A stretch of DNA of 64,000 nucleotides, taken from NCBI RefSeq assembly GCF_012933465.1, contig NZ_JABBND010000001.1:992001-1056000 (forward strand). Reading direction: 5' to 3'. The translations under genes were made by a program, and so were the position numbers. Under the pieces are notes generated by a model. The model was not told the DNA's origin and did no database searches. It saw only the letters and a list, made by a program, of their open reading frames with translations. Positions 1-64,000 of this stretch are shown in pieces (positions within the stretch are counted from its first letter, which is position 1; each line of letters starts with the position of its first letter). Source of the DNA: Actinomycetospora sp. TBRC 11914. GTDB taxonomy: Bacteria > Actinomycetota > Actinomycetes > Mycobacteriales > Pseudonocardiaceae.

Positions 1-2
1 TC

Positions 3-542
3 CAGGGCATCGGCGGCATCGGCGCCAACGCCGTCCAGGGCGCGGCGCACGCCGGCGCGGCCAACATCATCGCCGTCGACCCGGTCGCGTTCAAGCGCGA
101 GAAGGCCCAGGAGCTCGGCGCCACCCACGCCGTCGAGTCGATCGAGGAGGCCACCGAGATCGCCAAGGGCTTCACCAACGGCCAGGGCGCCGACGTCTCC
201 ATCGTCACCATCGGCATCACCAAGCCCGAGCACGTCGGCAACGCCTTCGCCTCGATCCGCAAGCAGGGCACCGTCATCGTCACCGGCCTCGGCGACATCA
301 CCGAGGTCGGCGTGCCGATCCCGATCGGCGAGCTCACCCTGTTCGAGAAGAAGCTCAAGGGGTCGCTGTTCGGCTCGTCGAACCCGCGCGCCGACATCCC
401 CAAGATGCTCGACCTCTACAACAACGGGAAGCTCAAGCTCGACGAGCTCGTCACCAAGCAGTACAAGCTCGACGAGGTCGCGCAGGGCTACGAGGACATG
501 CACGCCGGCAAGAACATCCGCGGCGTCCTCATCTTCGACTGA
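3..542 (+). CDS. NDMA-dependent (nicotinoprotein) alcohol dehydrogenase, C-terminal part
   Basis: The 5' end lies outside the window; 179 residues remain, closed by TGA. The visible part is the cofactor-binding half and C-terminus of a zinc-type medium-chain alcohol dehydrogenase. It starts inside the dinucleotide-binding glycine motif (QGIGGIGANAVQGA) and continues through the IIAVDP strand that binds the adenosine ribose. The tail VAQGYEDMHAGKNIRGVLIF is typical of the actinobacterial NDMA-dependent enzymes, which hold NAD(H) permanently and oxidise primary alcohols to aldehydes with an external acceptor. The catalytic zinc ligands would be upstream and cannot be checked. An ordinary NAD-dependent MDR enzyme is the alternative. 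Confidence 0.85.
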   Translation, partial: QGIGGIGANAVQGAAHAGAANIIAVDPVAFKREKAQELGATHAVESIEEATEIAKGFTNGQGADVSIVTIGITKPEHVGNAFASIRKQGTVIVTGLGDITEVGVPIPIGELTLFEKKLKGSLFGSSNPRADIPKMLDLYNNGKLKLDELVTKQYKLDEVAQGYEDMHAGKNIRGVLIFD

Positions 543-592
543 GTCCTCGACCGATCCTCCGGAGAACCACGATCAGCACCACCACGAACGGC

Positions 593-1534
593 GTGCTGCC
601 CCGGGCCGGCGTCCTGCCGGCCCGGGGCATGCTCGACTCGGCCCGCGCGGCCGTCGTCGGGCGCCACACCGAGTCCGAGGTCCTCGCCGCCGCGCTCGCC
701 TCCGGGCGCAGCATCCTGCTCGAGGGACCGCCGGGCACCGGCAAGACGACCCTGCTGCGCGCGCTCGCGGAGGGCGCGGGCGTGGGCTTCGAACTGGTGG
801 AGGGGAACGCCGAGCTCTCCCCCACCCGCCTCGTCGGCCACCACGATCCCTCGCGGGTGCTCACCGAGGACTACCGCCCCGAGAACTTCGTCCCGGGACC
901 CCTGGTGCGCGCCCTGCAGAGCGGGTCGCTGCTCTACGTCGAGGAGCTCAACCGGGTCCCCGAGGAGACGCTCAACGTCCTGCTCGGGGTGCTCTCGGAG
1001 CGGCGGCTGCACGTGCCGCGGCTGGGCGTCGTCGACGCGGTGTCGACGTTCCGGCTCGTCGCGGCCATGAACCCCTCCGACGGCGTCGGCACCGGGCGCA
1101 TCACGCCCGCGCTCTACGACCGCTCCTGCCGGGTCGCCTTCGACCACCAGAGCGCGGACGAGGAGCTCGCGATCGTCGAGCGGGGCTCCGCCGACGAGCA
1201 CGCCGAGGCCTTCGCGCGGCGGGCCGTCGAGGCGGTGCGGGCGACCCGCTCGCACCCCGACCTGCGGCTCGGGTCGTCGGTGCGCGGCGCGCTCGACCTG
1301 GTCGCGCTGGCCTCCTCGCTGGCCGCGCTGCGGGGCGAGGCGCAGCCGTCGGAGGACACCGGCGCGGACGCGGCCCGCGCGGCGCTCACCGGCCGGGTCG
1401 TGCTGGTGGAGGGCTCGCCGCGCACCGTCGAGGAGGTCGTCACCGCGATCTGGGCGGCGACGGCGCCCCGTCCCGACGACGCCGGGTCCGGCTCGTCCGG
1501 CGCGCCCGAGGGGGACGGCGCGGGAAAAGCCTGA
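593..1534 (+). CDS. MoxR-type AAA+ ATPase
   Basis: A 313-residue AAA+ ATPase of the MoxR/CbbQ type, which usually acts as a chaperone with a VWA-domain partner to activate or insert cofactors into other proteins. Walker A is GPPGTGKT (residues 45-52), Walker B is LLYVEELNR (about 113-121) and sensor 1 is AAMNPS (about 157-162). The C-terminus is a short helical lid followed by a Gly/Pro-rich tail. A VWA gene follows 32 bases downstream on the same strand, the usual pairing. The start is unsure: the GTG at 593 has no ribosome site at normal distance, and the GGAG at 561-564 is 28 bases away, so the first residues may differ. The client protein is not evident nearby. Confidence 0.85.
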   Translation: MLPRAGVLPARGMLDSARAAVVGRHTESEVLAAALASGRSILLEGPPGTGKTTLLRALAEGAGVGFELVEGNAELSPTRLVGHHDPSRVLTEDYRPENFVPGPLVRALQSGSLLYVEELNRVPEETLNVLLGVLSERRLHVPRLGVVDAVSTFRLVAAMNPSDGVGTGRITPALYDRSCRVAFDHQSADEELAIVERGSADEHAEAFARRAVEAVRATRSHPDLRLGSSVRGALDLVALASSLAALRGEAQPSEDTGADAARAALTGRVVLVEGSPRTVEEVVTAIWAATAPRPDDAGSGSSGAPEGDGAGKA

Positions 1535-1566
1535 CCCCGGGCCGTTCGCCCGGGGCGCCACCCCGG

Positions 1567-2493
1567 GTGGTCTCGGACCCGCGCGAGGTCGAGGAGCTGC
1601 TGCGCGATCACTCGCGGCGCACCACGACCCGAGCGGAGCTCGAGCGCAAGCACGGCGACGGCCTCGGCGAGGTCAGCCCGACCGTCGGGGTCCTCGACGA
1701 GGCGGCGGTGGCCTCGCAGGCCGCCACCGACCCCGACGCGGCCGTCGACCTGCTCGCCGACCTCGCCCGCGCCACCGACCCCGGCCTGCGCGCCGCGGCC
1801 CGCCGGCTGGCGGCCCGGCTCGTGGTGCGCCCGCCGCGGGTCGGCCGCGAGGAGCGCCGGGGCACCACGCGCCTCGCGACGGTCGACCGGGAGGGCCCGG
1901 ACCTCGACCTCGACGCGACCCTCGAGCAGTCCCCCCGCCCGTCGGAGGGCGACCTGCGCTGGCGCGGGTGGCGTTCCTCGGCCCGGGCGACGGTGCTGCT
2001 GGTCGACGCGTCCGGGTCGGTGGCGGGCGCACCGCTGACGACGGCGGTGACGACGGCGGGCGCACTCGCGGCCGGGCTGCGGCCCGACGACGAGCTCGGC
2101 GTCGTCGCGTTCTGGTCGCGGGCGGTCGTGCTGCGCGACCGGGCCTCGGTGCGGCCGGCGTCGTCGGTGCTGGACGCGCTGTTCGACCTGCGCGGCGGGT
2201 CCACCACCGACCTCGGCCTGGGCCTGCGCACCGCCCTGGCCCAGCTGCGCGACGCCCGCGCCGCGCACCGCGAGGTCGTCGTGCTCACCGACGGCGCGTG
2301 GAACGAGGGCGAGGACCCGGTCCCGGTCGCGGCGCGGAGCGGGGCGACGGTGTCGGTGCTGCGCACGGTCGACTCGGCCGAGGCGGTCGCGGCGTGCTCC
2401 CGGCTGGCCGGTGCCGGGGGCGGGCGGCACGCGCCGCTGCTGCGGGCCTCGGACGCCCCGGCCGCGGTGGCGTCGGTGCTGCGGCTCCGCTGA
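1567..2493 (+). CDS. VWA-domain protein, MoxR partner
   Basis: A 308-residue protein with an alpha-helical, charged N-terminal half (about 1-125) and a von Willebrand factor A domain (about 140-300). The metal-ion-dependent adhesion site is visible: DASGS at 147-151, threonines in GGSTTD near 213 and the aspartate of LTDGAWN near 242. MIDAS sites bind a divalent metal and a partner protein. It follows the MoxR ATPase gene by 32 bases, so the two probably form one complex. It has no signal peptide or membrane segment, so it should be cytoplasmic. The arrangement resembles the CoxE/VWA proteins of MoxR operons, but the substrate is unknown. Confidence 0.8.
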   Translation: MVSDPREVEELLRDHSRRTTTRAELERKHGDGLGEVSPTVGVLDEAAVASQAATDPDAAVDLLADLARATDPGLRAAARRLAARLVVRPPRVGREERRGTTRLATVDREGPDLDLDATLEQSPRPSEGDLRWRGWRSSARATVLLVDASGSVAGAPLTTAVTTAGALAAGLRPDDELGVVAFWSRAVVLRDRASVRPASSVLDALFDLRGGSTTDLGLGLRTALAQLRDARAAHREVVVLTDGAWNEGEDPVPVAARSGATVSVLRTVDSAEAVAACSRLAGAGGGRHAPLLRASDAPAAVASVLRLR

Positions 2494-2503
2494 GCTCCTG
2501 GAC

Positions 2504-2556
2504 GGGACGAACGACGCGTTCGTGCACATAGACGCCACGAACGAGTCGTTCGTCCC
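2504..2556. terminator. ACGAACG-type hairpin
   Basis: A 21-base stem (2504-2524 with 2536-2556) with a single mismatch and an 11-base loop, 10 bases after the VWA stop. Each arm is itself nearly palindromic (ACGAACGACGCGTTCGT and ACGAACGAGTCGTTCGT), so a cruciform or two small hairpins can also form. There is no U-tract. It belongs with the hairpin at 51601-51648, which starts with the same ACGAACG and ends CGTTCGT. A terminator is the simplest reading; a protein-binding site is possible. Confidence 0.6.
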
Positions 2557-2577
2557 CGCTGGTGGGAGGGTCCTGGG

Positions 2578-3486
2578 GTGCCCGTCGAGCTCGGTCTGAG
2601 CCTGCCCCAGTTCGGTCCCTTCGCGGGCGACGCCGCGCGGATCGGGCGGTTCGCCGCCGACGCCGAGGCGGCCGGCGCGGCCTCGCTGTGGGTCGGCGAC
2701 CGGCTGCTGGCCGCGCGGCGACCCACGGTCGGCTACCTGGGCCGCGACACGATCCCCGAGACGTTCCGCCGGGCCCTCGACCCGTTCGCCGTCCTCGCGG
2801 CCGCGGCCGTCACGACGACGACCGCCACGCTCGGCACGAGTGTGCTCGTCGCGCCGCTCTACGCGCCCGCGGTGCTGGCGCGGTCGCTGGCGACGATCGC
2901 CGGCCTGGCCGACGGCCGGCTGGTCGCCGGGCTCGGCATCGGCTGGTCGCCCGAGGAGTACGCGGCCGCCGGCGTCGGGTTCGACCACCGCGGCGCCCGG
3001 CTCGACGAGCTCCTCGACCACCTCGAGGTGCTGTGGTCCGGCCGCGACGAGACCCCCGAGGGCCGGTTCTGGGCGACGCCCGCCGCGTACGTCGAGACGC
3101 CCTCGCCGCGGGTGCCGCTCTGGGCGTCGGCGTTCTCCGACGCGGCGCTGCGCCGGGTCGGGCGGCGCTGCGACGGCTGGTTGCCGTCCGCGTGGATCCG
3201 CGACCCGGCCGTCGAGACCGCCCGCGCCGTCGCCGAGCGGCTCGCGGGGCTGCGCCCGGTGATCGACGCCGCTGCGCTCGAGGCCGGCCGCGACCCCGCC
3301 GCGATCCCGACGGTGCTCCGCGTCAACTTCGCGGCCGGGGTCGGGCGCGACGAGCTCGCCGAGGCGGTCACGCTGCTCGTCGAGCAGACCGGCTTCCGGC
3401 GGGTGTTCCTCGACCCGGTGTACCGCGACGCGACCCTCGAGGACTGGCTGGGGAGCTTCACGCACCTCCGCGACGCCCTGGCCTGA
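2578..3486 (+). CDS. LLM-class F420-dependent oxidoreductase
   Basis: A 302-residue luciferase-like monooxygenase-fold (TIM barrel) protein. Family features are the N-terminal LSLPQFGPF strand, ASLWVGDRLL, the VLVAPLYAPAVLARSLATI segment and GRLVAGLGIGWSPEEY, which carries the GxGxGWS/PEE signature of F420-dependent members. Such enzymes transfer hydride between F420H2 and a small organic substrate; the substrate cannot be read from sequence. The GTG at 2578 is preceded by GGGAGG. It stands alone between a hairpin and a convergent gene whose stop is only 2 bases away. FMN-dependent activity is the alternative. Confidence 0.8.
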   Translation: MPVELGLSLPQFGPFAGDAARIGRFAADAEAAGAASLWVGDRLLAARRPTVGYLGRDTIPETFRRALDPFAVLAAAAVTTTTATLGTSVLVAPLYAPAVLARSLATIAGLADGRLVAGLGIGWSPEEYAAAGVGFDHRGARLDELLDHLEVLWSGRDETPEGRFWATPAAYVETPSPRVPLWASAFSDAALRRVGRRCDGWLPSAWIRDPAVETARAVAERLAGLRPVIDAAALEAGRDPAAIPTVLRVNFAAGVGRDELAEAVTLLVEQTGFRRVFLDPVYRDATLEDWLGSFTHLRDALA

Positions 3487-3488
3487 GA

Positions 3489-4271
3489 TCAGCCCGCGCG
3501 GCGCGCGAGCTCGCGGGCCAGCCCGGCCCGGTCGGTGGGCACCACCCGCGCCCGGGGGCCCGTGACCTCCACCACCATCCGCCCGGCCGCGGCGTCGACG
3601 ACCGTCAGCGGGCCCACCCGCCGGCGGCCCGTCGCGTCCTGGACCGCGGCCCCGAGCTGGACCTGACGGCGCGGCGGCTCGGCCCGCAGCGCGGCGAGCC
3701 GGTGGGCGATCGCGGGCGGGAGGTCGTGCAGCGGGCGGTCGCCGAACAGTGCCGCGGCGGGCACCGTCATCGGGATCCCGGGAAGCGGGGGCTCGTCGGG
3801 GAGCCCGGCGAGGGCCGCGGTGGCCAGGAACCCGACGAGCGCCGCGACCGGGCCGGCGCCGCGCGACGCCAGGTCGAGCACGACGCCGCGCCGGTCCGGG
3901 TCCGGCTCGGCGACCACGGCGAGCTGCCCGGACACCGCGGCGTGGCGGTGCCGCGCCACGGCGGAGGGGCCCTCCCAGCACCGGAGGTCGACCTCGACCT
4001 CCGGGCGGGCGAGGACCGCGAGCGCGTCCGCGAGGTCGCCGACCGGGACCGGCGGGGTGCCGGGCGGCCCGGTGCGCGCGAGGCCCCGGGTGTGCAGCGC
4101 CGCCAGCGCGGCCCGGTCGGCGGCGTCGCGGGCGGAGAGGGTGGCGCCGTGGTCGGGCATCTCCAGCAGCGGCAGGCGGTCGCCCAGGCGCAGGTGGCGC
4201 CACGCGGCGAGGAAGGCGTCCCCGTCGAGGCGCAGCCGCCGGGCGGGCGCCTCGGGCACGGAGGCGGTCAT
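3489..4271 (-). CDS. ESX secretion-associated EspG family protein
   Basis: A 260-residue protein resembling the EspG family. EspG proteins are cytosolic chaperones that bind one type VII (ESX) substrate, the PPE proteins, and keep them soluble until export. The N-terminus (RLRLDGDAFLAAWRHLRLGD) and the mixed beta/alpha body with a late GRMVVEVTGP segment fit. Its ATG overlaps the stop of the upstream PPE gene (ATGA), so the pair is translationally coupled, as expected for a chaperone and its client. No EccC, EccD, MycP or WXG100 gene is in the window, so the secretion machine must be elsewhere. Family assignment is from pattern and context. Confidence 0.72.
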   Translation of the reverse strand: MTASVPEAPARRLRLDGDAFLAAWRHLRLGDRLPLLEMPDHGATLSARDAADRAALAALHTRGLARTGPPGTPPVPVGDLADALAVLARPEVEVDLRCWEGPSAVARHRHAAVSGQLAVVAEPDPDRRGVVLDLASRGAGPVAALVGFLATAALAGLPDEPPLPGIPMTVPAAALFGDRPLHDLPPAIAHRLAALRAEPPRRQVQLGAAVQDATGRRRVGPLTVVDAAAGRMVVEVTGPRARVVPTDRAGLARELARRAG

Positions 4272-5767
4272 TCGCCGATGACGGGCGGGGCGACGCGGGG
4301 GAGCTCGCCCGCGATGGCGTCGGGATCGTCCTCGTGCAGGTAGGCGGCCCGGGGAAGGCGCTGGTCGCCCGCCCCGGCGCCCCCGTAGCCGCCGAGCGGC
4401 GCGAACGGGAGCGCGCCCTCGGTGGCGGGTGCGGGGCCGGCGCGCCCGCCGAGCGCGGACTCGAGGATCGGGCGGCCCGTGCCCGTGCGGGCACCGGGTT
4501 CGAGGACGGGACGGCCGCCGGCACCGTCAGGTGCGGGGGAACCGGGTCGCGGCGACTCGGTCCCGGCGGGACTGCCCGGGCTCCCGACGACGGGTCCGGC
4601 CCGTCCGGCACCGACCGGGGCACCAGGACCGCCGCCGCCCCCACCGGTTCGGCCAGCGCCGGTGTCGCCCACCCCACCGGGACCGCCGCCTCGACCCCCC
4701 GGGCCCACGCCGCCCACCAGGCCGCCCTCGGCACCCGCGCCACCGGCACCCGTGCCCGCGGCGCCGGCTCCCGTGCCGCCCGGACCTGTCCCGCCCGCCC
4801 CGGCGGCGCCGGCTCCCGTGCCGCCTGCCCGGCCGGCTCCCGGGAGCACCGCCCCGCCCCCGACCCCACCGCCACCGACCCCACCGCCTCCGGTCCCGGC
4901 GCCTCCGGTCCCGCCGCTCCCGGGGGCTCCGCCAACCCCGGCCCCCGGGACTCCCGCAGCCCCGCCGGCCCCCGCCCCGCCGGCTCCCGGGAGCTCCCCG
5001 CCCGCACCCGGCGTCCCGGGAGCCCCGGCCCCCGCCGCGCCACCGCCCGGGACCGCACCGCCCTGGCCGGCGGTCGGGGCGCCACCCGTTCCGGGCGCGC
5101 CGGGAAGGCCGGGCGCCCCGGCACCCCCCGCTCCCCCGCCCGGCGCGCCCGTCCGCGGCACGCCGTTGGAGCCCACCGCTGCGCCGCCCGCACCCGTCGT
5201 CGTCGGGACGGATCCCGAAACCGGCGGGACGACGCTGATCTTCGGAGCGCCGCCCGGCGGCGCGTCGAACCGGGGCAGCGCCGACGAGCGCAGGGCGCTG
5301 TCGTCCTGGTAGCGCACCATCGCCGAGCGGGCCTGGCGCTCGGCGTCGAGCGAGGCCCGCTCCGCGAGGTCGGCGTCGACCGCGGCGAGCCCGCCGGCCT
5401 GCTCCCACGTCATCCGGGTGACCGGGGCCCGCGCGGACGCCGGGGCCGGCGGCGGCACCGCGGCGCGGGTGCTGGTCAGCGCCCGGGACTGCTCGTGCGA
5501 GACCGACCCGACCGCGTCGCTGAACGCCCGCGCCTGGTCGGCCCACGTGCCCATCGGGCCGACCGCGCCCCGTGCCGCGTCGGCCGCCGCCCCGGTCCGG
5601 GTGGCCGTGATGCCCTGCGTGGCCTGCTCCACCGAGCCCGCGACCTGCCGCAGCCGGGACGCGAGCTGGTTCCACGCGCCGCCGGCCTCGGAGAACCCGG
5701 AACCGCCGCCCTGCAACTGCGCATAGATCTCGGCGTGCGACCGCGCCTCCCAGTTCACGTCGAACAC
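4268..5767 (-). CDS. PPE-domain protein with Gly/Pro-rich tail
   Basis: A 499-residue protein in two parts. Residues 1-150 are helical and PPE-like: MFDVNWEARSHAEIYAQLQG, a GGAWNQLASRLR segment and a second long helix pair suited to bind a WXG100 partner. From about 190 to 420 it is almost only Gly, Ala, Pro and Thr (GAPG and GTG-type runs), a long disordered linker, with a short conserved-looking tail ending PDAIAGELPRVAPPVIGE. Such proteins are ESX substrates found at the cell surface. GTG start with GGGGAGG upstream. It is coupled to the EspG gene by a 4-base overlap. The repetitive DNA is likely to vary in length between strains. Confidence 0.72.
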   Translation of the reverse strand: MFDVNWEARSHAEIYAQLQGGGSGFSEAGGAWNQLASRLRQVAGSVEQATQGITATRTGAAADAARGAVGPMGTWADQARAFSDAVGSVSHEQSRALTSTRAAVPPPAPASARAPVTRMTWEQAGGLAAVDADLAERASLDAERQARSAMVRYQDDSALRSSALPRFDAPPGGAPKISVVPPVSGSVPTTTGAGGAAVGSNGVPRTGAPGGGAGGAGAPGLPGAPGTGGAPTAGQGGAVPGGGAAGAGAPGTPGAGGELPGAGGAGAGGAAGVPGAGVGGAPGSGGTGGAGTGGGGVGGGGVGGGAVLPGAGRAGGTGAGAAGAGGTGPGGTGAGAAGTGAGGAGAEGGLVGGVGPGGRGGGPGGVGDTGAGRTGGGGGGPGAPVGAGRAGPVVGSPGSPAGTESPRPGSPAPDGAGGRPVLEPGARTGTGRPILESALGGRAGPAPATEGALPFAPLGGYGGAGAGDQRLPRAAYLHEDDPDAIAGELPRVAPPVIGE

Positions 5768-5833
5768 GCCGACCTCCCCTTCCCCGGGCAGGCAAGCACA
5801 CCGCCCCGGCGCGCGGGGGCGGTTCGGGAGAAC

Positions 5834-6298
5834 TCAGGCGGGCAGGAGCAGCGCCGTCGCGACGGCGGCCAGGCCCTCGCCGCGGCCGGTGAGCCCGAGG
5901 CCGTCGGACGTCGTCCCGGACACCGCGACCGGTCCGCCGAGCGCGTCGGACAGGACCTGCTGGGCCTCGCCGCGCCGGGTGCCGATCTTCGGCCGGTTCC
6001 CGATCACCTGGACGGCGGCGTTGCCGAGGACCCACCCGTCGTCGGCGACCAGCCGGCGCACCTCGCCGAGCAGCCGCACCCCGGACGCGCCGGCCCACTC
6101 CGGTCGTCCGGTGCCGAACACCGCCCCGACGTCGCCGAGCCCGGCCGCGGAGAGGACGGCGTCGCAGAGCGCGTGCGCGGCGACGTCGCCGTCGGAGTGC
6201 CCGGCGCAGCCCGGCACGCCCTCCCAGAGCAGCCCGGCGACCCAGCAGGGGACGCCGTCGGTCAGCGGGTGCACGTCGGTGCCGATGCCGACCCTCAT
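5834..6298 (-). CDS. ispF: 2-C-methyl-D-erythritol 2,4-cyclodiphosphate synthase
   Basis: IspF converts CDP-methylerythritol 2-phosphate to the cyclic diphosphate with release of CMP, the fifth step of the MEP pathway to isoprenoids. The 154-residue length is normal. The zinc ligands are visible as GTDVH (Asp8, His10) and His42 in [12 protein letters not shown], and the conserved GNRPKIG and [14 protein letters not shown] segments are present. It lies downstream of ispD on the same strand, but the 175-base gap is filled by two tandem 56-bp repeats, so expression may be partly uncoupled from carD-ispD. Confidence 0.96.
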
Positions 6299-6320
6299 CG
6301 GCGGACCCGGCTCGCGGCGT

Positions 6321-6376
6321 CGAGGGGCACGGCAGGCAGCCTCGAGGTCCCGACGACGGGCGTGGTGTGCCCCTCA
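6321..6376 (+). repeat. 56-bp inverted-end element, copy 1
   Basis: Begins CGAGGGGCAC and ends GTGCCCCTCA, so the 10-base ends pair with one mismatch; the inside reads GGCAGGCAGCC near the left end and GGCGTGGTGTG near the right. It is exactly 56 bases long, like the four other copies in this window (6404, 32313, 41969, 42063). It lies between ispD and ispF, 27 bases from copy 2 in the same orientation. Confidence 0.7.
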
Positions 6377-6403
6377 CGACGACGCCACCGGTCACCCGTC
6401 CCT

Positions 6404-6459
6404 CGAGGGGCACAGCAGGCAGGACGGTGCAACCCGCCGCGTGCGTGTGGTGCCCCTCG
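6404..6459 (+). repeat. 56-bp inverted-end element, copy 2
   Basis: CGAGGGGCAC to GTGCCCCTCG, perfect 10-base inverted ends, 56 bases in total, tandem with copy 1. The first 19 bases match copy 1 except at one position, whereas the middle has diverged. That pattern suggests selection on the ends or the folded form rather than on the whole sequence. Confidence 0.7.
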
Positions 6460-6473
6460 CGGCCGCCGTGAGA

Positions 6474-7166
6474 TCACCGGCGGACCTCCGCCCCGACGAG
6501 CGCCTCGGCCATCGCGAGGTCGAGCGGCGTCGTGATCTTGAACGCACGCGGATCCCCCGGAACGGTGACGACCTCGCCACCGACCGCCTCGACGAGCCCG
6601 GCGTCGTCCGTGGCGCGGGACGCCGTCGGGGAGGTGGCCGCGGCCTCGTGGGCGCGGCGCAGGACGTCGGGCGCGAAGCCCTGGGGGGTCTGGACGGCGA
6701 GCAGCCCGGTCCGGTCGACGGGGCCGACGACGCGGCCCGCGGTGTCGACCCGCCGGACGGTGTCGGCCACCGGGAGGGCCGGGATCACGGCCCCGTGCCC
6801 GGCCCGCACCGCGTCGACGACCGCCGCCGTCACCGCCGCGGGGCACAGGCACCGGGCGGCGTCGTGGACGAGCACCACCCCGGCGTCGCCGACCGCGTCG
6901 AGCCCGAGCGCGACCGAAGCGACCCGGTCCGCGCCCCCGGGGACGACGTCGACGCCCGCCGGGAGCACCGCCCGCATCTCGGCGAGGTTCGCAGCGGGCG
7001 CGACGACGACGACCGCGTCGACCGACCCGGAGGCGAGCAGACCGTCGACCGCCCGCGCGACCATGGCCTCACCCGCGACGGGGACCAGGGCCTTGGGGCG
7101 GCCGGCACCGAGCCGTTCTCCGGACCCGGCCGCGGGCACGACCGCGACGACGGGCCGCGAGGACAC
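6474..7166 (-). CDS. ispD: 2-C-methyl-D-erythritol 4-phosphate cytidylyltransferase
   Basis: IspD joins CTP and MEP to form CDP-methylerythritol in the MEP isoprenoid pathway. At 230 residues it has normal length. The CTP-binding loop PAAGSGERLG (11-20) with Lys25 in GRPKAL is present. So are the conserved LVHDAARCL, ALPVADTVRRV and QTPQGFAPDVLRRAH segments, and the C-terminal ATDDAGLVEA and GDPRAFKITTPLDL. It follows carD by only 14 bases, so the two are probably cotranscribed, as in mycobacteria. The downstream partner ispF is separated by repeats. Confidence 0.96.
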   Translation of the reverse strand: MSSRPVVAVVPAAGSGERLGAGRPKALVPVAGEAMVARAVDGLLASGSVDAVVVVAPAANLAEMRAVLPAGVDVVPGGADRVASVALGLDAVGDAGVVLVHDAARCLCPAAVTAAVVDAVRAGHGAVIPALPVADTVRRVDTAGRVVGPVDRTGLLAVQTPQGFAPDVLRRAHEAAATSPTASRATDDAGLVEAVGGEVVTVPGDPRAFKITTPLDLAMAEALVGAEVRR

Positions 7167-7180
7167 CGGGTGCGGTGGGG

Positions 7181-7663
7181 TCAGGAGGCGAGGACCTGGT
7201 CGAGGAGCGACTCGGCCGCCACCTCGTCGGTGCCCTCGGCGAGGGCCAGCTCGCTCACGAGGATCTGCCGGGCCTTGGCGAGCATGCGCTTCTCACCCGC
7301 CGACAGGCCGCGGTCCTTCTCCCGGCGCCAGAGGTCGCGGACGACCTCGGCCACCTTGTTCACGTCACCCGACGCCAGCTTCTCGAGGTTCGCCTTGTAC
7401 CGGCGCGACCAGTTGGTCGGCTCCTCGGTGTGCGGGGCGCGAAGCACCTCGAACACCCGGTCCAGGCCCTCCTGGCCGACCACGTCGCGAACACCGACGA
7501 TCTCCGCGTTGTCCGCGGGGACCCGGACCGTCAGGTCGCCCTGGGCAACCTTGAGGACGAGGTACTTCTTCTCCTCGCCCTTGATCGTCCGGGTCTCGAT
7601 CGCCTCGATGAGAGCGGCACCGTGGTGCGGGTAGACGACGGTCTCGCCGACCTTGAAAACCAT
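7181..7663 (-). CDS. carD: CarD family RNA polymerase-binding regulator
   Basis: CarD binds the RNA polymerase beta subunit and stabilises the open complex at most promoters, including rRNA promoters; in mycobacteria it is essential. The 160-residue protein begins [19 protein letters not shown] (the Tudor-like RNA polymerase-interacting domain). It then has the helical DNA-binding domain, including [20 protein letters not shown], with the tryptophan that wedges into the upstream edge of the bubble. The ATG at 7663 was chosen because homology starts there and a GGGG run lies just upstream; the frame stays open further upstream but with no conserved sequence. Confidence 0.95.
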
Positions 7664-7994
7664 GTGTCCCCTAGCCCCTTTCGCTGCTTCCAGGTTAACA
7701 CGTCCGCGACACGACCACGGAGGGGGATCGGACCGTCTTCGCAGGTCAGGGGGTTGACAATCGGGCGATCGCCGTGCTCCCCGAGGTCGGGAGGGCCGTG
7801 GGCGACCGCGGGCGCCCGCCGCGGCGCACTCCGCTGCGCCACCCGGACGGGCGCGCGGCACCGGCAGCGGACACGCCCGTCGGGCGCCCGGGGGCTAGGG
7901 TGTCGCCGATCCGACGGGACGGGCCACCGCGAGCGCGCCGACCCCGCCCCACCACCGGAGAGACCGCGCCGCCGCCCCAGGAGGACACCGCGCC
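7664..7994. other. Divergent intergenic region carD / lpqE-like gene
   Basis: About 330 bases without a supported gene. It must hold the promoters of carD (leftward) and of the lipoprotein gene (rightward). On the + strand there is a TTGACA at 7753-7758 and a possible -10 TAGGGT at 7896-7901, but they are not correctly spaced to each other. A GTTAAC palindrome lies about 35 bases upstream of carD. Frames that stay open here have no start site or composition that supports a gene. Confidence 0.4.
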
Positions 7995-8561
7995 ATGACC
8001 CGCCGATCGACGGGACGCCAGGCACCGACGTCGCGGGGCCGCACGGCGCTGCTCGTCGCGACCCTCCTCGGCGCAGCCGCCCTCGTCCTCTCCGGCTGCA
8101 GCGCCGGGGCGGTGACCCAGACCGACACCACCGTCTCGTCGGTGCCCGGGTCCGAGGGCCAGGTCGGCCAGGTCCTGCTCCGCGACATCACGCTGGACCC
8201 GGGCACGGCCGTCGTCGTGCCGGCCGGCTCCACGATCACCCTGGCGGGGACCTTCGTGAACCAGGGCCTCGGCGACGACCAGCTGGTCTCGGTGACGAGC
8301 CCCTACGCCTCGCAGGTCCGCAGCGAGGGCGTCACGACGATCCCCGGCAACTCGGCGCTGTCGATGGTCGGCTCGCGGCCCGGCCCGGTCGGCCCGCCGT
8401 CGCCGACGCAGCCCAACGGCACCGTGCGCATCACGCTCGCGGGCGTCACCCAGGTCCTCCACGCGGGCCCGACGTACCCGGTGACCTTCACCTTCGCCAA
8501 GGCCGGCTCGATCACGCTGCCAGTGTCGGTCCAGCCGACGGGCGAGGTCCCGGCCTCCTGA
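7995..8561 (+). CDS. Exported lipoprotein, LpqE-like
   Basis: A 188-residue lipoprotein. The N-terminus has two arginine clusters, a hydrophobic stretch and the lipobox LSGC with the lipidated cysteine near residue 35; the mature part is a small beta-rich domain (VLLRDITLDPGTAVVVPAGS ... TFTFAKAGSITLPV). The position between carD and radA is that of lpqE (Rv3584) in M. tuberculosis, which supports an LpqE relationship. Membrane-anchored at the outer face; function unknown, though the fold looks similar to small copper-chaperone-like or Ig-like domains. No obvious His/Met copper motif was seen. Confidence 0.7.
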   Translation: MTRRSTGRQAPTSRGRTALLVATLLGAAALVLSGCSAGAVTQTDTTVSSVPGSEGQVGQVLLRDITLDPGTAVVVPAGSTITLAGTFVNQGLGDDQLVSVTSPYASQVRSEGVTTIPGNSALSMVGSRPGPVGPPSPTQPNGTVRITLAGVTQVLHAGPTYPVTFTFAKAGSITLPVSVQPTGEVPAS

Positions 8562-8576
8562 CGCGGTGCGCTCCGC

Positions 8577-8603
8577 GTGACTGTCGGGGGGACGACCTAA
8601 CCT
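8577..8603 (+). promoter_or_regulatory. Candidate leaderless promoter of radA
   Basis: A -10-like TAACCT at 8598-8603 is followed after 7 bases by the GTG start of radA at 8611, the spacing expected for a leaderless transcript. A weak -35-like GTGACT is at 8577-8582. There is no ribosome-binding site in between, which agrees with leaderless initiation. Confidence 0.45.
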
Positions 8604-8610
8604 CCGGCGC

Positions 8611-10026
8611 GTGACCACCAAGGGGAGCGCGAAGGCCCGGGGCGGCCGGACCTTCGAGTGCACGGCGTGCGGGCAGCCCGCCGCGAAGTGGGTCGGGCGC
8701 TGCCCGGGCTGCGGCGGCTGGGGCACCGTCGAGGAGGGCCTGCCGCCGGCGGCCGCGGTCGGCGCACCGGGCGGGGCGCCCCGGGCCACGCCGCGGCCCG
8801 CGAGCCCGGTCCGGCCGATCGGCGAGGTCGGGCTGGAAACGGTGGTCTCGCGGCCGACCGGGGTCGGGGAGCTCGACCGGGTGCTCGGCGGGGGGCTCGT
8901 CCCGGGCGTCGTGGTGCTCCTCGCGGGGGAGCCCGGGGTGGGCAAGTCGACGCTGCTGCTCGAGGTCGCCGCGCAGCGCGCCCGGGGCGGCGGCACCGTC
9001 CTCTACGTCACCGGCGAGGAGTCGGCCGGCCAGGTGCGGTTGCGGGCCGAGCGCACCGGCGCCGTCACGCCGCACCTGTTCCTCTCGGCCACGGCCGACC
9101 TCGAGGAGGTCGCCGCGCACGTCGAGGCGGTCGACCCGGGGCTGCTGGTGGTCGACTCGGTGCAGACCGTCGGGTCGGCCGACGTCGAGGGCACCCCCGG
9201 CGGCGTCTCCCAGGTCCGGGCGGTGACGAGCGCGCTGGTGGCGCTGGCCAAGCAGCGTGGCCTGCCGGTGGTGCTCATCGGGCACGTCACCAAGGACGGC
9301 GCGGTCGCCGGTCCGCGCACGCTCGAGCACCTCGTCGACGTGGTGCTCTCCTTCGAGGGCGACCGCCACTCCACGCTGCGGATGGTGCGCGGGCTGAAGA
9401 ACCGCTTCGGCCCGTCCGACGAGGTCGGCTGCTTCGAGATGTTCGACGGCGGCATCCAGGAGGTCACCGACCCGTCCGGGCTGTTCGTCGGGACGATGAC
9501 AGGGACGGTGCCCGGCCAGGCCGTCACCGTCGCGATGGAGGGCAAGCGGCCGCTCATGGCCGAGGTGCAGGGGCTGGTGACGAAGGTCGGGGCCGACGCC
9601 CCGGCGCGCCGCACGGTCTCCGACCTCGACACCAACCGCGTCCTGAAGATCCTCGCGGTGCTGCAGCAGCGCTGCGGCGGGTTCTCGTTCGCGCAGCAGG
9701 ACGTGTTCGCGGCGACCGTGGGCGGCATGAAGCTGCGCGAGCCCGCGGCCGACCTCGCGGTCGCGCTGGCGATCGCGTCGTCCTACCGCGACGCCCCGCT
9801 GCCCTACGGGCTGGTCGTGCTCGGCGAGGTCGGCCTCACCGGGGAGCTGCGCCGGGTCCCGGCGACGGACCGGCGGCTCGCCGAGGCCGCCCGGCTCGGC
9901 GTCCCGAAGGCGATCGTCCCGTTCGGACCCGGCACCACGGCCCCGAAGGGGCTCGAGCTCGTCCAGGTCGACCGCCTCGACGGGGCCCTGGAGGCCGCGG
10001 GGCTGGGAGGTCGGGCGAAGCGCTAG
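8611..10026 (+). CDS. radA: DNA repair protein RadA
   Basis: RadA (Sms) is a RecA-like ATPase that drives branch migration during recombinational repair. The 471-residue protein has the N-terminal zinc finger (Cys17, Cys20, Cys31, Cys34 in FECTACG...CPGCGGWG), Walker A GEPGVGKST (about 106-114), the RadA-specific KNRFG motif (about 263-267) and a C-terminal Lon-protease-like domain (about 285-465). In many actinobacteria the next gene is disA, for the cyclic di-AMP synthase; here the following gene is instead convergent and overlaps the radA stop by 4 bases. Confidence 0.97.
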   Translation: MTTKGSAKARGGRTFECTACGQPAAKWVGRCPGCGGWGTVEEGLPPAAAVGAPGGAPRATPRPASPVRPIGEVGLETVVSRPTGVGELDRVLGGGLVPGVVVLLAGEPGVGKSTLLLEVAAQRARGGGTVLYVTGEESAGQVRLRAERTGAVTPHLFLSATADLEEVAAHVEAVDPGLLVVDSVQTVGSADVEGTPGGVSQVRAVTSALVALAKQRGLPVVLIGHVTKDGAVAGPRTLEHLVDVVLSFEGDRHSTLRMVRGLKNRFGPSDEVGCFEMFDGGIQEVTDPSGLFVGTMTGTVPGQAVTVAMEGKRPLMAEVQGLVTKVGADAPARRTVSDLDTNRVLKILAVLQQRCGGFSFAQQDVFAATVGGMKLREPAADLAVALAIASSYRDAPLPYGLVVLGEVGLTGELRRVPATDRRLAEAARLGVPKAIVPFGPGTTAPKGLELVQVDRLDGALEAAGLGGRAKR

Positions 10027-10934
10027 GAGAGCGTGAACCGGGCCGGGTCGCTGATGGTGCCGTCGAGGCGGGTGAGCAGCTCGTAGGTGCCGGGCCCGAC
10101 GACGCTGCGGTCGCCCGTGCACCCGGGCATGGAGGTGCGGCCGGCCCACCGGACGCTGAACACCGCCTCCTGCTGCGGGGCGAGCGTGCGGACGTCGTCC
10201 GTGTGGGCCGGGGAGCAGTCGTTGCTGCCCCAGAGCCCGTCGCCGGGCCTGCGCACGACGGCCATCGCCTGACGGGCCGCGTCGAGGTCGCGGCTGCACG
10301 GCGCGGAGCCGGTGTTGGTGACGACGAGGCTGAACAGCGGGTGCTCGCCCGGGCCGTACTCGGGCTTGTCGGTGCGGGCGGTGATGCGCAGGTCGCCGTC
10401 GGCGCAGCGGGGCGGGGCGGCGGGTGCGGCTGCCGGGGGTGCGGCTGCCGGCGTGGGGCCGGCCGGGGAGGGGGCCGGGGCCGGCGTCGACGAGGCCGGC
10501 GGGCTCGGGGTCATGCTCCCGGGGGCCGGCACGCCGCCGGGCTGGGAGTCGGCGCCGGGCAGCGCACCGCCACCGGGCAGCGCGCCGCCGCTCGGCGGGG
10601 CACCGGTCTGCGGCCGGGTCCCCGGCAGCCCGGGGGCGCCGAGCAGGCCGCCCGCGGCCGGCGAGCGCAGCGTCGAGGCGAGTGCGGCCACGGCCGGGCC
10701 GCGTCCGTCGGGGTCGTCGGGCAGCGCGCCCCGCGAGGCCACCGGCGACGCGGGCGCCGCGGAGGAGTTCGCCGATGCCGGGGCGGCCGCGGGCGCGGCG
10801 GGGCCGCCGTCGGCGGAGGCGGCGGCCGCGATCGCCCAGACGAGCAGCGCGAGGACGAGGACGGCGACCGCCGCGGCGACGCCCCGGCGCCGCCAGTACA
10901 CCGACGGCGGGAGCGGTCCCACCGGCTGGAGCAT
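10023..10934 (-). CDS. Membrane-anchored extracytoplasmic protein, Rv3587c-like
   Basis: A protein of about 303 residues with a short cytoplasmic start (MLQPVGPLPPSVYWRRRG), one membrane helix (about 19-38) and a long Pro/Ala/Gly-rich linker. A folded C-terminal domain follows, with four or more cysteines (CADGDLRITARTDKPEYGPG ... CSRDLDAARQ ... NDCSPAHTD ... MPGCTGD). The topology places the domain outside the cell. Gene position between radA and mutY matches Rv3587c. An in-frame GTG 30 bases upstream (10964) would add 10 residues, but the later ATG matches the short leader expected. Function unknown; the domain looks like a beta-sandwich ligand-binding module. Confidence 0.7.
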   Translation of the reverse strand: MLQPVGPLPPSVYWRRRGVAAAVAVLVLALLVWAIAAAASADGGPAAPAAAPASANSSAAPASPVASRGALPDDPDGRGPAVAALASTLRSPAAGGLLGAPGLPGTRPQTGAPPSGGALPGGGALPGADSQPGGVPAPGSMTPSPPASSTPAPAPSPAGPTPAAAPPAAAPAAPPRCADGDLRITARTDKPEYGPGEHPLFSLVVTNTGSAPCSRDLDAARQAMAVVRRPGDGLWGSNDCSPAHTDDVRTLAPQQEAVFSVRWAGRTSMPGCTGDRSVVGPGTYELLTRLDGTISDPARFTLS

Positions 10935-11046
10935 GTCGCGCACCGTAGGAGCGCCGTCGCGCACCGCGACCCACCCGCGCCGGGGCGTCGGCGTAACTCA
11001 CCCGTGCGTGGAACCGCGGCCGGCCCCGGGGGAGGATCGCTCCACG

Positions 11047-11988
11047 ATGACGTCCACGCCCACCCGCACGCCCACCACGCCGCCCACCACCGTGCCCACC
11101 ACCGCGCTCGCCGACCGGCTGGTGCCCTGGTTCGCCGCGCACGCCCGCGACCTGCCGTGGCGCGACCCCGAGGTCACCGGGTGGGGCGTACTGGTCAGCG
11201 AGATCATGCTCCAGCAGACGCCGGTCGCCCGGGTGGAACCGATCTGGCACGACTGGATGGCCCGCTGGCCGCGTCCCTCCGACCTCGCCGCGGCGCCGAC
11301 CGCGGAGGTCCTGCGGGCCTGGGGCAAGCTCGGCTACCCGCGCCGAGCCCTGCGGCTGCAGGCCGCCGCCGCCGTCGTCGCGGCCGAGCACGACGACGTC
11401 GTCCCGGCCGACGTCGAGACGCTGCTCGCCCTGCCGGGGATCGGCGCCTACACCGCGCGGGCGGTCGCCGCGTTCGCCTACGGGCGGCGCTGCCCCGTCG
11501 TCGACACCAACGTGCGGCGGGTGGTGGCGCGGGCGGTGCACGGCCGCGCCGAGGCCGGGGACGCCGCCGCCCGCGACCTCCCCGACACCGAGGCGCTGCT
11601 GCCCCTCCACGAGGCCACCGCCGCCCGCACCTCGGCCGCGCTCATGGAGCTCGGCGCGACGGTCTGCGTGGCGCGGGGCCCGCGGTGCGCCGACTGCCCG
11701 GTGCTCGACCTGTGCGCCTGGCAGCACGCCGGCCGGCCCGCCCACGACGGCCCGGTCCGCCGCGCGCAGCGCTGGGCCGGGACCGACCGCCAGGTCCGGG
11801 GCCGGCTCCTCGACGTGCTCCGCGGCGCCCCGGGGCCCGTCCCGGCGGCCGCCCTCGACGCGGCGTGGCTCACCGACCCCGCCCAGCGCGCCCGGTGCCT
11901 GGACTCGCTGCTCGTCGACGGGCTCGTCGAGCAGCTGGCCGACGGCCGCTTCGCGCTGCCGGGTGAGACCCACGACCCGTCGTCGTAG
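11047..11988 (+). CDS. mutY: A/G-specific adenine DNA glycosylase
   Basis: MutY removes adenine mispaired with 8-oxoguanine, preventing G-to-T mutations. The 313-residue protein has the catalytic Glu52 in SEIMLQQTPV, the helix-hairpin-helix LPGIGAYTAR (about 129-138), the catalytic Asp153 in VVDTNV and the [4Fe-4S] cluster ligands Cys207, 214, 217 and 223 with the expected C-x6-C-x2-C-x5-C spacing. The C-terminal NUDIX-like recognition domain is shortened, as in other actinobacterial members. The ATG at 11047 is preceded by GGGAGG at a good distance. The Thr/Pro-rich first 18 residues are poorly conserved. Confidence 0.94.
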   Translation: MTSTPTRTPTTPPTTVPTTALADRLVPWFAAHARDLPWRDPEVTGWGVLVSEIMLQQTPVARVEPIWHDWMARWPRPSDLAAAPTAEVLRAWGKLGYPRRALRLQAAAAVVAAEHDDVVPADVETLLALPGIGAYTARAVAAFAYGRRCPVVDTNVRRVVARAVHGRAEAGDAAARDLPDTEALLPLHEATAARTSAALMELGATVCVARGPRCADCPVLDLCAWQHAGRPAHDGPVRRAQRWAGTDRQVRGRLLDVLRGAPGPVPAAALDAAWLTDPAQRARCLDSLLVDGLVEQLADGRFALPGETHDPSS

Positions 11989-11998
11989 GGTCGGTGGC

Positions 11999-12319
11999 AT
12001 GGCCGTCGTGAAGATCAATGCCATCAAGGTCCCCGAGGGCAACGGGGAGGAGCTCGAGCGCCGCTTCGCCGCTCGCGGCGAGTCGATCAAGGAGACGCCG
12101 GGCTTCCTCGGCTACGAGCTGCTGCGGCCCACCGCCGGGGACGACCGCTACTTCGTCTACACCCGCTGGGAGTCCGAGGAGGCCTTCGCCGCCTGGCGTG
12201 ACGGCGGCGCGGCGGCCGCGGCACACGCGGGCGAGCGCAAGCAGCCGGTCTCGTCGGGGGCGGACCTGTTCGAGTTCGAGGTGGTGCTCTCGGTCGGGAA
12301 GGGGGGCGGGGAGTCCTGA
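11999..12319 (+). CDS. mhuD: Heme-degrading monooxygenase, MhuD-type
   Basis: A 106-residue ABM-fold protein that closely tracks mycobacterial MhuD: VKINAIKVPEGNGEELERRF, SPGFLGY-type segment TPGFLGYELLRP, YFVYTRWESEEAF and AAHAG. The residues known to matter in MhuD are present: Asn7, Arg26, Trp66 and the heme-ligand histidine (His76 here because of one inserted residue). MhuD opens the heme ring to release iron without making carbon monoxide. It follows mutY by 10 bases, and its stop overlaps the presumed CTG start of the sirtuin gene, so the three genes may be cotranscribed. Confidence 0.88.
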   Translation: MAVVKINAIKVPEGNGEELERRFAARGESIKETPGFLGYELLRPTAGDDRYFVYTRWESEEAFAAWRDGGAAAAAHAGERKQPVSSGADLFEFEVVLSVGKGGGES

Positions 12320-13161
12320 GCGACCCCGATCCGGACGACGTCGCGCGGGCGGCCGAGCTGCTCGTCGGCGCGACGTCGCTGGTCGTCGCGGCCGGGGCCG
12401 GGATGGGGGTGGACTCCGGGCTGCCCGACTTCCGCGGCCCCGAGGGGTTCTGGCGCGCCTACCCGCCCTACCGCCGGCTCGGGCTGCGCTTCGAGGAGCT
12501 GGCCGACCCGGAGCACTTCGACGACGACCCCGAGCTCGCCTGGGGCTTCTACGGCCACCGCCTGGCGCTCTACCGCGCGACGGTGCCGCACGCCGGCTTC
12601 GCGGTGCTGCGCCGGTGGGCGGAGCGGCTGCCGACGCGGGTCTTCACCTCGAACGTGGACGGCGCGTTCCAGAAGGCCGGGTTCGACGACGACGTCGTGA
12701 CCGAGTGCCACGGCGCCATCGGCACCCTGCAGTGCTCCCGGCCCTGCCACGACGGCACGTGGCCCGCGGACGACGTCGTCGTGGAGGTCGACGAGACGAC
12801 GATGCGCGGGGTGCCGCCGCTGCCGACGTGCCCGCGGTGCGGCGCCGTGGCGCGGCCGAACATCCTGATGTTCGGCGACGGGTCGTGGGTGCCGGGCGCC
12901 CACTCGCAGCGGCTGGCCGAGCACCGTGCCTGGCTGCGGTCCCGGGACGCCGCCGGGGTCGCCGTGGTGGAGCTGGGCGCTGGGACCGCGGTGCCGACGG
13001 TGCGCCGCCACGCCGAGCTGGCCTCGGCGTCGTCGGGCCGGCTCGTGCGGATCAACGTGCGCGAGCCGGAGGTGCGCCACGGGCACGGCGTCGGGCTCGC
13101 GGCCGGAGCGCGGGCGACGTTGGAGGCGCTGGACGAGCGGCTGGGCGCGTCAGCGGTGTGA
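12316..13161 (+). CDS. Sir2-family NAD-dependent deacylase
   Basis: A sirtuin of about 281 residues. The NAD-binding motif GAGMGVDSGLPDFRG (about 27-41), TSNVDG (in place of the usual TQNID, about 111-116), the catalytic His132 in ECHGA and four cysteines for structural zinc (140, 144, 172, 175) are visible. The enzyme would remove acyl groups from protein lysines. Conserved sequence begins well before the first in-frame ATG (12403), so an upstream start is needed. The only suitable one is CTG at 12316, overlapping the mhuD stop (CTGA) and preceded by GGGGAG. The stop codon lies inside the first 50-bp repeat. Confidence 0.85.
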   Translation: MSDPDPDDVARAAELLVGATSLVVAAGAGMGVDSGLPDFRGPEGFWRAYPPYRRLGLRFEELADPEHFDDDPELAWGFYGHRLALYRATVPHAGFAVLRRWAERLPTRVFTSNVDGAFQKAGFDDDVVTECHGAIGTLQCSRPCHDGTWPADDVVVEVDETTMRGVPPLPTCPRCGAVARPNILMFGDGSWVPGAHSQRLAEHRAWLRSRDAAGVAVVELGAGTAVPTVRRHAELASASSGRLVRINVREPEVRHGHGVGLAAGARATLEALDERLGASAV

Positions 13162-13198
13162 CACCGCAGACACTCAACGTCCGGGAAGCCACACTCAC
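13149..13198 (+). repeat. 50-bp intergenic element, copy 1
   Basis: Starts GTCAGCGGTG and ends CCACACTCAC, 50 bases. It shares ACNGCAGACACTSAACGTCC-type core sequence with the copies at 15786, 17823 and 55125. This copy carries the stop codons of both convergent neighbours: the sirtuin TGA at 13159-13161 on the + strand and the TGA of the AlkZ-like gene at 13195-13197 on the - strand. Confidence 0.75.
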
Positions 13199-13656
13199 GC
13201 CACCGCGACCCCGGCCAGCCGCAGCCCGCGGGCGGCCGCCACCCGCCGGGCCTCGTCGTCGAGATCCGGCCACGCCCCGCCGTCGAAACGCCTCCACCGC
13301 GAGCGTGAGCTCGCCGCCAGCGGCGCGATGTCGATCCGGTCGACGTCGGGACCCGACCACCCCAGCCGTGCCGCCGCGTCGTCGTCGCCCAGCGGGCGCA
13401 GCGCCGCGGCCCACCCGGGCCGGGACCCGGGCAGGTGCCAGTGGGGGGCGCCGCGGTGGGTCCAGGCGAGCTCGAGGCCGCGGTCGTCCGGTCCCACCGG
13501 CTCCCCCGGCACGCGGGCCGCGAGCGCGCCCGCGGCGGTCGGCCCGAGGTGCTGGAGGCCGAGCGCGAGCACCGCCGCGGCCCCGTCGTCGTCGGCCCGT
13601 CCCAGCCCCTGCGCGGCGATCCGGAACGCGACCGCCTGCTCCCTGGTGACCTCCAC
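13195..13656 (-). pseudogene. Truncated winged-helix / AlkZ-like DNA glycosylase family protein
   Basis: The first about 105 residues (VEVTREQAVAFRIAAQGLGR ... GLQHLGPTAAGALAARVPG ... LAWTHRGAPHWHLPG ... LRPLGDDDAAARLGW) look like the N-terminus of the winged-helix DNA-binding/AlkZ-like family. That family normally runs to about 330-370 residues. Here the frame ends at 153 residues, in a tail (SRWRRFDGGAWPDLDDEARR) that does not follow the family, and the stop codon lies inside a 50-bp repeat. I therefore read it as a broken remnant; a short functional paralogue cannot be excluded. GTG start with GGCGGAG just upstream. Confidence 0.55.
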
Positions 13657-13679
13657 TCCGCCGAGCCTGCCGTGCCGCT

Positions 13680-13698
13680 CCTGACACCTGCTGTCAGG
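13680..13698. promoter_or_regulatory. Palindromic operator-like site, TGACA-N5-TGTCA (1)
   Basis: CCTGACA, five bases, TGTCAGG: a perfect 7-base inverted repeat, 8 bases before the YihY start and between two divergent genes. The same TGACA-N5-TGTCA pattern recurs at 14753-14767 in front of the WYL regulator gene, which suggests one regulator binds both. Confidence 0.6.
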
Positions 13699-13705
13699 TC
13701 GGGCG

Positions 13706-14755
13706 ATGATGGCCCGTGTGAGCTCCGTGCGCGCCGTGCCCGAGACCACGGACATGCACGGCGAGGACCTCTCCGCCGACGACGCCTGGCACACCGCCCG
13801 CCGCGCCGGGCTCCGGGAGCTGGGGCGGACGGCGTTCCTGCGGTTCCGCTACGGCGACGGCTTCAGCCACGCCCGGGCGTTCGCGTTCCAGCTCGCGCTC
13901 GCGACGGTGCCGTTGATCATCGCCGGGAGCGGGCTCGCGTCCGCGGTGGGGGCGGAGTCGGTCGCGCAGGTCGTGGCGCGCACCGTCGTCGCCGTCTCCC
14001 CCGGCACCGGCGACCAGCTGCTCGCCGCGGTGGTGGACCGGGGCTCGGCGCCCGCCCCGGCGCCCGGCGAGGACCCCGAGCGGCCCGGCGAGGACCTCGG
14101 GGAGCTCGCGGTCGTCCTGGGCCTCGTCACGGCCTTCGTCGCGATGACGAGCGCGTTCGCCCAGCTGGAGCGCGGCGCGAACCGCGTCTACGGCGTGGAG
14201 CGCGACCGGCCGGCGCTGCGCAAGTACGGGCGGGCGGCGGTGCTGACGGCGACGGCGGGCACCGCGCTCGGCGTCGGGCTCGTCCTCATCGTGGCCGGCG
14301 GCGCGTTCGGGGACGCGCTCGAGGAGGTGTACCGGTGGGGCGACGCCGCGGAGACGGTGTGGGACGTCGTGCGCTGGCCGGTGGGCCTGGCGGCCCTCGT
14401 GGTCGCCGTCACGACGCTGTTCCGCTTCGCGCCGCGGCGGCGCCAGCCGGGCCTGTCCTGGCTGGGGCTCGGCGCCGCGCTGACGGTGGCGGCGTGGCTG
14501 GCGGCGTCCGGGGCGATCGCGGCGTACGTGTCGGTCTCCGGGGAGTTCTCGGCGATCTACGGGCCGCTCGCCGGGATCATGGTGCTGCTGCTGTGGGCGC
14601 TCGCGACGGGCGTGGCGCTCGTGGCGGGGTTCGCGGTGTCGGCGCAGCTCGAGGCGGTGCGCGCTGGAGTGGTCGAACCGCTGCTCACCGACCGTGACGA
14701 CGACGGGGTACCGGACCACCTCCAGCCCACCGAGCAGCACTCCGCGGGAGGGTGA
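13706..14755 (+). CDS. YihY/BrkB-family membrane protein
   Basis: A 349-residue integral membrane protein of the YihY/virulence factor BrkB type with about six transmembrane helices, for example residues about 58-80, 130-150, 180-200, 225-245, 258-280 and 295-320. The family hallmarks FAFQLALATVPLIIAGSGL and GPLAGIMVLLLWAL are present. The loop between helices 1 and 2 holds a Pro/Asp/Glu-rich insertion (APAPAPGEDPERPGEDLG). Family function is unknown; a transport or envelope role is assumed. Two tandem ATGs (13706, 13709) and a GTG at 13718 are possible starts. It is probably controlled together with the WYL regulator gene downstream through the shared TGACA/TGTCA sites. Confidence 0.8.
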   Translation: MMARVSSVRAVPETTDMHGEDLSADDAWHTARRAGLRELGRTAFLRFRYGDGFSHARAFAFQLALATVPLIIAGSGLASAVGAESVAQVVARTVVAVSPGTGDQLLAAVVDRGSAPAPAPGEDPERPGEDLGELAVVLGLVTAFVAMTSAFAQLERGANRVYGVERDRPALRKYGRAAVLTATAGTALGVGLVLIVAGGAFGDALEEVYRWGDAAETVWDVVRWPVGLAALVVAVTTLFRFAPRRRQPGLSWLGLGAALTVAAWLAASGAIAAYVSVSGEFSAIYGPLAGIMVLLLWALATGVALVAGFAVSAQLEAVRAGVVEPLLTDRDDDGVPDHLQPTEQHSAGG

Positions 14756-14767
14756 CAACCCGTGTCA
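14753..14767. promoter_or_regulatory. Palindromic operator-like site, TGACA-N5-TGTCA (2)
   Basis: TGACA-ACCCG-TGTCA overlaps the YihY stop codon and lies 24 bases before the GTG of the WYL regulator. A TAGGAC hexamer about 8 bases before that GTG could be its -10, putting the site immediately upstream of the promoter. This fits autoregulation. Confidence 0.55.
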
Positions 14768-14791
14768 GGTGATGCGGTAGGACTGTGACCC

Positions 14792-15772
14792 GTGCGCGCG
14801 AGCCGGCTGCTCTCCCTGCTGCTGATGCTGCAGTCGCGCGGGCGCATGACCGCGCGGGAGCTGGCCGACGAGCTCGAGGTCTCGATCCGCACGATCTACC
14901 GCGACATGGATGCACTCTCCGCGTCCGGTGTCCCGGTGTACGCCGACCGCGGGCCCGACGGCGGGTACTCGCTCCTCGAGGGCTACCGCACCCAGCTGAC
15001 CGGGATGTCCGCCGAGGAGGCCGACTCGCTGGCGCTGGCCGGGATGCCGGGTCCGGCGGCCGAGCTCGGGCTCGGGCGGGTGCTCGCGGCCGCCCAGCTG
15101 AAGGTGCAGGCCGCGCTGCCAACCGAGCTCGCGGAGCGCTCGCGCCGCATCGCCGAGCGCTTCCACCTCGACGCGCCCGGGTGGTTCCGGGAGGCCGACC
15201 ACGTCCCGACGCTGACCGGGATCGCCGACGCGGTGTGGAACCAGCGGGTGGTGCGGATCCGGTACCGGCGCTGGGGCGACGAGGAGGTCGAGCGGGAGCT
15301 GGAGCCGCTCGGCGTCGTGCTCAAGGGCGGGGTCTGGTACCTGGTCGCGGCGCCCGGGGGTGGCGGGTCGGCGCGGACGTACCGGGTGGCGCGGGTCCTG
15401 TCGCTGGAGACGCTGGACGCGCGGTTCGACCGGCCCGAGGGCTTCGACCTCTGGCGGTACTGGAACGAGCGCTCCTCGGAGCTCACCGCCGCCCTGTACC
15501 AGGCCGAGGCGGCGGTCCGACTCTCGCCGTCCGGGATGGAGCTCGCCCCGGTGGCGCTGCGCCCGCACACGGCGCGGGCGCTCGCGGAGCGGGAGTGGCC
15601 GGTCGACGACGACGGGTGGACGTGCGCGGTGATCCCGATCGAGTCGATCGCGGGGGCCCGCTCGGAGCTGCTGGCGCTGGGCGGCGAGGTGGAGGTGGTG
15701 TCGCCGGCGGCGTTGCGGGAGCAGATGCGGGAGGCGGCGTCGGCGTTGGGGGCGTTGTACGGGCCGGGGTGA
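14792..15772 (+). CDS. HTH/WYL-domain transcriptional regulator (YafY type)
   Basis: A 326-residue regulator: N-terminal DeoR-like winged helix (about 1-60, MTARELADELEVSIRTIYRD as the recognition region), a linker domain, a WYL domain (about 135-235, with VVRIRYRRWGD and LKGGVWYLVAA) and a WCX C-terminal extension (about 240-320). WYL domains sense nucleic acid or small ligands. The ligand here is unknown. Its own gene and the YihY gene share a palindrome, so autoregulation is likely. A GTG start with no good ribosome site, close to a possible -10, suggests a leaderless message. Confidence 0.88.
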   Translation: MRASRLLSLLLMLQSRGRMTARELADELEVSIRTIYRDMDALSASGVPVYADRGPDGGYSLLEGYRTQLTGMSAEEADSLALAGMPGPAAELGLGRVLAAAQLKVQAALPTELAERSRRIAERFHLDAPGWFREADHVPTLTGIADAVWNQRVVRIRYRRWGDEEVERELEPLGVVLKGGVWYLVAAPGGGGSARTYRVARVLSLETLDARFDRPEGFDLWRYWNERSSELTAALYQAEAAVRLSPSGMELAPVALRPHTARALAEREWPVDDDGWTCAVIPIESIAGARSELLALGGEVEVVSPAALREQMREAASALGALYGPG

Positions 15773-15785
15773 GGGTGGGGTGGCC

Positions 15786-15835
15786 GTCAGCGGTGTCGCA
15801 TCGCAGACACTGAACGTCCGGAAATCCACACTGTC
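15786..15835 (+). repeat. 50-bp intergenic element, copy 2
   Basis: GTCAGCGGTGTCGCATCGCA at the left end, then GACACTGAACGTCC, GGAAAT and CCACACTGTC; 50 bases. It lies 13 bases after the WYL stop, between two genes on the same strand, so it is not limited to convergent gene ends. Confidence 0.8.
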
Positions 15836-15847
15836 GTTCGGGTGATC

Positions 15848-15888
15848 GGGCTGTCCACAGCGGCACCGCGCACCTGGGCTGTCCACAG
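15848..15888. repeat. Pair of 13-base direct repeats with DnaA-box-like cores
   Basis: GGGCTGTCCACAG occurs at 15848-15860 and again at 15876-15888, 28 bases apart. The TGTCCACAG core is one base from the actinobacterial DnaA box (TTGTCCACA). There is no AT-rich unwinding region, so this is not an origin; it may be a binding site controlling the downstream AbiEi-like gene. Confidence 0.5.
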
Positions 15889-15940
15889 CCTGGTCGCCGG
15901 TCCTCCCGGTCCCCGCGACGACGACCGCACCCTCTCGTGC

Positions 15941-16912
15941 ATGCGACGCGGACATTGGGCCGACGACCTGCAGCGGCTGGTCGAGGCGAGCTGGGATCGT
16001 GTGATCAGCGTGCACGAGCTCGTCAGGCTCGACGTCCCGGAGAGGACCGCCTACCGGAGAACGGCGGAGGACGGGCCCTGGCAGCTCCTGCTCCCCGCGA
16101 CGATCCTCCTGAGCAACGGGGAGCCGACGTTCCGCCAGTGGCAGATCGCGGCCCTGCTCCACGCCGGCCCGGACGCGGTGCTCACCGGATTGGGCGGCGC
16201 GCAGTTGCACGGGCTCCGGCGCGGCGGTGAGCCGGAGAAGCACCACGTCCTCATCCCCGCGACGCGGAACGTGAAGAGCTGCGGGCCCGTCATCGTCGAG
16301 AGGACCAGGCGGCCCGTGAAGCGCCTGGAACGGGACGGTCTCCCGGTGGCCCCGATCTCGCGGTGCCTGCTCGACCACGTCCGCCGCACGAAGGACGAGG
16401 AGCAGATCGCCGCGCTGCTCACCGAGCCCGTACAGCGCCGGATGGTCCCCAAGGAGATGCTGGTCGCCGAGCTGGAGACGGGGACACGCAAGGGTTCGGC
16501 AGCCCCTCGACGAGTCCTGCGCGCCGTGTCCGCGGGGGTGGAGTCCCCGACGGAGTTCCAGTACTACCGGTTCTGGAACTCCCTCTCCGGCCTGCCCACC
16601 ATCCGCTGCAACGTCCCGGTCTACGACCTCGACGGGACCCGGTTGGGGATCGTCGACTTCCTCGCCGACGAGCTCGGCTTCGCGTGGGAGTCCGATTCGG
16701 TGGAGGAGCACTTCGCGACGCCGGAGCAGGTCCAGCGAACGGCCGAGCGCGCCCGCCGCCTTCGCGGGGCGGGCCTCTACGTCCTGAGCACCCGGCCCCA
16801 CCAACTGCGCGACGACCCGCGAGGTGTCGAGACCGACATCCGCCAGGGGCTCGAGATCGCCGCGGCGATGCCGCCGCCGCGGGTGACCTACGGCCCGCCC
16901 CATGCGGCCTGA
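15941..16912 (+). CDS. AbiEi-like / DUF559-type protein, possible type IV antitoxin relative
   Basis: A 323-residue cytoplasmic protein with a winged-helix-like N-terminal part (ISVHELVRLDVPERTAYRRT), a middle domain like the AbiEi antitoxin group (LLLPATILLSNGEPTFRQWQ, AALLHAGPDAVLTGLGGAQL) and a C-terminal endonuclease-fold region (SPTEFQYYRFW ... IVDFLADELGFAWESDS ... AERARRLRGAG). This architecture is common in actinobacteria, usually as a lone gene without a neighbouring AbiEii toxin, and none is seen here. The ATG at 15941 was chosen; an in-frame GTG at 15842 would place the two DnaA-box-like repeats inside the gene. The function is uncertain. Confidence 0.6.
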   Translation: MRRGHWADDLQRLVEASWDRVISVHELVRLDVPERTAYRRTAEDGPWQLLLPATILLSNGEPTFRQWQIAALLHAGPDAVLTGLGGAQLHGLRRGGEPEKHHVLIPATRNVKSCGPVIVERTRRPVKRLERDGLPVAPISRCLLDHVRRTKDEEQIAALLTEPVQRRMVPKEMLVAELETGTRKGSAAPRRVLRAVSAGVESPTEFQYYRFWNSLSGLPTIRCNVPVYDLDGTRLGIVDFLADELGFAWESDSVEEHFATPEQVQRTAERARRLRGAGLYVLSTRPHQLRDDPRGVETDIRQGLEIAAAMPPPRVTYGPPHAA

Positions 16913-17011
16913 CGCGGACCGCAGGGCGCCGGAGCCGTCGTCGAGGAACCGCCTCCGCTAGCGTCGGTCGGGGACGGCGGGCGGGCCGCCGGAGCACCCC
17001 GGGGGCGCGGC

Positions 17012-17812
17012 GTGGCGGAGTCGGGCGGGACGTCGGGTGAGGCCGACCTCGAGGGCGCGGCCACGACGGACCCCACCGACCCCGGGACGTCCCGACGGCG
17101 ACCGTGGTCCCGTCGGCCCCGGAGCCCCGAGGAGATCGAGGCCGCGAAGCAGCAGTGGCGCGACATGCGGCCCTGGGACAGCCCGATGGCCGGGGCCGAC
17201 AAGGCCCTGATCGGCTCCCTCGTCGCGGTCGTCGCGCTGATGCTGCTGACCCTGCCCGTCCGGCCGTTCCTCATCGCCACGCACCCGGTAGCGCTGAGCG
17301 CGGTCACGGGAAGCCTCTCGGCGGTCGGGTCGGCGGCCGCGTTCGCACGGGTCGGCGGCACCGACCTCTGGGTGGTGGTGGCCACGGGCGTGCTCGGCAT
17401 GATCAAGTTCGACTGGCTGTTCTGGTGGGCCGGACGACGGTGGGGCGCGAAGGGCGTGCGCTTCTTCACCCCGCCGGGTCGTGCCGGACGGTTCGTCGCC
17501 CGCGTCCGATCGTGGCCGCCGTGGACGACGGCGCTGCTCGTGGTCGCGGCGGCGTTCCCCGGGATCCCGTCGGCGCCGCTGTTCCTGCTCGCCGGGCTGG
17601 CCGGGATGCCCCTCGTGGCCTTCCTGGTGCTCGACGCGATCGGGTCGGGCCTCGTCGTGGGCCTCGTGGCCGGGTTGGGTTACGGGCTGGGTCAGACGGC
17701 CGTCGACGTCGTGCTGACGATCAACCAGTACGCCCTCTGGGTCAGCATCGCGCTCATCGTCGTCGTCTCCGTCCAGGCAGGGCGCCGTGGTCCGCCCGGC
17801 TCCGCTCCCTGA
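17012..17812 (+). CDS. DedA/VTT-like membrane protein
   Basis: A 266-residue protein with a charged, Ser/Arg-rich cytoplasmic N-terminus (about 1-60) followed by about five hydrophobic helices. The motif FDWLFWWAGRRWGAKGV and the re-entrant AAAFPGIPSAPLFLLAGLAG segment resemble the VTT/DedA family, which includes lipid scramblases and undecaprenyl-phosphate flippases. Similarity is partial, so a distant branch is likely. GTG start. It runs convergently toward clpC and is separated from it by a 50-bp repeat and a strong terminator. Confidence 0.65.
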   Translation: MAESGGTSGEADLEGAATTDPTDPGTSRRRPWSRRPRSPEEIEAAKQQWRDMRPWDSPMAGADKALIGSLVAVVALMLLTLPVRPFLIATHPVALSAVTGSLSAVGSAAAFARVGGTDLWVVVATGVLGMIKFDWLFWWAGRRWGAKGVRFFTPPGRAGRFVARVRSWPPWTTALLVVAAAFPGIPSAPLFLLAGLAGMPLVAFLVLDAIGSGLVVGLVAGLGYGLGQTAVDVVLTINQYALWVSIALIVVVSVQAGRRGPPGSAP

Positions 17813-17822
17813 TCCGTCCAAG

Positions 17823-17872
17823 ATCAGTGTGCATTTTCGGACACTCAACGTCTGCGATGCGACACCGCTGAC
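17823..17872 (-). repeat. 50-bp intergenic element, copy 3 (inverted)
   Basis: Read on the - strand: GTCAGCGGTGTCGCATCGCA, then GACGTTGAGT, GTCCGAAAAT and GCACACTGAT. It is the only copy in this orientation in the window, and lies between the DedA-like gene and the clpC terminator. Confidence 0.8.
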
Positions 17873-17890
17873 AACACACCCGGCCCCACA

Positions 17891-17939
17891 CACGACGGCG
17901 CCCCGGCCACCACGAGGGTGACCGGGGCGCCGGGTCGTG
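17891..17939. terminator. Bidirectional terminator between dedA-like gene and clpC
   Basis: A long stem: CACGAC, GGCGCCCCGG and CCACC on the left pair with GGTGA, CCGGGGCGCC and GTCGTG on the right, around an ACGAG loop, with only small bulges. It sits between convergent stops (17812 and 17954), so it probably terminates both transcripts. Confidence 0.8.
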
Positions 17940-17953
17940 CGGGCGTCAGGCGC

Positions 17954-20512
17954 TCAGCCGTCGGCCTGGTCGGTCGTACCGGCGGTCGCGACCTCCGGGG
18001 TGTCCGGCACCGGGGTCGGCTTGGCCTCCCCGCGGAACGTGAACGTCGCCGACTCGGGAGCCGGCCGCGTCACGCCCTTGTCGTCGACCTCGGGGGTCCA
18101 GCCCTCGACGTCGACCAGCACGATCTGCCCGGGCTCGATCTCCCCGAACAGGATCTTCTCGGACAGCTGGTCCTCGATCTCGCGCTGGATCGTGCGACGC
18201 AGCGGCCGGGCGCCGAGCACCGGGTCGAAGCCGCGCTGGGCGAGCAGCTTCTTCGCGGCGTCGGTGAGCTCGATCGACATGTCCTTGTTCTGCAGCTGCT
18301 TCTCGGTGCGCCCGATCAGCAGGTCGACCATCTGCACGATCTCGTCCTCGCGCAGCTGGTGGAACACGACGATGTCGTCGATGCGGTTGAGGAACTCGGG
18401 ACGGAAGTGCTTCTTGAGCTCATCCGTGACCTTGTTCTTCATCCGCTCGTAGTTCGAGCCGGTGTCCTGGCCCGACTGGAAGCCGAGCCCGACCGCCTTC
18501 GAGATGTCCTGCGTGCCGAGGTTCGACGTGAACACGATGACCGTGTTCTTGAAGTCCACGACACGACCCTGGCCATCCGTCAGCCGGCCGTCCTCGAGCA
18601 CCTGCAGCAGGGTGTTGTAGACCTCGGAGTGGGCCTTCTCGATCTCGTCGAAGAGGACCACCGAGAACGGCTTGCGCCGCACCTTCTCGGTGAGCTGGCC
18701 GCCCTCCTCGTAGCCGACGTACCCGGGAGGGGCACCGAAGAGCCGCGAGGCGGTGTAGCGGTCGTGGAACTCGCCCATGTCGATCTGGACGAGCGCGTCG
18801 TCGTCACCGAACAGGAACTCGGCGAGCGCCTTGGTCAGCTCGGTCTTCCCGACGCCCGAGGGCCCCGCGAAGATGAACGACCCCGACGGGCGCTTCGGGT
18901 CCTTGAGGCCGGCCCGCGTGCGGCGCATCGACTGCGAGACGGCCTTGACGGCCTCCTCCTGGCCGATGATCCGCTTGTGGAGCTCGTCCTCCATGCGGAG
19001 CAGACGGGTCGTCTCCTCCTCGGTGAGCTTGAAGACGGGGATGCCGGTCCAGTTGGCCAGCACCTCGGCGATCAGCTCGTCGTCCACCTCGGCGACGACG
19101 TCGAGGTCGCCGGACTTCCACTGCTTCTCACGCTCGGACTTCTGGCCGAGGAGCTGCTTCTCCTCGTCCCGCAGGCGCGCGGCCTTCTCGAAGTCCTGCG
19201 CGTCGATCGCCGACTCCTTCTCACGACGCACGTCGGAGATCTTCTCGTCGAACTCGCGCAGGTCCGGCGGCGCGGTCATGCGACGGATGCGCATGCGGGC
19301 GCCGGCCTCGTCGATCAGGTCGATCGCCTTGTCCGGCAGGAACCGGTCGTTGATGTACCGGTCGGCCAGGGTGGCCGCTGCGACCAGCGCCGGATCGGTG
19401 ATCGAGACGCGGTGGTGCGCCTCGTACCGGTCGCGCAGCCCCTTGAGGATCTCGATGGAGTGCGCCACCGAGGGCTCCCCCACCTGGATCGGCTGGAAGC
19501 GGCGCTCGAGCGCGGCGTCCTTCTCGACGTGCTTGCGGTACTCGTCGAGGGTCGTCGCACCGATGGTCTGCAGCTCGCCGCGGGCCAGCATCGGCTTGAG
19601 GATCGACGCGGCGTCGATCGCGCCCTCGGCGGCACCCGCGCCGACGAGCGTGTGCAGCTCGTCGATGAACAGGATGATGTCGCCGCGGGTGCGGATCTCC
19701 TTGAGGACCTTCTTGAGGCGCTCCTCGAAGTCACCGCGGTAGCGCGAGCCCGCCACCAGCGACCCGAGGTCGAGGGTGTAGAGCTGCTTGTCCTTCAGCG
19801 TCTCGGGGACCTCGCCCTTGACGATGGCCTGGCCGAGGCCCTCGACGACGGCGGTCTTGCCGACGCCGGGCTCGCCGATGAGGACCGGGTTGTTCTTGGT
19901 CCTCCGGGAGAGGACCTGCATGACCCGCTCGATCTCCTTCTCCCGGCCGATGACCGGGTCCAGCTTGCCCTCGCGGGCGGACTGGGTGAGGTTGCGACCG
20001 AACTGGTCGAGCACGAGGGACGACGACGGCGTGCCCTCGCCGCGCTGGCCGCCGGACTCCGCGGGCTCCTTGCCCTGGTAGCCCGAGAGCAGCTGCAGCA
20101 CCTGCTGGCGCACGCGGTTGAGGTCCGCGCCGAGCTTGACGAGGACCTGGGCGGCGACGCCCTCGCCCTCACGGATCAGCCCGAGCAGGATGTGCTCGGT
20201 GCCGATGTAGTTGTGGCCGAGCTGCAGCGCCTCGCGCAGCGACAGCTCCAGCACCTTCTTGGCACGCGGGGTGAACGGGATGTGCCCGCTGGGGGCCTGC
20301 TGACCCTGGCCGATGATCTCCTCGACCTGCTGGCGCACGCCCTCGAGGGCGATGCCCAGCGACTCGAGGGCCTTGGCGGCGACGCCTTCGCCCTCGTGGA
20401 TCAGCCCGAGCAGGATGTGCTCGGTCCCGATGTAGTTGTGGTTGAGCATCCTGGCCTCTTCCTGGGCCAGGACGACCACCCGCCTCGCGCGGTCGGTGAA
20501 CCTCTCGAACAT
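17954..20512 (-). CDS. clpC: ATP-dependent Clp protease ATP-binding subunit ClpC
   Basis: ClpC unfolds proteins and feeds them into the ClpP1P2 protease. The 852-residue protein has two N-terminal Clp repeats (about 1-145, with the tandem [13 protein letters not shown] motifs), a first AAA+ domain with Walker A GEPGVGKT, a UVR-containing middle domain (about 420-470), and a second AAA+ domain with GPSGVGKT followed by a C-terminal D2-small domain. The ClpP-docking loop is expected near VGLGFQSG. The Asp/Pro-rich tail is short. Its upstream region is about 450 bases and gene-free. Confidence 0.98.
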
Positions 20513-20963
20513 GCGTCACTCCTGACTGCTGCGCCGGCGGACTCCCGCGCATCTCCCCCACCGGTGACCCGGCGTGGTCCTCCGCGGACCCTGGCTGGTG
20601 CCCACACGCCCCGGGGGACGAGATGACTCCCCGTTCACCGGGTCGTCATGGAGAGCACCGTACGACCATCGTAGTCGTCGCGGGCACCGTGACCGGCCCT
20701 CGCCGGTTGCGGCGCCGTGACGACGACCACGGCGATCACCGATGACCGCTCACCTCGGAATGCGCCGCTGCGCACCCCGCACGGCCACCGTCCGGTCACC
20801 GTGCTGTCGCCAACGATGCCGGGTTTTCCGGTGTTCCGTGAAGGTGTTCGCCGACGGAGAACTCCCGGATCGGGCGACACGCCGGAGTTCCCGGGCGTGG
20901 CGGGCAGATGCTGCACGCCGGGCGAGCACGGTCACGCTCCGGACGCCGGCGGCCACGAGGGCG
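20513..20963. other. Intergenic region upstream of clpC
   Basis: About 450 bases with no convincing gene. It should carry the clpC promoter. An imperfect palindrome GTTCGCCGACGGAGAAC at 20846-20862 has the GTTC...GAAC arms seen in ClgR-type operators, the usual activator of clp genes in actinobacteria, but it is about 335 bases from the clpC start and the core is degenerate. The stretch 20640-20700 is the least GC-rich part. Open frames here have shadow-like composition. Confidence 0.4.
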
Positions 20964-21665
20964 TCACCGGACCGGCTCGGCCTCCCGGGTGGTCTCCACC
21001 CGGCGCCGGCTCGTCGGCAGCACCGCGCTCACCCACACCAGCCAGACCAGCCCGCCGAAGCGCACCACCGGGAGCAGGTACTGCAGGGGTGCCAGTACCA
21101 GTGAGAGGACCGCCAGCGCCGCGATCCCGGCGAGCGCGAGCCCGACGACGGCGAGGGGGCGCGGCAGGAGCCGCCCGAGCAGCGTCGGGACGGCGACGCC
21201 CGCGATCAGCAGGCCGAACGCCACGACGAACCCGGGGCCGCCGGCGGCGAACGAGAGCTCCTCGAGCGCGACCACCGCCCCGGTCGCCTCGGCGCCGGGG
21301 ACGAGCGCGGCGGTCGCGGCCGCGGCCCACCCCGCGACCCCGGAGAGCGCGAGCAGCGCGGCGGCGAGCAGGCCGCCCGCCCGGCCGAGGGTCGGTCCGG
21401 CCACGCGCAGCCCGAGCCGGTGCAGCCGGTGGTGGACGGTCGCGACCCAGACCGCGAACGGCACCGCCGAGGCGAGCAGGAGGCTGGCTGCGAGCTCGGC
21501 CGTGGCGGCGTGGTCGCGGACGAGCGCGAGCGTGGTCGCCGGGCCGGCTCCGGGGCGGCCCCCGGTCCAGAGCACCGGAGTGGCGAGGGTCAGGGCGGCC
21601 CAGGCGAGCCCGGGCGCGAGGAGGGGCGGCCCGCCGCGGCGGGCGTGGGTGCCGGGATCGGCCAT
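20964..21665 (-). CDS. Multi-pass membrane protein, MarR-linked
   Basis: A 233-residue protein with about six hydrophobic helices, short loops and a final cytoplasmic RRRVETTREAEPVR tail. I do not recognise the family; composition and layout resemble DUF4386-type actinobacterial membrane proteins. The ATG at 21665 has AAGGA upstream. It is divergent from a MarR gene, with 83 bases between the starts that hold an AT-rich inverted repeat, so the MarR protein probably represses it. Confidence 0.65.
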   Translation of the reverse strand: MADPGTHARRGGPPLLAPGLAWAALTLATPVLWTGGRPGAGPATTLALVRDHAATAELAASLLLASAVPFAVWVATVHHRLHRLGLRVAGPTLGRAGGLLAAALLALSGVAGWAAAATAALVPGAEATGAVVALEELSFAAGGPGFVVAFGLLIAGVAVPTLLGRLLPRPLAVVGLALAGIAALAVLSLVLAPLQYLLPVVRFGGLVWLVWVSAVLPTSRRRVETTREAEPVR

Positions 21666-21685
21666 CGGAGGTCCTTCGTCGCGAG

Positions 21686-21708
21686 AATCATTACAAGCGA
21701 GAATGATT
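21686..21708. promoter_or_regulatory. AT-rich inverted repeat, likely MarR operator
   Basis: AATCATT (21686-21692) and AATGATT (21702-21708) form an inverted repeat with a 9-base spacer, each preceded by GCGAG, in the gap between the membrane protein gene and the MarR gene. In DNA this GC-rich, a 23-base AT-rich palindrome is unusual. The size fits a MarR dimer site overlapping both promoters. Confidence 0.65.
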
Positions 21709-21748
21709 GACGCACGAGCATTGTCCGTCAAGGAGTACCGTCCTCGTC

Positions 21749-22249
21749 GTGGACGATCGACCGACCGGGGCCGCCTTCCTGCTCACCCAGCTCGGCACCC
21801 ACGCCGCCCGCCGCTTCGGCGAGCGGGTGGCCGCCGTGGACCTCACGCCGCCGCAGGCCGGTCTGGTCCGCGCGGTCGCCCGGGAGCCGGGGCGCAGCCA
21901 GCAGGCCCTCGCGGAGCGGCTGGGCACCCCGGCGACCCGGCTGGTCGCCCTGGTGGACGCGCTGGAGGAGCGCGGTGTGCTGGAGCGGCGCCGCAACCCC
22001 GACGACCGCCGGCTCTACGCGGTGCACCTGACGCCCGACGGCGAGGCGCTGCGCGACGACCTCGGGCGCCTCGCCGCGGCCCACGAGGACGCGCTGCTCG
22101 CGGCGCTCGACCCCGCGGAGCGGCGCACGCTCGCCGACCTGCTGGGCCGCGTCGCCGCCGCCGAGGGCCTCACCCCCGGCGTGCACCCGGGCTACCGTGA
22201 CCTCCCGGCCGACCGTGGATCCCAGGGAGCTCCGCCGTGCGGGACATGA
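21749..22249 (+). CDS. MarR-family transcriptional regulator
   Basis: A winged-helix MarR protein of about 166 residues: helix bundle, recognition helix in RSQQALAERLGTPATRLVAL, wing with LERRRNPDDRRLYAVHLTPD, and C-terminal dimer helices. The GTG at 21749 follows AAGGAG; earlier in-frame codons lie within the operator-like repeat. The 3' end overlaps the PRPP synthetase-like gene by 13 bases, so the two are coupled. The likely targets are its own operon and the divergent membrane protein gene. Confidence 0.85.
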   Translation: MDDRPTGAAFLLTQLGTHAARRFGERVAAVDLTPPQAGLVRAVAREPGRSQQALAERLGTPATRLVALVDALEERGVLERRRNPDDRRLYAVHLTPDGEALRDDLGRLAAAHEDALLAALDPAERRTLADLLGRVAAAEGLTPGVHPGYRDLPADRGSQGAPPCGT

Positions 22250-23214
22250 CGATCTTCTCCGGCTCGGCCCACCCGGAGCTCGCGGCCGCGATCTGCCGAC
22301 AGCTCGAGGTGCCGTTGTCGCCCTCGCGGCTGACCCGCTTCACCAACGACTGCCTCGAGGTGCAGCTGCAGGCGAACTGCCGCGAGCGGGACGTGTTCCT
22401 CGTCCAGCCCCTGGTACCGCCCGTGCAGGAGCACCTCGTCGAGCTGCTCCTCATGGTCGATGCAGCGCGAGGCGCCTCGGCGGCGCGGATCACCGTCGTC
22501 ATGCCGCACTACGCCTACGCGCGCTCCGACAAGAAGGACGCCCCGAGGATCTCGATCGGCGGCCGGCTGGTCGCGGACCAGATCGTCGCAGCCGGGGCGG
22601 ACCGCGTCCTGGCGATGACGCTGCACTCCCCGCAGGTCCACGGCTTCTTCTCGGTGCCGGCCGACCACCTGCACGCCCTCTACGAGCTCGCGGGCCACCT
22701 GCGCGCGATCGACCTCTCCAACGCGGTGGTCATGTCGCCCGACCTCGGCAACGCCAAGGAGGCGAGCTCGTTCGCCCGCATCCTCGGGCGCCCCGGGCGG
22801 CCGCTGCCGGTGGCGGCGGCGGCCAAGCAGCGGATGCCCGACGACAAGGTGGAGATCTCCTCGATCATCGGCGACGTCGAGGGCAAGGACGTGATCGTGC
22901 TCGACGACGAGATCGCCCGCGGGTCGACGATCATCGAGCTGCTCGACCGGCTGCGCGACCGCGACGTCGCCTCGGTGCGGGTCGCCTGCACCCACGGACT
23001 GTTCACCGAGGGTGCCCTCGACCGGATCGCCGAGCGCGACGACGTCACCGCGATCTTCTGCACCGACACGGTGCCGCTGCCCAGCGCGTACACCACCGAC
23101 AAGCTGACGATCGTGTCGGTCGCGCCCGCGCTGGCCGAGGCGATGCGGCGGATCCACAACGGCGAGTCGGTGAGCGTCCTGTTCGACCCCATAGGTGCGC
23201 CGGCCAGCTCGTGA
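22237..23214 (+). CDS. Divergent ribose-phosphate pyrophosphokinase paralogue
   Basis: A 325-residue protein of the PRPP synthetase family (two phosphoribosyltransferase-like domains). It keeps the family order: NDCLEVQLQANCRERDVFLVQ, ITVVMPHYAYARSDKKD (usual YARQDRK), MTLHSPQVHGFF and IIGDVEGKDVIVLDD. Two active-site regions differ from housekeeping Prs: the PRPP loop is LDDEIARGSTI instead of DDxIDTGGT, and SPDLGNAKEA replaces SPDxGGVxRA. It may still make PRPP or have another role. GTG with AGGGAG seven bases upstream. The housekeeping prs of actinobacteria normally sits beside glmU, not here. The stop codon lies in the stem of a hairpin. Confidence 0.75.
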   Translation: MRDMTIFSGSAHPELAAAICRQLEVPLSPSRLTRFTNDCLEVQLQANCRERDVFLVQPLVPPVQEHLVELLLMVDAARGASAARITVVMPHYAYARSDKKDAPRISIGGRLVADQIVAAGADRVLAMTLHSPQVHGFFSVPADHLHALYELAGHLRAIDLSNAVVMSPDLGNAKEASSFARILGRPGRPLPVAAAAKQRMPDDKVEISSIIGDVEGKDVIVLDDEIARGSTIIELLDRLRDRDVASVRVACTHGLFTEGALDRIAERDDVTAIFCTDTVPLPSAYTTDKLTIVSVAPALAEAMRRIHNGESVSVLFDPIGAPASS

Positions 23215-23253
23215 GCACAAAGTGTCGCTATAGCGACCTTCAGTGCTCACGAG
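23208..23253. terminator. CTCGTGAGCAC hairpin, copy 1
   Basis: CTCGTGAGCAC pairs perfectly with GTGCTCACGAG, and the centre holds a second perfect palindrome, GTCGCTATAGCGAC. The TGA of the PRPP synthetase-like gene (23212-23214) is part of the left arm. Convergent genes end on both sides, so it is likely a bidirectional terminator. The related copy is at 28978-29022. Confidence 0.75.
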
Positions 23254-23268
23254 GCCGGAGGCCACCTG

Positions 23269-23874
23269 TCAGGCGAGCAGCGCCCGCGTCCCGACGCGCG
23301 TGACCTCCTCGACCAGCTCCCGCCGCCCGAGGGGCACGCCGCCCGCGAGCCAGCGGGTCACCAGGTGGGTCGTGCCGGCCACCACGAGGACCGCGGCGGT
23401 GCGCAGCCGCTCGCGGTCGCGCGGGTCCACCCGCAGCACCTCGTCGAGCACCAGGTCGGCGAAGACGTCGACCGCGGCGTCGCGCCGGGCGGCCAGCCGC
23501 CGGTTGCCCGGCGACTCGGCGTAGAGGCGGGCGATCCGCGGGTCGGCGTCGAGGGTCGCGACGAAGACCTCGACCGCCGTGGCCGCGCGCGTCCGCTCGT
23601 CACCGCCGTGGCCGCGCAGCGCGGCCACCATCGCGGCGTGCAGCCGGCCGTAGACGGCGTCGGCGACGGCGTCGAGGGCCGCGTCGCGGTCGGCGAACGT
23701 CTCGTAGAAGTACCGCTTGGTCAGCCCGGCCCGCGCGCACACCGCGTCGACGGTGACGCCCACGACGCCGACCTCACCGACCACGTCGAGCCCGGCCTCG
23801 AGCAGCCGGGCGCGGCGGACCGCACGGCGCTCCTCGGCGCTCGCCCCGCGGTAGGTCCGGACGGCGGGTGGCAC
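23269..23874 (-). CDS. TetR-family transcriptional regulator
   Basis: A 201-residue regulator. The N-terminal HTH (about 18-62) contains LLEAGLDVVGEVGVVGVTVD, AVCARAGLTKRYFYETFADR, the typical TetR recognition helix ending in YFYETF. The C-terminal ligand-binding domain has a late VAGTTHLVTRWLAGGVPLGR segment common in actinobacterial TetR proteins. The GTG start has GGAGAG directly upstream. Neighbours give no clear target; autoregulation of its own promoter near 23880 is possible. Confidence 0.85.
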   Translation of the reverse strand: MPPAVRTYRGASAEERRAVRRARLLEAGLDVVGEVGVVGVTVDAVCARAGLTKRYFYETFADRDAALDAVADAVYGRLHAAMVAALRGHGGDERTRAATAVEVFVATLDADPRIARLYAESPGNRRLAARRDAAVDVFADLVLDEVLRVDPRDRERLRTAAVLVVAGTTHLVTRWLAGGVPLGRRELVEEVTRVGTRALLA

Positions 23875-23963
23875 CTCTCCATGGTGGCACGGATCTCGGG
23901 CGCCACCAGCGGATCACCGCCGCGCCCCCGGGTGTGCCCCGCGAGCGCGTTTCGCGGAGAGGA

Positions 23964-24332
23964 TCAGGAATGCGCCTTGTGATAGGCCTCGCTGACCTCG
24001 GAGGGGATGCGGCCGCGCTCCGAGACCGTCATCCCCTGCTTGCGTGCCCATTCCCGGATCGCCTGGTTCTGCTCGCGGTCGACCGACGCCCGCCCGCCGC
24101 CGCGGCGGGGCGTGGGCCCGGGCGCGGCGGCCGCGCGCGACGACGAGCGCCGCCGGCCGGAGAGCCGGCGGGCGTTCGCGATGTAGTCGGCGAGGGAGTC
24201 ACGCAGCTTTCCGGCGTTCGCGTCCGAGAGGTCGATCTCGTAGGTCGCTCCGTCGATGCCGAACTCGACCGTCTCGTCGGCCTCGGACTCGTCCAGGTCG
24301 TCCACGAGGGACACGACGACTTTCTGCGCCAC
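23964..24332 (-). CDS. lsr2: Lsr2-family nucleoid-associated protein
   Basis: Lsr2 is the actinobacterial H-NS analogue: it bridges DNA and silences AT-rich, often foreign, genes. The 122-residue protein has the N-terminal dimerisation domain ([20 protein letters not shown] ... [17 protein letters not shown]), a flexible basic linker rich in Arg/Ser/Pro, and the C-terminal DNA-binding domain with [20 protein letters not shown], containing the RGR AT-hook-like clamp, and AYHKAH. GTG start with AAGGA upstream. In mycobacteria lsr2 sits beside clpC, and the same neighbourhood is kept here with insertions. Confidence 0.95.
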
Positions 24333-24506
24333 GCAGCGATTCCTTCCACGACCCCCGTGTGCTCCGGGATCACGACCGCACCCGTCGTCGTCCCCGGAAA
24401 TGGTTCGCGGCGGAGCGTAATTGCGCGTCCCGCGCCGTGTCGACCCGGGTGGGGTCACCCGCCGGAATCGTGCGTCACACCCGACCCCGACGGGTCCCGC
24501 GTGCCG

Positions 24507-25106
24507 TCAGTCCGGTACCGACGAGGCGTCCGGCACGACGACGGCGAACATGTCCTGCAGGGCCGCGAGGCTCGCGGACTGCAGGGACGCCGCCGGCACG
24601 GGCCCGTCCGGGCTCGGCAGCGAACGGGTGGCGGTGGCGCCCGCGACGACCGTGGGCGCGAAACCCAGGTTGAAGGCGCTGCGGGCCGTGGAGTTCACGC
24701 ACATGTGCGTCATGAATCCCGCGAGGACGAGATTCGTGACCCCGGCCGCGCGCAGCTGGTCCTCGAGGTCGGTCTGCACGAACGAGCTGGGGAAGTTCTT
24801 GACGATCCGGAGCTCGCCCGGCTTCGGGGCGACCGCGTCGACGATCTCGCCGATCTCGGCGTGCGTGTCGTAGGGCGTCCCCGGCCCGGCCTCGTGCTGG
24901 ACGTGCACGATCGTGCTGCCGGCGGCACGGGCGCGCTCGAGCAGCTGGGCGGCCTGCTCGATCGCGGGCTCGACGTTCTCCAGCGCCATGACGCCCTGGG
25001 TGTAGGTGTTCTGCAGGTCGATCATCACCAGCGCGGAACCGGTCAGGGGAGCGGGCTCGCCGGGCATGCCGGTCAGTTCGCGCAGGGTCGGGCTCGGGGT
25101 GGTCAT
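24507..25106 (-). CDS. Isochorismatase-family cysteine hydrolase
   Basis: A 199-residue hydrolase with the full catalytic triad of the family: Asp30 in ALVMIDLQNTY, Lys103 in RIVKNFPSSF and Cys136 in THMCVNSTAR, the last preceded by the usual cis-peptide region FMTH. Members cleave amides or enol-ethers (nicotinamidase, isochorismatase, ureidoacrylate hydrolase); His71 in VHVQHEAGPG is typical. The substrate is not clear. The ATG has GAGGAG upstream. It is separated from DUF779 by a strong terminator hairpin, so it should have its own promoter. Confidence 0.85.
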   Translation of the reverse strand: MTTPSPTLRELTGMPGEPAPLTGSALVMIDLQNTYTQGVMALENVEPAIEQAAQLLERARAAGSTIVHVQHEAGPGTPYDTHAEIGEIVDAVAPKPGELRIVKNFPSSFVQTDLEDQLRAAGVTNLVLAGFMTHMCVNSTARSAFNLGFAPTVVAGATATRSLPSPDGPVPAASLQSASLAALQDMFAVVVPDASSVPD

Positions 25107-25147
25107 GCGTTCTCCTCGTCGAGATCGGTGGACGTCGGACCGTGACA

Positions 25148-25198
25148 CACCGAAGGGCACCCCCGGACCGTCGAGACGGTCGGGGATGCCCTTCGGTG
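25148..25198. terminator. Strong terminator after the DUF779 gene
   Basis: CACCGAAGGGCA on the left pairs with TGCCCTTCGGTG on the right; the inner parts CCCCG/CGGGG and ACCGT/ACGGT continue the stem, with one mismatch and one bulge, around a short loop. It lies 18 bases downstream of the DUF779 stop on the - strand and ends the aldehyde dehydrogenase transcript before the isochorismatase-like gene. Confidence 0.85.
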
Positions 25199-25215
25199 CG
25201 GGAGCTGCCGGAGGC

Positions 25216-25674
25216 TCACCGCTCCTCGAGGGCCCGCCATTCGTCGTCGGTGAACAGCCGCGAGCGGATGATGAACCGGACGCCCTCGGGCGCCTCGACC
25301 GAGAACCCGCTGCCGCGTCCCTTGACGACGTCGACGGTGAGGTGGGTGTGCTTCCAGTACTCGAACTGCGAGGCCGACATGTAGAAGCCGATCGGCTTCT
25401 CCAGCCCCTCGACCCTCAGGTCACCGAGGTGCACGTCCTGCCCGCCGATCTTGAAGTCCCCGTCCGGGTAGCACATCGGGGCGCTGCCGTCGCAGCACCC
25501 ACCGGACTGGTGGAACATCAGCGGGCCGTGGACGTCGGTGAGCGAGACCAGGAGCTCGGCGGCCTGCGGGGACAGGGCGACCCGTTCGGTCGTGCCGGAG
25601 CCCGGCACCTCGGGCACTTCGTCGGTGACAGCCGTCGAGGTGGATATCGGAGTACTGGTGCTGATCTCGGTCAT
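25216..25674 (-). CDS. DUF779 protein, aldehyde dehydrogenase partner
   Basis: A 152-residue protein whose conserved domain (about 30-150) is DUF779: LMFHQSGGCCDGSAPMCYP with a vicinal cysteine pair (60-61) plus Cys68, then DVHLGDLRVEGLEKPIGFYM, SQFEYWKHTHLTVDV and GRGSGFSVEAPEGVRF. The first 25 residues are Ser/Thr-rich and unconserved. DUF779 genes are very often placed directly after acetaldehyde-type dehydrogenase genes, as here (40 bases). The cysteine cluster suggests metal binding, redox or assembly support for the dehydrogenase, but no function is established. Confidence 0.88.
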   Translation of the reverse strand: MTEISTSTPISTSTAVTDEVPEVPGSGTTERVALSPQAAELLVSLTDVHGPLMFHQSGGCCDGSAPMCYPDGDFKIGGQDVHLGDLRVEGLEKPIGFYMSASQFEYWKHTHLTVDVVKGRGSGFSVEAPEGVRFIIRSRLFTDDEWRALEER

Positions 25675-25714
25675 CCTGTCCCCTCCTGCCGAGCCTCTCT
25701 TCCGACCGCGTCGA

Positions 25715-27238
<1,524 letters not shown>

Positions 27239-27339
27239 CCTCGGTCCTCCCCACTCGTGAGGGCGACGCGGGGATCCGCGCCGCCGATGTGACGCACGCC
27301 GTGCGCCCACCTGTGACGCAGGACGCTACGAATGCGGGG

Positions 27340-27358
27340 GTTGCACCGACGTTGCAAC
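27340..27358. promoter_or_regulatory. Inverted repeat in the aldehyde dehydrogenase control region
   Basis: GTTGCA and TGCAAC separated by 7 bases lie about 100 bases upstream of the aldehyde dehydrogenase gene and 127 bases upstream of the regulator. Nearby, TGTGACGCA is repeated in direct orientation (27288-27296 and 27312-27320). Either could be the site of the divergently encoded regulator. Confidence 0.45.
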
Positions 27359-27484
27359 GCGTGCGCGGAGCCGGAGCCGGGTCCACTGCCGTAGATGCGG
27401 GCCGGGGACCGACCGACTGGAGGGTTGCCCACCGTCGAAGAAGCGGGTCACGATGGGGTTCGGCACGACTCCACGGGGTGGTGG

Positions 27485-28984
27485 ATGACGAGAAGTCCCG
27501 CCGGTACCGGAGCCGACGCGCTGATCTGGGGAGATCCGCTCGAGCGCGCGGCCGTGCTCGCGCGTGTGCGCGACGCGGTGCTCGCCGGCGGACACGGCGA
27601 GGTCGAGCTGCGCGAGGTGGTGTCCGATTCGTGGCGGCGCTCGCTCGCCGCGCACGTCGACCCCGACCACGGCGCCCCCGCCCACGTCTTCGACGACCGC
27701 GAGCTCGACGAGCTGCGCGAGTCCCACCCGCTGGCACCCGTGCTGCCGATGCTGCGCACCACGCTGCTCGAGATCGCCGACGAGGCGATGCACGTCATGA
27801 TCGTCACCGACGCGTCGGGGCACATCCTCTGGCGGGAGGGCGCCGCGGGGATGCTGCACATCGCCGACGACCTCGAGCTCGCCGAGGGCTACCGCTGGAG
27901 CGAGGACTCCGCGGGCACCAACGCCATGGGCACCACCCTCGCGTCGGGCTCCCCCGTGCAGATCCACTCGTCGGAGCACCTCGTCGCGCAGTACCACCGC
28001 TTCACCTGCGCGGCGGCCCCGATCCGCGACCCCGACTCCGGCGAGGCGGTCGGCGCCGTCGACCTCACCGGCCCCGTCCGGACCTTCCACCCGAGCACCC
28101 TCGCGCTGGTGTCGGCGGCCGCGAAGCTGGCCGAGAACCACCTCGCCACCCGCCAGGCGATCCGCGACGAGCGGCTCCGGACGAAGAACCTGCCGCACCT
28201 GACCGGGCTCGGCGAGGCGCCCGGGGCGCTGCTCAGCCCGGCCGGCCGGGTGCTCGCCGCGACCCCCCACGGCTGGATCGACGACCGGGTGGAGCTGCCC
28301 GGCGCCGGCGACCGGATCGTGCTCGGCGAGCACGGCGAGGGCGTCCTCGAGCCGCTGGCCGAGGGCTGGCTGCTGCGGCTCGAGCGGACCTCGTCGGTGC
28401 GCCACCGCGCGACGCTGGCGCTGCCCTTCCTCGGCGCCCCCCGGCCCGTCGCCCGCCTCGACGGGCGCCCGCTGCGGCTCGGCGCGCGCCACGCCGAGCT
28501 GCTGGCACTGCTCGCGATGCACCCGGAGGGGCTGACCGCCGACGCGCTCGCCCAGGAGCTCTACGGCGACCGCGGCAACCCCGTCACCGTCCGCGCCGAG
28601 ATGCACCGGCTGCGCGGGCTGCTCGAGAGCGCGCCGAACGGCGCCGGGGTCGTGCGCACCGGCCCCTACCGGCTCGGGGCGCGGGTGGACGCGGACTTCC
28701 TCGCGCTGCGCGACGCGGTGCGCGCCGGCCGGATGCCCGACACCGAGCTGATCGGCCGCGGCGCGCTGCTGCCCACCTCGGACGCCCCGGGGATCCGCGC
28801 CCTGCGCGACGAGCTCGACGTCGGCGTCCGGTCCGCGGTGCTGCGTCGCGGCGACACCGCCGCGCTGTGGGCGCTCGCGCGGACGCCGTCGGGACGCCAG
28901 GACGCCGAGGTGGTCGAGCGGCTGCGCCACGTCCTGCCGGTCAGCGACCCGCGGCACGCGGAGTTGGGTGCCGATGGCTCGTGA
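27485..28984 (+). CDS. AcoR-like GAF-domain regulator with winged-helix output
   Basis: A 499-residue regulator. Residues about 1-230 match the sensory part of AcoR-type activators: SWRRSLAAHVDPDHGAP, then a GAF-like domain with SAGTNAMGTTLASGSPVQIH and SSEHLVAQYHRFTCAAAPI. Instead of a sigma-54-binding AAA+ domain, the C-terminal half (about 325-420) carries an OmpR-like winged-helix (LGARHAELLALLAMHPEGLT ... YGDRGNPVTVRAEMHRLRGL). It is divergent from the aldehyde dehydrogenase gene and most likely controls it in response to an aldehyde, alcohol or acetoin-like signal. ATG chosen at 27485; upstream in-frame starts add only unconserved residues. Its TGA lies in the arm of a hairpin. Confidence 0.8.
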   Translation: MTRSPAGTGADALIWGDPLERAAVLARVRDAVLAGGHGEVELREVVSDSWRRSLAAHVDPDHGAPAHVFDDRELDELRESHPLAPVLPMLRTTLLEIADEAMHVMIVTDASGHILWREGAAGMLHIADDLELAEGYRWSEDSAGTNAMGTTLASGSPVQIHSSEHLVAQYHRFTCAAAPIRDPDSGEAVGAVDLTGPVRTFHPSTLALVSAAAKLAENHLATRQAIRDERLRTKNLPHLTGLGEAPGALLSPAGRVLAATPHGWIDDRVELPGAGDRIVLGEHGEGVLEPLAEGWLLRLERTSSVRHRATLALPFLGAPRPVARLDGRPLRLGARHAELLALLAMHPEGLTADALAQELYGDRGNPVTVRAEMHRLRGLLESAPNGAGVVRTGPYRLGARVDADFLALRDAVRAGRMPDTELIGRGALLPTSDAPGIRALRDELDVGVRSAVLRRGDTAALWALARTPSGRQDAEVVERLRHVLPVSDPRHAELGADGS

Positions 28985-29022
28985 GCACGAAGTGTCGCAT
29001 ACCGGCACTTTCTGCTCACGAG
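28978..29022. terminator. CTCGTGAGCA hairpin, copy 2, with both stop codons in its arms
   Basis: CTCGTGAGCA pairs perfectly with TGCTCACGAG and AAGTG with CACTT inside. The + strand regulator gene ends at TGA 28982-28984 in the left arm, and the - strand coaX ends at TGA 29018-29016 in the right arm. One 45-base element therefore provides both stop codons and the probable terminator for two convergent genes. Confidence 0.8.
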
Positions 29023-29867
29023 CGCTTGCGCACCTGGCGGCGATCCTCCCGCGCCCGCGCCGCCGCCCGGACCCGCAGGAACACCGTGCGCAGGCCCTGG
29101 AGCGCGAGGTCGGGGACCTGGTGCGTCACCGTCGCGCACTCCGGCGCCACGACCGGCGCGAGGCCCCCGGACGCCACGACGGCGACCGGCGCCCGGCCGC
29201 CCGCGTCCTTCGCGGCGATCTCCGCGGACAGCCGGGTGACGAGGCCGTCGACCATCGCCGCCGCGCCGAGCACCAGCCCCGCCTGCATGCTCTCCACCGT
29301 CGAGCGGCCCAGCGCCGACCGCGGCGCCACGAGCTCGACCGGCCGCAGCCCGGCGGCCCGCAGCGCGAGCGCCTCGGCCGAGACCGCCACGCCCGCGGCG
29401 ATCGCGCCGCCGAGGAACTCCCCGGACGCCGAGACCGCGTCCACCGTCGTCGAGGTCCCGAACACCACGACGACGCACGGCCCGCCGACCTGCTCGTGGG
29501 CCGCGAGGGCCTGCACGACGCGGTCGGCGCCGACCTCCTTGGGGTTGTCCACCAGCAGCGGCACCCCGGTGCGCACCCCCGGTTCGACGAGCACGTGCTC
29601 CACGCCCGCGAAGTGCTTGTCGAGCATCCCCCGCAGCTCCCGCAGCAGCGCGGGCACCGTCGAGAGCGCCGCCACCCCGTCGACCTCGGCGAGCAGCGGG
29701 CCGAGCATGCCCCGCACCGTCAGGGCGAGCTCGTCGGCGGTGGCGCGCCGCTCGGTGCGCACGCGGGCGGTCCAGCGCGCCTGCGGCCGGTCGGCCGCCT
29801 CGCCGTCGGGGTTCGGGTAGAGCGCGAGCGCGGTCTGGGTGTTGCCGACGTCGATGCAGAGCAGCAC
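29016..29867 (-). CDS. coaX: Type III pantothenate kinase
   Basis: CoaX phosphorylates pantothenate, the first step of coenzyme A synthesis, and unlike type I kinase is not inhibited by CoA. The 283-residue ASKHA-fold protein has the N-terminal phosphate loop MLLCIDVGNTQTALAL, the substrate segment NPKEVGADRVVQALAAHE and the second phosphate motif VVVFGTSTTVDAV (usually DFGTATT). The first Asp of that motif is replaced by Val-Phe, which is a departure to note. GTG start, 12 bases after panD. It ends the leftward pan operon. Confidence 0.9.
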   Translation of the reverse strand: MLLCIDVGNTQTALALYPNPDGEAADRPQARWTARVRTERRATADELALTVRGMLGPLLAEVDGVAALSTVPALLRELRGMLDKHFAGVEHVLVEPGVRTGVPLLVDNPKEVGADRVVQALAAHEQVGGPCVVVVFGTSTTVDAVSASGEFLGGAIAAGVAVSAEALALRAAGLRPVELVAPRSALGRSTVESMQAGLVLGAAAMVDGLVTRLSAEIAAKDAGGRAPVAVVASGGLAPVVAPECATVTHQVPDLALQGLRTVFLRVRAAARAREDRRQVRKRS

Positions 29868-29879
29868 CCGGCCCGGTCC

Positions 29880-30317
29880 CTAGTTCAGCGCGGCCCGCGC
29901 CCGGGTCCCGGGCACCAGCAGCGAGGACGCCGGCGCGTCGTCGGGGACGCGGGCGGGGTCGGCGGACTCGTCGAGCACCTGGTTGCGCTCGTCGACGAAC
30001 ACGACCCGCGGCCGGTACTCGCGCGCCTCGGCGTCCTCCATCTGCCCGTAGGCGATGAGGATGACGAGGTCGCCGGGGTGCACCAGGTGCGCGGCCGCAC
30101 CGTTGATGCCGATGACACCCGACCCGGCGTCGCCCTCGATCACGTAGGTCTCGAGGCGGGCGCCGTTGGTGACGTCGACGATCGTCACCTGCTCGCCGGG
30201 CAGCAGGTCGGCCGCGGCCATGAGGTCCGTGTCCACCGTGACCGAGCCGACGTAGTGCAGGTCGGCGTCCGTCACCGTCGCCCGGTGGATCTTCGACTTC
30301 AGCATCGTGCGCAGCAT
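29880..30317 (-). CDS. panD: Aspartate 1-decarboxylase
   Basis: PanD makes beta-alanine from aspartate for pantothenate synthesis. It is made as a proenzyme that cleaves itself between Gly24 and Ser25 (HYVGSVTVD), leaving a pyruvoyl group on the new N-terminus. Other family segments are [28 protein letters not shown] and [20 protein letters not shown]. The 145-residue length is normal, with a somewhat long C-terminal tail. Its ATG overlaps the panC stop by one base (TGATG), so translation is coupled. Confidence 0.97.
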
Positions 30318-31231
30318 CAGGAGCTCCTCACCACGGTGACGTCGGCGTTGTCGATCAGGTGGGTCGAGCCGGCCCGGGCAGCGATCAGCAGCCGCGCGGG
30401 GCCGGCGTCGGGCGCGGGACCGAGGTCACGGTCGCGCAGCTCGACGTAGTCGACGTCGAGGGCGGGCTCGGCGTCGAGGACCGCGCGGGCGGCCGGCACG
30501 ACGGCGGCCGCGCCCTGCTCGCCCGCGTACCGGCCCGCCGCGAGGGCGGCGGAGATCGCGACGGCGGCGCGGCGGGCGTCGGCGTCGAGGTAGGCGTTGC
30601 GGGAGGAGAGGGCGAGGCCGTCCTGCTCGCGGACGGTGGGGACGCCGACCACGTGCACGTCGATGTCGAGGTCGCGCACCATCCGGCGGATCAGCGTGAG
30701 CTGCTGGTAGTCCTTCTCGCCGAAGAACGCGACGTCGGGGGCGACGATCGCGAACAGCTTGTTGACCACCGTGAGCATCCCGGCGAAGTGCCCGGGCCGG
30801 ACCGCGCCCTCGAGCTCGGCGCCCAGCGGGCCGGGGTCGATCGTGGTGCTGAAGCCCGGCGGGTACATGGCCTCGACGTCGGGGGCGAACACCAGCTCGA
30901 CGCCCTCCTCGCGGCACATCTCGAGGTCGGCCTCGAAGGCGCGCGGGTAGCGGTCGAAGTCCTCGTGCGGACCGAACTGGCGCGGGTTCACGAAGATCGA
31001 CACGACGGTCGTCGACCCCGGGATCGCGCGGGCGCGGCGCATCAGCTCGCGGTGCCCGTCGTGCAGGGCGCCCATGGTCGGCACGAGCGTGACCCGGCGG
31101 CCGCCGCCCCGGAGCGCCTTGGTCACCCGGCGCAGCGAGTTCGGGTCGGAGTGGACGGTCAGGTCGTCGCGGGTGAAGCGGGGCCTGCGCCCCAGCACGT
31201 CGTGGGTGCGCAGGCTGGACGGGCGGGTCAC
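30317..31231 (-). CDS. panC: Pantothenate synthetase
   Basis: PanC joins pantoate and beta-alanine using ATP. The 304-residue protein has the nucleotide-binding [20 protein letters not shown], the [19 protein letters not shown] segment, [19 protein letters not shown] with the KMSKS-like neighbourhood, and the ALSSRNAYL motif. The N-terminus (about 1-25) is longer than in E. coli. GTG at 31231 overlaps the stop of the upstream Rossmann gene (GTGA). The gene order Rossmann protein-panC-panD-coaX equals that of M. tuberculosis Rv3603c to Rv3600c. Confidence 0.96.
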
Positions 31232-32169
31232 GGGGTGTGCCTCTCGAGGGCGTGGGCGATGTTCTGCGAGTCCTCGGGCCCGATGAGCCCGCCGTCGAGG
31301 GCGCGCTCGGCGGTGCGGCGGGCGAGGGCCCGGTAGAGCTCGGCCGACGCGGGAGCACGCCGGTCGAGGTGCCGCAGATGGGTCTCGACGGTGCCCGCGT
31401 CGCCCCGCACGACCGGTCCGGTCAGGGCGCGGTCGCCGTGGCGCAGGGCGTTGTCGAGGGCCGCGGACAGCAGTGGGGCGAGCACCCGCTCGGCCGGCTC
31501 GATGCCCGCGCCGGTGAGGAGGTCCGCGGCCTCGCGGACCAGCGTGACCAGGTGGTTCGCGCCGTGGGCGAGCGCCGCGTGGTAGAGCGGGCGCAGCTCC
31601 TCGGGGATGCGCACCGGCTCCGCGCCGATCTCGACGACGAGCGCCTCGCCCACCAGCCACGCCGCCTCGGCGTCCTCGGTGCCGGCCTCCCCGGCCGTCA
31701 CCCCCACGCACGCGCCGGCGAGCCGGGTGACGTCCTCGGCGCGGCCGGTGACGGTCATGGCGGGGTGCAGGGCGATCGGGAGGACGTCGTGCTCCGCGGC
31801 GGGGGCGAGCACGCCGACGCCGTGGGCGCCGCAGGTGTGGACGAGGATCTGGCCCGGCCGCAGGCAGCCCGACGCCGCCAGCCCACGGACCAGCCCGGGC
31901 AGGACGTCGTCGGGCACGGCGAGCAGCGCGAGGTCGGCGCGGCGCACCACCTCGTCGGGCGGGAGGATCTCCGCGCCCGGCAGGAGCGACTCGGCGCGCT
32001 GCCGGGAGGCGCGGGAGACGGCGGAGGCGGCGACGACCGTGTGCCCGGCGCCGGCGAGCGCGGCACCCATGACGGCGCCGACCCGACCTGCCGAGACCAC
32101 CCCGACGTCGAGGCGGGCGGGCCGGGGCGCGGCCGGTACCGGCCCGGCGTCCTTGCCGGAGGCGCTCAC
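31228..32169 (-). CDS. Rossmann-fold/DUF2520 protein, Rv3603c-like
   Basis: A protein of about 313 residues with an N-terminal NAD(P)-binding Rossmann domain ([29 protein letters not shown]) and a C-terminal all-helical DUF2520 domain ([20 protein letters not shown]), the layout of ketopantoate- or pyrroline-reductase-like enzymes. Being coupled to panC, it may supply pantoate as an alternative ketopantoate reductase, but this is inference; no panE or panB is in the window. The GTG at 32169 was preferred because AGGGG lies at good distance; ATG at 32184 is an alternative. Confidence 0.82.
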
Positions 32170-32312
32170 GCGGACACCCCTCATCACGGTCGTCGTTCCC
32201 GTCCCGCGGTCGCGCGGGTACCGGACGATGCGACCGCGAGGGTAGACGCGCGGTGACCCGGACACGGCGTCCGGGTGATCGGCTTCACGCGGCGCGCCCA
32301 AGGCGCGCCCGG

Positions 32313-32368
32313 CGAGGGGTACGGCACGCATCCCGGGCGGGCGTCCGCCCTGCCCAGCGTGCCCGTGA
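32313..32368 (-). repeat. 56-bp inverted-end element, copy 3 (diverged)
   Basis: On the + strand it starts CGAGGGGTACGGCACGCATC and ends GTGCCCGTGA, 56 bases. Read on the - strand it aligns to copies 4 and 5 over GGGCAG...GCCCGGGATGCGTG. The outer ends have drifted, so this is the most decayed copy. It lies between the PrsW-like gene and the Rossmann gene, in a 215-base gap that also holds a GGCGCGCC repeat. Confidence 0.55.
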
Positions 32369-32384
32369 TCACGGGCGGGCGGCC

Positions 32385-33776
32385 CTACCGGCCGTCGGGC
32401 CGGCCGTGGCGCGGGCCGCCGGGGGGCTGCTGTCCCGGGTAGGGCTGCGGTGGGGCACCGAACGGGGGTCCCGACGGCGGGTGGGGCCCACCGGGCACCG
32501 GCCCCGACGGCGGCCCCGGGGCGTAGCCGGGCCGGGGCGGCACGGGTCCGGAGGGCATGGGGCCGGAAGGCATGGGGCCGGAGGGCATGGGACCGGCATG
32601 CATGGGTCCCGACGGCGGGCCCGGCGGCGGGCCTCCGTGCTGGGGCACCCCGGGCGCGGTGACCGCGGCGAGCCGGGTCCGGCGGACGTTGTCGAGCAGC
32701 TCGTCGTGCCACTCGGGCTTCGGGGGGATCGCCCCGCGGTCGGCGCGGGCCCGCAGGAAGGCGAGCTCGGACACGGCGTGCTGGTAGTGCACGACGGCCT
32801 CGGCGGCCGGCTTGCCCGCGGTGCGTCGGACGGCGGTGCGCCAGCGTCGTCGGCCGGCCATGCTCCCGAGCAGCGGCACCTCGCTCTCGGCGATCCAGCC
32901 GGCCGCGGCGAAGCCCGGCATCTGGGCGGCGAGGACGTCGCGCTCCCGGCGTCGCTGCCAGAGCACCAGCCCGAGGATCGCGACGAACAACGGCAGCATG
33001 ATCAGGATGTAGACGCCGAAGAACCCGGGGCCGAGCTGGGTCGCCGAGTTCCACAGCGCGTGCAGGATCACCGCGAGGACATAGCCGAGGAGGATCGCCA
33101 CGGCGCCGACCGCGCGGGAGCGCACGGTGGCCGCGATCCCGACCCCGATCCCCGTCATCGACGTGAACAGCGGGTGCGCGAACGGCGAGAGCAGGCCGCG
33201 CAGGATGAAGGTGGCGACGATCCCCGCCGTCGGGGTCGCGCCCGCCTCGGTGAAGGCCCGCCCGAAGTAGATGATGTTCTCGGTGAAGGCGAACCCGGCG
33301 CCGACGAAGCCCGCGTAGACGATGCCGTCGACGATCCCGTCGAACTCGCGGCGCCGCAGGAGCAGCAGGCCCACGAGGAACGCGCCCTTGACGAACTCCT
33401 CGACCAGCGGCGCGGAGACGACGGCGCCGACCAGGTCACCCTGCCCCTGACCGAGCAGCAGCTCGGCCGCGATCACCGCGCTCGAGTTGATCACGAGCGC
33501 GACGAGGGCCGCCAGGCCCGCGCCCCAGAGGAACGCGGTGAGCAGCAGCCGCGGCGGCTCCGGCTCCCACCGGTCGATCCAGGCGAAGGCGAGGAGCACC
33601 GGACCGACGGGCAGCATCGCGCAGAGCGCCCCGACGATCACGCCGCCCGCGCCGATCTCGGTGCTCGCGAGCCCGATCGCCGCGAGCGCGCACACCCCCA
33701 GGACGATGAGCCCGAGGACGGGCCAGACGAGCGTGCGCCGCTGGTGGGGCGCCAGCCGTACCGGGGTGGCGATCAC
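32385..33776 (-). CDS. PrsW-family intramembrane protease
   Basis: A 463-residue membrane protein. The first about 280 residues form about eight transmembrane helices with the PrsW metalloprotease motifs: EEFVK (126-130), FTEN (164-167), FAHPLFTSM (His201) and HALWN (239-243). In other bacteria PrsW cuts anti-sigma factors inside the membrane. A cytoplasmic region follows, and from about 380 on the protein is Pro/Gly-rich with repeated GPMPS units (about 403-420). No sigma/anti-sigma pair is adjacent, so its substrate is unknown. ATG start; it begins the leftward pan block or is separate, since a 215-base gap follows. Confidence 0.85.
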   Translation of the reverse strand: MIATPVRLAPHQRRTLVWPVLGLIVLGVCALAAIGLASTEIGAGGVIVGALCAMLPVGPVLLAFAWIDRWEPEPPRLLLTAFLWGAGLAALVALVINSSAVIAAELLLGQGQGDLVGAVVSAPLVEEFVKGAFLVGLLLLRRREFDGIVDGIVYAGFVGAGFAFTENIIYFGRAFTEAGATPTAGIVATFILRGLLSPFAHPLFTSMTGIGVGIAATVRSRAVGAVAILLGYVLAVILHALWNSATQLGPGFFGVYILIMLPLFVAILGLVLWQRRRERDVLAAQMPGFAAAGWIAESEVPLLGSMAGRRRWRTAVRRTAGKPAAEAVVHYQHAVSELAFLRARADRGAIPPKPEWHDELLDNVRRTRLAAVTAPGVPQHGGPPPGPPSGPMHAGPMPSGPMPSGPMPSGPVPPRPGYAPGPPSGPVPGGPHPPSGPPFGAPPQPYPGQQPPGGPRHGRPDGR

Positions 33777-33824
33777 CCTGCCGCAGGGTAGTGCCGGACA
33801 CCTCGCACGGCCGGACGGGGGACG

Positions 33825-34415
33825 TCAGCGGGGCCGGGGCCGCTCCCCGGTGACGTGTCCCGGGCCGTGTCGATGCCACGACGGCGGAGGGGTCGGCGGC
33901 GCCACCGGCGCCCACCGCTCGGACCCGGCGACCGCCCGCAGCCGCGGCGGTGCGGACGCGGCCTCGGCCCGCTCGAGGTGAGACCGGAGCCGTTCCAGCT
34001 CGCCGCGCAGTCCGGCGATCTCCTCCGCCGTCTCCGCGGCGACCTCGCGGCGCACCGCCCGCTCGACGGTGAGCTCGTGCTCGCGCCGCGCGTCCACCTC
34101 GGCGGCGAGCTCGAGCTCGTAGGTGCGCCGCAGCGCCTCCTCGCGCTCGGCCGAGCCACCCGCACGGGCACCGCGCCGCACGAGCGCGGCCACCGCCAGC
34201 AACGCCGCCCACAGGGCCGCGACGACGCCCAGGCGCAGCAGCCGGCCGTCCTCGCCCACCACGACGACGACCGCCGCGATCACCCCGAGCAGGCCGGTGA
34301 GCGTCAGGAGCAGCCGGACGACCGGGTCGACGCGGCGCGCCACCTGCGACGACGGGCGGGGCCCTCGGCGTCCGGACCGTCCGTCCGGAGCGGCGACCCC
34401 GTCGGCGGCTGCCAT
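33825..34415 (-). CDS. Membrane protein with coiled coil, Rv3604c-like
   Basis: A 196-residue protein with a basic N-terminus, two adjacent membrane helices (about 33-54 and 60-79) and a cytoplasmic charged helix (about 85-150) rich in Glu/Arg that should form a coiled coil (EEALRRTYELELAAEVDARR ... EEIAGLRGELERLRSHLERA). The tail is Pro/His-rich. Gene position between the fol genes and panC block matches Rv3604c (DUF6779). Function unknown; the topology suggests a scaffold. Confidence 0.72.
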   Translation of the reverse strand: MAAADGVAAPDGRSGRRGPRPSSQVARRVDPVVRLLLTLTGLLGVIAAVVVVVGEDGRLLRLGVVAALWAALLAVAALVRRGARAGGSAEREEALRRTYELELAAEVDARREHELTVERAVRREVAAETAEEIAGLRGELERLRSHLERAEAASAPPRLRAVAGSERWAPVAPPTPPPSWHRHGPGHVTGERPRPR

Positions 34416-34464
34416 GCACGCAGCGTACCGACGGCGATCATCCGGTCACCGCCCGGTGGTCTCC

Positions 34465-34932
34465 TCAGCGGTCCGGGTCGGGCGTGGTGTCCTGGTCGTC
34501 GGGGGTGCGGCAGCACCACTCGAGGGCCAGCGCGGCCCCGACGAGCACCGCCGACCCGAGGATCCCGACGACCGACGCCACCGTGTCGGACGCCGCCGCG
34601 GCCACCTGAGCGCGCCGCGGCAGCACGTAGGCGAGCACTCCGCACCACGCCCCGCCGACCAGCGCCCCGGCCAGGGCCGAGGCCTTCGCGAGCGCGACGG
34701 CCCGCGCGGTGGCCAGGGCGTCGACCGGGCGCGCCCCGGGACGGCGGCGGATGCGGCGGTACAGGACCACCGCGATCCCCGCCTCCACGACCCCGAGGAC
34801 CAGGAAGGTGACCCCGGCGGGGGTGGGCAGCGGCGGGAGCGCGCCGTAGAAGGCGCCGAGCAGGAGGTTGACGACGAGGCCCGCCGCGACCGCGAGCACG
34901 AGCAGCACCGACGGGCTGGTCCGCGTCGTCAC
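34465..34932 (-). CDS. DUF3180 membrane protein
   Basis: A 155-residue protein with four membrane helices in two pairs (about 10-30, 38-58, 85-110, 125-147), matching DUF3180, the family always found next to folK in actinobacteria (Rv3605c). GTG start overlaps the folK stop (GTGA), so it is made together with the folate genes. Its role is unknown; the constant linkage hints at a membrane function related to folate or pterin, which is inference only. Confidence 0.8.
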   Translation of the reverse strand: MTTRTSPSVLLVLAVAAGLVVNLLLGAFYGALPPLPTPAGVTFLVLGVVEAGIAVVLYRRIRRRPGARPVDALATARAVALAKASALAGALVGGAWCGVLAYVLPRRAQVAAAASDTVASVVGILGSAVLVGAALALEWCCRTPDDQDTTPDPDR

Positions 34933-35438
34933 GTCGCGGGCCCCGTCGCCACCACGCCGTCCCGCTCCGCCGCCGGCAGCGCGGCGAGCAGCTCGGCGAC
35001 CGTCCCGCGGCCCGGGACCTCGGTGTCCGGCTCGATCTCCGCCCACGGCACGAGGACGAAGGCGCGCTCCGCCAGCCGGGGGTGCGGCAGCAGCAGGTCG
35101 GGATCGTCGCTGGTCAGCGGCGTGCCGGCGTCCTCGACGGTGAGCACGTCGACGTCGAGGGTGCGCGGCCCCCAGCGCACCGCCGCGCCCGAGCGGTCCC
35201 GCCCCCGGGCCTGCTCGGCCTGCTGCGCCCGGTCGAGCCAGTCACGGGGGCCGGCCGCCGGGTCGTCGACGGCGACGACGAGGTTGAGGAACTCGTCCTG
35301 CGCGACCCCGCCCCACGGCGCGGTGGCGTAGGTCCCGGACACGGTCGTGGTCCAGGGGGCGAGGACGTCGAGCGCGTGGCGCAGGTGGGCCTCGCGGTCC
35401 CCGACGTTGGAGCCCAGCGAGAGCACGGCCCGGGTCAC
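34929..35438 (-). CDS. folK: 6-hydroxymethyl-7,8-dihydropterin pyrophosphokinase
   Basis: FolK transfers pyrophosphate from ATP to hydroxymethyldihydropterin in folate synthesis. The 169-residue protein has the start [20 protein letters not shown], the loop segment [32 protein letters not shown] with the metal-binding Asp pair and [20 protein letters not shown] overlaps the folB stop (GTGA). Part of the unbroken folE-folP-folB-folK-DUF3180 block. Confidence 0.96.
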
Positions 35439-35824
35439 GCGCGGGTCCGCGTGAGGTGCACCGCCACGTCGTCGAACGGCCGGGCGATCGGGGCCTGCGG
35501 CTTGTGCAGGACCACCTCGACGCCGGCCACCCGCGGGTCGTCGAGCACGACCGCGGCGACGTCGGCGGCCACGGCCTCGATGAGCGAGCGCGGCGGCCCG
35601 GCGACGACGGCGGCCGCGGCCTCGGCGAGCGCGCCGTAGTCGACGGTGTCGGCGAGGTCGTCGCTGACGCCCGCCGCGGCGAGGTCGGTCCAGACGACGA
35701 GGTCGAGCACGAAGTCCTGGCCGTCGCGACGCTCGTGCTCGAACACCCCGTGGTGCCCGCGCACCCGCAGGCCCCGCAGCTCGATGCGGTCGCCCGGGTC
35801 CGCGGGGAGGTCCGGACCACTCAC
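35435..35824 (-). CDS. folB: Dihydroneopterin aldolase
   Basis: FolB cleaves dihydroneopterin to hydroxymethyldihydropterin and glycolaldehyde. The 129-residue protein contains [20 protein letters not shown] with the conserved [43 protein letters not shown] and the late catalytic lysine in [13 protein letters not shown] start overlaps the folP stop (GTGA) and its own stop overlaps folK in the same way. Confidence 0.96.
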
Positions 35825-36732
35825 GGGTCGGTCCTCGCCCGGGAGGTCCCCCAGTGCCAGGCGGCGGCGACGGCGACGGCGTCGAGCGACGCCGCGACCT
35901 CGTGCACCCGGACGCCCCAGGCCCCGGAGTTCGCCGCGAGCGCCGTGACCGCCGCGGTGGCGTGCTCACGGCCGTCGGGACGGCGCGGCGTCCCCTCGTC
36001 GTCGGCGAGCAGCGCCCCCAGGAACCGCTTGCGGGACGCGCCGATGAGCACCGGGAAGCCGAGCGAGGCGAAGACGTCGATCTTGCGGAGCAGCTGCCAG
36101 TTGTGGGCGGCGGTCTTGGCGAACCCCAGCCCCGGGTCGAGCACGAGCAGCCCCGGGTCGACCCCGGCGAGCACCGCCCGGTCGACCTGCTCGACGAGCT
36201 CGGCCCGCACCTCCCCGACGACGTCCTCGTAGCTCGCCAGCTGCGCCATGTGCCGGGACGGACCCCGCCAGTGCATCAGCACCCAGCCGACCCCGGCCTC
36301 CGCGACCACCCGCGCCATGAGCGGGTCGGCGAGGCCGCCGGACACGTCGTTGACCAGCTCCGCGCCCGCCTCGATCGCGGACGCCGCGACCTCCGCGCGG
36401 GTGGTGTCGACGCTGACCCGGACCCCGGCGGAGACCAGGTCGGACACCACCGGGACCACCCGCGCCGCCTCGGTCGCGGCGTCGACCCGCCCGGCTCCGG
36501 GACGGGTGGACTCGCCGCCGACGTCGACGTAGGTGGCTCCGCGCACCGACATCGCCACGCCGTGGGCGACGGCGTCGTCGCGGTCGAGCCAGCGGCCGCC
36601 GTCGGAGAACGAGTCCGGGGTGACGTTGAGGACGCCCATCACCAGGCAGTGGTCGGGGCGCGGCAGCCGCCGGCGGGCGGCCGGTCCCGGCCCGGGGGAC
36701 CCGGAGGCGGGCGGCTCGGGGGCGGACACCAC
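35821..36732 (-). CDS. folP: Dihydropteroate synthase
   Basis: FolP joins p-aminobenzoate to the pterin pyrophosphate and is the sulfonamide target. The 303-residue TIM barrel shows the two signatures [18 protein letters not shown] and [13 protein letters not shown], then [39 protein letters not shown] and the GASRKRFLG pterin/phosphate site. Tandem GTGs (36732, 36729) are possible starts, 2-5 bases after folE. The N-terminal 30 residues are Pro/Gly-rich and unconserved. Confidence 0.96.
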
Positions 36733-36734
36733 GC

Positions 36735-37376
36735 TCAGCCGCCCCGGATGAGCCCGAGGGCCTCGGCGCGGGTGCTCGCCGACGACTTGAGGATGCCGCG
36801 CACCGCCGACGTCGTCGTCCGCGAGCCGGGCTTGCGCACGCCGCGGGCCGACATGCACTGGTGCTCGGCGTCGATCACGACGATCACGCCGCGGGCGTCG
36901 AGCGCCCGGTCGAGCGCGTCGGCGACCTGGGTGGTCAGACGCTCCTGCACCTGCGGGCGCCGGGCGTACAGGTCGACGAGCCGGGCGAGCTTCGACAGCC
37001 CCGTCACCCGACCGTCCGGCCCGGGGAGGTACGCCACGTGCGCCACCCCGTGGAAGGGCAGCAGGTGGTGCTCGCACATCGAGAACATCGGGATGTCCCG
37101 GACGAGCACGAGCTCGTCGTGATTCTCCGAGAACGTGCGCTGGAGCACCTCGTCCGGGTCGGCGCCCAGGCCCGCGAACAGCTCGCGGTAGGCCCGGGCG
37201 ACGCGGGCCGGCGTGTCGTGCAACCCCTCGCGGTCCGGGTCCTCCCCGATGCCGATGAGAATCTCGCGCACGGCGGCCTCGATGCGCGGGGCATCGAAGT
37301 TCGGCACGGTGCCCGCATCGGGTTCGTGCCCGTTGTGCCGGTCCGCGGGCACGACCATGTCCTCGCTGGTCGTCAC
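36735..37376 (-). CDS. folE: GTP cyclohydrolase I
   Basis: FolE converts GTP to dihydroneopterin triphosphate, opening folate synthesis. The 213-residue protein has the zinc cysteine and histidines in [20 protein letters not shown] and the second cysteine in [17 protein letters not shown], with [20 protein letters not shown] between. The N-terminal tail is acidic and variable. GTG at 37376 is used; an ATG at 37358 is also possible. It is separated from ftsH by 85 bases with a hairpin, so fol genes likely have their own promoter in or after ftsH. Confidence 0.96.
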
Positions 37377-37422
37377 GTCTGGATCACCCCGGTGCTCTGC
37401 TGCGGGAACGGGGCTGGACCGC

Positions 37423-37457
37423 CGGCGGCCACGGGCCTCCGGGGAGGGTGGCCGCCG
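37423..37457. terminator. Hairpin between ftsH and folE
   Basis: CGGCGGCCAC pairs perfectly with GTGGCCGCCG around a 15-base loop, directly after the ftsH stop on the - strand and before folE. No U-tract. It could terminate or attenuate the ftsH transcript or mark a processing site. Confidence 0.6.
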
Positions 37458-37461
37458 TTGG

Positions 37462-40047
<2,586 letters not shown>

Positions 40048-40200
40048 GCGGTGGCGGCCGGTCCGGCCTCGACCCTCCCCGGGTTTGCTGCTGCCGTCTC
40101 AACTCCCGGACCGGGGCCCGCCACGCCGGCGCCGTCGACGACGACGTCCGCGCGGTGCCTGCCCGCCCGGGCTGCTTTCCAGGGAAGCCCTGATCTGCTC

Positions 40201-40206
40201 AATGTA
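40201..40206 (-). promoter_or_regulatory. Candidate -10 box of ftsH
   Basis: TACATT on the - strand about 155 bases upstream of the ftsH ATG, the best TANNNT hexamer in the otherwise GC-only 274-base gap between the DUF853 gene and ftsH. No clear -35 was found. The gap (40048-40321) holds no gene; it contains several GC-rich inverted repeats. Confidence 0.35.
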
Positions 40207-40321
40207 CCCCGCAGGTCCGACACCCGGCCGCCCGCGGCGGGCGCGCCGGGCCCGCCGCGCCGTCCGCCCGCGGCGAACGGGCGCGGGCCGGCGCGGACCG
40301 GCACCACCGTTCGCCGACGGC

Positions 40322-41887
40322 TCAGCGGCGACGGCGGGCGGTGCCGAACATCCCGCGGGTGATCTCCTGCGTCGCCTCGCGGGCCACCGTCCGGACGATC
40401 TGCTTGAACAGCGAGCTCTGCATCGCCTTCTCGAACATGCCCGGGCCCTCGTCCTGCTCCGGCGGCGGGGCCTGGGGCGGGGCGGGCTGGGGCGGCTGGT
40501 CGGCGGGCACCGGCTCGGCGGGGGTCTCCGGCGCCTGGTTCGCGCCGGTGCGCGCAGCGAGCCGTTCGTAGGCCGACTCGCGGTCGATCGTCTCGCCGTA
40601 CCGGGCCCACAGCGGCGAGGCCTTCGCCGACTCCGTCACCGCCTGCTCGCCGATCGCGCCCATGAGCGAGCGGGGCGCCCGCAGCCGGGTCCAGGCGACC
40701 GGGGTCGGCGCGCCGCGCTCGGAGAGCACGGTGACGATCGCCTCGCCGATGCCGAGCGACGTCAGCGCCGTCTCGATGTCGTAGACCTTCGACTTCGGGT
40801 AGGTCCGCGCGGTCCGCGTCAGGGCCTTCTGGTCGTCGGGGGTGAAGGCGCGCAGCGCGTGCTGCACCCGGGCGCCGAGCTGGGAGAGCACGTCGTTGGG
40901 GATGTCGGTCGGCAGCTGCGTGCAGAAGAAGACGCCGACGCCCTTGGAGCGGATGAGCTTCACCGTCTGCTCGATGCGCTCCAGGAACGCCTTGGACGCG
41001 TCGGCGAAGAGCAGGTGCGCCTCGTCGAAGAAGAAGACGAGCTTGGGCTTGTCGATGTCGCCGGCCTCGGGGAGGTCCTCGAAGAGCTCGGCGAGCAGCC
41101 ACATGAGGAACGTCGAGAACAGCGTCGGGTCGGCCTGCTGGTCGGCGAGCTCCAGGAGCGTGACGACGCCCTTGCCCTCCTCGACGGTGAGCAGGTCGGC
41201 CGGGTCGAACTCCGGCTCGCCGAAGAACTCGTCGCCGCCGCGCGCCTCGAGGTTCACCAGTGCGCGCAGGATGACGCCCGCCGTCGCCGTCGAGACCCCG
41301 CCGATCCCCTTGAGCTCCGCCTTGCCCTCGTCGGAGAGCAGGTGCTGGATCACCGAGCGGAGGTCCTTGGTGTCCAGGAGGGCGAGGCCCTGCTGGTCGG
41401 CCCAGTGGAAGATCAGTCCGAGGGTGGACTCCTGGGTGGCGTTGAGGCCCAGGACCTTCGACAGCAGGATCGGACCGAACGCGGTGATCGTCGCCCGCAC
41501 CGGGACGCCGATCCCCTTCGCCCCGAGGGAGAGGAAGCGGACCGGGAACGCCGTCGGCGCCCAGTCGTCACCGGTCTCCTGGGCGCGCTTCGTGGTCCGG
41601 TCGCTCGTCTCCCCGGGCCGGGCGAGCCCGGACAGGTCGCCCTTGACGTCGGCCAGCAGCACCGGGACGCCCGCCGCCGAGCACTGCTCGGCCAGGTTCT
41701 GCAGCGTCTTGGTCTTGCCGGTGCCGGTGGCGCCCGCGACGAGGCCGTGGCGGTTCAGGGTCGCGAAGGGGATCCGGACGCGGGCCGACGCGTCGGCCGC
41801 GTCGTCGACGACGACCGCGCCGAGCTCGAGCGCGGCCCCCTCGGTGGCGTACCCGGCGGCGATCTCGGCGGCAGCGTTCTCGCTCAC
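40322..41887 (-). CDS. HerA/DUF853-type ATPase
   Basis: A 521-residue cytoplasmic P-loop ATPase of the HerA/FtsK superfamily, DUF853 branch (E. coli YjgR-like). Walker A GATGTGKT is at 52-59, Walker B is LVFFFDEAHLLF, and VGVFFCTQLPTDIPNDVLSQ carries the sensor region. A Pro/Gln-rich linker (about 445-480) precedes a basic C-terminal helix (FKQIVRTVAREATQEITRGM). Enzymes of this group may translocate DNA, but the family's function is unproven. GTG start at 41887. It is transcribed toward ftsH, separated from it by 274 bases. Confidence 0.85.
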   Translation of the reverse strand: MSENAAAEIAAGYATEGAALELGAVVVDDAADASARVRIPFATLNRHGLVAGATGTGKTKTLQNLAEQCSAAGVPVLLADVKGDLSGLARPGETSDRTTKRAQETGDDWAPTAFPVRFLSLGAKGIGVPVRATITAFGPILLSKVLGLNATQESTLGLIFHWADQQGLALLDTKDLRSVIQHLLSDEGKAELKGIGGVSTATAGVILRALVNLEARGGDEFFGEPEFDPADLLTVEEGKGVVTLLELADQQADPTLFSTFLMWLLAELFEDLPEAGDIDKPKLVFFFDEAHLLFADASKAFLERIEQTVKLIRSKGVGVFFCTQLPTDIPNDVLSQLGARVQHALRAFTPDDQKALTRTARTYPKSKVYDIETALTSLGIGEAIVTVLSERGAPTPVAWTRLRAPRSLMGAIGEQAVTESAKASPLWARYGETIDRESAYERLAARTGANQAPETPAEPVPADQPPQPAPPQAPPPEQDEGPGMFEKAMQSSLFKQIVRTVAREATQEITRGMFGTARRRR

Positions 41888-41968
41888 GGGGCGGGAGACT
41901 AGCGGGTCGGGCGCGACCGGTCTGCGGTGTCGCGGGGCCGGGGTGTCGGCGCCCTCCGGCGTCGTCGA

Positions 41969-42024
41969 CGAGGGGGACACGGCGCATCCCGGACCGGCCC
42001 CGCGGCTGCCCCCCGTGCCCCTCG
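41969..42024 (-). repeat. 56-bp inverted-end element, copy 4
   Basis: + strand begins CGAGGGGGACACGGCGCATC and ends GTGCCCCTCG; read on the - strand it starts CGAGGGGCACGG like copies 1 and 2. Exactly 56 bases. Inside, GGCAGCCGCGGGGCCGG and GGGATGCG are shared with copy 5. Confidence 0.7.
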
Positions 42025-42062
42025 CCCGGGCGGCCCTCCCGACGCCCGAGCCGTCCGCGGGA

Positions 42063-42118
42063 TCAGGAGCACACCACGCATCCCGGGCCGCCCCCGCGGC
42101 TGCCCCACCTGCCCCTCG
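42063..42118 (-). repeat. 56-bp inverted-end element, copy 5
   Basis: - strand: CGAGGGGCAGGTGGGGCAGC at the start, GGGATGCGTGGTGTGCTCC near the end, 56 bases. Tandem with copy 4. The right end has changed from CCCCTCG to CTCCTGA. Confidence 0.65.
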
Positions 42119-42212
42119 ACGGGGCGCCCACAAGATCAGGGAGTCACGGCACGGCGGACGGAGATCCGTTCGGCGCGCACCGGCTCCCTCGCCGTCGTCG
42201 ACCCGGCCCCGG

Positions 42213-42239
42213 ATGTCAGCGGTGGCCCACCGCTGACAT
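42213..42239. terminator. Perfect 27-base palindrome
   Basis: ATGTCAGCGGTGG and CCACCGCTGACAT are exact reverse complements around a single C, 13 bases after the stop of the DUF5666-like gene, where the efflux operon should end. GTCAGCGGTG is also the left end of the 50-bp element family, so this may be two such ends joined head to head. Confidence 0.75.
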
Positions 42240-42252
42240 TCCGCGCCCGGAC

Positions 42253-42900
42253 CTACCGCGCCGGCAGGTCCACCCGCGTCGCGAGCGTCTCGCCGCGCTG
42301 GTCCCGCTCGCCGGTGATGGTCACCTGGGTCCCGACGACGAGTGCCGCGTTCCCGTTCGCGGCCGGCGTGGCCACCACCGTGCCCGGGGTCGTCTGCAGA
42401 GCGGTCTGCGTGCCGTCCGCTGCCCGCACGGTGACCACGGGCGAGCCGCCGGGCGGGGTGTCGACGGACTGGATGACGCCGATGGTGGGCGGCACGGAGC
42501 CGGGACCGGTCGCCGGGGCGGTCGCACGCCCGATCAGCAGACCGGCACCCAGGAACACGATCGCGCCGAGCACGAACAGCAGGATCCGGGTGGACCGGGC
42601 CATGCCGGGCCGGTTCAGGCGCTCGCGGACGTCCGTGTCGTCCATGGGGCGGTCGAGCACCTCGGCGGAGGTGGGCGGCGGGCCCGACGCCCGAGTGGGG
42701 TCCTCGTCCCACCCCCGGGCGGGGCCGCCGCCGCTGCCGACGGTGTCAGGGCCGAACGCGGGCTGCGGGCTGGGCCGCCGGATCGGGCCGGTGTCGGAGG
42801 AGTCCTCCCGCCCGGAGCCCGCGTGCCCGTCCGACCACGACGTCCGTGTGGTCTCGGCGGTGGACGTCGATTCGGTCCGGGCCTCGTCCTCGTCCGCCAT
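42253..42900 (-). CDS. Membrane-anchored DUF5666-like protein
   Basis: A 215-residue protein with a long acidic, Pro/Ser-rich cytoplasmic N-terminus (about 1-100), one membrane helix (about 104-127, STRILLFVLGAIVFLGAGLL) and a small outer beta-barrel-like domain (about 138-214, with GVIQSVDTPPGGSPVVTVRA and VGTQVTITGERDQRGETLAT) like DUF5666/OB-type domains. The ATG at 42900 is chosen over the GTG three bases earlier because AGGAGG then has ideal spacing. It is the last gene of the ABC exporter operon, 30 bases after the permease, so it may assist export. Confidence 0.7.
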   Translation of the reverse strand: MADEDEARTESTSTAETTRTSWSDGHAGSGREDSSDTGPIRRPSPQPAFGPDTVGSGGGPARGWDEDPTRASGPPPTSAEVLDRPMDDTDVRERLNRPGMARSTRILLFVLGAIVFLGAGLLIGRATAPATGPGSVPPTIGVIQSVDTPPGGSPVVTVRAADGTQTALQTTPGTVVATPAANGNAALVVGTQVTITGERDQRGETLATRVDLPAR

Positions 42901-42930
42901 CACGATTCCTCCTGGTGTGGGGCTGCGGGG

Positions 42931-44154
42931 CTATTCACGGCGCAGTGCCTCGATGGGGCGGAGCCGCGACGCGCGGCGCGCGGGATATCCGCCGAAGAAC
43001 ACGCCGATGCCGATCGAGACGACGACGGCGATGACGACGGCCGTGGGCACGATGATCGCGCGGAAACCGCCGGGCAACGGAATCCACGTGAGCGCGATCC
43101 CGATGCCGACCCCGATCAGCCCGGCGAGCGCGGACAGGATGACCGACTCGATCAGGAACTGCGCCAGGATCGCCGACGGGGGCGCGCCGAGGGCCTTGCG
43201 GATCCCGATCTCGCGGGTCCGCTCGGTGACCGAGACCAGCATGATGTTGGTGATCCCGATGCCGCCGACCAGCAGCGAGATCCCGGCGATCCCGGCCAGC
43301 AGGAGCGACAGCGTCGACAGGGTCGAGTTCAGGACCTGGGCGATCTGCGCCGAGCTGATCAGCTGGTAGTCGCGGTCGTTGGGGTCGGTGATGTTGTGGC
43401 GCCGGTCGAGGATCGAGTAGATCTCGGATTCGGCAGCGGTCTGCACCGCCGAGGAGCGGGCGCCCACGTCGATCTGGTTGAGGTTGCCGTAGCCGGTCAA
43501 TGTGCTCTGCACCGTCGAGATCGGGGCGAGCACGTTGGAATCGGCGTTGGAGAACCCGCCGCCCTGCCCCTTGCTCTGGAGCACCCCGACGACCTGGAAC
43601 GGGGAGTCGTTGATCAGCACCGTCCGCCCGACCGGATCGACCCCCGCGCCGAAGACGTCACTGGCGACGGTGCTGCCCAGCACCGCCACCGGACGCCCGT
43701 CGTCGACCTCGGCCTGGGTGTATGCCCGGCCGGACGCCACCGTGCTGTTGGAGCTGGGGAAGTACTCCGGGGTGCTGCCGATGACGGTGTCGGTCTCGGA
43801 GTTCGCCCCCGAGGTCACCGTCGCCGACGACTGCACCACGGGGGCGACGTAGGCCACGTCCGGCGCGCCCTGCGGGTCGGCCAGCGCCGTCGCGTCCGCG
43901 GAGGTCAGCGGCCGCGACGAGGCGCCCGCAGCGGCTCCCGCCGTCCCCGAGGGGGCGCGGGCGGCCACGGTCACGCTGCTCGCGCCGAGGCCGGTGATCT
44001 GGTTGGAGATGTACTGCGAGGCACCGTTGCCCAGGGCGGTCAGGATGATCACCGCGGTGATGCCGATGATGATCCCCAGCATCGTCAGCAACGAGCGCAG
44101 CCGGTTGGCCAGCAGCGCGCGCACCGCGAAGCGCAGGATCTCCAGGCTGCTCAC
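42931..44154 (-). CDS. MacB-type ABC transporter permease
   Basis: A 407-residue FtsX-like permease with one N-terminal helix (about 18-42), a large extracytoplasmic MacB periplasmic-core-like domain (about 45-280) and three C-terminal helices (about 285-310, 335-365, 370-395). The family end motif PARRASRLRPIEALRRE is present. MacB-type exporters act by mechanotransmission to move peptides or drugs from the outer leaflet or outside space. GTG overlaps the ATPase stop (GTGA). Together with the ATPase and the adaptor gene it forms a complete tripartite-type set, which in a Gram-positive lacks the outer channel. Confidence 0.92.
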   Translation of the reverse strand: MSSLEILRFAVRALLANRLRSLLTMLGIIIGITAVIILTALGNGASQYISNQITGLGASSVTVAARAPSGTAGAAAGASSRPLTSADATALADPQGAPDVAYVAPVVQSSATVTSGANSETDTVIGSTPEYFPSSNSTVASGRAYTQAEVDDGRPVAVLGSTVASDVFGAGVDPVGRTVLINDSPFQVVGVLQSKGQGGGFSNADSNVLAPISTVQSTLTGYGNLNQIDVGARSSAVQTAAESEIYSILDRRHNITDPNDRDYQLISSAQIAQVLNSTLSTLSLLLAGIAGISLLVGGIGITNIMLVSVTERTREIGIRKALGAPPSAILAQFLIESVILSALAGLIGVGIGIALTWIPLPGGFRAIIVPTAVVIAVVVSIGIGVFFGGYPARRASRLRPIEALRRE

Positions 44155-44876
44155 GAACGCACCCCATTGCGTTCCGAGAGCCGGCCGTCGGAGACGACGA
44201 CCACGCGGTCGGCGCGCTCGGCGACCTCGTCGTCGTGCGTGATGAGCACGATCGTGCGGCCGGTGGAGTGCAGCCCGTCGAACAGGTTCAGCACGTCCGC
44301 GGTGGACTCGGTGTCGAGGTTGCCGGTCGGCTCGTCGGCCAGCAGCAGCGCCGGGCTCGTCACCAGGGCCCGGGCCACCGCGACGCGCTGCTGTTGACCA
44401 CCGGAGAGCTGGTTGGGTCGGTGATCGGACCGCCCCGCCAGCCCGACGAGATCCAGCGCGGCCTCGGTGCGCTGGCGACGGTCGCGACGGGAGACGCCCG
44501 CGTAGACCATCGGCAGCTCGACGTTCGCGAACGCCGTCGTCCGCGGGATCAGGTTGAAGGACTGGAAGATGAAGCCGATCTGCCGGTTGCGCAGCACTGA
44601 CTGCTGCTGTTCGTCGAGGTCGGCGACGTCGAGCCCGTCGAGCAGGTAGCGGCCCGAGGTCGGCGCGTCGAGGCAGCCCAGGATGTTGAGCAGCGTCGAC
44701 TTCCCCGACCCCGACTGCCCGACGACCGCGACGTACTCGCCACGCCGCACGACCAGGTTGACCTCGCGCAGCGCGTGCACCGCGGTGTCGCCCTCGCCGT
44801 AGACCTTCGACATCGCGCGGACGTCGAGGACCGGGACGTCGGCCTCGTCGGGCCGTCTCGGGATGGTGCGGGTCAT
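44151..44876 (-). CDS. ABC transporter ATP-binding protein, MacB/LolD type
   Basis: A 241-residue ATPase with Walker A GQSGSGKST, Q-loop FQSFNLIP, signature LSGGQQQR, Walker B ALLLADEPTG and the H-loop VLITHD. GNLDTES after Walker B is typical of the MacB/LolD/FtsE subgroup. It powers the adjacent FtsX-like permease. ATG at 44876, 16 bases after the adaptor gene stop. Confidence 0.94.
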   Translation of the reverse strand: MTRTIPRRPDEADVPVLDVRAMSKVYGEGDTAVHALREVNLVVRRGEYVAVVGQSGSGKSTLLNILGCLDAPTSGRYLLDGLDVADLDEQQQSVLRNRQIGFIFQSFNLIPRTTAFANVELPMVYAGVSRRDRRQRTEAALDLVGLAGRSDHRPNQLSGGQQQRVAVARALVTSPALLLADEPTGNLDTESTADVLNLFDGLHSTGRTIVLITHDDEVAERADRVVVVSDGRLSERNGVRS

Positions 44877-44892
44877 CGCCGGATGCTCGTCG

Positions 44893-46587
44893 TCACCGGG
44901 CGCCGCCGCCGGGACCACCGCCGCCGCCGGGAGCACCGCCGCCGGGACCACCGCGGGGCGTGCTGGTCGCGGCCGCCTCGGGCAGCGCCACGAGGTCACC
45001 GACCTGGAGCCCGGAGGTCACCTGGGTGACGGTGTCCGACGCCAGCCCGGTCCCGATCGTGCGCTGCACCGTGGATCCGTCGGGCTGCAGCACCTGCACC
45101 GTGGCCTGCCCCGAGTCCGCCCCGCCGATCGGCGTCACCGCCGCCGAGGGCAGGAACGTCACATTGGTGGCCTGCCGGGTGGTGATCGAGACGCTCGCCG
45201 ACATCCCCGGCCGCATCCCCGCCGGCGGCGTCGGCATCAGCACCGTCGTCCCGTACTGCACCGTCGACTGCGAGCCGGGCAGCAGGTTGATCGCGGTCAC
45301 CGAGCCGGGGATCTTCTGGCCGGCGAGCGCGTTGACCGAGACCGCCACCGGCTGCCCGTTCGCGACCTTCCCGACGTCGAGCTCGGGGACCTGGGCGAGC
45401 ACCTGCATCGCCTGCAGGTTCGCGATCGTCATGACGGCCGGCGCCGTCTGCTGGGTCGTGCTGCTGGAGCTGCTCGTGGTGCTCGAGGACGAGCTGCTCG
45501 ACCCGCTGCTCGACGACGTCGAGCTGCCCGTCGTGGTCGACTGACCGGAACTGGCCCCGCTCGAGATCGAGGAGCCGTCGGGCAGGCGCCCGCCGGCCGG
45601 GTTCCCGGTCGCCGTCGAGCTCACGACGACGCCGTTCGAGCTGACGAGCTGCCCGACCACGCCGTCCAGGCTCACCACCGTGCCGTCCTCGGGCGCGACG
45701 AGGTCGAGGTTCTGCAGGTTCTGCTCGGCGTTGATCACGTTCGCCTTGGCCGTGTCCAGGTTCGCCAGCGCGGTCCGGATGTTCGCCTCACCCGGGTCCG
45801 ACGACGTCTGCTGTGTCGTGCTCGACGTCGACGTCCCGGACGTACCCGTGGTGCTCGTGGCGGTGGACGTGCCCGTGCTCGTGGTGCTGGAGGTGCCTCC
45901 GCTGGTCTGCTCGGAGTCCGGCCGGACATCCTCCACGCCCGAGCCCGGCCTCGTGAAGTAGCCGCCGAGAACCAGACCGTGCCCAGGCGGCTGTACCCCC
46001 GCGTTGGTGCTCGTACCCGAGGTCGACGTGCCGGTCGTGCTCGTACCGGTCGTGCTCGTACCGGTCGTGCTCGTACCGGTCGTGCTCGTACCGGCTGTCG
46101 CCGCGGTGCTCATACCGGCCGTAGCGGCGGTGCTCATACCTGCCGTAGCAGCCGTACTCGTACCGGCCGTCGTCGTACCGCTGGTCGTCGACTGCGGGTG
46201 GTCCCGCTGGTAGTACGCGTCCTTCAGGGCCTGCTCATCGGCCCGGACCTGGGACCGGAGGGCCTTGAGGTTCGCCTGGGCGTAGGCCCCGTCGAGCGTG
46301 GCCACCGTCTGGCCCTGGGTGACGTGGTCGCCCAGCTTCACCCGGACCTCGGCGATGCGCCCGGTCGTGGAGAAGTTCAGCGTGGCGCTGGTCCCGGTGG
46401 TCACCGTGCCGGCCGCGGTCACCGTCTCCGCGACAGTTCCCCGACCGACGGTCGTGGTCCGCAGGGACGAGTTCGCGTTCGACGCGTGGCGCGTCAGGGC
46501 GTACGTCGTTCCGCCGGCCACGAGCAGCAGGACGAGGACGATCGCACCGTTCACGAAGAGGAGTCGTCTCGACCCACCAGCCGGCAT
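44893..46587 (-). CDS. HlyD/MacA-type adaptor with Ser/Thr/Gly repeat insertion
   Basis: A 564-residue membrane-fusion-type protein. Residues about 10-32 are a membrane anchor; 45-130 hold the first lipoyl half (GTVTTGTSATLNFSTTGRIA ... VKLGDHVTQGQTVATLDG). The hairpin that normally follows is replaced or enlarged by low-complexity sequence: TSTTG five-residue repeats and MSTAATAG repeats (about 140-185), then more Ser/Thr runs. The second lipoyl half (NLDLVAPEDGTVVSLDGVVG), a second Ser run, then beta-barrel and membrane-proximal domains follow, and a Gly/Pro tail. It starts the exporter operon. A -10-like TATTCT six bases before the ATG suggests a leaderless message. Confidence 0.82.
   Translation of the reverse strand: MPAGGSRRLLFVNGAIVLVLLLVAGGTTYALTRHASNANSSLRTTTVGRGTVAETVTAAGTVTTGTSATLNFSTTGRIAEVRVKLGDHVTQGQTVATLDGAYAQANLKALRSQVRADEQALKDAYYQRDHPQSTTSGTTTAGTSTAATAGMSTAATAGMSTAATAGTSTTGTSTTGTSTTGTSTTGTSTSGTSTNAGVQPPGHGLVLGGYFTRPGSGVEDVRPDSEQTSGGTSSTTSTGTSTATSTTGTSGTSTSSTTQQTSSDPGEANIRTALANLDTAKANVINAEQNLQNLDLVAPEDGTVVSLDGVVGQLVSSNGVVVSSTATGNPAGGRLPDGSSISSGASSGQSTTTGSSTSSSSGSSSSSSSTTSSSSSTTQQTAPAVMTIANLQAMQVLAQVPELDVGKVANGQPVAVSVNALAGQKIPGSVTAINLLPGSQSTVQYGTTVLMPTPPAGMRPGMSASVSITTRQATNVTFLPSAAVTPIGGADSGQATVQVLQPDGSTVQRTIGTGLASDTVTQVTSGLQVGDLVALPEAAATSTPRGGPGGGAPGGGGGPGGGAR
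46034..46165. repeat. Coding minisatellite in the adaptor gene
   Basis: Four perfect copies of the 15-base unit GTCGTGCTCGTACCG (46034-46093) are followed by three imperfect 24-base units (46094-46165) of related sequence. All keep the reading frame (5- and 8-residue protein repeats TSTTG and MSTAATAG). Perfect identity of the 15-base units points to recent expansion by slippage. Confidence 0.9.
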
Positions 46588-46593
46588 GCGCGG

Positions 46594-46599
46594 AGAATA
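46594..46599 (-). promoter_or_regulatory. Candidate -10 of the exporter operon
   Basis: TATTCT on the - strand, six bases before the adaptor ATG, inside the only AT-rich stretch nearby (46593-46625). No ribosome site is present, consistent with a leaderless transcript. Confidence 0.45.
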
Positions 46600-46679
46600 T
46601 TGCTTCTTATGTCTGTGAATGAGGCGGGGTGCTCTTCAAGCGGTAGCCGACTCCCGCGTCTGTTTCGCCCAGATGACGG

Positions 46680-47234
46680 TCAGGCGTACACCGATGGGTC
46701 CAGCGTCCCGATGTAGGGCAGATCCCGGTAGCGCTCGGCGTAGTCGAGCCCGAACCCGACGACGAACTCGTTCGGGATGTCGAATCCCACGTACGCGACG
46801 TCGACGTCGAGCTTGGCCGCCTCGGGCTTGCGCAGCAGCGTGACCACCTGCAGCGACGCCGGCCCGCGCGACTCCAGGTTCTTCCGCAGCCAGGACAGCG
46901 TCAGCCCGGAGTCGATGATGTCCTCGACGATCAGGACGTGCCGGTTCGAGATGTCCCGGTCGAGGTCCTTGAGGATCCGCACGACCCCCGAGGAGGACGT
47001 GGCCGACCCGTACGAGCTGATCGCCATGAACTCGAGCTGCGTCGGCAGCGGCAGCCGGCGCGCGAGGTCGGTCATGAACATGACCGCGCCCTTGAGCACG
47101 CCGACCAGGAGCAGGTCCGGCTCGCCCGGCCCCGGCTCGCCGTAGTCGGCGGCGATGCCGTCCGCCAGCTCCGCGATCTTGTCCTGGATCTCGTCGGAGG
47201 TGATCAGCACGGACGCGATGTCGCCGTCGTACAC
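46680..47234 (-). CDS. hpt: Hypoxanthine phosphoribosyltransferase
   Basis: Hpt salvages hypoxanthine (and guanine) with PRPP to IMP/GMP. The 184-residue protein shows [40 protein letters not shown] and the PRPP loop [18 protein letters not shown] (about 99-116), then the purine-contacting [23 protein letters not shown] start with GAAGGAG upstream. It is 30 bases after tilS; in many bacteria tilS-hpt-ftsH are adjacent, but here a 6-kb insert separates hpt from ftsH. Confidence 0.97.
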
Positions 47235-47264
47235 CTTGCGCGGACTCCTTCGTCGGCTCGGCGG

Positions 47265-48242
47265 TCAGCCGCCCGGGCCGTGGGGAGCCCGGCGCACGTT
47301 CAGCCTCCCACGCACGCGGATGACCTCCAAGCCGCCCGGGAGTGACGGTGGCCCCTGTCCGCGCCACCGGCCCACGAGCGCGTCGACGGCGCGCAGCTGG
47401 GCGTCGTCGAACCCGTGCACCCCGCACCCGGCGAGCCACGCCCGCAGCACCCGCCGTCGCACCGCCGCGGGCAGCGGCGCCAGGTGGGCCGCGTCGAGGG
47501 CGCCGTCGGTGTCCCGGGCCCCGGGGAGGACCTCGGCGGCCGCGGCGTCGAGCGCGGCGTCGTCGTCAGCGAGCTGGGCGGCGGTGCGGGCCAGCGCCTC
47601 CGCGACGCCCCCGGCCAGGACGTCCTCGAGCAGCGGCAGCACCTCGTGGCGCAGGCGCACCCGGGTGTAGCGGGGGTCGTCGTTGTGCGGGTCCTCCCAC
47701 GGCTCGAGCCCGGCCTCGGCGCAGGCCGCGCGCGTCGTCGCCCGCCGCACGCCGAGCAGGGGCCGGCACCAGGGCGGGTCCCAGATCCGCATGCCCGCCA
47801 GCGAGCGCGCCCCCGACCCGCGCCCGAGCCCGAGCAGCACCGTCTCGGCCTGGTCGTCGAGGGTGTGCCCCAGCAGCACCGGCGCGTGCCCGCGGGCGGC
47901 CGACTCGCCCACGAGCGCCGCGTACCGCGCCCGGCGCGCGGCCCCCTCCGGACCGTCGCCCGCCGTCGCGACCTCGACGGTCGCGACCCGGGCGTCCACC
48001 CCCAGGTCCCGCAGCACCCCGCACGCCGTGCGCGCGACCTCGTCCGACCCCGGCTGCAGGCCGTGGTCGACGACGACCCCGTGGACGGGTACCGCCGCCA
48101 CGTGCGCCGTCGCGGCGGCGAGGGCCAGCGAGTCGGCGCCGCCGGAGCAGGCGACGACGACGGCGGGCGCGGCCGGCAGGGAGCCCAGCGCGGTCCGGAC
48201 CGCGCGGCGCACCTCCGCCGTCGCGGGCCCGACGCGGGTCAT
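47265..48242 (-). CDS. tilS: tRNA(Ile)-lysidine synthetase
   Basis: TilS attaches lysine to C34 of the tRNA(Ile) that reads AUA. The 325-residue PP-loop ATPase has SGGADS at 33-38, the VVDHGLQPGSDEVA segment, GHTLDDQAETVLLGLGRGSG and the RPLLGVRRATTRA region with NDDPRYTRVRLRHEVLPLLE. As in other actinobacteria the C-terminal domain is shorter than in E. coli. The ATG overlaps the stop of the zinc protease gene by one base (TGATG). Confidence 0.95.
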   Translation of the reverse strand: MTRVGPATAEVRRAVRTALGSLPAAPAVVVACSGGADSLALAAATAHVAAVPVHGVVVDHGLQPGSDEVARTACGVLRDLGVDARVATVEVATAGDGPEGAARRARYAALVGESAARGHAPVLLGHTLDDQAETVLLGLGRGSGARSLAGMRIWDPPWCRPLLGVRRATTRAACAEAGLEPWEDPHNDDPRYTRVRLRHEVLPLLEDVLAGGVAEALARTAAQLADDDAALDAAAAEVLPGARDTDGALDAAHLAPLPAAVRRRVLRAWLAGCGVHGFDDAQLRAVDALVGRWRGQGPPSLPGGLEVIRVRGRLNVRRAPHGPGG

Positions 48243-49336
48243 CAGCCGTGGACGCGCCGGACCCAGGCCGCCGGGTCGGTGATCTCGGCGCGGCGCGGCA
48301 GCGTCTCGGGCGAGGTCCACACGGCGTTGAACCCCTCCATGCCGACGGTGCCGACGACCTGGTCGACGAAGACCCGGCCCTGCTCGTACTGCTGGATCTT
48401 CGCCTGCACGCCCAGGAGCACCCGCAGCAGCCGGTCGACCGGGCCACCCCCGCGCCGCCGTGCCGAGAACCGGCGGCGGATCACCTCGACGGTCGGGACC
48501 ACCGCCGGCCCGACCTCGTCCATGACGTGCTCGGCGTGCCCCTCGAGCAGCGTGGTCAGCGCGAGCAGCCGGTCGAGGATCGCGCCCTGCTCCGGGCCCT
48601 GGATCAGCTCGAGCAGCGAGACGTCGGCGCGGGAGCGGAGGGCCTTCACGACGTCGGGCAGCCGCTCCATGGCCGCGCTGACCCCGCTCTCCATCCCGGA
48701 GGCGAACGTCGTGACCTCGTCGCGGAAGTGGTCGCGCAGCCAGGGCACCGCGGTGAACTGCAGCCGGTGGGTGGCCTCGTGGACGCAGACCCACAGCGCG
48801 AAGTCCTCGGCGTCGACGTCGAGCGCCTCGCGGGCCGCGGTGACGTTGGGGGCGACGAGCAGGAGCTGCCCGGCGCGGGCCGGTCCGGCGAACGGGTCGT
48901 ACTGGCCGAGCACCTTGGTCGAGAGGAAGGCGAGCAGGCCGCCCATCTGTGCGGCGGCGACCGAGGAGGTCACCTCCCCGGCGACCCGCCCGAGCGTCGA
49001 CGGCTTGCCGCCGCGCGCGGTCGGCAGCACGACGCCGGACGTGAGCTCGGCGATGCCCTCGGTGGCCGACGTGATCCAGCCGGGGCGGTCGACGACGGCG
49101 GCGGCGGGCACCGGCAGGCCGACGCCGAGCCCGGTCAGGTCCCGGACGTGGCCCTCGCCCCGGCGGGCGCCCTCGGCGAGCCGGGCGACCTCGGCCGCCG
49201 CCTCGTCGGCGGAGACGGCGGGCCCGGGCGGCACCAGGGCCGTGCCGGTGGAGGCGGCGAGCCCCCAGCGCACGGGCAGGCCGGTGGGTCGGCCCGCGGC
49301 CCGGTCGGTCGGGGCGGGGGTGTCCTGGACGGTCAC
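48242..49336 (-). CDS. DUF2342 zinc-dependent metalloprotease-like protein
   Basis: A 364-residue protein with a zincin motif HEATH (186-190) preceded by EDFALWVCV, and later EGHAEHVMDEVGP, which may supply the third ligand. This matches the DUF2342/'coenzyme F420 biosynthesis-associated' family (Rv3626c), always next to tilS and dacB in actinobacteria. No signal peptide, so cytoplasmic. Substrate unknown. Stop and the tilS start overlap; dacB ends 24 bases upstream. Confidence 0.85.
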   Translation of the reverse strand: MTVQDTPAPTDRAAGRPTGLPVRWGLAASTGTALVPPGPAVSADEAAAEVARLAEGARRGEGHVRDLTGLGVGLPVPAAAVVDRPGWITSATEGIAELTSGVVLPTARGGKPSTLGRVAGEVTSSVAAAQMGGLLAFLSTKVLGQYDPFAGPARAGQLLLVAPNVTAAREALDVDAEDFALWVCVHEATHRLQFTAVPWLRDHFRDEVTTFASGMESGVSAAMERLPDVVKALRSRADVSLLELIQGPEQGAILDRLLALTTLLEGHAEHVMDEVGPAVVPTVEVIRRRFSARRRGGGPVDRLLRVLLGVQAKIQQYEQGRVFVDQVVGTVGMEGFNAVWTSPETLPRRAEITDPAAWVRRVHG

Positions 49337-49360
49337 TCCTCCACCGTACGGCGGCCGCGC

Positions 49361-50878
49361 TCAGCGGCAGCCGCACCCGCGCAGCGCCGCGGCCAGCGCG
49401 TCCAGTCGCGGGCGGGCCCCGACCGGGTCGGGGCCGTTGGACATGAACGCGAAGACGAGCAGGCGCCCGTCGTCGTCGGGGACCACCCCGGCGAGCGCGT
49501 TGGTGCCGGTGAGGGTCCCGGTCTTGGCCCGGACGTACCCGCGGGCGTCGCCGTTGGGCGTGTCCGGGGTGAAGCGGTCGACGAGCGTGCCGGTGCCGGC
49601 CGCGATCGGGAGCCCGTCGAGGACCGGGCGCAGGGCCGGGGTCCGCGGGTCGGCGCCGAGGGGCGCCGCGGCCGGGGTGAGCACCGACGCGAGGACCGAG
49701 GCCGGGATGCGGTCGTTCGTCGAGAGCCCCGAGGTGTCCGAGAGGGTCACCGACGACACGTCGACCCCGTGCGCGGCGAGGGTCTTCGTCACCGACGACG
49801 CGGCGCCGTCGAACGAGGCCGGGGCGCCGGCCTTCCGGGCGACCTCCCGACCGATCGCCTCGGCGAGGACGTTGTCGGAGTTGGTCAGCGCGGTGTGGAT
49901 CAGCTCGGTCAGCGGCGGCGACTGGACGGTGCCGAGCACCCGCGCGTTCGCGGGCCCGGACCCCTGCTCGACCTGCACGGCGGCGCCGAGCCGCTGACCC
50001 AGCGCGTGCCCGACGTCCTCGGTGGGGGTGGCAGTGCGGGCGCCGTCGAGGGCGGTCGGGTCGAGCCGGCCGCCGTCGAGCATCGCCGGGACCATCGGGG
50101 TGAGGTTGCCGCCAGCGATGTCGGCCGGATCCCAGCCGGCGGCGAGCAGGGGGCCGCTGTAGCGGGAGTCGTCGACGTAGACGGTGGACAACGGCGCGGT
50201 CCCGCGGGCGGCCCGGACCTGGGCGACGAGGTCGTCGAGGTGGGCGGCGCCCGGGTAGACCGAGTCGCGGCCGTCGGGCAGCGAGGACAGCGTGGGGTCG
50301 CCGCCGCCGACGAGCACCACCGAGTCGGGGGTCGGGCCGGCGACGACGGTCGTCGTGAACCGGGTCTCGGGGTCGAGCGAGAGCAGCGCGGCCGACGTCG
50401 TCAGGAGCTTCGTCGACGACGCGGGCACCTGCGGCTCGGCCGGGTTGCGCTGCCACAGCGGCTGCTGGGGGTGCGCGGGGTCGACGACGACGCCCGTCAG
50501 GTCACCCAGGCCGGCGACGCGGCCGTCGAGCACGCCCGCCACCCCGGCCGCCGTCGGCGTGGGCGCCCCGGCGGGGAGCGGGCCGAGCTGCGGGACGAAG
50601 GCCACGGGCGCCGGCGGGTCCACCGCCGCGGACACGGGGAGGCCGAGCCGGCGGGCCAGGCCCGGCGCGGTCAGGACGGCCGCGGTCCCTGCCCCGACCA
50701 CCAGCAGGAGCACGACCAGCCCGACGAGCAGCCGTTGGGCGATCCGCCGCGAGCGGGGGACCTCGGCGCGGTGACCGCCGCCGCGACGCCTCGTCGGGGG
50801 TTCGTCGGGTGTGCCTGGCGTGCCGTCGTCACCCGCCGGGGTGGACCCCGCACGGTGACCGACACCACTCGCCGTCAC
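49361..50878 (-). CDS. dacB: D-alanyl-D-alanine carboxypeptidase/endopeptidase (PBP4 type)
   Basis: A 505-residue low-molecular-weight penicillin-binding protein of the PBP4 (S13) class, trimming or opening peptidoglycan cross-links. It has a cytoplasmic Arg/Gly-rich start, one membrane anchor (about 48-70), and the serine-enzyme motifs SxxK (SSTK, 154-157), SxN (NSDNVLAEAI) and KTG (RAKTGTLTGTNALAG). The S13-type insertion between SxxK and SxN is present. GTG start with GGAAGGAG. It starts the dacB-protease-tilS-hpt operon and is divergent from ppa. Confidence 0.94.
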   Translation of the reverse strand: MTASGVGHRAGSTPAGDDGTPGTPDEPPTRRRGGGHRAEVPRSRRIAQRLLVGLVVLLLVVGAGTAAVLTAPGLARRLGLPVSAAVDPPAPVAFVPQLGPLPAGAPTPTAAGVAGVLDGRVAGLGDLTGVVVDPAHPQQPLWQRNPAEPQVPASSTKLLTTSAALLSLDPETRFTTTVVAGPTPDSVVLVGGGDPTLSSLPDGRDSVYPGAAHLDDLVAQVRAARGTAPLSTVYVDDSRYSGPLLAAGWDPADIAGGNLTPMVPAMLDGGRLDPTALDGARTATPTEDVGHALGQRLGAAVQVEQGSGPANARVLGTVQSPPLTELIHTALTNSDNVLAEAIGREVARKAGAPASFDGAASSVTKTLAAHGVDVSSVTLSDTSGLSTNDRIPASVLASVLTPAAAPLGADPRTPALRPVLDGLPIAAGTGTLVDRFTPDTPNGDARGYVRAKTGTLTGTNALAGVVPDDDGRLLVFAFMSNGPDPVGARPRLDALAAALRGCGCR

Positions 50879-51106
50879 ACAGCTCCTTCCCGTCGCTGCG
50901 CTCGACCCCGGGCCACCTCACCCTTGCGACCAGACCCACTCCCCGCCGTCACCGCGGAGCCGTCGCGATGCGACACACTAGACGCGACCGACGACGGTTC
51001 CCGGGTCCGGTCGGGTGACGAGGCCCGGACACGGACGGGAACGATCCCCGAGCGGGGACACAGCAGCCGCGGCCCGGGCCGCGGCGTGGAGCAGTGAGGA
51101 CGCGCC

Positions 51107-51589
51107 GTGGAGTTCGACGTTCTGATCGAGATCCCCAAGGGTCAGCGGAACAAGTACGAGATGGACCACGAGTCCAACCGCCTGCGTCTGGACCGCACCC
51201 TCTTCACCGCCACGCAGTACCCGGCCGACTACGGCTACATCGAGAACACCCTCGGCCTCGACGGCGACCCGCTGGACGCGCTGGTGCTCGTCCAGGAGCC
51301 GACCTTCCCCGGCTGCCTGATCCTCTCCCGCGCCATCGGCATGTTCCGCATGACCGACGAGAAGGGCGGCGACGACAAGGTGCTCTGCGTCCCCTCGGGC
51401 GACCCGCGCCAGGAGCACCTGCGCGACATCCACCACCTCTCGGAGTACGACCGCCTCGAGATCCAGCACTTCTTCGAGGTCTACAAGGACCTCGAGCCCG
51501 GCAAGAGCGTCGAGGGCGCGTCCTGGGTCGGGCGTTCGGACGCCGAGCAGGAGATCCGCGAGTCGCTCAAGCGCGCCGAGAACCACTGA
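51107..51589 (+). CDS. ppa: Inorganic pyrophosphatase
   Basis: Hydrolyses pyrophosphate from biosynthesis, pulling those reactions forward. The 160-residue class I enzyme shows [20 protein letters not shown], the metal-binding [20 protein letters not shown] with the Asp cluster and [15 protein letters not shown]. Two His residues in DIHHLSEY are usual for mycobacterial-type PPases. GTG start with GTGAGGA upstream. The divergent gap to dacB (228 bases) holds both promoters. The gene ends 11 bases before a strong hairpin. Confidence 0.97.
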
Positions 51590-51600
51590 GGCGCCGACGT

Positions 51601-51648
51601 ACGAACGGCCGGTTCGTGACCTTCTTCGGTCACGAACCGGCCGTTCGT
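51601..51648. terminator. ACGAACG-type hairpin between ppa and MFS gene
   Basis: A perfect 20-base stem: ACGAACGGCCGGTTCGTGAC (51601-51620) and its complement (51629-51648) around an 8-base loop CTTCTTCG. It lies between convergent stops (51589 and 51672), so it should terminate both. It shares ACGAACG...CGTTCGT ends with the hairpin at 2504-2556. Confidence 0.85.
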
Positions 51649-51671
51649 GCTGACGCGGGTGGGCCCCGCGG

Positions 51672-54467
51672 CTACCGCGTGACCGGCAGCGGCGTCGTGC
51701 CGGCGTCGAGGTCGGTCTCGGTCGGGCCGTCGAGCGCCGACGGGGTGGCCGGACGCGGGGGCTCGACGACCAGCTCGACGGGCTCCCCGCCGTCGCGCTC
51801 CACGGTCACCTGGGCCGTCACGGGGGCATAGCCGCTCGCGGTGAGCAGGTAGCGGCCCTCGGTCAGGTCCTCGATCGCGAAGCGCCCGGTGCCGTCGGTG
51901 ACGGTCGAGGCGACGACGCGGCCGTCGGCGCCCATGAGCACCACGAGCGACTCGGGCACCGACCGGCCCGAGCTCGACGTGACCCGGCCGCGCACCGCGT
52001 GGCGCACGACCGGCACCCGCACGTCGTGCCGCGTGCCCCGCCGGCCCGCGGGCGACGGCGCGGCCACGACGAGCCGGTCGGCCACCGGCTCCCGCCCGGG
52101 CGCCAGCACCGCGACGGTGTAGGTGCCGGGCTCGAGCTCCGGGCACTCCCACGTGCCGTCCGTGCCGGTCCGCCGGACCGCGCGCACCCCGCCGGAGGCG
52201 TCGGTGACGGTCACGGTCGCGCCGACCACCGGGAGGTCGGCGACGTCACGCACCGAGCCGCTGACCGGGGTGGCCCGGCGCAGCACGAACCGGCGGTGCA
52301 CCGGCGCCCCCTCGAGGGCGACCAGCTCGGCGTGCGGGCGGAAGACCTGCGGGTTGGCGACGACGACGTAGCTGCCGGCGCCCGGCGCGTGCAGGCGGAA
52401 CGAGCCGTCGGCCGCGGAGAACGTGCGGTCGACGACGGTGCCGTCCAGGGCGTGCAGGGCCATCGGGACCCCGACGAGGCCGTCGTCGACGCCGTGGCCG
52501 AAGCGGTCCGCGTCGGAGCGCTCCGCGGTGTCGGCGAGGGTGCCGAGGACGACGGAGTCACCGTGGTGGGCCGGGGCGACCTCGGGGGCCTCGTGCCGGC
52601 CGTGCGTCGAGCGCGGCACCGGCGAGGGCCGGGCACCGTCGACGAGCCGGGCCGTGCGGTCGCTGCCCGCGGCCCCCGCCGCGCCCACCGGGGGTGAGGA
52701 CACCGGGACGTCGAGACCGCCGCGCGCCGGGCCGGTGACCTCGGCCGCGGAGTCGACCGAGCCCGGCCCGCGACCCGGACCGGCCTCCTCGGCCTGCCGG
52801 GCCTGGATGCCCGACGTCGTGCGCAGCGGGACCTCCTTGAGGAACCAGATCAGCACGAACCCGACGGCGATGACGATGGCCGCGACCAGGAAGACGAGGT
52901 CCATGGACTGGGCGAAGCCGGCGAAGTAGGGCTCGGCGATCCGCGGGTCCATCCGCTGCAGGATCGAGGAGTCCTGCACGACCTGTGCCACGCCGACGGC
53001 CGGGTTCGCGCCCGCCGCGTTGGCCGGGTTCGCCGCGACGGACGGGTCGGCCAGGGCGGCCTGGAAGGACGGCGAGGCGGCGGCGCCCCGGAAGGCCGAG
53101 ACGATGTTGCCGCCGACCGTCGAGAACAGGATCGACAGGAACACCGAGACGCCGAGCGTCCCGCCCATCTGGCGGAAGAACGTGGCCGACGCGGTAGCGA
53201 CACCCATGTCCGAGGCCGGCACCGCGTTCTGCACCGCGAGCACCAGGGTCTGCATGCAGTTCCCGAGCCCCAGGCCGAACACGACCATGAGGACCGCGAT
53301 CTCCCAGTACGGCGTGTCGGCGTGCAGCAGGAAGTGGAAGAGGAGCATCCCCACGGTCATCAGGCCGAGGCCGATCACCGGGAACACCTTGTAGCGCCCG
53401 GTGCGGCTGGTGAGCTGACCGGAGACGATCGACGCGAGCATCAGCCCGCCGACCAGCGGGATCATCTGCAGGCCCGCCTGCGTCGGGGTCGACCCGTTCA
53501 CGATCTGGAGGTACTGCGGGACGATCGCGATGCCGCCGAACATGCCGATGCCGGTGATGATCGCGATGACCGTGGTGAGCGAGAAGACGCCGTTGCGGAA
53601 CAGCCGTAGCGGCAGCAGGGCGTCGTCGCCGTAGGCCCGCTCCGCGACCACGAACGCGATCAGCCCGACGACACCGATGCCGTAGCAGAGCAGCGCGCTG
53701 CCCGAGCCCCAGCCCCAGCTCTGGCCCTGCTCGGCGACGATCAGCAGCGGGACGAGCGCCACGGCCAGCGAGACCGCGCCCGGCCAGTCGATGCGCCGCT
53801 CGCGCCGGGTGTGCGGGAGGTTCAGCACCCGCCACACGACGGCGAACGCGGCGATCCCGATCGGGACGTTGACGAGGAAGACCCACCGCCAGCCGTCGAT
53901 GCCGATGATGGAGTCGGTCCCGGCGAAGAACCCGCCGACGACCGGCCCGATGACGCTGGACGTCCCGAACACCGCGAGGAAGTAGCCCTGGTACCGGGCG
54001 CGCTCCCGCGGCGGCACGATGTCGCCGATGATCGTGAGCGCGAGGCTCATGAGCCCGCCGGCGCCGATGCCCTGGAGGGCGCGGAACCCCGCGAGCTCGT
54101 ACATCGACGTCGAGATCGTGCAGAGGACCGAGCCGATGACGAAGACGCCGATCGCGAACAGGAAGAACGGCTTGCGGCCGTAGAGGTCGGAGAGCTTGCC
54201 GTACAGCGGCGTCGAGATCGTGGCGGTGATCAGGTAGGCCGTCGTCGCCCAGGCCTGCAGGTTCAGACCGTTCAGGTCGTCGGCGATGGTGCGGATCGAC
54301 GTGGAGACGATGTTCTGGTCGAGCGCGGCCAGGAACATGCCGAGCAGGAGCCCGGACAGGATCGTCAGCACCTGGCGGTGGGTGAAGCCGCCCGTCGCGT
54401 TGCCCGCCGGCGCGGGTCTCGCGCCGGTGGTGCCGACCGCCGGGGACGACGCGGTCGTGGTGGTCAT
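51672..54467 (-). CDS. DHA2-type MFS transporter fused to carboxypeptidase-regulatory-like domains
   Basis: A 931-residue protein. Residues about 25-560 form a 14-helix drug:proton antiporter (DHA2/EmrB type) with ALDQNIVSTSIRTIADDLN, YGKLSDLYGRKP (motif A) and ALQGIGAGGLMSLALTIIGD (motif C region). A cytoplasmic Pro/Gly linker follows. The last about 280 residues hold three tandem Ig-like carboxypeptidase-regulatory domains (repeated pattern G-x-V-x-D-x-x-G-x-F-x-x-x-x-L-x-x-G-x-Y). The tail lies after an even number of helices, so it should be cytoplasmic, which is odd for this domain type. ATG overlaps the MarR stop (ATGA). Confidence 0.85.
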   Translation of the reverse strand: MTTTTASSPAVGTTGARPAPAGNATGGFTHRQVLTILSGLLLGMFLAALDQNIVSTSIRTIADDLNGLNLQAWATTAYLITATISTPLYGKLSDLYGRKPFFLFAIGVFVIGSVLCTISTSMYELAGFRALQGIGAGGLMSLALTIIGDIVPPRERARYQGYFLAVFGTSSVIGPVVGGFFAGTDSIIGIDGWRWVFLVNVPIGIAAFAVVWRVLNLPHTRRERRIDWPGAVSLAVALVPLLIVAEQGQSWGWGSGSALLCYGIGVVGLIAFVVAERAYGDDALLPLRLFRNGVFSLTTVIAIITGIGMFGGIAIVPQYLQIVNGSTPTQAGLQMIPLVGGLMLASIVSGQLTSRTGRYKVFPVIGLGLMTVGMLLFHFLLHADTPYWEIAVLMVVFGLGLGNCMQTLVLAVQNAVPASDMGVATASATFFRQMGGTLGVSVFLSILFSTVGGNIVSAFRGAAASPSFQAALADPSVAANPANAAGANPAVGVAQVVQDSSILQRMDPRIAEPYFAGFAQSMDLVFLVAAIVIAVGFVLIWFLKEVPLRTTSGIQARQAEEAGPGRGPGSVDSAAEVTGPARGGLDVPVSSPPVGAAGAAGSDRTARLVDGARPSPVPRSTHGRHEAPEVAPAHHGDSVVLGTLADTAERSDADRFGHGVDDGLVGVPMALHALDGTVVDRTFSAADGSFRLHAPGAGSYVVVANPQVFRPHAELVALEGAPVHRRFVLRRATPVSGSVRDVADLPVVGATVTVTDASGGVRAVRRTGTDGTWECPELEPGTYTVAVLAPGREPVADRLVVAAPSPAGRRGTRHDVRVPVVRHAVRGRVTSSSGRSVPESLVVLMGADGRVVASTVTDGTGRFAIEDLTEGRYLLTASGYAPVTAQVTVERDGGEPVELVVEPPRPATPSALDGPTETDLDAGTTPLPVTR

Positions 54468-55009
54468 CGGTCCTCCTCCGCGCCCTGGGGGGCGGGGACG
54501 TCGTGGGCTTCGGGGTGGTGCGCCTCGAGCGCGGTGGTGAAGCGGTCCATGAGCTCGACGAGCCGCTCGCGGTCGGTCTCGTCCCAGTCGCTCGTGATGC
54601 GGCTGATCTCGCGGTTGCGGAGGTCGCGGTTGGCCTCGAACACCCGGTGGCCCTCGTCGGTGGCGGCCAGCAGGCACGCGCGGCCGTCCGCGGGGTCGGG
54701 ACGTCGCTCGACGTACCCGATCCGTACGAGCGCGGCGATCTGCCTGCTGACGGTCGAGGGGTCGGAGTGCACGGCCTCGGCGAGCGCGTTCGACCGGTGC
54801 GGCCCGTCGATGACGAGCCGGGCCAGCAGGACGTACGCGGCGCGCTCGACGCCGTCGTCACCCACCCGCCCCTTGGACACCCGCTTGCGCTCCATGAGCC
54901 GGATGAGCCGGATGAGCTGGAGGCCGATCCGGTCCGAGGTGGCCCAGCGCTCGTCGGCCCCCTCGGGGATCGGGGGCGGTCCGGGCGGGGCGCCGATCGC
55001 TGCGTTCAT
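54464..55009 (-). CDS. MarR-family repressor of the MFS gene
   Basis: A 181-residue winged-helix protein: recognition region HRSNALAEAVHSDPSTVSRQ, wing YVERRPDPADGRACLLAATD, C-terminal helices ITSDWDETDRERLVELMDRF. It is directly coupled to the transporter by a 4-base overlap, so it should repress its own operon and release it when a substrate or drug binds. ATG start. Two TACAA repeats lie 12 and 29 bases upstream. Confidence 0.9.
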   Translation of the reverse strand: MNAAIGAPPGPPPIPEGADERWATSDRIGLQLIRLIRLMERKRVSKGRVGDDGVERAAYVLLARLVIDGPHRSNALAEAVHSDPSTVSRQIAALVRIGYVERRPDPADGRACLLAATDEGHRVFEANRDLRNREISRITSDWDETDRERLVELMDRFTTALEAHHPEAHDVPAPQGAEEDR

Positions 55010-55020
55010 TGCGTGCTCCG

Positions 55021-55048
55021 TACAATCGCTTGGTCTCTACAACTATGC
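55021..55048 (-). promoter_or_regulatory. Candidate control region of marR-MFS operon
   Basis: TACAA occurs at 55021-55025 and 55038-55042, 17 bases apart, in a short AT-richer stretch; on the - strand a -10-like CATAGT (55043-55048) lies just upstream of both. The spacing fits a regulator binding near the transcription start. No full palindrome was seen. Confidence 0.35.
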
Positions 55049-55124
55049 ACCTCGACCGGGGCCCGGGCCACTCGGGTACCCGGTCGGGGCGGTGTGATCC
55101 GCGAGTCAGCCGGGCGGGTGGGCT

Positions 55125-55174
55125 GTCAGCGGTGTCGCATCGCAGACGTTGAGCGTCCGGAAAGCCACACTCAC
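55125..55174 (+). repeat. 50-bp intergenic element, copy 4
   Basis: GTCAGCGGTGTCGCATCGCA, then GACGTTGAGC, GTCCGGAAAG and CCACACTCAC; 50 bases. It lies between divergent genes, 40 bases upstream of the enoyl-CoA hydratase ATG, where it could influence that promoter. The first 20 bases are identical to copies 2 and 3. Confidence 0.8.
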
Positions 55175-55214
55175 GACGACCGGTGCTCCCGCCGGATCGC
55201 TAGCGTGCCCGCCC

Positions 55215-56024
55215 ATGAGCGACGAGGCCCCCGACGTGTCCGAACGCTTCGCCGACCGCGTCCGCTACGAGCGCACCGGCCACGTCGCCACCCTCACCTA
55301 CGACCGGCCGGACAAGCTCAACGCGATCGACGGCGCGATGCGCGACGGCCTCAACGCGGCGTTCGCCCGCTTCACCGCCGACGACGAGGCCTGGGTCGGC
55401 ATCGTCACCGGCGCCGGCCGGGCGTTCTGCGCCGGCGCCGACTTCGGCTCGGAGCGCAACCCGGCCGGCGAGTTCCCCGGGTCGTTCTGGGAGCGCCCGA
55501 CGGTGAACTCGTTCGAGTCGGGCTGGGAGCTCCACAAGCCGGTGATCGCCGCGGTGAACGGGCTCTGCCTCGGCTACGGGCTGACGCTCGTGACGTGGTG
55601 CGACTTCGTCGTCGCCTCCGAGCGCGCCACGTTCGGCTACCCGGAGGTGAAGCTCGGGGTCCCGACGATCGTGGGGGCCCTGCGGTTGCCGCAGCGCCTC
55701 GGCTGGCAGCCCGCGATGGAGCTCCTGCTGACCGGGGAGACGATCTCGGCGGCGCGCGCGAAGGAGATCGGGCTCGCGCTGCAGGTGGTGGAGCACGACG
55801 ACGTCCTCCCCGCGGCCGGGCGCCTCGCCGACCGGCTGCTCGCCGGGGCGCCCCTGGCCCAGCGCGCGATCAAGGAGGTCGCGCGCCGGGGCCCGGAGAT
55901 GTCGCAGACGGACGCGATCCGGTTCGGCGAGACGATGCGCCGGGTCGCGGGGGCGACGGAGGACGCGAAGGAGGGCGGCGCGGCGGCCCGGGAGAAGCGC
56001 CCGCCGCGGTGGCAGGGACGCTGA
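55215..56024 (+). CDS. Enoyl-CoA hydratase/isomerase family protein
   Basis: A 269-residue crotonase-fold protein. The oxyanion-hole segments are GIVTGAGRAFCAGADFGSER and KPVIAAVNGLCLGYGLTLVT. The second acidic position is in FGYPEVKLGVPTIVG, as in true hydratases, but the first glutamate position falls in the CLGYG loop and appears to be missing, so isomerase or other crotonase activity is possible. ATG at 55215. It runs convergently toward a thiolase gene and probably belongs to the same acyl-CoA degradation locus. Confidence 0.85.
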   Translation: MSDEAPDVSERFADRVRYERTGHVATLTYDRPDKLNAIDGAMRDGLNAAFARFTADDEAWVGIVTGAGRAFCAGADFGSERNPAGEFPGSFWERPTVNSFESGWELHKPVIAAVNGLCLGYGLTLVTWCDFVVASERATFGYPEVKLGVPTIVGALRLPQRLGWQPAMELLLTGETISAARAKEIGLALQVVEHDDVLPAAGRLADRLLAGAPLAQRAIKEVARRGPEMSQTDAIRFGETMRRVAGATEDAKEGGAAAREKRPPRWQGR

Positions 56025-56045
56025 TCGTCCGGCCGTCCGGCGACG

Positions 56046-56105
56046 GGCACACCAGACCTGTGCCGGGGCCGCCGCGCCTGCTCCACGTGCTCCTGATCGA
56101 GCACG
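56046..56105. terminator. Two hairpins between convergent crotonase and thiolase genes
   Basis: GGCACA and TGTGCC (7-base loop, 56046-56064), then CGTGCTC and GAGCACG (6-base loop, 56086-56105), in the 121-base gap between convergent stops. Each could terminate one transcript. Confidence 0.6.
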
Positions 56106-56145
56106 GGAGCCCGGCGACGGCCGATACGGGACCACCGCTGGCGCG

Positions 56146-57357
56146 TCAGGCGACCCGCTCGAACACCGCGGCGAGGCCCTGACCGCCGCCGATGCACATC
56201 GTCTCCAGCCCGTAGCGGGCCTGCCGGCGGTCCATCTCGCGCAGCATCGTCGCCAGGATCCGCACCCCGGTCGCCCCGACCGGGTGCCCCAGCGAGATCC
56301 CCGAACCGTTCGGGTTGACCCGCTCGTCGGAGACCAGGTCGATCCCCCACTCCCGGCCCACCCCCAACGCCTGCGCCGCGAACGCCTCGTTCAGCTCGAT
56401 CACGTCCATGTCCGCCAACGACAGCCCCGCCTGGCCCAGCGCCTTCTCCGTCGCCGGCACCGGCCCGATCCCCATCACCTCCGGACCGACCCCGGCCACC
56501 CCCCACGACACCAACCGCGCCAACGGCCGCAGCCCCAGCGCCGCCGCCTTCTCCGGCGTCGTCACCAGACACACCGCCGCGCCGTCGTTCTGCCCCGAGG
56601 CGTTGCCCGCGGTCACCGTCGCCTCCGGGTCCTGCCGACCCATGATCGGGCGCAACTTCGCCAACGACTCCAACGAGGCGTCCGGGCGGATGTGCTCGTC
56701 CTGATCGACCACGGTGTCGCCCTTGCGGCCGTGGATCGTCACCGGCACCAGCTCGTCGGCGTAGCGGCCCTCCTTGACCGCCGCGGTCGCCTTCTCGTGG
56801 CTGCGCACCGCCAACCGGTCCTGCTCCTCGCGCGGAATCGAGTACCGCTTCCGTACGTTCTCCGCGGTCTCGATCATGCCGCCGGGCACCGGGTGGTTCA
56901 CCCCGCCGGCCCACACCCGCCCCTGGGCCAGCGAGTCCTTCATCTCGAACCCGCCCGCCTTGGTGCCCCACCGCACCGCGTCGGTGAAGTACGACGCCCC
57001 CGACATCGACTCCGCCCCACCGGCGAGCACCACCTCGGCGCCCCCCGAGGCCACCGACATCGCCGCGTAGAGCACCGCCTGCAGCCCCGACCCGCAGCGC
57101 CGGTCGATCTGCAGGCCTGGCACCGACACCTCCAGCCCCGCGTCCAGCGCCGCCACCCGCCCGATTGCCGGGGCGTCCATCGTCGGATAGCAGTGCCCGA
57201 ACACCACGTCGTCGATCACCTCGGCGGTGACCCCGGTGCGGCGCACCAGCTCCCGGATCACCGTCGCACCCAGCTCCTGCACCGCCACGTCACGCAACGA
57301 CCCCCCGAACCCCCCGACAGGGGTCCGGATCGGCTCACAGACGACGGCTTCGCTCAC
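56146..57357 (-). CDS. Acetyl-CoA acyltransferase (thiolase)
   Basis: A 403-residue thiolase cleaving 3-ketoacyl-CoA with CoA (or the reverse). Nucleophile Cys88 is in IDRRCGSGLQAVLYAAMS; NASGQNDGAAV, the GISLGHPVGATG histidine and the C-terminal CIGGGQG cysteine complete the active site. The GHCYPTMDAPAIGR and VIELNEAFAAQAL segments are typical. GTG start, 15 bases after the MaoC gene, so likely one operon of F420 oxidoreductase, hydratase and thiolase. The C-rich, more uniform codon use differs slightly from its neighbours. Confidence 0.94.
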   Translation of the reverse strand: MSEAVVCEPIRTPVGGFGGSLRDVAVQELGATVIRELVRRTGVTAEVIDDVVFGHCYPTMDAPAIGRVAALDAGLEVSVPGLQIDRRCGSGLQAVLYAAMSVASGGAEVVLAGGAESMSGASYFTDAVRWGTKAGGFEMKDSLAQGRVWAGGVNHPVPGGMIETAENVRKRYSIPREEQDRLAVRSHEKATAAVKEGRYADELVPVTIHGRKGDTVVDQDEHIRPDASLESLAKLRPIMGRQDPEATVTAGNASGQNDGAAVCLVTTPEKAAALGLRPLARLVSWGVAGVGPEVMGIGPVPATEKALGQAGLSLADMDVIELNEAFAAQALGVGREWGIDLVSDERVNPNGSGISLGHPVGATGVRILATMLREMDRRQARYGLETMCIGGGQGLAAVFERVA

Positions 57358-57372
57358 GGCTCTCTCCTGCGG

Positions 57373-57825
57373 TCAGAGGATGTAGCGCAGGATGACCTCG
57401 GCGACGCACGCCGGCTTCGGCCATCCCTCGATCTCGACGGTCCCCCCGATGGTGGCCTGCACACCGTTCGCCACGTCGGTGACTTCCACCAGACGGCAGT
57501 GACCCCGTACACGGCTGCCCACCGGCACGGGCGCCGGGAACCGCACCTTGTTCAGCCCGTAGTTCACGGTCATCGAGACGCCGCTGACCTCGAAGGTGTC
57601 CCAGCCGAACTTCGGCATGAGGGCCACGGTCAGGAAGCCGTGCGCCACGGTCTTCCCGAAGGGGCCCTGCGCAGCCCGCTCGGGGTCGACGTGGATCCAC
57701 TGGTGGTCGTCGGTGGCGTCGGCGAAGACGTCGATGCGCTGCTGGTCGACCGTGACCCACTCGCTGGTGCCGAGGTCCTCCCCCACGGCGGCGCGCAGTT
57801 CCTCGACGTCGGCGAACTTCCGCAT
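57373..57825 (-). CDS. MaoC-family (R)-specific enoyl-CoA hydratase-like protein
   Basis: A 150-residue hot-dog-fold protein with the hydratase motif D-x4-H (Asp40 and His45 in ATDDHQWIHVDPERA), TVAHGFLTVALMPKF and VNYGLNKVRFPAPVPVGSRV, the pattern of MaoC-like hydratases. It would hydrate an enoyl-CoA in the same pathway as the thiolase. ATG with GGAGGAG upstream; 54 bases after the F420-type oxidoreductase. Confidence 0.9.
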   Translation of the reverse strand: MRKFADVEELRAAVGEDLGTSEWVTVDQQRIDVFADATDDHQWIHVDPERAAQGPFGKTVAHGFLTVALMPKFGWDTFEVSGVSMTVNYGLNKVRFPAPVPVGSRVRGHCRLVEVTDVANGVQATIGGTVEIEGWPKPACVAEVILRYIL

Positions 57826-57879
57826 GCCTGCTCCTCCTCGATCGAACCGGACCGGCACCGGCACCGGCCCGGAGCCGGA

Positions 57880-58944
57880 CTAGAGCTCGGCCGCGATCTC
57901 CTTCGCCGCCCCGGTCAGGGCCACCCGCTCGGCGGGGGTGCCGCCCAACGGCGTGAGGTTGAGCGTGGTCACGCCGGCCTCGGCGAAGGCGGCCATCCGC
58001 TCGGCGACATAGGAGCGCGGGCCGATCAGCGAGATGGCGCGCAGCAGCTCCTCGGGGACGGCCGCCGCCGCCTCCTCCTTCTTGCCGTCGAGGTAGAGGT
58101 CCTGGATGGTCTCGGCCTCGTCCTCGTAGCCGTAGCGGCGGGCCACGTCGTTGTAGAAGTTCTTCCCCTTGGCGCCCATGCCGCCGACGTAGAGCGCGAC
58201 GAAGCCGCGCATCCCGTCGAGCATCTGCGTCGCGACGGCCTCGTCCTCGGTGATGCAGAACGAGCACTGCAGGTAGACCTCGAGCGGCCCGAGATCGGCC
58301 TCGCGCTTCGCGGTGCCCGCGGCGAGGGAGTCGCCCCACACCTCCTGCGCCTTCTCCGGGACGAAGAAGATCGGCTGCCAGCCCTCCGCCTTCTCGGCCA
58401 CCAGCTCGACGTTCTTCGGGCCCAGCGCCGCGACGAGGATCGGGATGCGCTCACGCACCGGGTGGTTGATCAGCTTGAGCGGCTTGCCCAGACCGGTGCC
58501 CTGCTCGGGCGGCAGCGGGATCGTGTAGTGCTTGCCGGAGTACTGCACCTTCTCGCGCCGCCACACCTGGCGGCAGATGTCGATGATCTCGCGGGTCCGG
58601 CCGATCGGGGCGTCGTAGCGCACCCCGTGGAAGCCCTCGATCACCTGCGGGCCCGAGGCGCCGAGCCCGAGGGTGAACCGGCCGCCGGAGACGTAGTCCA
58701 GCCCGGCCGCGGTCATCGCGGTCAGCGACGGCGTCCGCGTGTAGATCTGCAGGATGCCCGAGGCGATGCCCACGCGTTCGGTCCGCGCGGCGATGAAGCC
58801 CAGCTGGCTGACCGCGTCGTAGCTGTACGCCTCGGGGACGAAGACGATGTCGAGGCCGGCCTTCTCGTGCTCGGCCAGCTCGGCCACGCTCTCCTCGAAC
58901 CCGCCGCTGTAGTTCAGACCCATCCCGATGCGCACGACCCGCAC
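57880..58944 (-). CDS. LLM-class F420-dependent oxidoreductase
   Basis: A 354-residue luciferase-like TIM-barrel protein. Features: MGLNYSGGFEESVAELAEHE, FVPEAYSYDAVSQLGFIAAR, the IASGILQIYTRTPSLTAMTA strand, GGRFTLGLGASGPQVIEGFHG, the GLGASGPQ motif of F420 enzymes. Placed first in an operon with MaoC hydratase and thiolase, it may oxidise or reduce an acyl-CoA or steroid-like intermediate; the substrate is unknown. GTG start with only 20 bases to the divergent thioesterase start, so both may be leaderless; a shorter ATG at 58923 is possible. Confidence 0.85.
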   Translation of the reverse strand: MRVVRIGMGLNYSGGFEESVAELAEHEKAGLDIVFVPEAYSYDAVSQLGFIAARTERVGIASGILQIYTRTPSLTAMTAAGLDYVSGGRFTLGLGASGPQVIEGFHGVRYDAPIGRTREIIDICRQVWRREKVQYSGKHYTIPLPPEQGTGLGKPLKLINHPVRERIPILVAALGPKNVELVAEKAEGWQPIFFVPEKAQEVWGDSLAAGTAKREADLGPLEVYLQCSFCITEDEAVATQMLDGMRGFVALYVGGMGAKGKNFYNDVARRYGYEDEAETIQDLYLDGKKEEAAAAVPEELLRAISLIGPRSYVAERMAAFAEAGVTTLNLTPLGGTPAERVALTGAAKEIAAEL

Positions 58945-58964
58945 CCTGCCACGATCCTGCGTCC

Positions 58965-59429
58965 GTGAGCACCACGACCGCCGAGCACTCCGTCACGGTC
59001 GTCGTCCGCGGCTACGAGACCGACGCGAACGGCCACCTCAACCACGCCGTCTACCACCAGTACGGCGAGCACGGCCGGACCGAGACGCTCCGGGCGGCCG
59101 GGGTCGGGATCGCCCCGCTCGCCGCCGCGGGCCTGGGCCCGGTGATCCTCGAGACCACCGTCCGCTTCCTCGCCGAGCTGCGGGTCGGCGAGGAGGTCGA
59201 GGTGGTGACGGAGGTGCGGTTCGGCGCCGGGAAGTCGTTCCGGATGAACGCCGAGATCCGGCGTGGCGACACGGTGGCCGCGACGCTCACCGGGGTCATG
59301 GGGATGCTCGACCACGCGACCCGCCGGCTCGTCGCCGACCCGCGGGGCCGCCTGCGCGAGCACTCCGCCGACCCCGCGGCCTTCGACCGGATCTGCGGGG
59401 CCCCCCTTCAGGAGCCCGCCGGCTCGTAG
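58965..59429 (+). CDS. Acyl-CoA thioesterase, 4HBT type
   Basis: A 154-residue hot-dog thioesterase. The VRGYETDANGHLNHAVYHQY segment contains the DxNGHxN active-site motif of the 4-hydroxybenzoyl-CoA thioesterase group (Asp near 21), followed by ETTVRFLAELRVGEEVEVVT. It would hydrolyse a medium or aromatic acyl-CoA. GTG start, divergent from the F420 oxidoreductase with a 20-base gap. Its last 22 bases overlap the end of the convergent flavin reductase gene. Confidence 0.88.
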   Translation: MSTTTAEHSVTVVVRGYETDANGHLNHAVYHQYGEHGRTETLRAAGVGIAPLAAAGLGPVILETTVRFLAELRVGEEVEVVTEVRFGAGKSFRMNAEIRRGDTVAATLTGVMGMLDHATRRLVADPRGRLREHSADPAAFDRICGAPLQEPAGS

Positions 59430-60031
59430 CCCTCCGGCCAGTCGGAGAACCGGATGCGGGACTTGTCGAGGACCTGCCCGATGGTCGACCACTCGTTGCG
59501 CCCCAGGCGCGCGAGCGGCTTGAGGCGGTCGATCGCGGGGTGACCGTCGACGAGGACGTCGTCGGACACCGCCGCGTGGACCACCCGCCCGAAGACCACG
59601 GTCGAGTCGCCGAGCCGGACCGTCGAGTGCAGCGTGCACTCGAGCGCGACCGGCGACTGGGCGACGCGCGGCGGCCGCACCCGCGCCGAGGGCTCCTTGG
59701 CCAGCCCGACCTCGGCGAACTCGCCGCGCTCGCGGGGGAAGTCCGTCGCGGTCGCGTTGGCCTCCTCGAAGAGCCACTCCGGGACCAGCGACACCGTGAG
59801 CTCGCCCGTGTCCTCGGCGTTGGTCAGCGAGTCCTTCCGCCCGACCGAGGTGAACTGCACGACCGGCGGGTCGACGCAGGCGACAGTGAAGAACGAGTGG
59901 GGGGCGAGGTTGTCGACGCCGTCCGCCGACGTCGTCGACACCCACGCGATGGGCCGCGGCACGACGACGGCGTTGAGGAGCTTGTAGAAGGCGCGGGCGC
60001 CGAGCTCGGTGGGGTCGAAGTCGGTGCGCAC
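59408..60031 (-). CDS. Flavin reductase-like FMN-binding protein
   Basis: A 207-residue split-barrel flavoprotein of the DIM6/NTAB flavin reductase family: NAVVVPRPIAWVSTTSADGV, NLAPHSFFTVACVDPPVVQF and SLTNAEDTGELTVSLV carry the FMN-binding pattern. Such proteins supply reduced flavin to a monooxygenase or reduce small substrates. GTG start. The 3' end overlaps the thioesterase gene by 22 bases in antisense, so the two transcripts collide. Confidence 0.85.
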   Translation of the reverse strand: MRTDFDPTELGARAFYKLLNAVVVPRPIAWVSTTSADGVDNLAPHSFFTVACVDPPVVQFTSVGRKDSLTNAEDTGELTVSLVPEWLFEEANATATDFPRERGEFAEVGLAKEPSARVRPPRVAQSPVALECTLHSTVRLGDSTVVFGRVVHAAVSDDVLVDGHPAIDRLKPLARLGRNEWSTIGQVLDKSRIRFSDWPEGYEPAGS

Positions 60032-60056
60032 GGCGGGCGGGCCTCCAGGGGTGGTT

Positions 60057-61136
60057 CTACGGGGTGGGGGTCTCCAGCGTGGTCTCCGCGGCGCCGCCCC
60101 GCGACCGGGTGGTCGTCACGGTGGTAGGCGTCGCGGTGGTAGCGCGGGTGGACGTGGCCTCCCCGGACTCGGTGGCGCGGGCCGACGTCGTCTCGTCGTC
60201 GTCGCCGGATCCGCTGGTCGTCGTGGTGGACGGCGCGGTGCCGAACACCTCGCCGATGCTCGTGCCCTGGCCGCCGGAGAGCGGCGAGCCCTTCACGCGC
60301 TCGATGCCGGTGACGACGACCATGGCGATGAGGAAGATCAGGATGCCGGTGGCGGCGAGCACCGCGACGCGCTTGCCGTTGCCCGAGCGCGCGGGCCGCG
60401 CGGTGAGCGCGACCGTCGGGTTCTCGTCGGGCGCCGGCTCGTCGGGCTCCCCGGCCGGCAGGACGCGGGTCCCGACGGGGGCCGGGGCCACCCGGGTGGC
60501 GTCGGCGGCGCCGCTGCCCATGACCGCGGTGGCCCCGTCGGCGGGACGGCCGGCGCGCGTGCGGTGGGCATCGATGCGGTTGCGGACGCGGTCGCGGGTG
60601 CGTTCGAGGGAGCGCTGGTAGATCGCCTCGCCGACGGTCGTCACGACCGAGGCGACGGCGGCCCCGGCGACGGTGCCGCCCGCGCCGCCGAGGAAGCCCC
60701 CCGCGGCGGCGGTGGTGACGGCCGCGAGGGCCTGGCCGGTGACGCGGACGCCGGAGAGACCGCCACCCCCGCCGGCGGGTGGGGTGGTGCCGTCGGCCGG
60801 AGGCACGGCCTGCGTCGGTTCCTCCGAAGGGGCCGGCGGCGGGCGACGCGGGGGTCCACCGGGCACGGGCCGACCGCCCTCGGGCGGGCGGGTCGCTCCG
60901 GGCGCCGGCGGACCTGCCCGGCCGGGAGGAGGAGCTGGGCGCCCGGGGTCGGGCCGTCCCGCACCCGGCCGTCCTGCACCGGGCGGTCCTGCACCGGGCG
61001 GTCCTGCCCCCGAGGGGCCGGTGCCGGGTGGACCGGCAGCGGGCGGACCCGGGCGGGCCGCCGGACGGTGCGCGCCCGAGCCGGAGGGGTCCGGCCGGGC
61101 TCCGCCCTCAGTCCCCCGAGCGTCGATGACGCCCAC
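60057..61136 (-). CDS. Proline-rich membrane protein
   Basis: A 359-residue protein: a Pro/Gly/Arg-rich cytoplasmic part (about 1-125, with PPGAGPPGAG-type repeats), a Gly/Ala-rich segment (about 128-165, AAAGGFLGGAGGTVAGAAVA, glycine-zipper-like), a basic region, one clear membrane helix (about 258-278, VAVLAATGILIFLIAMVVV) and a Ser/Thr-rich outer tail (about 300-359) that could be glycosylated. I do not recognise the family. GTG start overlaps the small upstream gene by 29 bases. Confidence 0.65.
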   Translation of the reverse strand: MGVIDARGTEGGARPDPSGSGAHRPAARPGPPAAGPPGTGPSGAGPPGAGPPGAGRPGAGRPDPGRPAPPPGRAGPPAPGATRPPEGGRPVPGGPPRRPPPAPSEEPTQAVPPADGTTPPAGGGGGLSGVRVTGQALAAVTTAAAGGFLGGAGGTVAGAAVASVVTTVGEAIYQRSLERTRDRVRNRIDAHRTRAGRPADGATAVMGSGAADATRVAPAPVGTRVLPAGEPDEPAPDENPTVALTARPARSGNGKRVAVLAATGILIFLIAMVVVTGIERVKGSPLSGGQGTSIGEVFGTAPSTTTTSGSGDDDETTSARATESGEATSTRATTATPTTVTTTRSRGGAAETTLETPTP

Positions 61137-61275
61137 CCGAGCCGCGGAGCATGATCGGCCGGGACGCCCGCTCGGACGCCGCGGCGTCGTCGCCGCGGAA
61201 GGAACGCCGCTCGAGGCTCCGGTCGGCGCGACCGAAGCTACGCCGGACTTCGTCGTAAATCGGCGTCTGGGTCAT
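61108..61275 (-). CDS. Small basic protein overlapping the proline-rich gene
   Basis: A 55-residue reading frame that begins with ATG and reads like a real protein: MTQTPIYDEVRRSFGRADRS, LERRSFRGDDAAASERASRP, IMLRGSGGRHRRSGD. It is rich in Arg/Asp, has no membrane segment, and has GGGTCGGG-type purine sequence just upstream. Its last 29 bases overlap the start of the proline-rich membrane protein gene in another frame, suggesting coupling. Function unknown; short, so confidence is moderate. Confidence 0.55.
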   Translation of the reverse strand: MTQTPIYDEVRRSFGRADRSLERRSFRGDDAAASERASRPIMLRGSGGRHRRSGD

Positions 61276-61529
61276 GGCCCGACCCTACGACGGTCACCCA
61301 TCGCGACCCGGCCCGCCCTGACCACTCCGACGGGGGGTTTGGCGAGGCCGTGACCAGGGACAACGACCCCGTCCGAGGGCGGAGGACCCACGCCGCGGCG
61401 CCGGAGTGGAACAGGAGGAACATCCGTTCCACGCCATCGGACGAACGATGTGACCCAACCGACACTCTGCGTCACACTCGGTCGCGTTCTCCGGTCGGCA
61501 GATGGGCACGGCGGTTCCCGGGGTGACGC
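61276..61529. other. Intergenic region, nothing coding recognised
   Basis: About 250 bases between the small basic gene and the DMT transporter stop. It contains GTGAC and GTCAC arms around a 16-base spacer near 61450-61475, a possible weak operator or hairpin, but no gene with a credible start or composition. Confidence 0.35.
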
Positions 61530-62429
61530 TCAGACACCCGGGTGCGCAGGAGTGGGCCCGGCGCGGATGAGCGCGACGAGCCCGATGACGGTGACCGCCG
61601 CGCACAGCACCGCGAAGCCGGCCCCGGTCGCGCCGCCCTCGAAGCGCTCGTCGAGCACCACGATGCCGATGGTCCCGGCGACCACCGGGTCGATGGTCGT
61701 CTGGGTCGCGAGTGCCGCGTCGAGGCCGCCGTCGCGGTAGGCGGTCTGGAGCAGCAGCACGCCGATCACGGGCAGGACGACCACGGCGATCCCGGCGACG
61801 ACGACGCCGGCCTCGAGCGGGCCGCGGTGCAACCCGTGCAGCACGGGACGCACCAGCCCGGAGGTCACCCCGGCGCACAGTCCGGCGCCCGCCGCGCGGG
61901 ACACCGCCCGCCCGCGCCAGCCCAGCCGGTTGCCGACCAGGGCGATGAGCGCGAGCGCCACCGCCGCCACGACCGCCGTCACGACGAGCCCGCCCGACCC
62001 GGCCGGGCGGGTCTCGGCGTGGTGCGGGGCCAGGGTGAGCAGCCCGGCGAGCCCGGCCACCAGCACCGCGGCCGAGGCCCACTCCGCGCGGCGCACGGTG
62101 CGGTGCTCGAGCCGGGCGTCCAACGGCAGCGCGAGCACGAGCGCCAGCACCCCCACCGGCTGCACGAGGGTCACCGACCCCAGCCCGAGGGCCACGACGT
62201 GCACCGCGGCGCCGCACGCCATCGACCCGATCCCGGCCCACCACAGGGGCATCCGGACGAGGGCGGCGAAGAACTCCCGGCCGTCGCGGGGGTGGGTGCC
62301 CTCGTGGGCGGCCCGCGCGGCGGCCAGGCGCTGCAGCGCGGCGGCCAGCGCGTAGAGGAACGCCGAGCACAGTGCCAGCAGGACCGCGGCGACGGGGTGG
62401 GCCTCCAGCGGGGGCGCGGGGGGTCTCAC
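61530..62429 (-). CDS. DMT-superfamily (EamA-like) transporter
   Basis: A protein of about 299 residues with about nine to ten transmembrane helices in two halves (VAAVLLALCSAFLYALAAAL, LVQPVGVLALVLALPLDARL; then AGAGLCAGVTSGLVRPVLHG, QTTIDPVVAGTIGIVVLDER). The QPVGVLALV and DPVVAGTIGIVVLDE segments mark the DMT family exporters of metabolites. GTG at 62429 was selected because the hydrophobic start follows directly; the frame is open further upstream without conservation. Substrate unknown. Confidence 0.8.
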   Translation of the reverse strand: MRPPAPPLEAHPVAAVLLALCSAFLYALAAALQRLAAARAAHEGTHPRDGREFFAALVRMPLWWAGIGSMACGAAVHVVALGLGSVTLVQPVGVLALVLALPLDARLEHRTVRRAEWASAAVLVAGLAGLLTLAPHHAETRPAGSGGLVVTAVVAAVALALIALVGNRLGWRGRAVSRAAGAGLCAGVTSGLVRPVLHGLHRGPLEAGVVVAGIAVVVLPVIGVLLLQTAYRDGGLDAALATQTTIDPVVAGTIGIVVLDERFEGGATGAGFAVLCAAVTVIGLVALIRAGPTPAHPGV

Positions 62430-62590
62430 GTGCCCGACCGCCCCACCGTGCCGCCTCCCGCGAACCGCGCCGACCGACCCGTCGTCGTCACCGACGACCG
62501 TACGGCGGGCGCGGCCGACGGGCGCATCCCCCCGCCCCCGCGCGCGGCCGACCCCGGCGGGTGACGTGGACGACACCGGCCGGCGTAGTC

Positions 62591-62605
62591 TAATGTACGG
62601 ACATT
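62591..62605. promoter_or_regulatory. Promoter/operator-like palindrome before DUF202 genes
   Basis: AATGT, ACGG, ACATT (62592-62605) is a small inverted repeat that overlaps a -10-like TAATGT (62591-62596), about 30 bases before the first DUF202 ATG. A regulator binding here would block the promoter. Confidence 0.45.
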
Positions 62606-62625
62606 CAACGAGCGGGAGGCGGGGG

Positions 62626-63015
62626 ATGAGCGAGGGCGTGGACGCCCGCGAGGAGCAGCGCACGGCCGGGCCCGACGACGAGCACGAGCCCGACTACCGG
62701 TTCACGCTGGCCAACGAGCGGACCTTCCTCGCCTGGCTGCGCACCTCGCTCTCGCTGCTCGCGGCGGGGGTGGCCGTCGTCCAGCTGGTCCCCGCGTTCC
62801 CGCTGCCGGGCGCCCGGGCCCTCGCCGGGGCCCTGCTGGCCGTCCTCGCCGTGGTGGCGGCGGCCGCCGGGGTGCTGCGCTGGCGCTCGGTGGAGACCGC
62901 GATCCGCCGGGACCGCCCGCTGCCGCGCCAGCGCGTCCCGTGGGCCCTCGGGTCCGGCCTCGTCGTGCTCGCCCTCTTCGGGCTCGCGCTGATCGCGCTG
63001 CGGGGCGGGACGTGA
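62626..63015 (+). CDS. DUF202 (YidH-like) membrane protein
   Basis: A 129-residue protein with an acidic start (MSEGVDAREEQRTAGPDDEH), the DUF202 signature FTLANERTFLAWLRTSLSLL and three membrane helices (about 45-65, 70-92, 105-125). DUF202 domains also form the end of polyphosphate polymerase VTC proteins; free-standing forms are of unknown function. ATG with GGGAGGCGGGGG upstream. Coupled by GTGA overlap to a second DUF202 gene. Confidence 0.82.
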   Translation: MSEGVDAREEQRTAGPDDEHEPDYRFTLANERTFLAWLRTSLSLLAAGVAVVQLVPAFPLPGARALAGALLAVLAVVAAAAGVLRWRSVETAIRRDRPLPRQRVPWALGSGLVVLALFGLALIALRGGT

Positions 63016-63335
63016 CCAGCCCGTCCGACGCGGGCCTGCAGGCCGAGCGCAGCGGGCTGGCGTGGAGCCGGACCTCGCTCGCCGTCGCCGCGAACGCGGT
63101 CCTGCTCGCCGCCCGCCAGCTCACCCACGCGCAGGTCTCGGTGGCCCTGGTCCCCGCGTCGATGGCGCTCCTGGTGGCGCTGGCCACCGCGGCGTACGGG
63201 GCGCACCGCACGCGGGTCCTGCGCCACGCCCCCCTGCCGCGTCCACTGGCGGCGCGGGGCGCTGTCCTGGCGCTGGGCTGGTCGGTGGTGGTCCTCGCGG
63301 TGGTGTCCGGCGTCGTCCTGGCCGTGGAGAGGTGA
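63012..63335 (+). CDS. Second DUF202 membrane protein
   Basis: A 107-residue partner of the same family: LQAERSGLAWSRTSLAVAAN (variant of the AxERTxLAWxRTxL signature) and three helices (about 20-38, 42-62, 85-103). GTG overlaps the stop of the first DUF202 gene (GTGA), so the two are made together and may form a hetero-oligomer. Confidence 0.8.
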   Translation: MTSPSDAGLQAERSGLAWSRTSLAVAANAVLLAARQLTHAQVSVALVPASMALLVALATAAYGAHRTRVLRHAPLPRPLAARGAVLALGWSVVVLAVVSGVVLAVER

Positions 63336-63371
63336 GCGAGGGCCCGCGCACCAGCCCGACCTCGGGTCAGG

Positions 63372-64000
63372 TCACCGCGCCCGCCCCGCCGGGCCCGGCG
63401 TCGGGACCCCGGCCGTCGCCCCGGGCACCGGGTCGCCGCCCTGTTCCACCGCCCGGCGGGCCTGCTCCGGGGTCAGGTAGTCGTCGGTGTGCTCGAACTC
63501 GGCCAGCCGCCCCGACGAGCGCGTGAGGAAGCCCAGCCGCACCGACGAGTTCCCCGTCGCGGCGTGCAGCGCCCAGTTGCCGGCCACCCGGGCCATCGCG
63601 ACCGGCGCGCCCATCGCGGCGAGGTGGTAGCCGCGGGTCACGACCTGGGCGGGCCGCCCCGAGAGGTCCACGTGCAGTGGCTTGGCCACCGCGTCGGGAC
63701 CGCCGAGGTCCACGACGAGGCCGAGGTCGCGGTGCCGGTAGCGGCGCAGCGGCCGGCCCCGCAGGCTCGCCACGACGTTGTCCGCCGCGACCGGGGCCTG
63801 CCGGGTCGCGTGCTGCGCGGTGGGTGGGCAGACCGCCCCGTCCCCGGCGGCGAGGTCGGGGACCGCGGCGCAGTCGCCGAGCGCGAACACCTCCGGGTGG
63901 CCGGGCACGGCGAGGTCGGCACCGACCACCAGCCGGCCCTTCTCGGTGTCCGCGCCGAGCCGGGAGACGAGCGGGTTCGGCGCCACCCCGGCCGTCCAGA
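63372..64000 (-). CDS. NAD(P)/FAD-dependent oxidoreductase, type II NADH dehydrogenase-like, C-terminal part
   Basis: The gene continues past the right edge; 208 residues remain. The visible region is the C-terminal half of an FAD/NADH oxidoreductase. WTAGVAPNPLV is the strand before the FAD-contacting motif, HPEVFALGDCAAVPD is the typical FAD-binding GD motif, and PPTAQHATRQAPVAADNVVA follows. The end (RLAEFEHTDDYLTPEQARRA) is short and soluble, without the membrane helix of Ndh, so it may be a soluble NDH-2-like or carotenoid/ferredoxin-reductase-like enzyme. The N-terminal glycine motif is outside the window. Confidence 0.82.
   Translation of the reverse strand, partial: WTAGVAPNPLVSRLGADTEKGRLVVGADLAVPGHPEVFALGDCAAVPDLAAGDGAVCPPTAQHATRQAPVAADNVVASLRGRPLRRYRHRDLGLVVDLGGPDAVAKPLHVDLSGRPAQVVTRGYHLAAMGAPVAMARVAGNWALHAATGNSSVRLGFLTRSSGRLAEFEHTDDYLTPEQARRAVEQGGDPVPGATAGVPTPGPAGRAR

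Follow-up and report, generated by a model that had tools for sequence, protein, structure and literature searches.

The question raised by this locus is what a 50-bp element that recurs four times, in both orientations, over a few tens of kilobases of Actinomycetospora DNA might be, and whether it is bound, transcribed or moved. The window, i.e., the whole 64,000-nucleotide stretch that was analysed, comprises positions 992001-1056000 of contig C1 of genome G000 (G000:C1:992001-1056000; 6.52 Mb in 63 contigs). Re-reading of the sequence confirmed the four copies at the positions given by a first-pass annotation, with a gap-free alignment in which the leftmost 20 bases have the same letters in three of the four. 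The features are as follows, A and B being the two halves of the unit.

13149..13199, plus strand: copy 1, of the form A half, 7-nt spacer, B half; it spans the gap of a convergent gene pair and overlaps both stop codons.
12403-13161 (plus) and 13195-13656 (minus): the genes flanking copy 1, a Sir2-like gene and an ORF, respectively.
15786..15836, plus strand: copy 2, 13 nt 3' of the stop codon of a WYL-domain regulator gene (14792-15772, plus) and codirectional with it.
17822..17872, minus strand: copy 3, in a convergent pair formed by gene 17012-17812 (plus) and a Clp ATPase gene (17954-20512, minus).
55125..55175, plus strand: copy 4, flanked by two divergent genes, one of MarR type (54464-55009, minus) and one for an enoyl-CoA hydratase/isomerase (55215-56024, plus).
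55125..55147, plus strand: A half of copy 4, a 23-nt hairpin, GTCAGCG-N9-CGCAGAC.
55148..55154, plus strand: 7-nt spacer of copy 4, GTTGAGC (family pattern RYYSRRY).
55155..55175, plus strand: B half of copy 4, which pairs back with A.
42215..42237, no strand assigned: lone A-type hairpin, GTCAGCGGTGGSCCACCGCTGAC, 15 nt past the stop codon of the minus-strand gene 42253-42903.

In Pfam, two neighbouring genes matched below threshold: gene 17012-17812 beside copy 3 matched VTT, and gene 16001-16912 beside copy 2 scored 20 bits for the AbiEi antitoxin C-terminal domain, against a cut-off of 22.2. A weight matrix built on the four copies scored those same, non-independent copies at 74-82 bits. 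With the reverse strands of the copies excluded, the best other score in the window was 7.1, at the lone hairpin (42215), and the maximum in 20 single-base shuffles, read on one strand, was -0.5. The lone hairpin is a perfect A-type hairpin beside which no B half was recognised. The four copies first counted stand, and the window contains a fifth relative.

The genome-wide profile search that the first-pass annotation had proposed showed the copies to be part of a dispersed family with at least 49 distinct sites in G000. This figure consists of 46 sites from 48 tabulated rows, in which L094 and L100 are second overlapping matches, together with L104, L107 and L110, which gave no row. Allowing up to 3 mismatches, a 26-nt half-site pattern matched the genome 68 times (32 forward, 36 reverse), and its backwards control did not match; a sequence model gave 119 matches at E<=1 in G000, palindromes being counted on both strands. 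The exact pattern with a loose spacer was found in 10 stretches of genome_contigs, a collection that may omit the window's own genome, all from the single genome Actinomycetospora sp. GZL_HY_2_bin.147. A-half matches in G000 fell within the 49 listed units in 56 of 57 cases, the other being the lone hairpin, and all 33 in the sister genome G013 lay inside model matches (4 partial, 2 of these at contig edges). No larger element bearing A ends was present among the A-half matches of G000 and G013. A larger insertion sequence (IS) with A ends was therefore ruled out as the source in these two genomes, the A-half matches being confined to the short units and the lone hairpin.

The unit is an imperfect palindrome composed of an A half, itself a 23-nt hairpin (GTCAGCG-N9-CGCWGAC), a 7-nt spacer (RYYSRRY) and a B half of about 20 nt that pairs with A. 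Across 21 aligned copies, the A half reads GTCAGCGGTGTCGCATCGCAGAC and, beyond the 7-nt spacer, the B half reads GTCCGGAAAGCCACACYGTCG. The ends had at first been described as weakly inverted and the element as not a simple hairpin. This description did not survive, since the symmetry extends over about 39 bases (GTGT...ACAC) around a GAC-N7-GTC dyad centre, which makes the dyad one of hairpin type. Five sites among the at least 49 are of an A-A type (L089, L092, L096, L109 and L111). The pattern RYYSRRY fits the 7-nt spacer in 43 of 48 rows, with CA (24/48) or TG (15/48) at spacer position pair 2-6, and the outer dinucleotides are mostly direct repeats (AC..AC, GT..GT) that do not pair. The AC..AC and GT..GT forms are reverse complements of one another, and both occur against the same arms. 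A second, 28-nt spacer form, ACNGGATYCRATNCAGCACGCCGATAGG, was found with small variations at two sites in G000 (L107, L110) and at eight G013 sites (L115-L121 and the copy 1 ortholog in L123); at some of the G013 sites this spacer ends in AGCACGCCGATAGG. Among the A-half matches of G000 and G013, unlinked copies carry a near-identical 21-nt arm.

Orthologous units in other Actinomycetospora species have the same architecture with different arms in which the changes are compensatory. The left 20 bases, initially taken to be nearly invariant, are thus one arm of a dyad, near-uniform within each genome and different between species. Pairing was analysed in an alignment, A3, of 32 varied units from 14 genomes; most of the 11 units left out of the 43 collected were palindromic units read in reverse or extra copies from genomes already represented. 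With all 43 units pre-filtered for at least 9 of 18 dyad matches, a bias that favours the long dyad and survives shuffles and slides, the long dyad paired 76.0% of A3 cells, compared with 66.2 +/- 0.9 in shuffles and 26-44% in slid versions. Cells in which both sides had changed numbered 62 for the long dyad versus 25.2 +/- 5.2 in shuffles (a value reached in 0 of 500) and at most 15 in slid versions, while pairs with a change on both sides numbered 11 versus 8.3 (reached in 11 of 500 shuffles). The A hairpin alone was 88.5% paired versus 86.3 when shuffled, and its covariation was weaker. In a strand test (G-U versus A-C), paired cells numbered 438 of 576 when the A-to-B strand was read and 457 of 576 for its complement, so there is no sign that a sense RNA is the folded strand, and a strand-specific RNA hairpin is unsupported. 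Covariation that lacks strand bias indicates that the pairing pattern is preserved, whether in DNA or in RNA from either strand. A structured RNA of a known family was rejected, since Rfam 15 gave no matches at gathering score in the window and none at E<=0.5 in five loci.

We then related the units to gene calls made with a simple codon-usage script. By gene context, the 48 rows comprise 18 tandem, 8 convergent and 4 divergent rows and 18 inside ORFs, some of the latter reflecting mis-called starts, as the script leaves start codons uncertain. Since called genes cover 90% of the window, the sequence for which this coverage was computed, the intergenic share is well above the expectation for random placement. 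Intergenic placement, noted for the first four copies, does not hold throughout the family: 18 of the 48 rows (17 sites) fall within called ORFs. Units at 16 of 18 tandem sites lie within 18 nt of the upstream stop codon, and 15 of 16 asymmetric tandem units run in the direction of the gene, with the A half beside the stop (one-sided p 2.6e-4).

This placement would be expected of a selected 3'-UTR hairpin, i.e., a transcript end, a 3' protection of mRNA or a bidirectional terminator, that evolves as structure at sites kept by descent; the compensatory changes in the arms and the occupation of the copy 1, 2 and 3 sites across species are in keeping with it as well. Against it, at nine or more of the 17 in-ORF sites both flanks score positive for coding in a shared frame, and five of these copies (L072, L076, L077, L091 and L105) are directed with the gene. 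Copies inside ORFs with continuing coding signal can hardly be efficient terminators there. Among the nine in-frame sites, the coding score is weak for L076, L097 and L105; the remaining eight in-ORF sites are close to gene ends or have doubtful starts. Relative to the best Pfam stretches, L082 and L096 are internal, and the other seven in-frame sites are external or interdomain, as follows.

L072: between BTAD and AAA domains.
L091: between LNT_N and CN_hydrolase domains.
L097: preceding Thump_like.
L106: just past Arabinose_trans.
L076, L077 and L105: outside the matched domain.
L082: within ArsB/CitMHS.
L096: within AMP-binding, in a variable stretch preceding the YTSGSTG of an NRPS adenylation domain.

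Orthologous stretches in relatives were taken as best BLAST hits, among which paralogues may occur. At the copy 3 site, sequence was readable in 15 of 17 relatives, seven of which (G013, G006, G008, G009, G004, G012 and G002) have units with arms of their own. The outer arms there are CGGTGT/ACACYG in G000 versus CGAAGT/ACTTCG in G008, G009, G004, G012 and G002. Within the 200 nt read at this site, no unit was found in G007, G003, G014, G016, G001, G005 and G010, some of which have other neighbouring genes, and G015 has a different palindrome. Eleven relatives were comparable at the copy 1 site, where units occur in G013 (28-nt spacer) and in G003, G007, G001 and G016 (7-nt spacer, other arms), a related unit with a 9-nt spacer occurs in G015, and other palindromes or none were recognised in G008, G010, G012, G006 and G011. 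At the copy 2 site, a unit lies immediately 3' of the stop codon in all five relatives with both flanks matched; the G013 unit has the 28-nt spacer, and those of G008, G012, G002 and G009 have other arms. The G013 ortholog of copy 4 was assigned by eye. Other palindromes were seen at such intergenic sites (e.g., GAAGGGCCCCTTCGCTC..., GCAGCGAA...TTCGCTGC; L141/L137 in G015, L128 in G008, L130 in G010 and L133 in G006), as if these places were hot spots for several kinds of hairpin.

Thirteen further sites of G000 yielded 78 orthologous stretches from eight genomes. The strict pattern found a unit in 15 of these 78 site-by-genome pairs, to which about nine were added by eye, along with three remoter look-alikes at L083. 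G013 was the sole carrier under the strict pattern at L085, L086, L099 and L101 (8, 5, 6 and 8 relatives, respectively). At L073, by eye, six of seven relatives, including the sister G013, have no unit past the stop codon, and the more distant G012 has one. Filled and empty orthologous sites imply that sites have been gained or lost, though some are shared deep in the genus. A target-site duplication could be sought at L073, the single site that is cleanly empty in the sister G013, where the flanks are too diverged to define one.

Two of the in-frame copies are missing from the same genes in most relatives. Between anchors in the Lnt-type gene lie 75 nt in G000 and G013 versus 36-48 nt in the remaining 14 of the 15 relatives, a length that is a multiple of three in 13 of these 15, the exceptions being G014 (41) and G012 (47), in which the anchors are uncertain. 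In the ArsB/CitMHS-type gene, the corresponding stretch measures 75 nt in G000, 108 nt in G013, where the spacer is of the 28-nt form, and 15-33 nt in 10 of 12 relatives; G015 has 72 nt of largely other sequence, and the length is a multiple of three in all 12. Orthologous sites, those of copies 1 and 2 among them, thus carry the 7-nt spacer in G000 and the 28-nt spacer in G013.

For the 3'-UTR hairpin, these comparisons add that most of the 78 orthologous gene ends gave no unit under the strict pattern. Paired cells show no preference for the sense strand, and the near-identity of a 21-nt arm among unlinked copies would not be expected from structure alone. As an account of the family, we therefore regard it as having a minor share of the probability, and as the foremost of the rivals considered here; a functional 3'-UTR hairpin is possible for the copies past stop codons.

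The sequence AGCACGCCGATAGG occurs in all 18 genomes of the genus, at 3-104 places each (24 in G000), with controls at 0. In 258 genomes drawn from across the order, it was found in six; two of these belong to the genus and the other four have a single place, so that the 256 genomes outside the genus have at most one place apiece. Many of its contexts, judged by eye, lie within palindromes, viz. in the spacer, in the loop of the A hairpin (L165, L343) or in a B-like part (L324); others are differently flanked. L317, L343, L353 and L107 are examples of its occurrence across the genus; in some contexts GGAGCTCGACC comes next, with an ATG after that in a few. Certain genomes of other genera show enrichment of the centre GACRYTSARYGTC, with 122 places in G124 versus 1 for the control; of nine such centres inspected by eye in three genera, eight are flanked by palindromic arms that differ from the Actinomycetospora arms. 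The GAC-N7-GTC centre was seen in other genera of the family, in up to 122 copies (G124, G178 and G153; L155-L157, L162, L163 and L167-L169), and these examples have near-perfect palindromic arms of their own.

The REP transposase domain Y1_Tnp (PF01797) was found in 0 of 18 genomes of the genus, with 5 of 14 control genomes positive, and a RAYT/REP origin was ruled out on this result. The viral_contigs collection gave 18 matches to the 15-nt motif and 9 to the centre pattern, none with palindromic arms by eye, and a plasmid search with copy 4 gave no match at E<=0.01; a phage or plasmid source was rejected on these searches.

Several properties of the units are established. Their sites are scattered over the genome and built on a single plan, an A hairpin joined to a B half by a 7- or 28-nt spacer; orthologous sites may be filled in one species and empty in another; some copies lie in frame within ORFs; and the potential to pair survives the divergence of the arms between species. 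We consider it probable that they are short non-coding insertion palindromes, similar to REPs or MITEs, that spread within Actinomycetospora genomes and are moved in trans by a putative enzyme. Presence and absence, the in-frame copies and the species-specific uniformity are what favour this reading. The first-pass idea that the left 20 bases form a transposition end gained from the insertion-like behaviour, i.e., the filled and empty sites and the two in-frame copies missing from most relatives' genes, but there is no fixed end motif; over all the evidence, transposition is broadly favoured.

The putative trans-acting enzyme would act on single-stranded or cruciform DNA, recognising it by its hairpin and spacer, and would copy or insert the unit. 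Insertions might persist where they are least harmful, right past stop codons or, if the frame stays open, between domains and in stretches that vary. At occupied sites, older units may give way to new arm lineages and to either spacer type, which would give each species its near-uniform set of units. Some observations pull the other way, among them that Y1_Tnp was not found in the genus and that no target-site duplication could be delimited. Different arms at one site in several species, and the L073 unit present in G012 without G013, also fit an old functional element with repeated loss, and the gene-directed bias past stop codons could be functional rather than a matter of tolerance.

A further possibility, which we put forward tentatively and hold to be the less likely course, is a system of two layers. 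Species-specific hairpin arms would act as carrier, and a conserved central cassette (the 7-nt RYYSRRY or the 28-nt form ending in AGCACGCCGATAGG) would be swapped at occupied sites by a putative hairpin-recognising enzyme other than RAYT. Because the 51- and 72-bp units are 21 bp apart in length, exchange of one for the other would keep a reading frame open, and such a system could live both in genes and past them.

Two other explanations were weighed. The units might be binding sites of a sequence-specific nucleoid or regulatory protein with a specificity that drifts between species, for which the dyad symmetry and an A arm near-invariant in each genome would speak. We think this improbable, as some 50 sites would need to change jointly and A-A, A-B, 7-nt and 28-nt versions coexist. 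A location within ORFs or after stop codons is also unusual for operators, and that is where copies are found. Lambda-type recombination proceeds through a 7-bp overlap, which the 7-nt spacer may resemble, and a fixed-length, letter-variable spacer between inverted arms (43/48 RYYSRRY), swapped at orthologous loci with the arms kept, could point to core sites of a tyrosine-type site-specific recombinase, with inverted GAC/GTC arms round a 7-bp exchange region and the 28-nt spacer as an inserted cassette. This is very unlikely, because recombination would rearrange the flanks, yet neighbours are kept on both sides at copies 1 and 2 and in the in-gene comparisons, if not in every relative at copy 3.

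As mobile palindromes, the units can be set beside known systems. MITEs are short, non-autonomous inverted-repeat insertions that have terminal inverted repeats in common with autonomous IS. The Actinomycetospora units are likewise short, non-autonomous, inverted-repeat insertions; unlike for MITEs, no parent IS with an A end was found in G000 or G013. Mycobacterial interspersed repetitive units (MIRU) are short units of more than one length class directly 3' of stop codons and in gene direction. The Actinomycetospora units match this description in lying past stops, being gene-directed and having two lengths, and differ in being palindromic and having copies within ORFs; overlap of stop and start was seen, by eye, in relatives at L073 and L079 only. 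Rickettsia palindromic elements are palindromes located in frame inside ORFs, a feature that the present units share, although the host group is another and the units lie mainly past stops. These elements are named in PMC3733652.

That paper describes GTAG- and CGTC-tagged REPs as short dispersed palindromes, mostly past coding regions and in some cases intragenic, for which its authors suggest roles as linkers or loops. The units described here are similarly short, dispersed and palindromic, mostly past genes and in some cases inside them, and those in Lnt-type, EmbC-type and NRPS genes present such repeats as a source of new linker peptides. In the passages that name phyla for the GTAG and CGTC groups, Actinobacteria are not among them, and untagged REP-like sequences are mentioned for M. 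tuberculosis (PMC3733652). A table in RepRanger (PMC12306157) names three Actinomycetota genomes of other groups. Judged from titles and the openings of abstracts, with subscription literature mostly outside the scope, no published description of the present family was found, and the unit sequences as text are absent from the literature searched. Unlike GTAG REPs and their RAYTs, none of the 32 aligned units ends in GTAG (one has it internally) and the 18 genomes of the genus have no cognate Y1_Tnp gene.

The CGTC group, as presented in the passages on it (PMC3733652), has a stem of 8-9 bp, a loop of 4-5 nt and no dedicated transposase. The Actinomycetospora units resemble it in being partly intragenic and in having no associated Y1 transposase, Y1 being the sole family searched. 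They differ from it in that CGTC stands at the B end in only five of the 32 aligned units, each of them from G000 or G013, with TGTC in one other, and in that they have an imperfect dyad of 18 pairs with a 7- or 28-nt spacer. On the strength of those passages, CGTC-tagged REPs are the closest known system, though the defining tag and the stem size are not shared. What moves palindromic repeats such as those of the CGTC group (PMC3733652, same passages) is a puzzle. In the present actinobacterial family the search for the mover becomes tractable by comparison, since many related genomes are at hand in which orthologous sites may be filled or empty and two spacers interchange, and in which no Y1 transposase was found.
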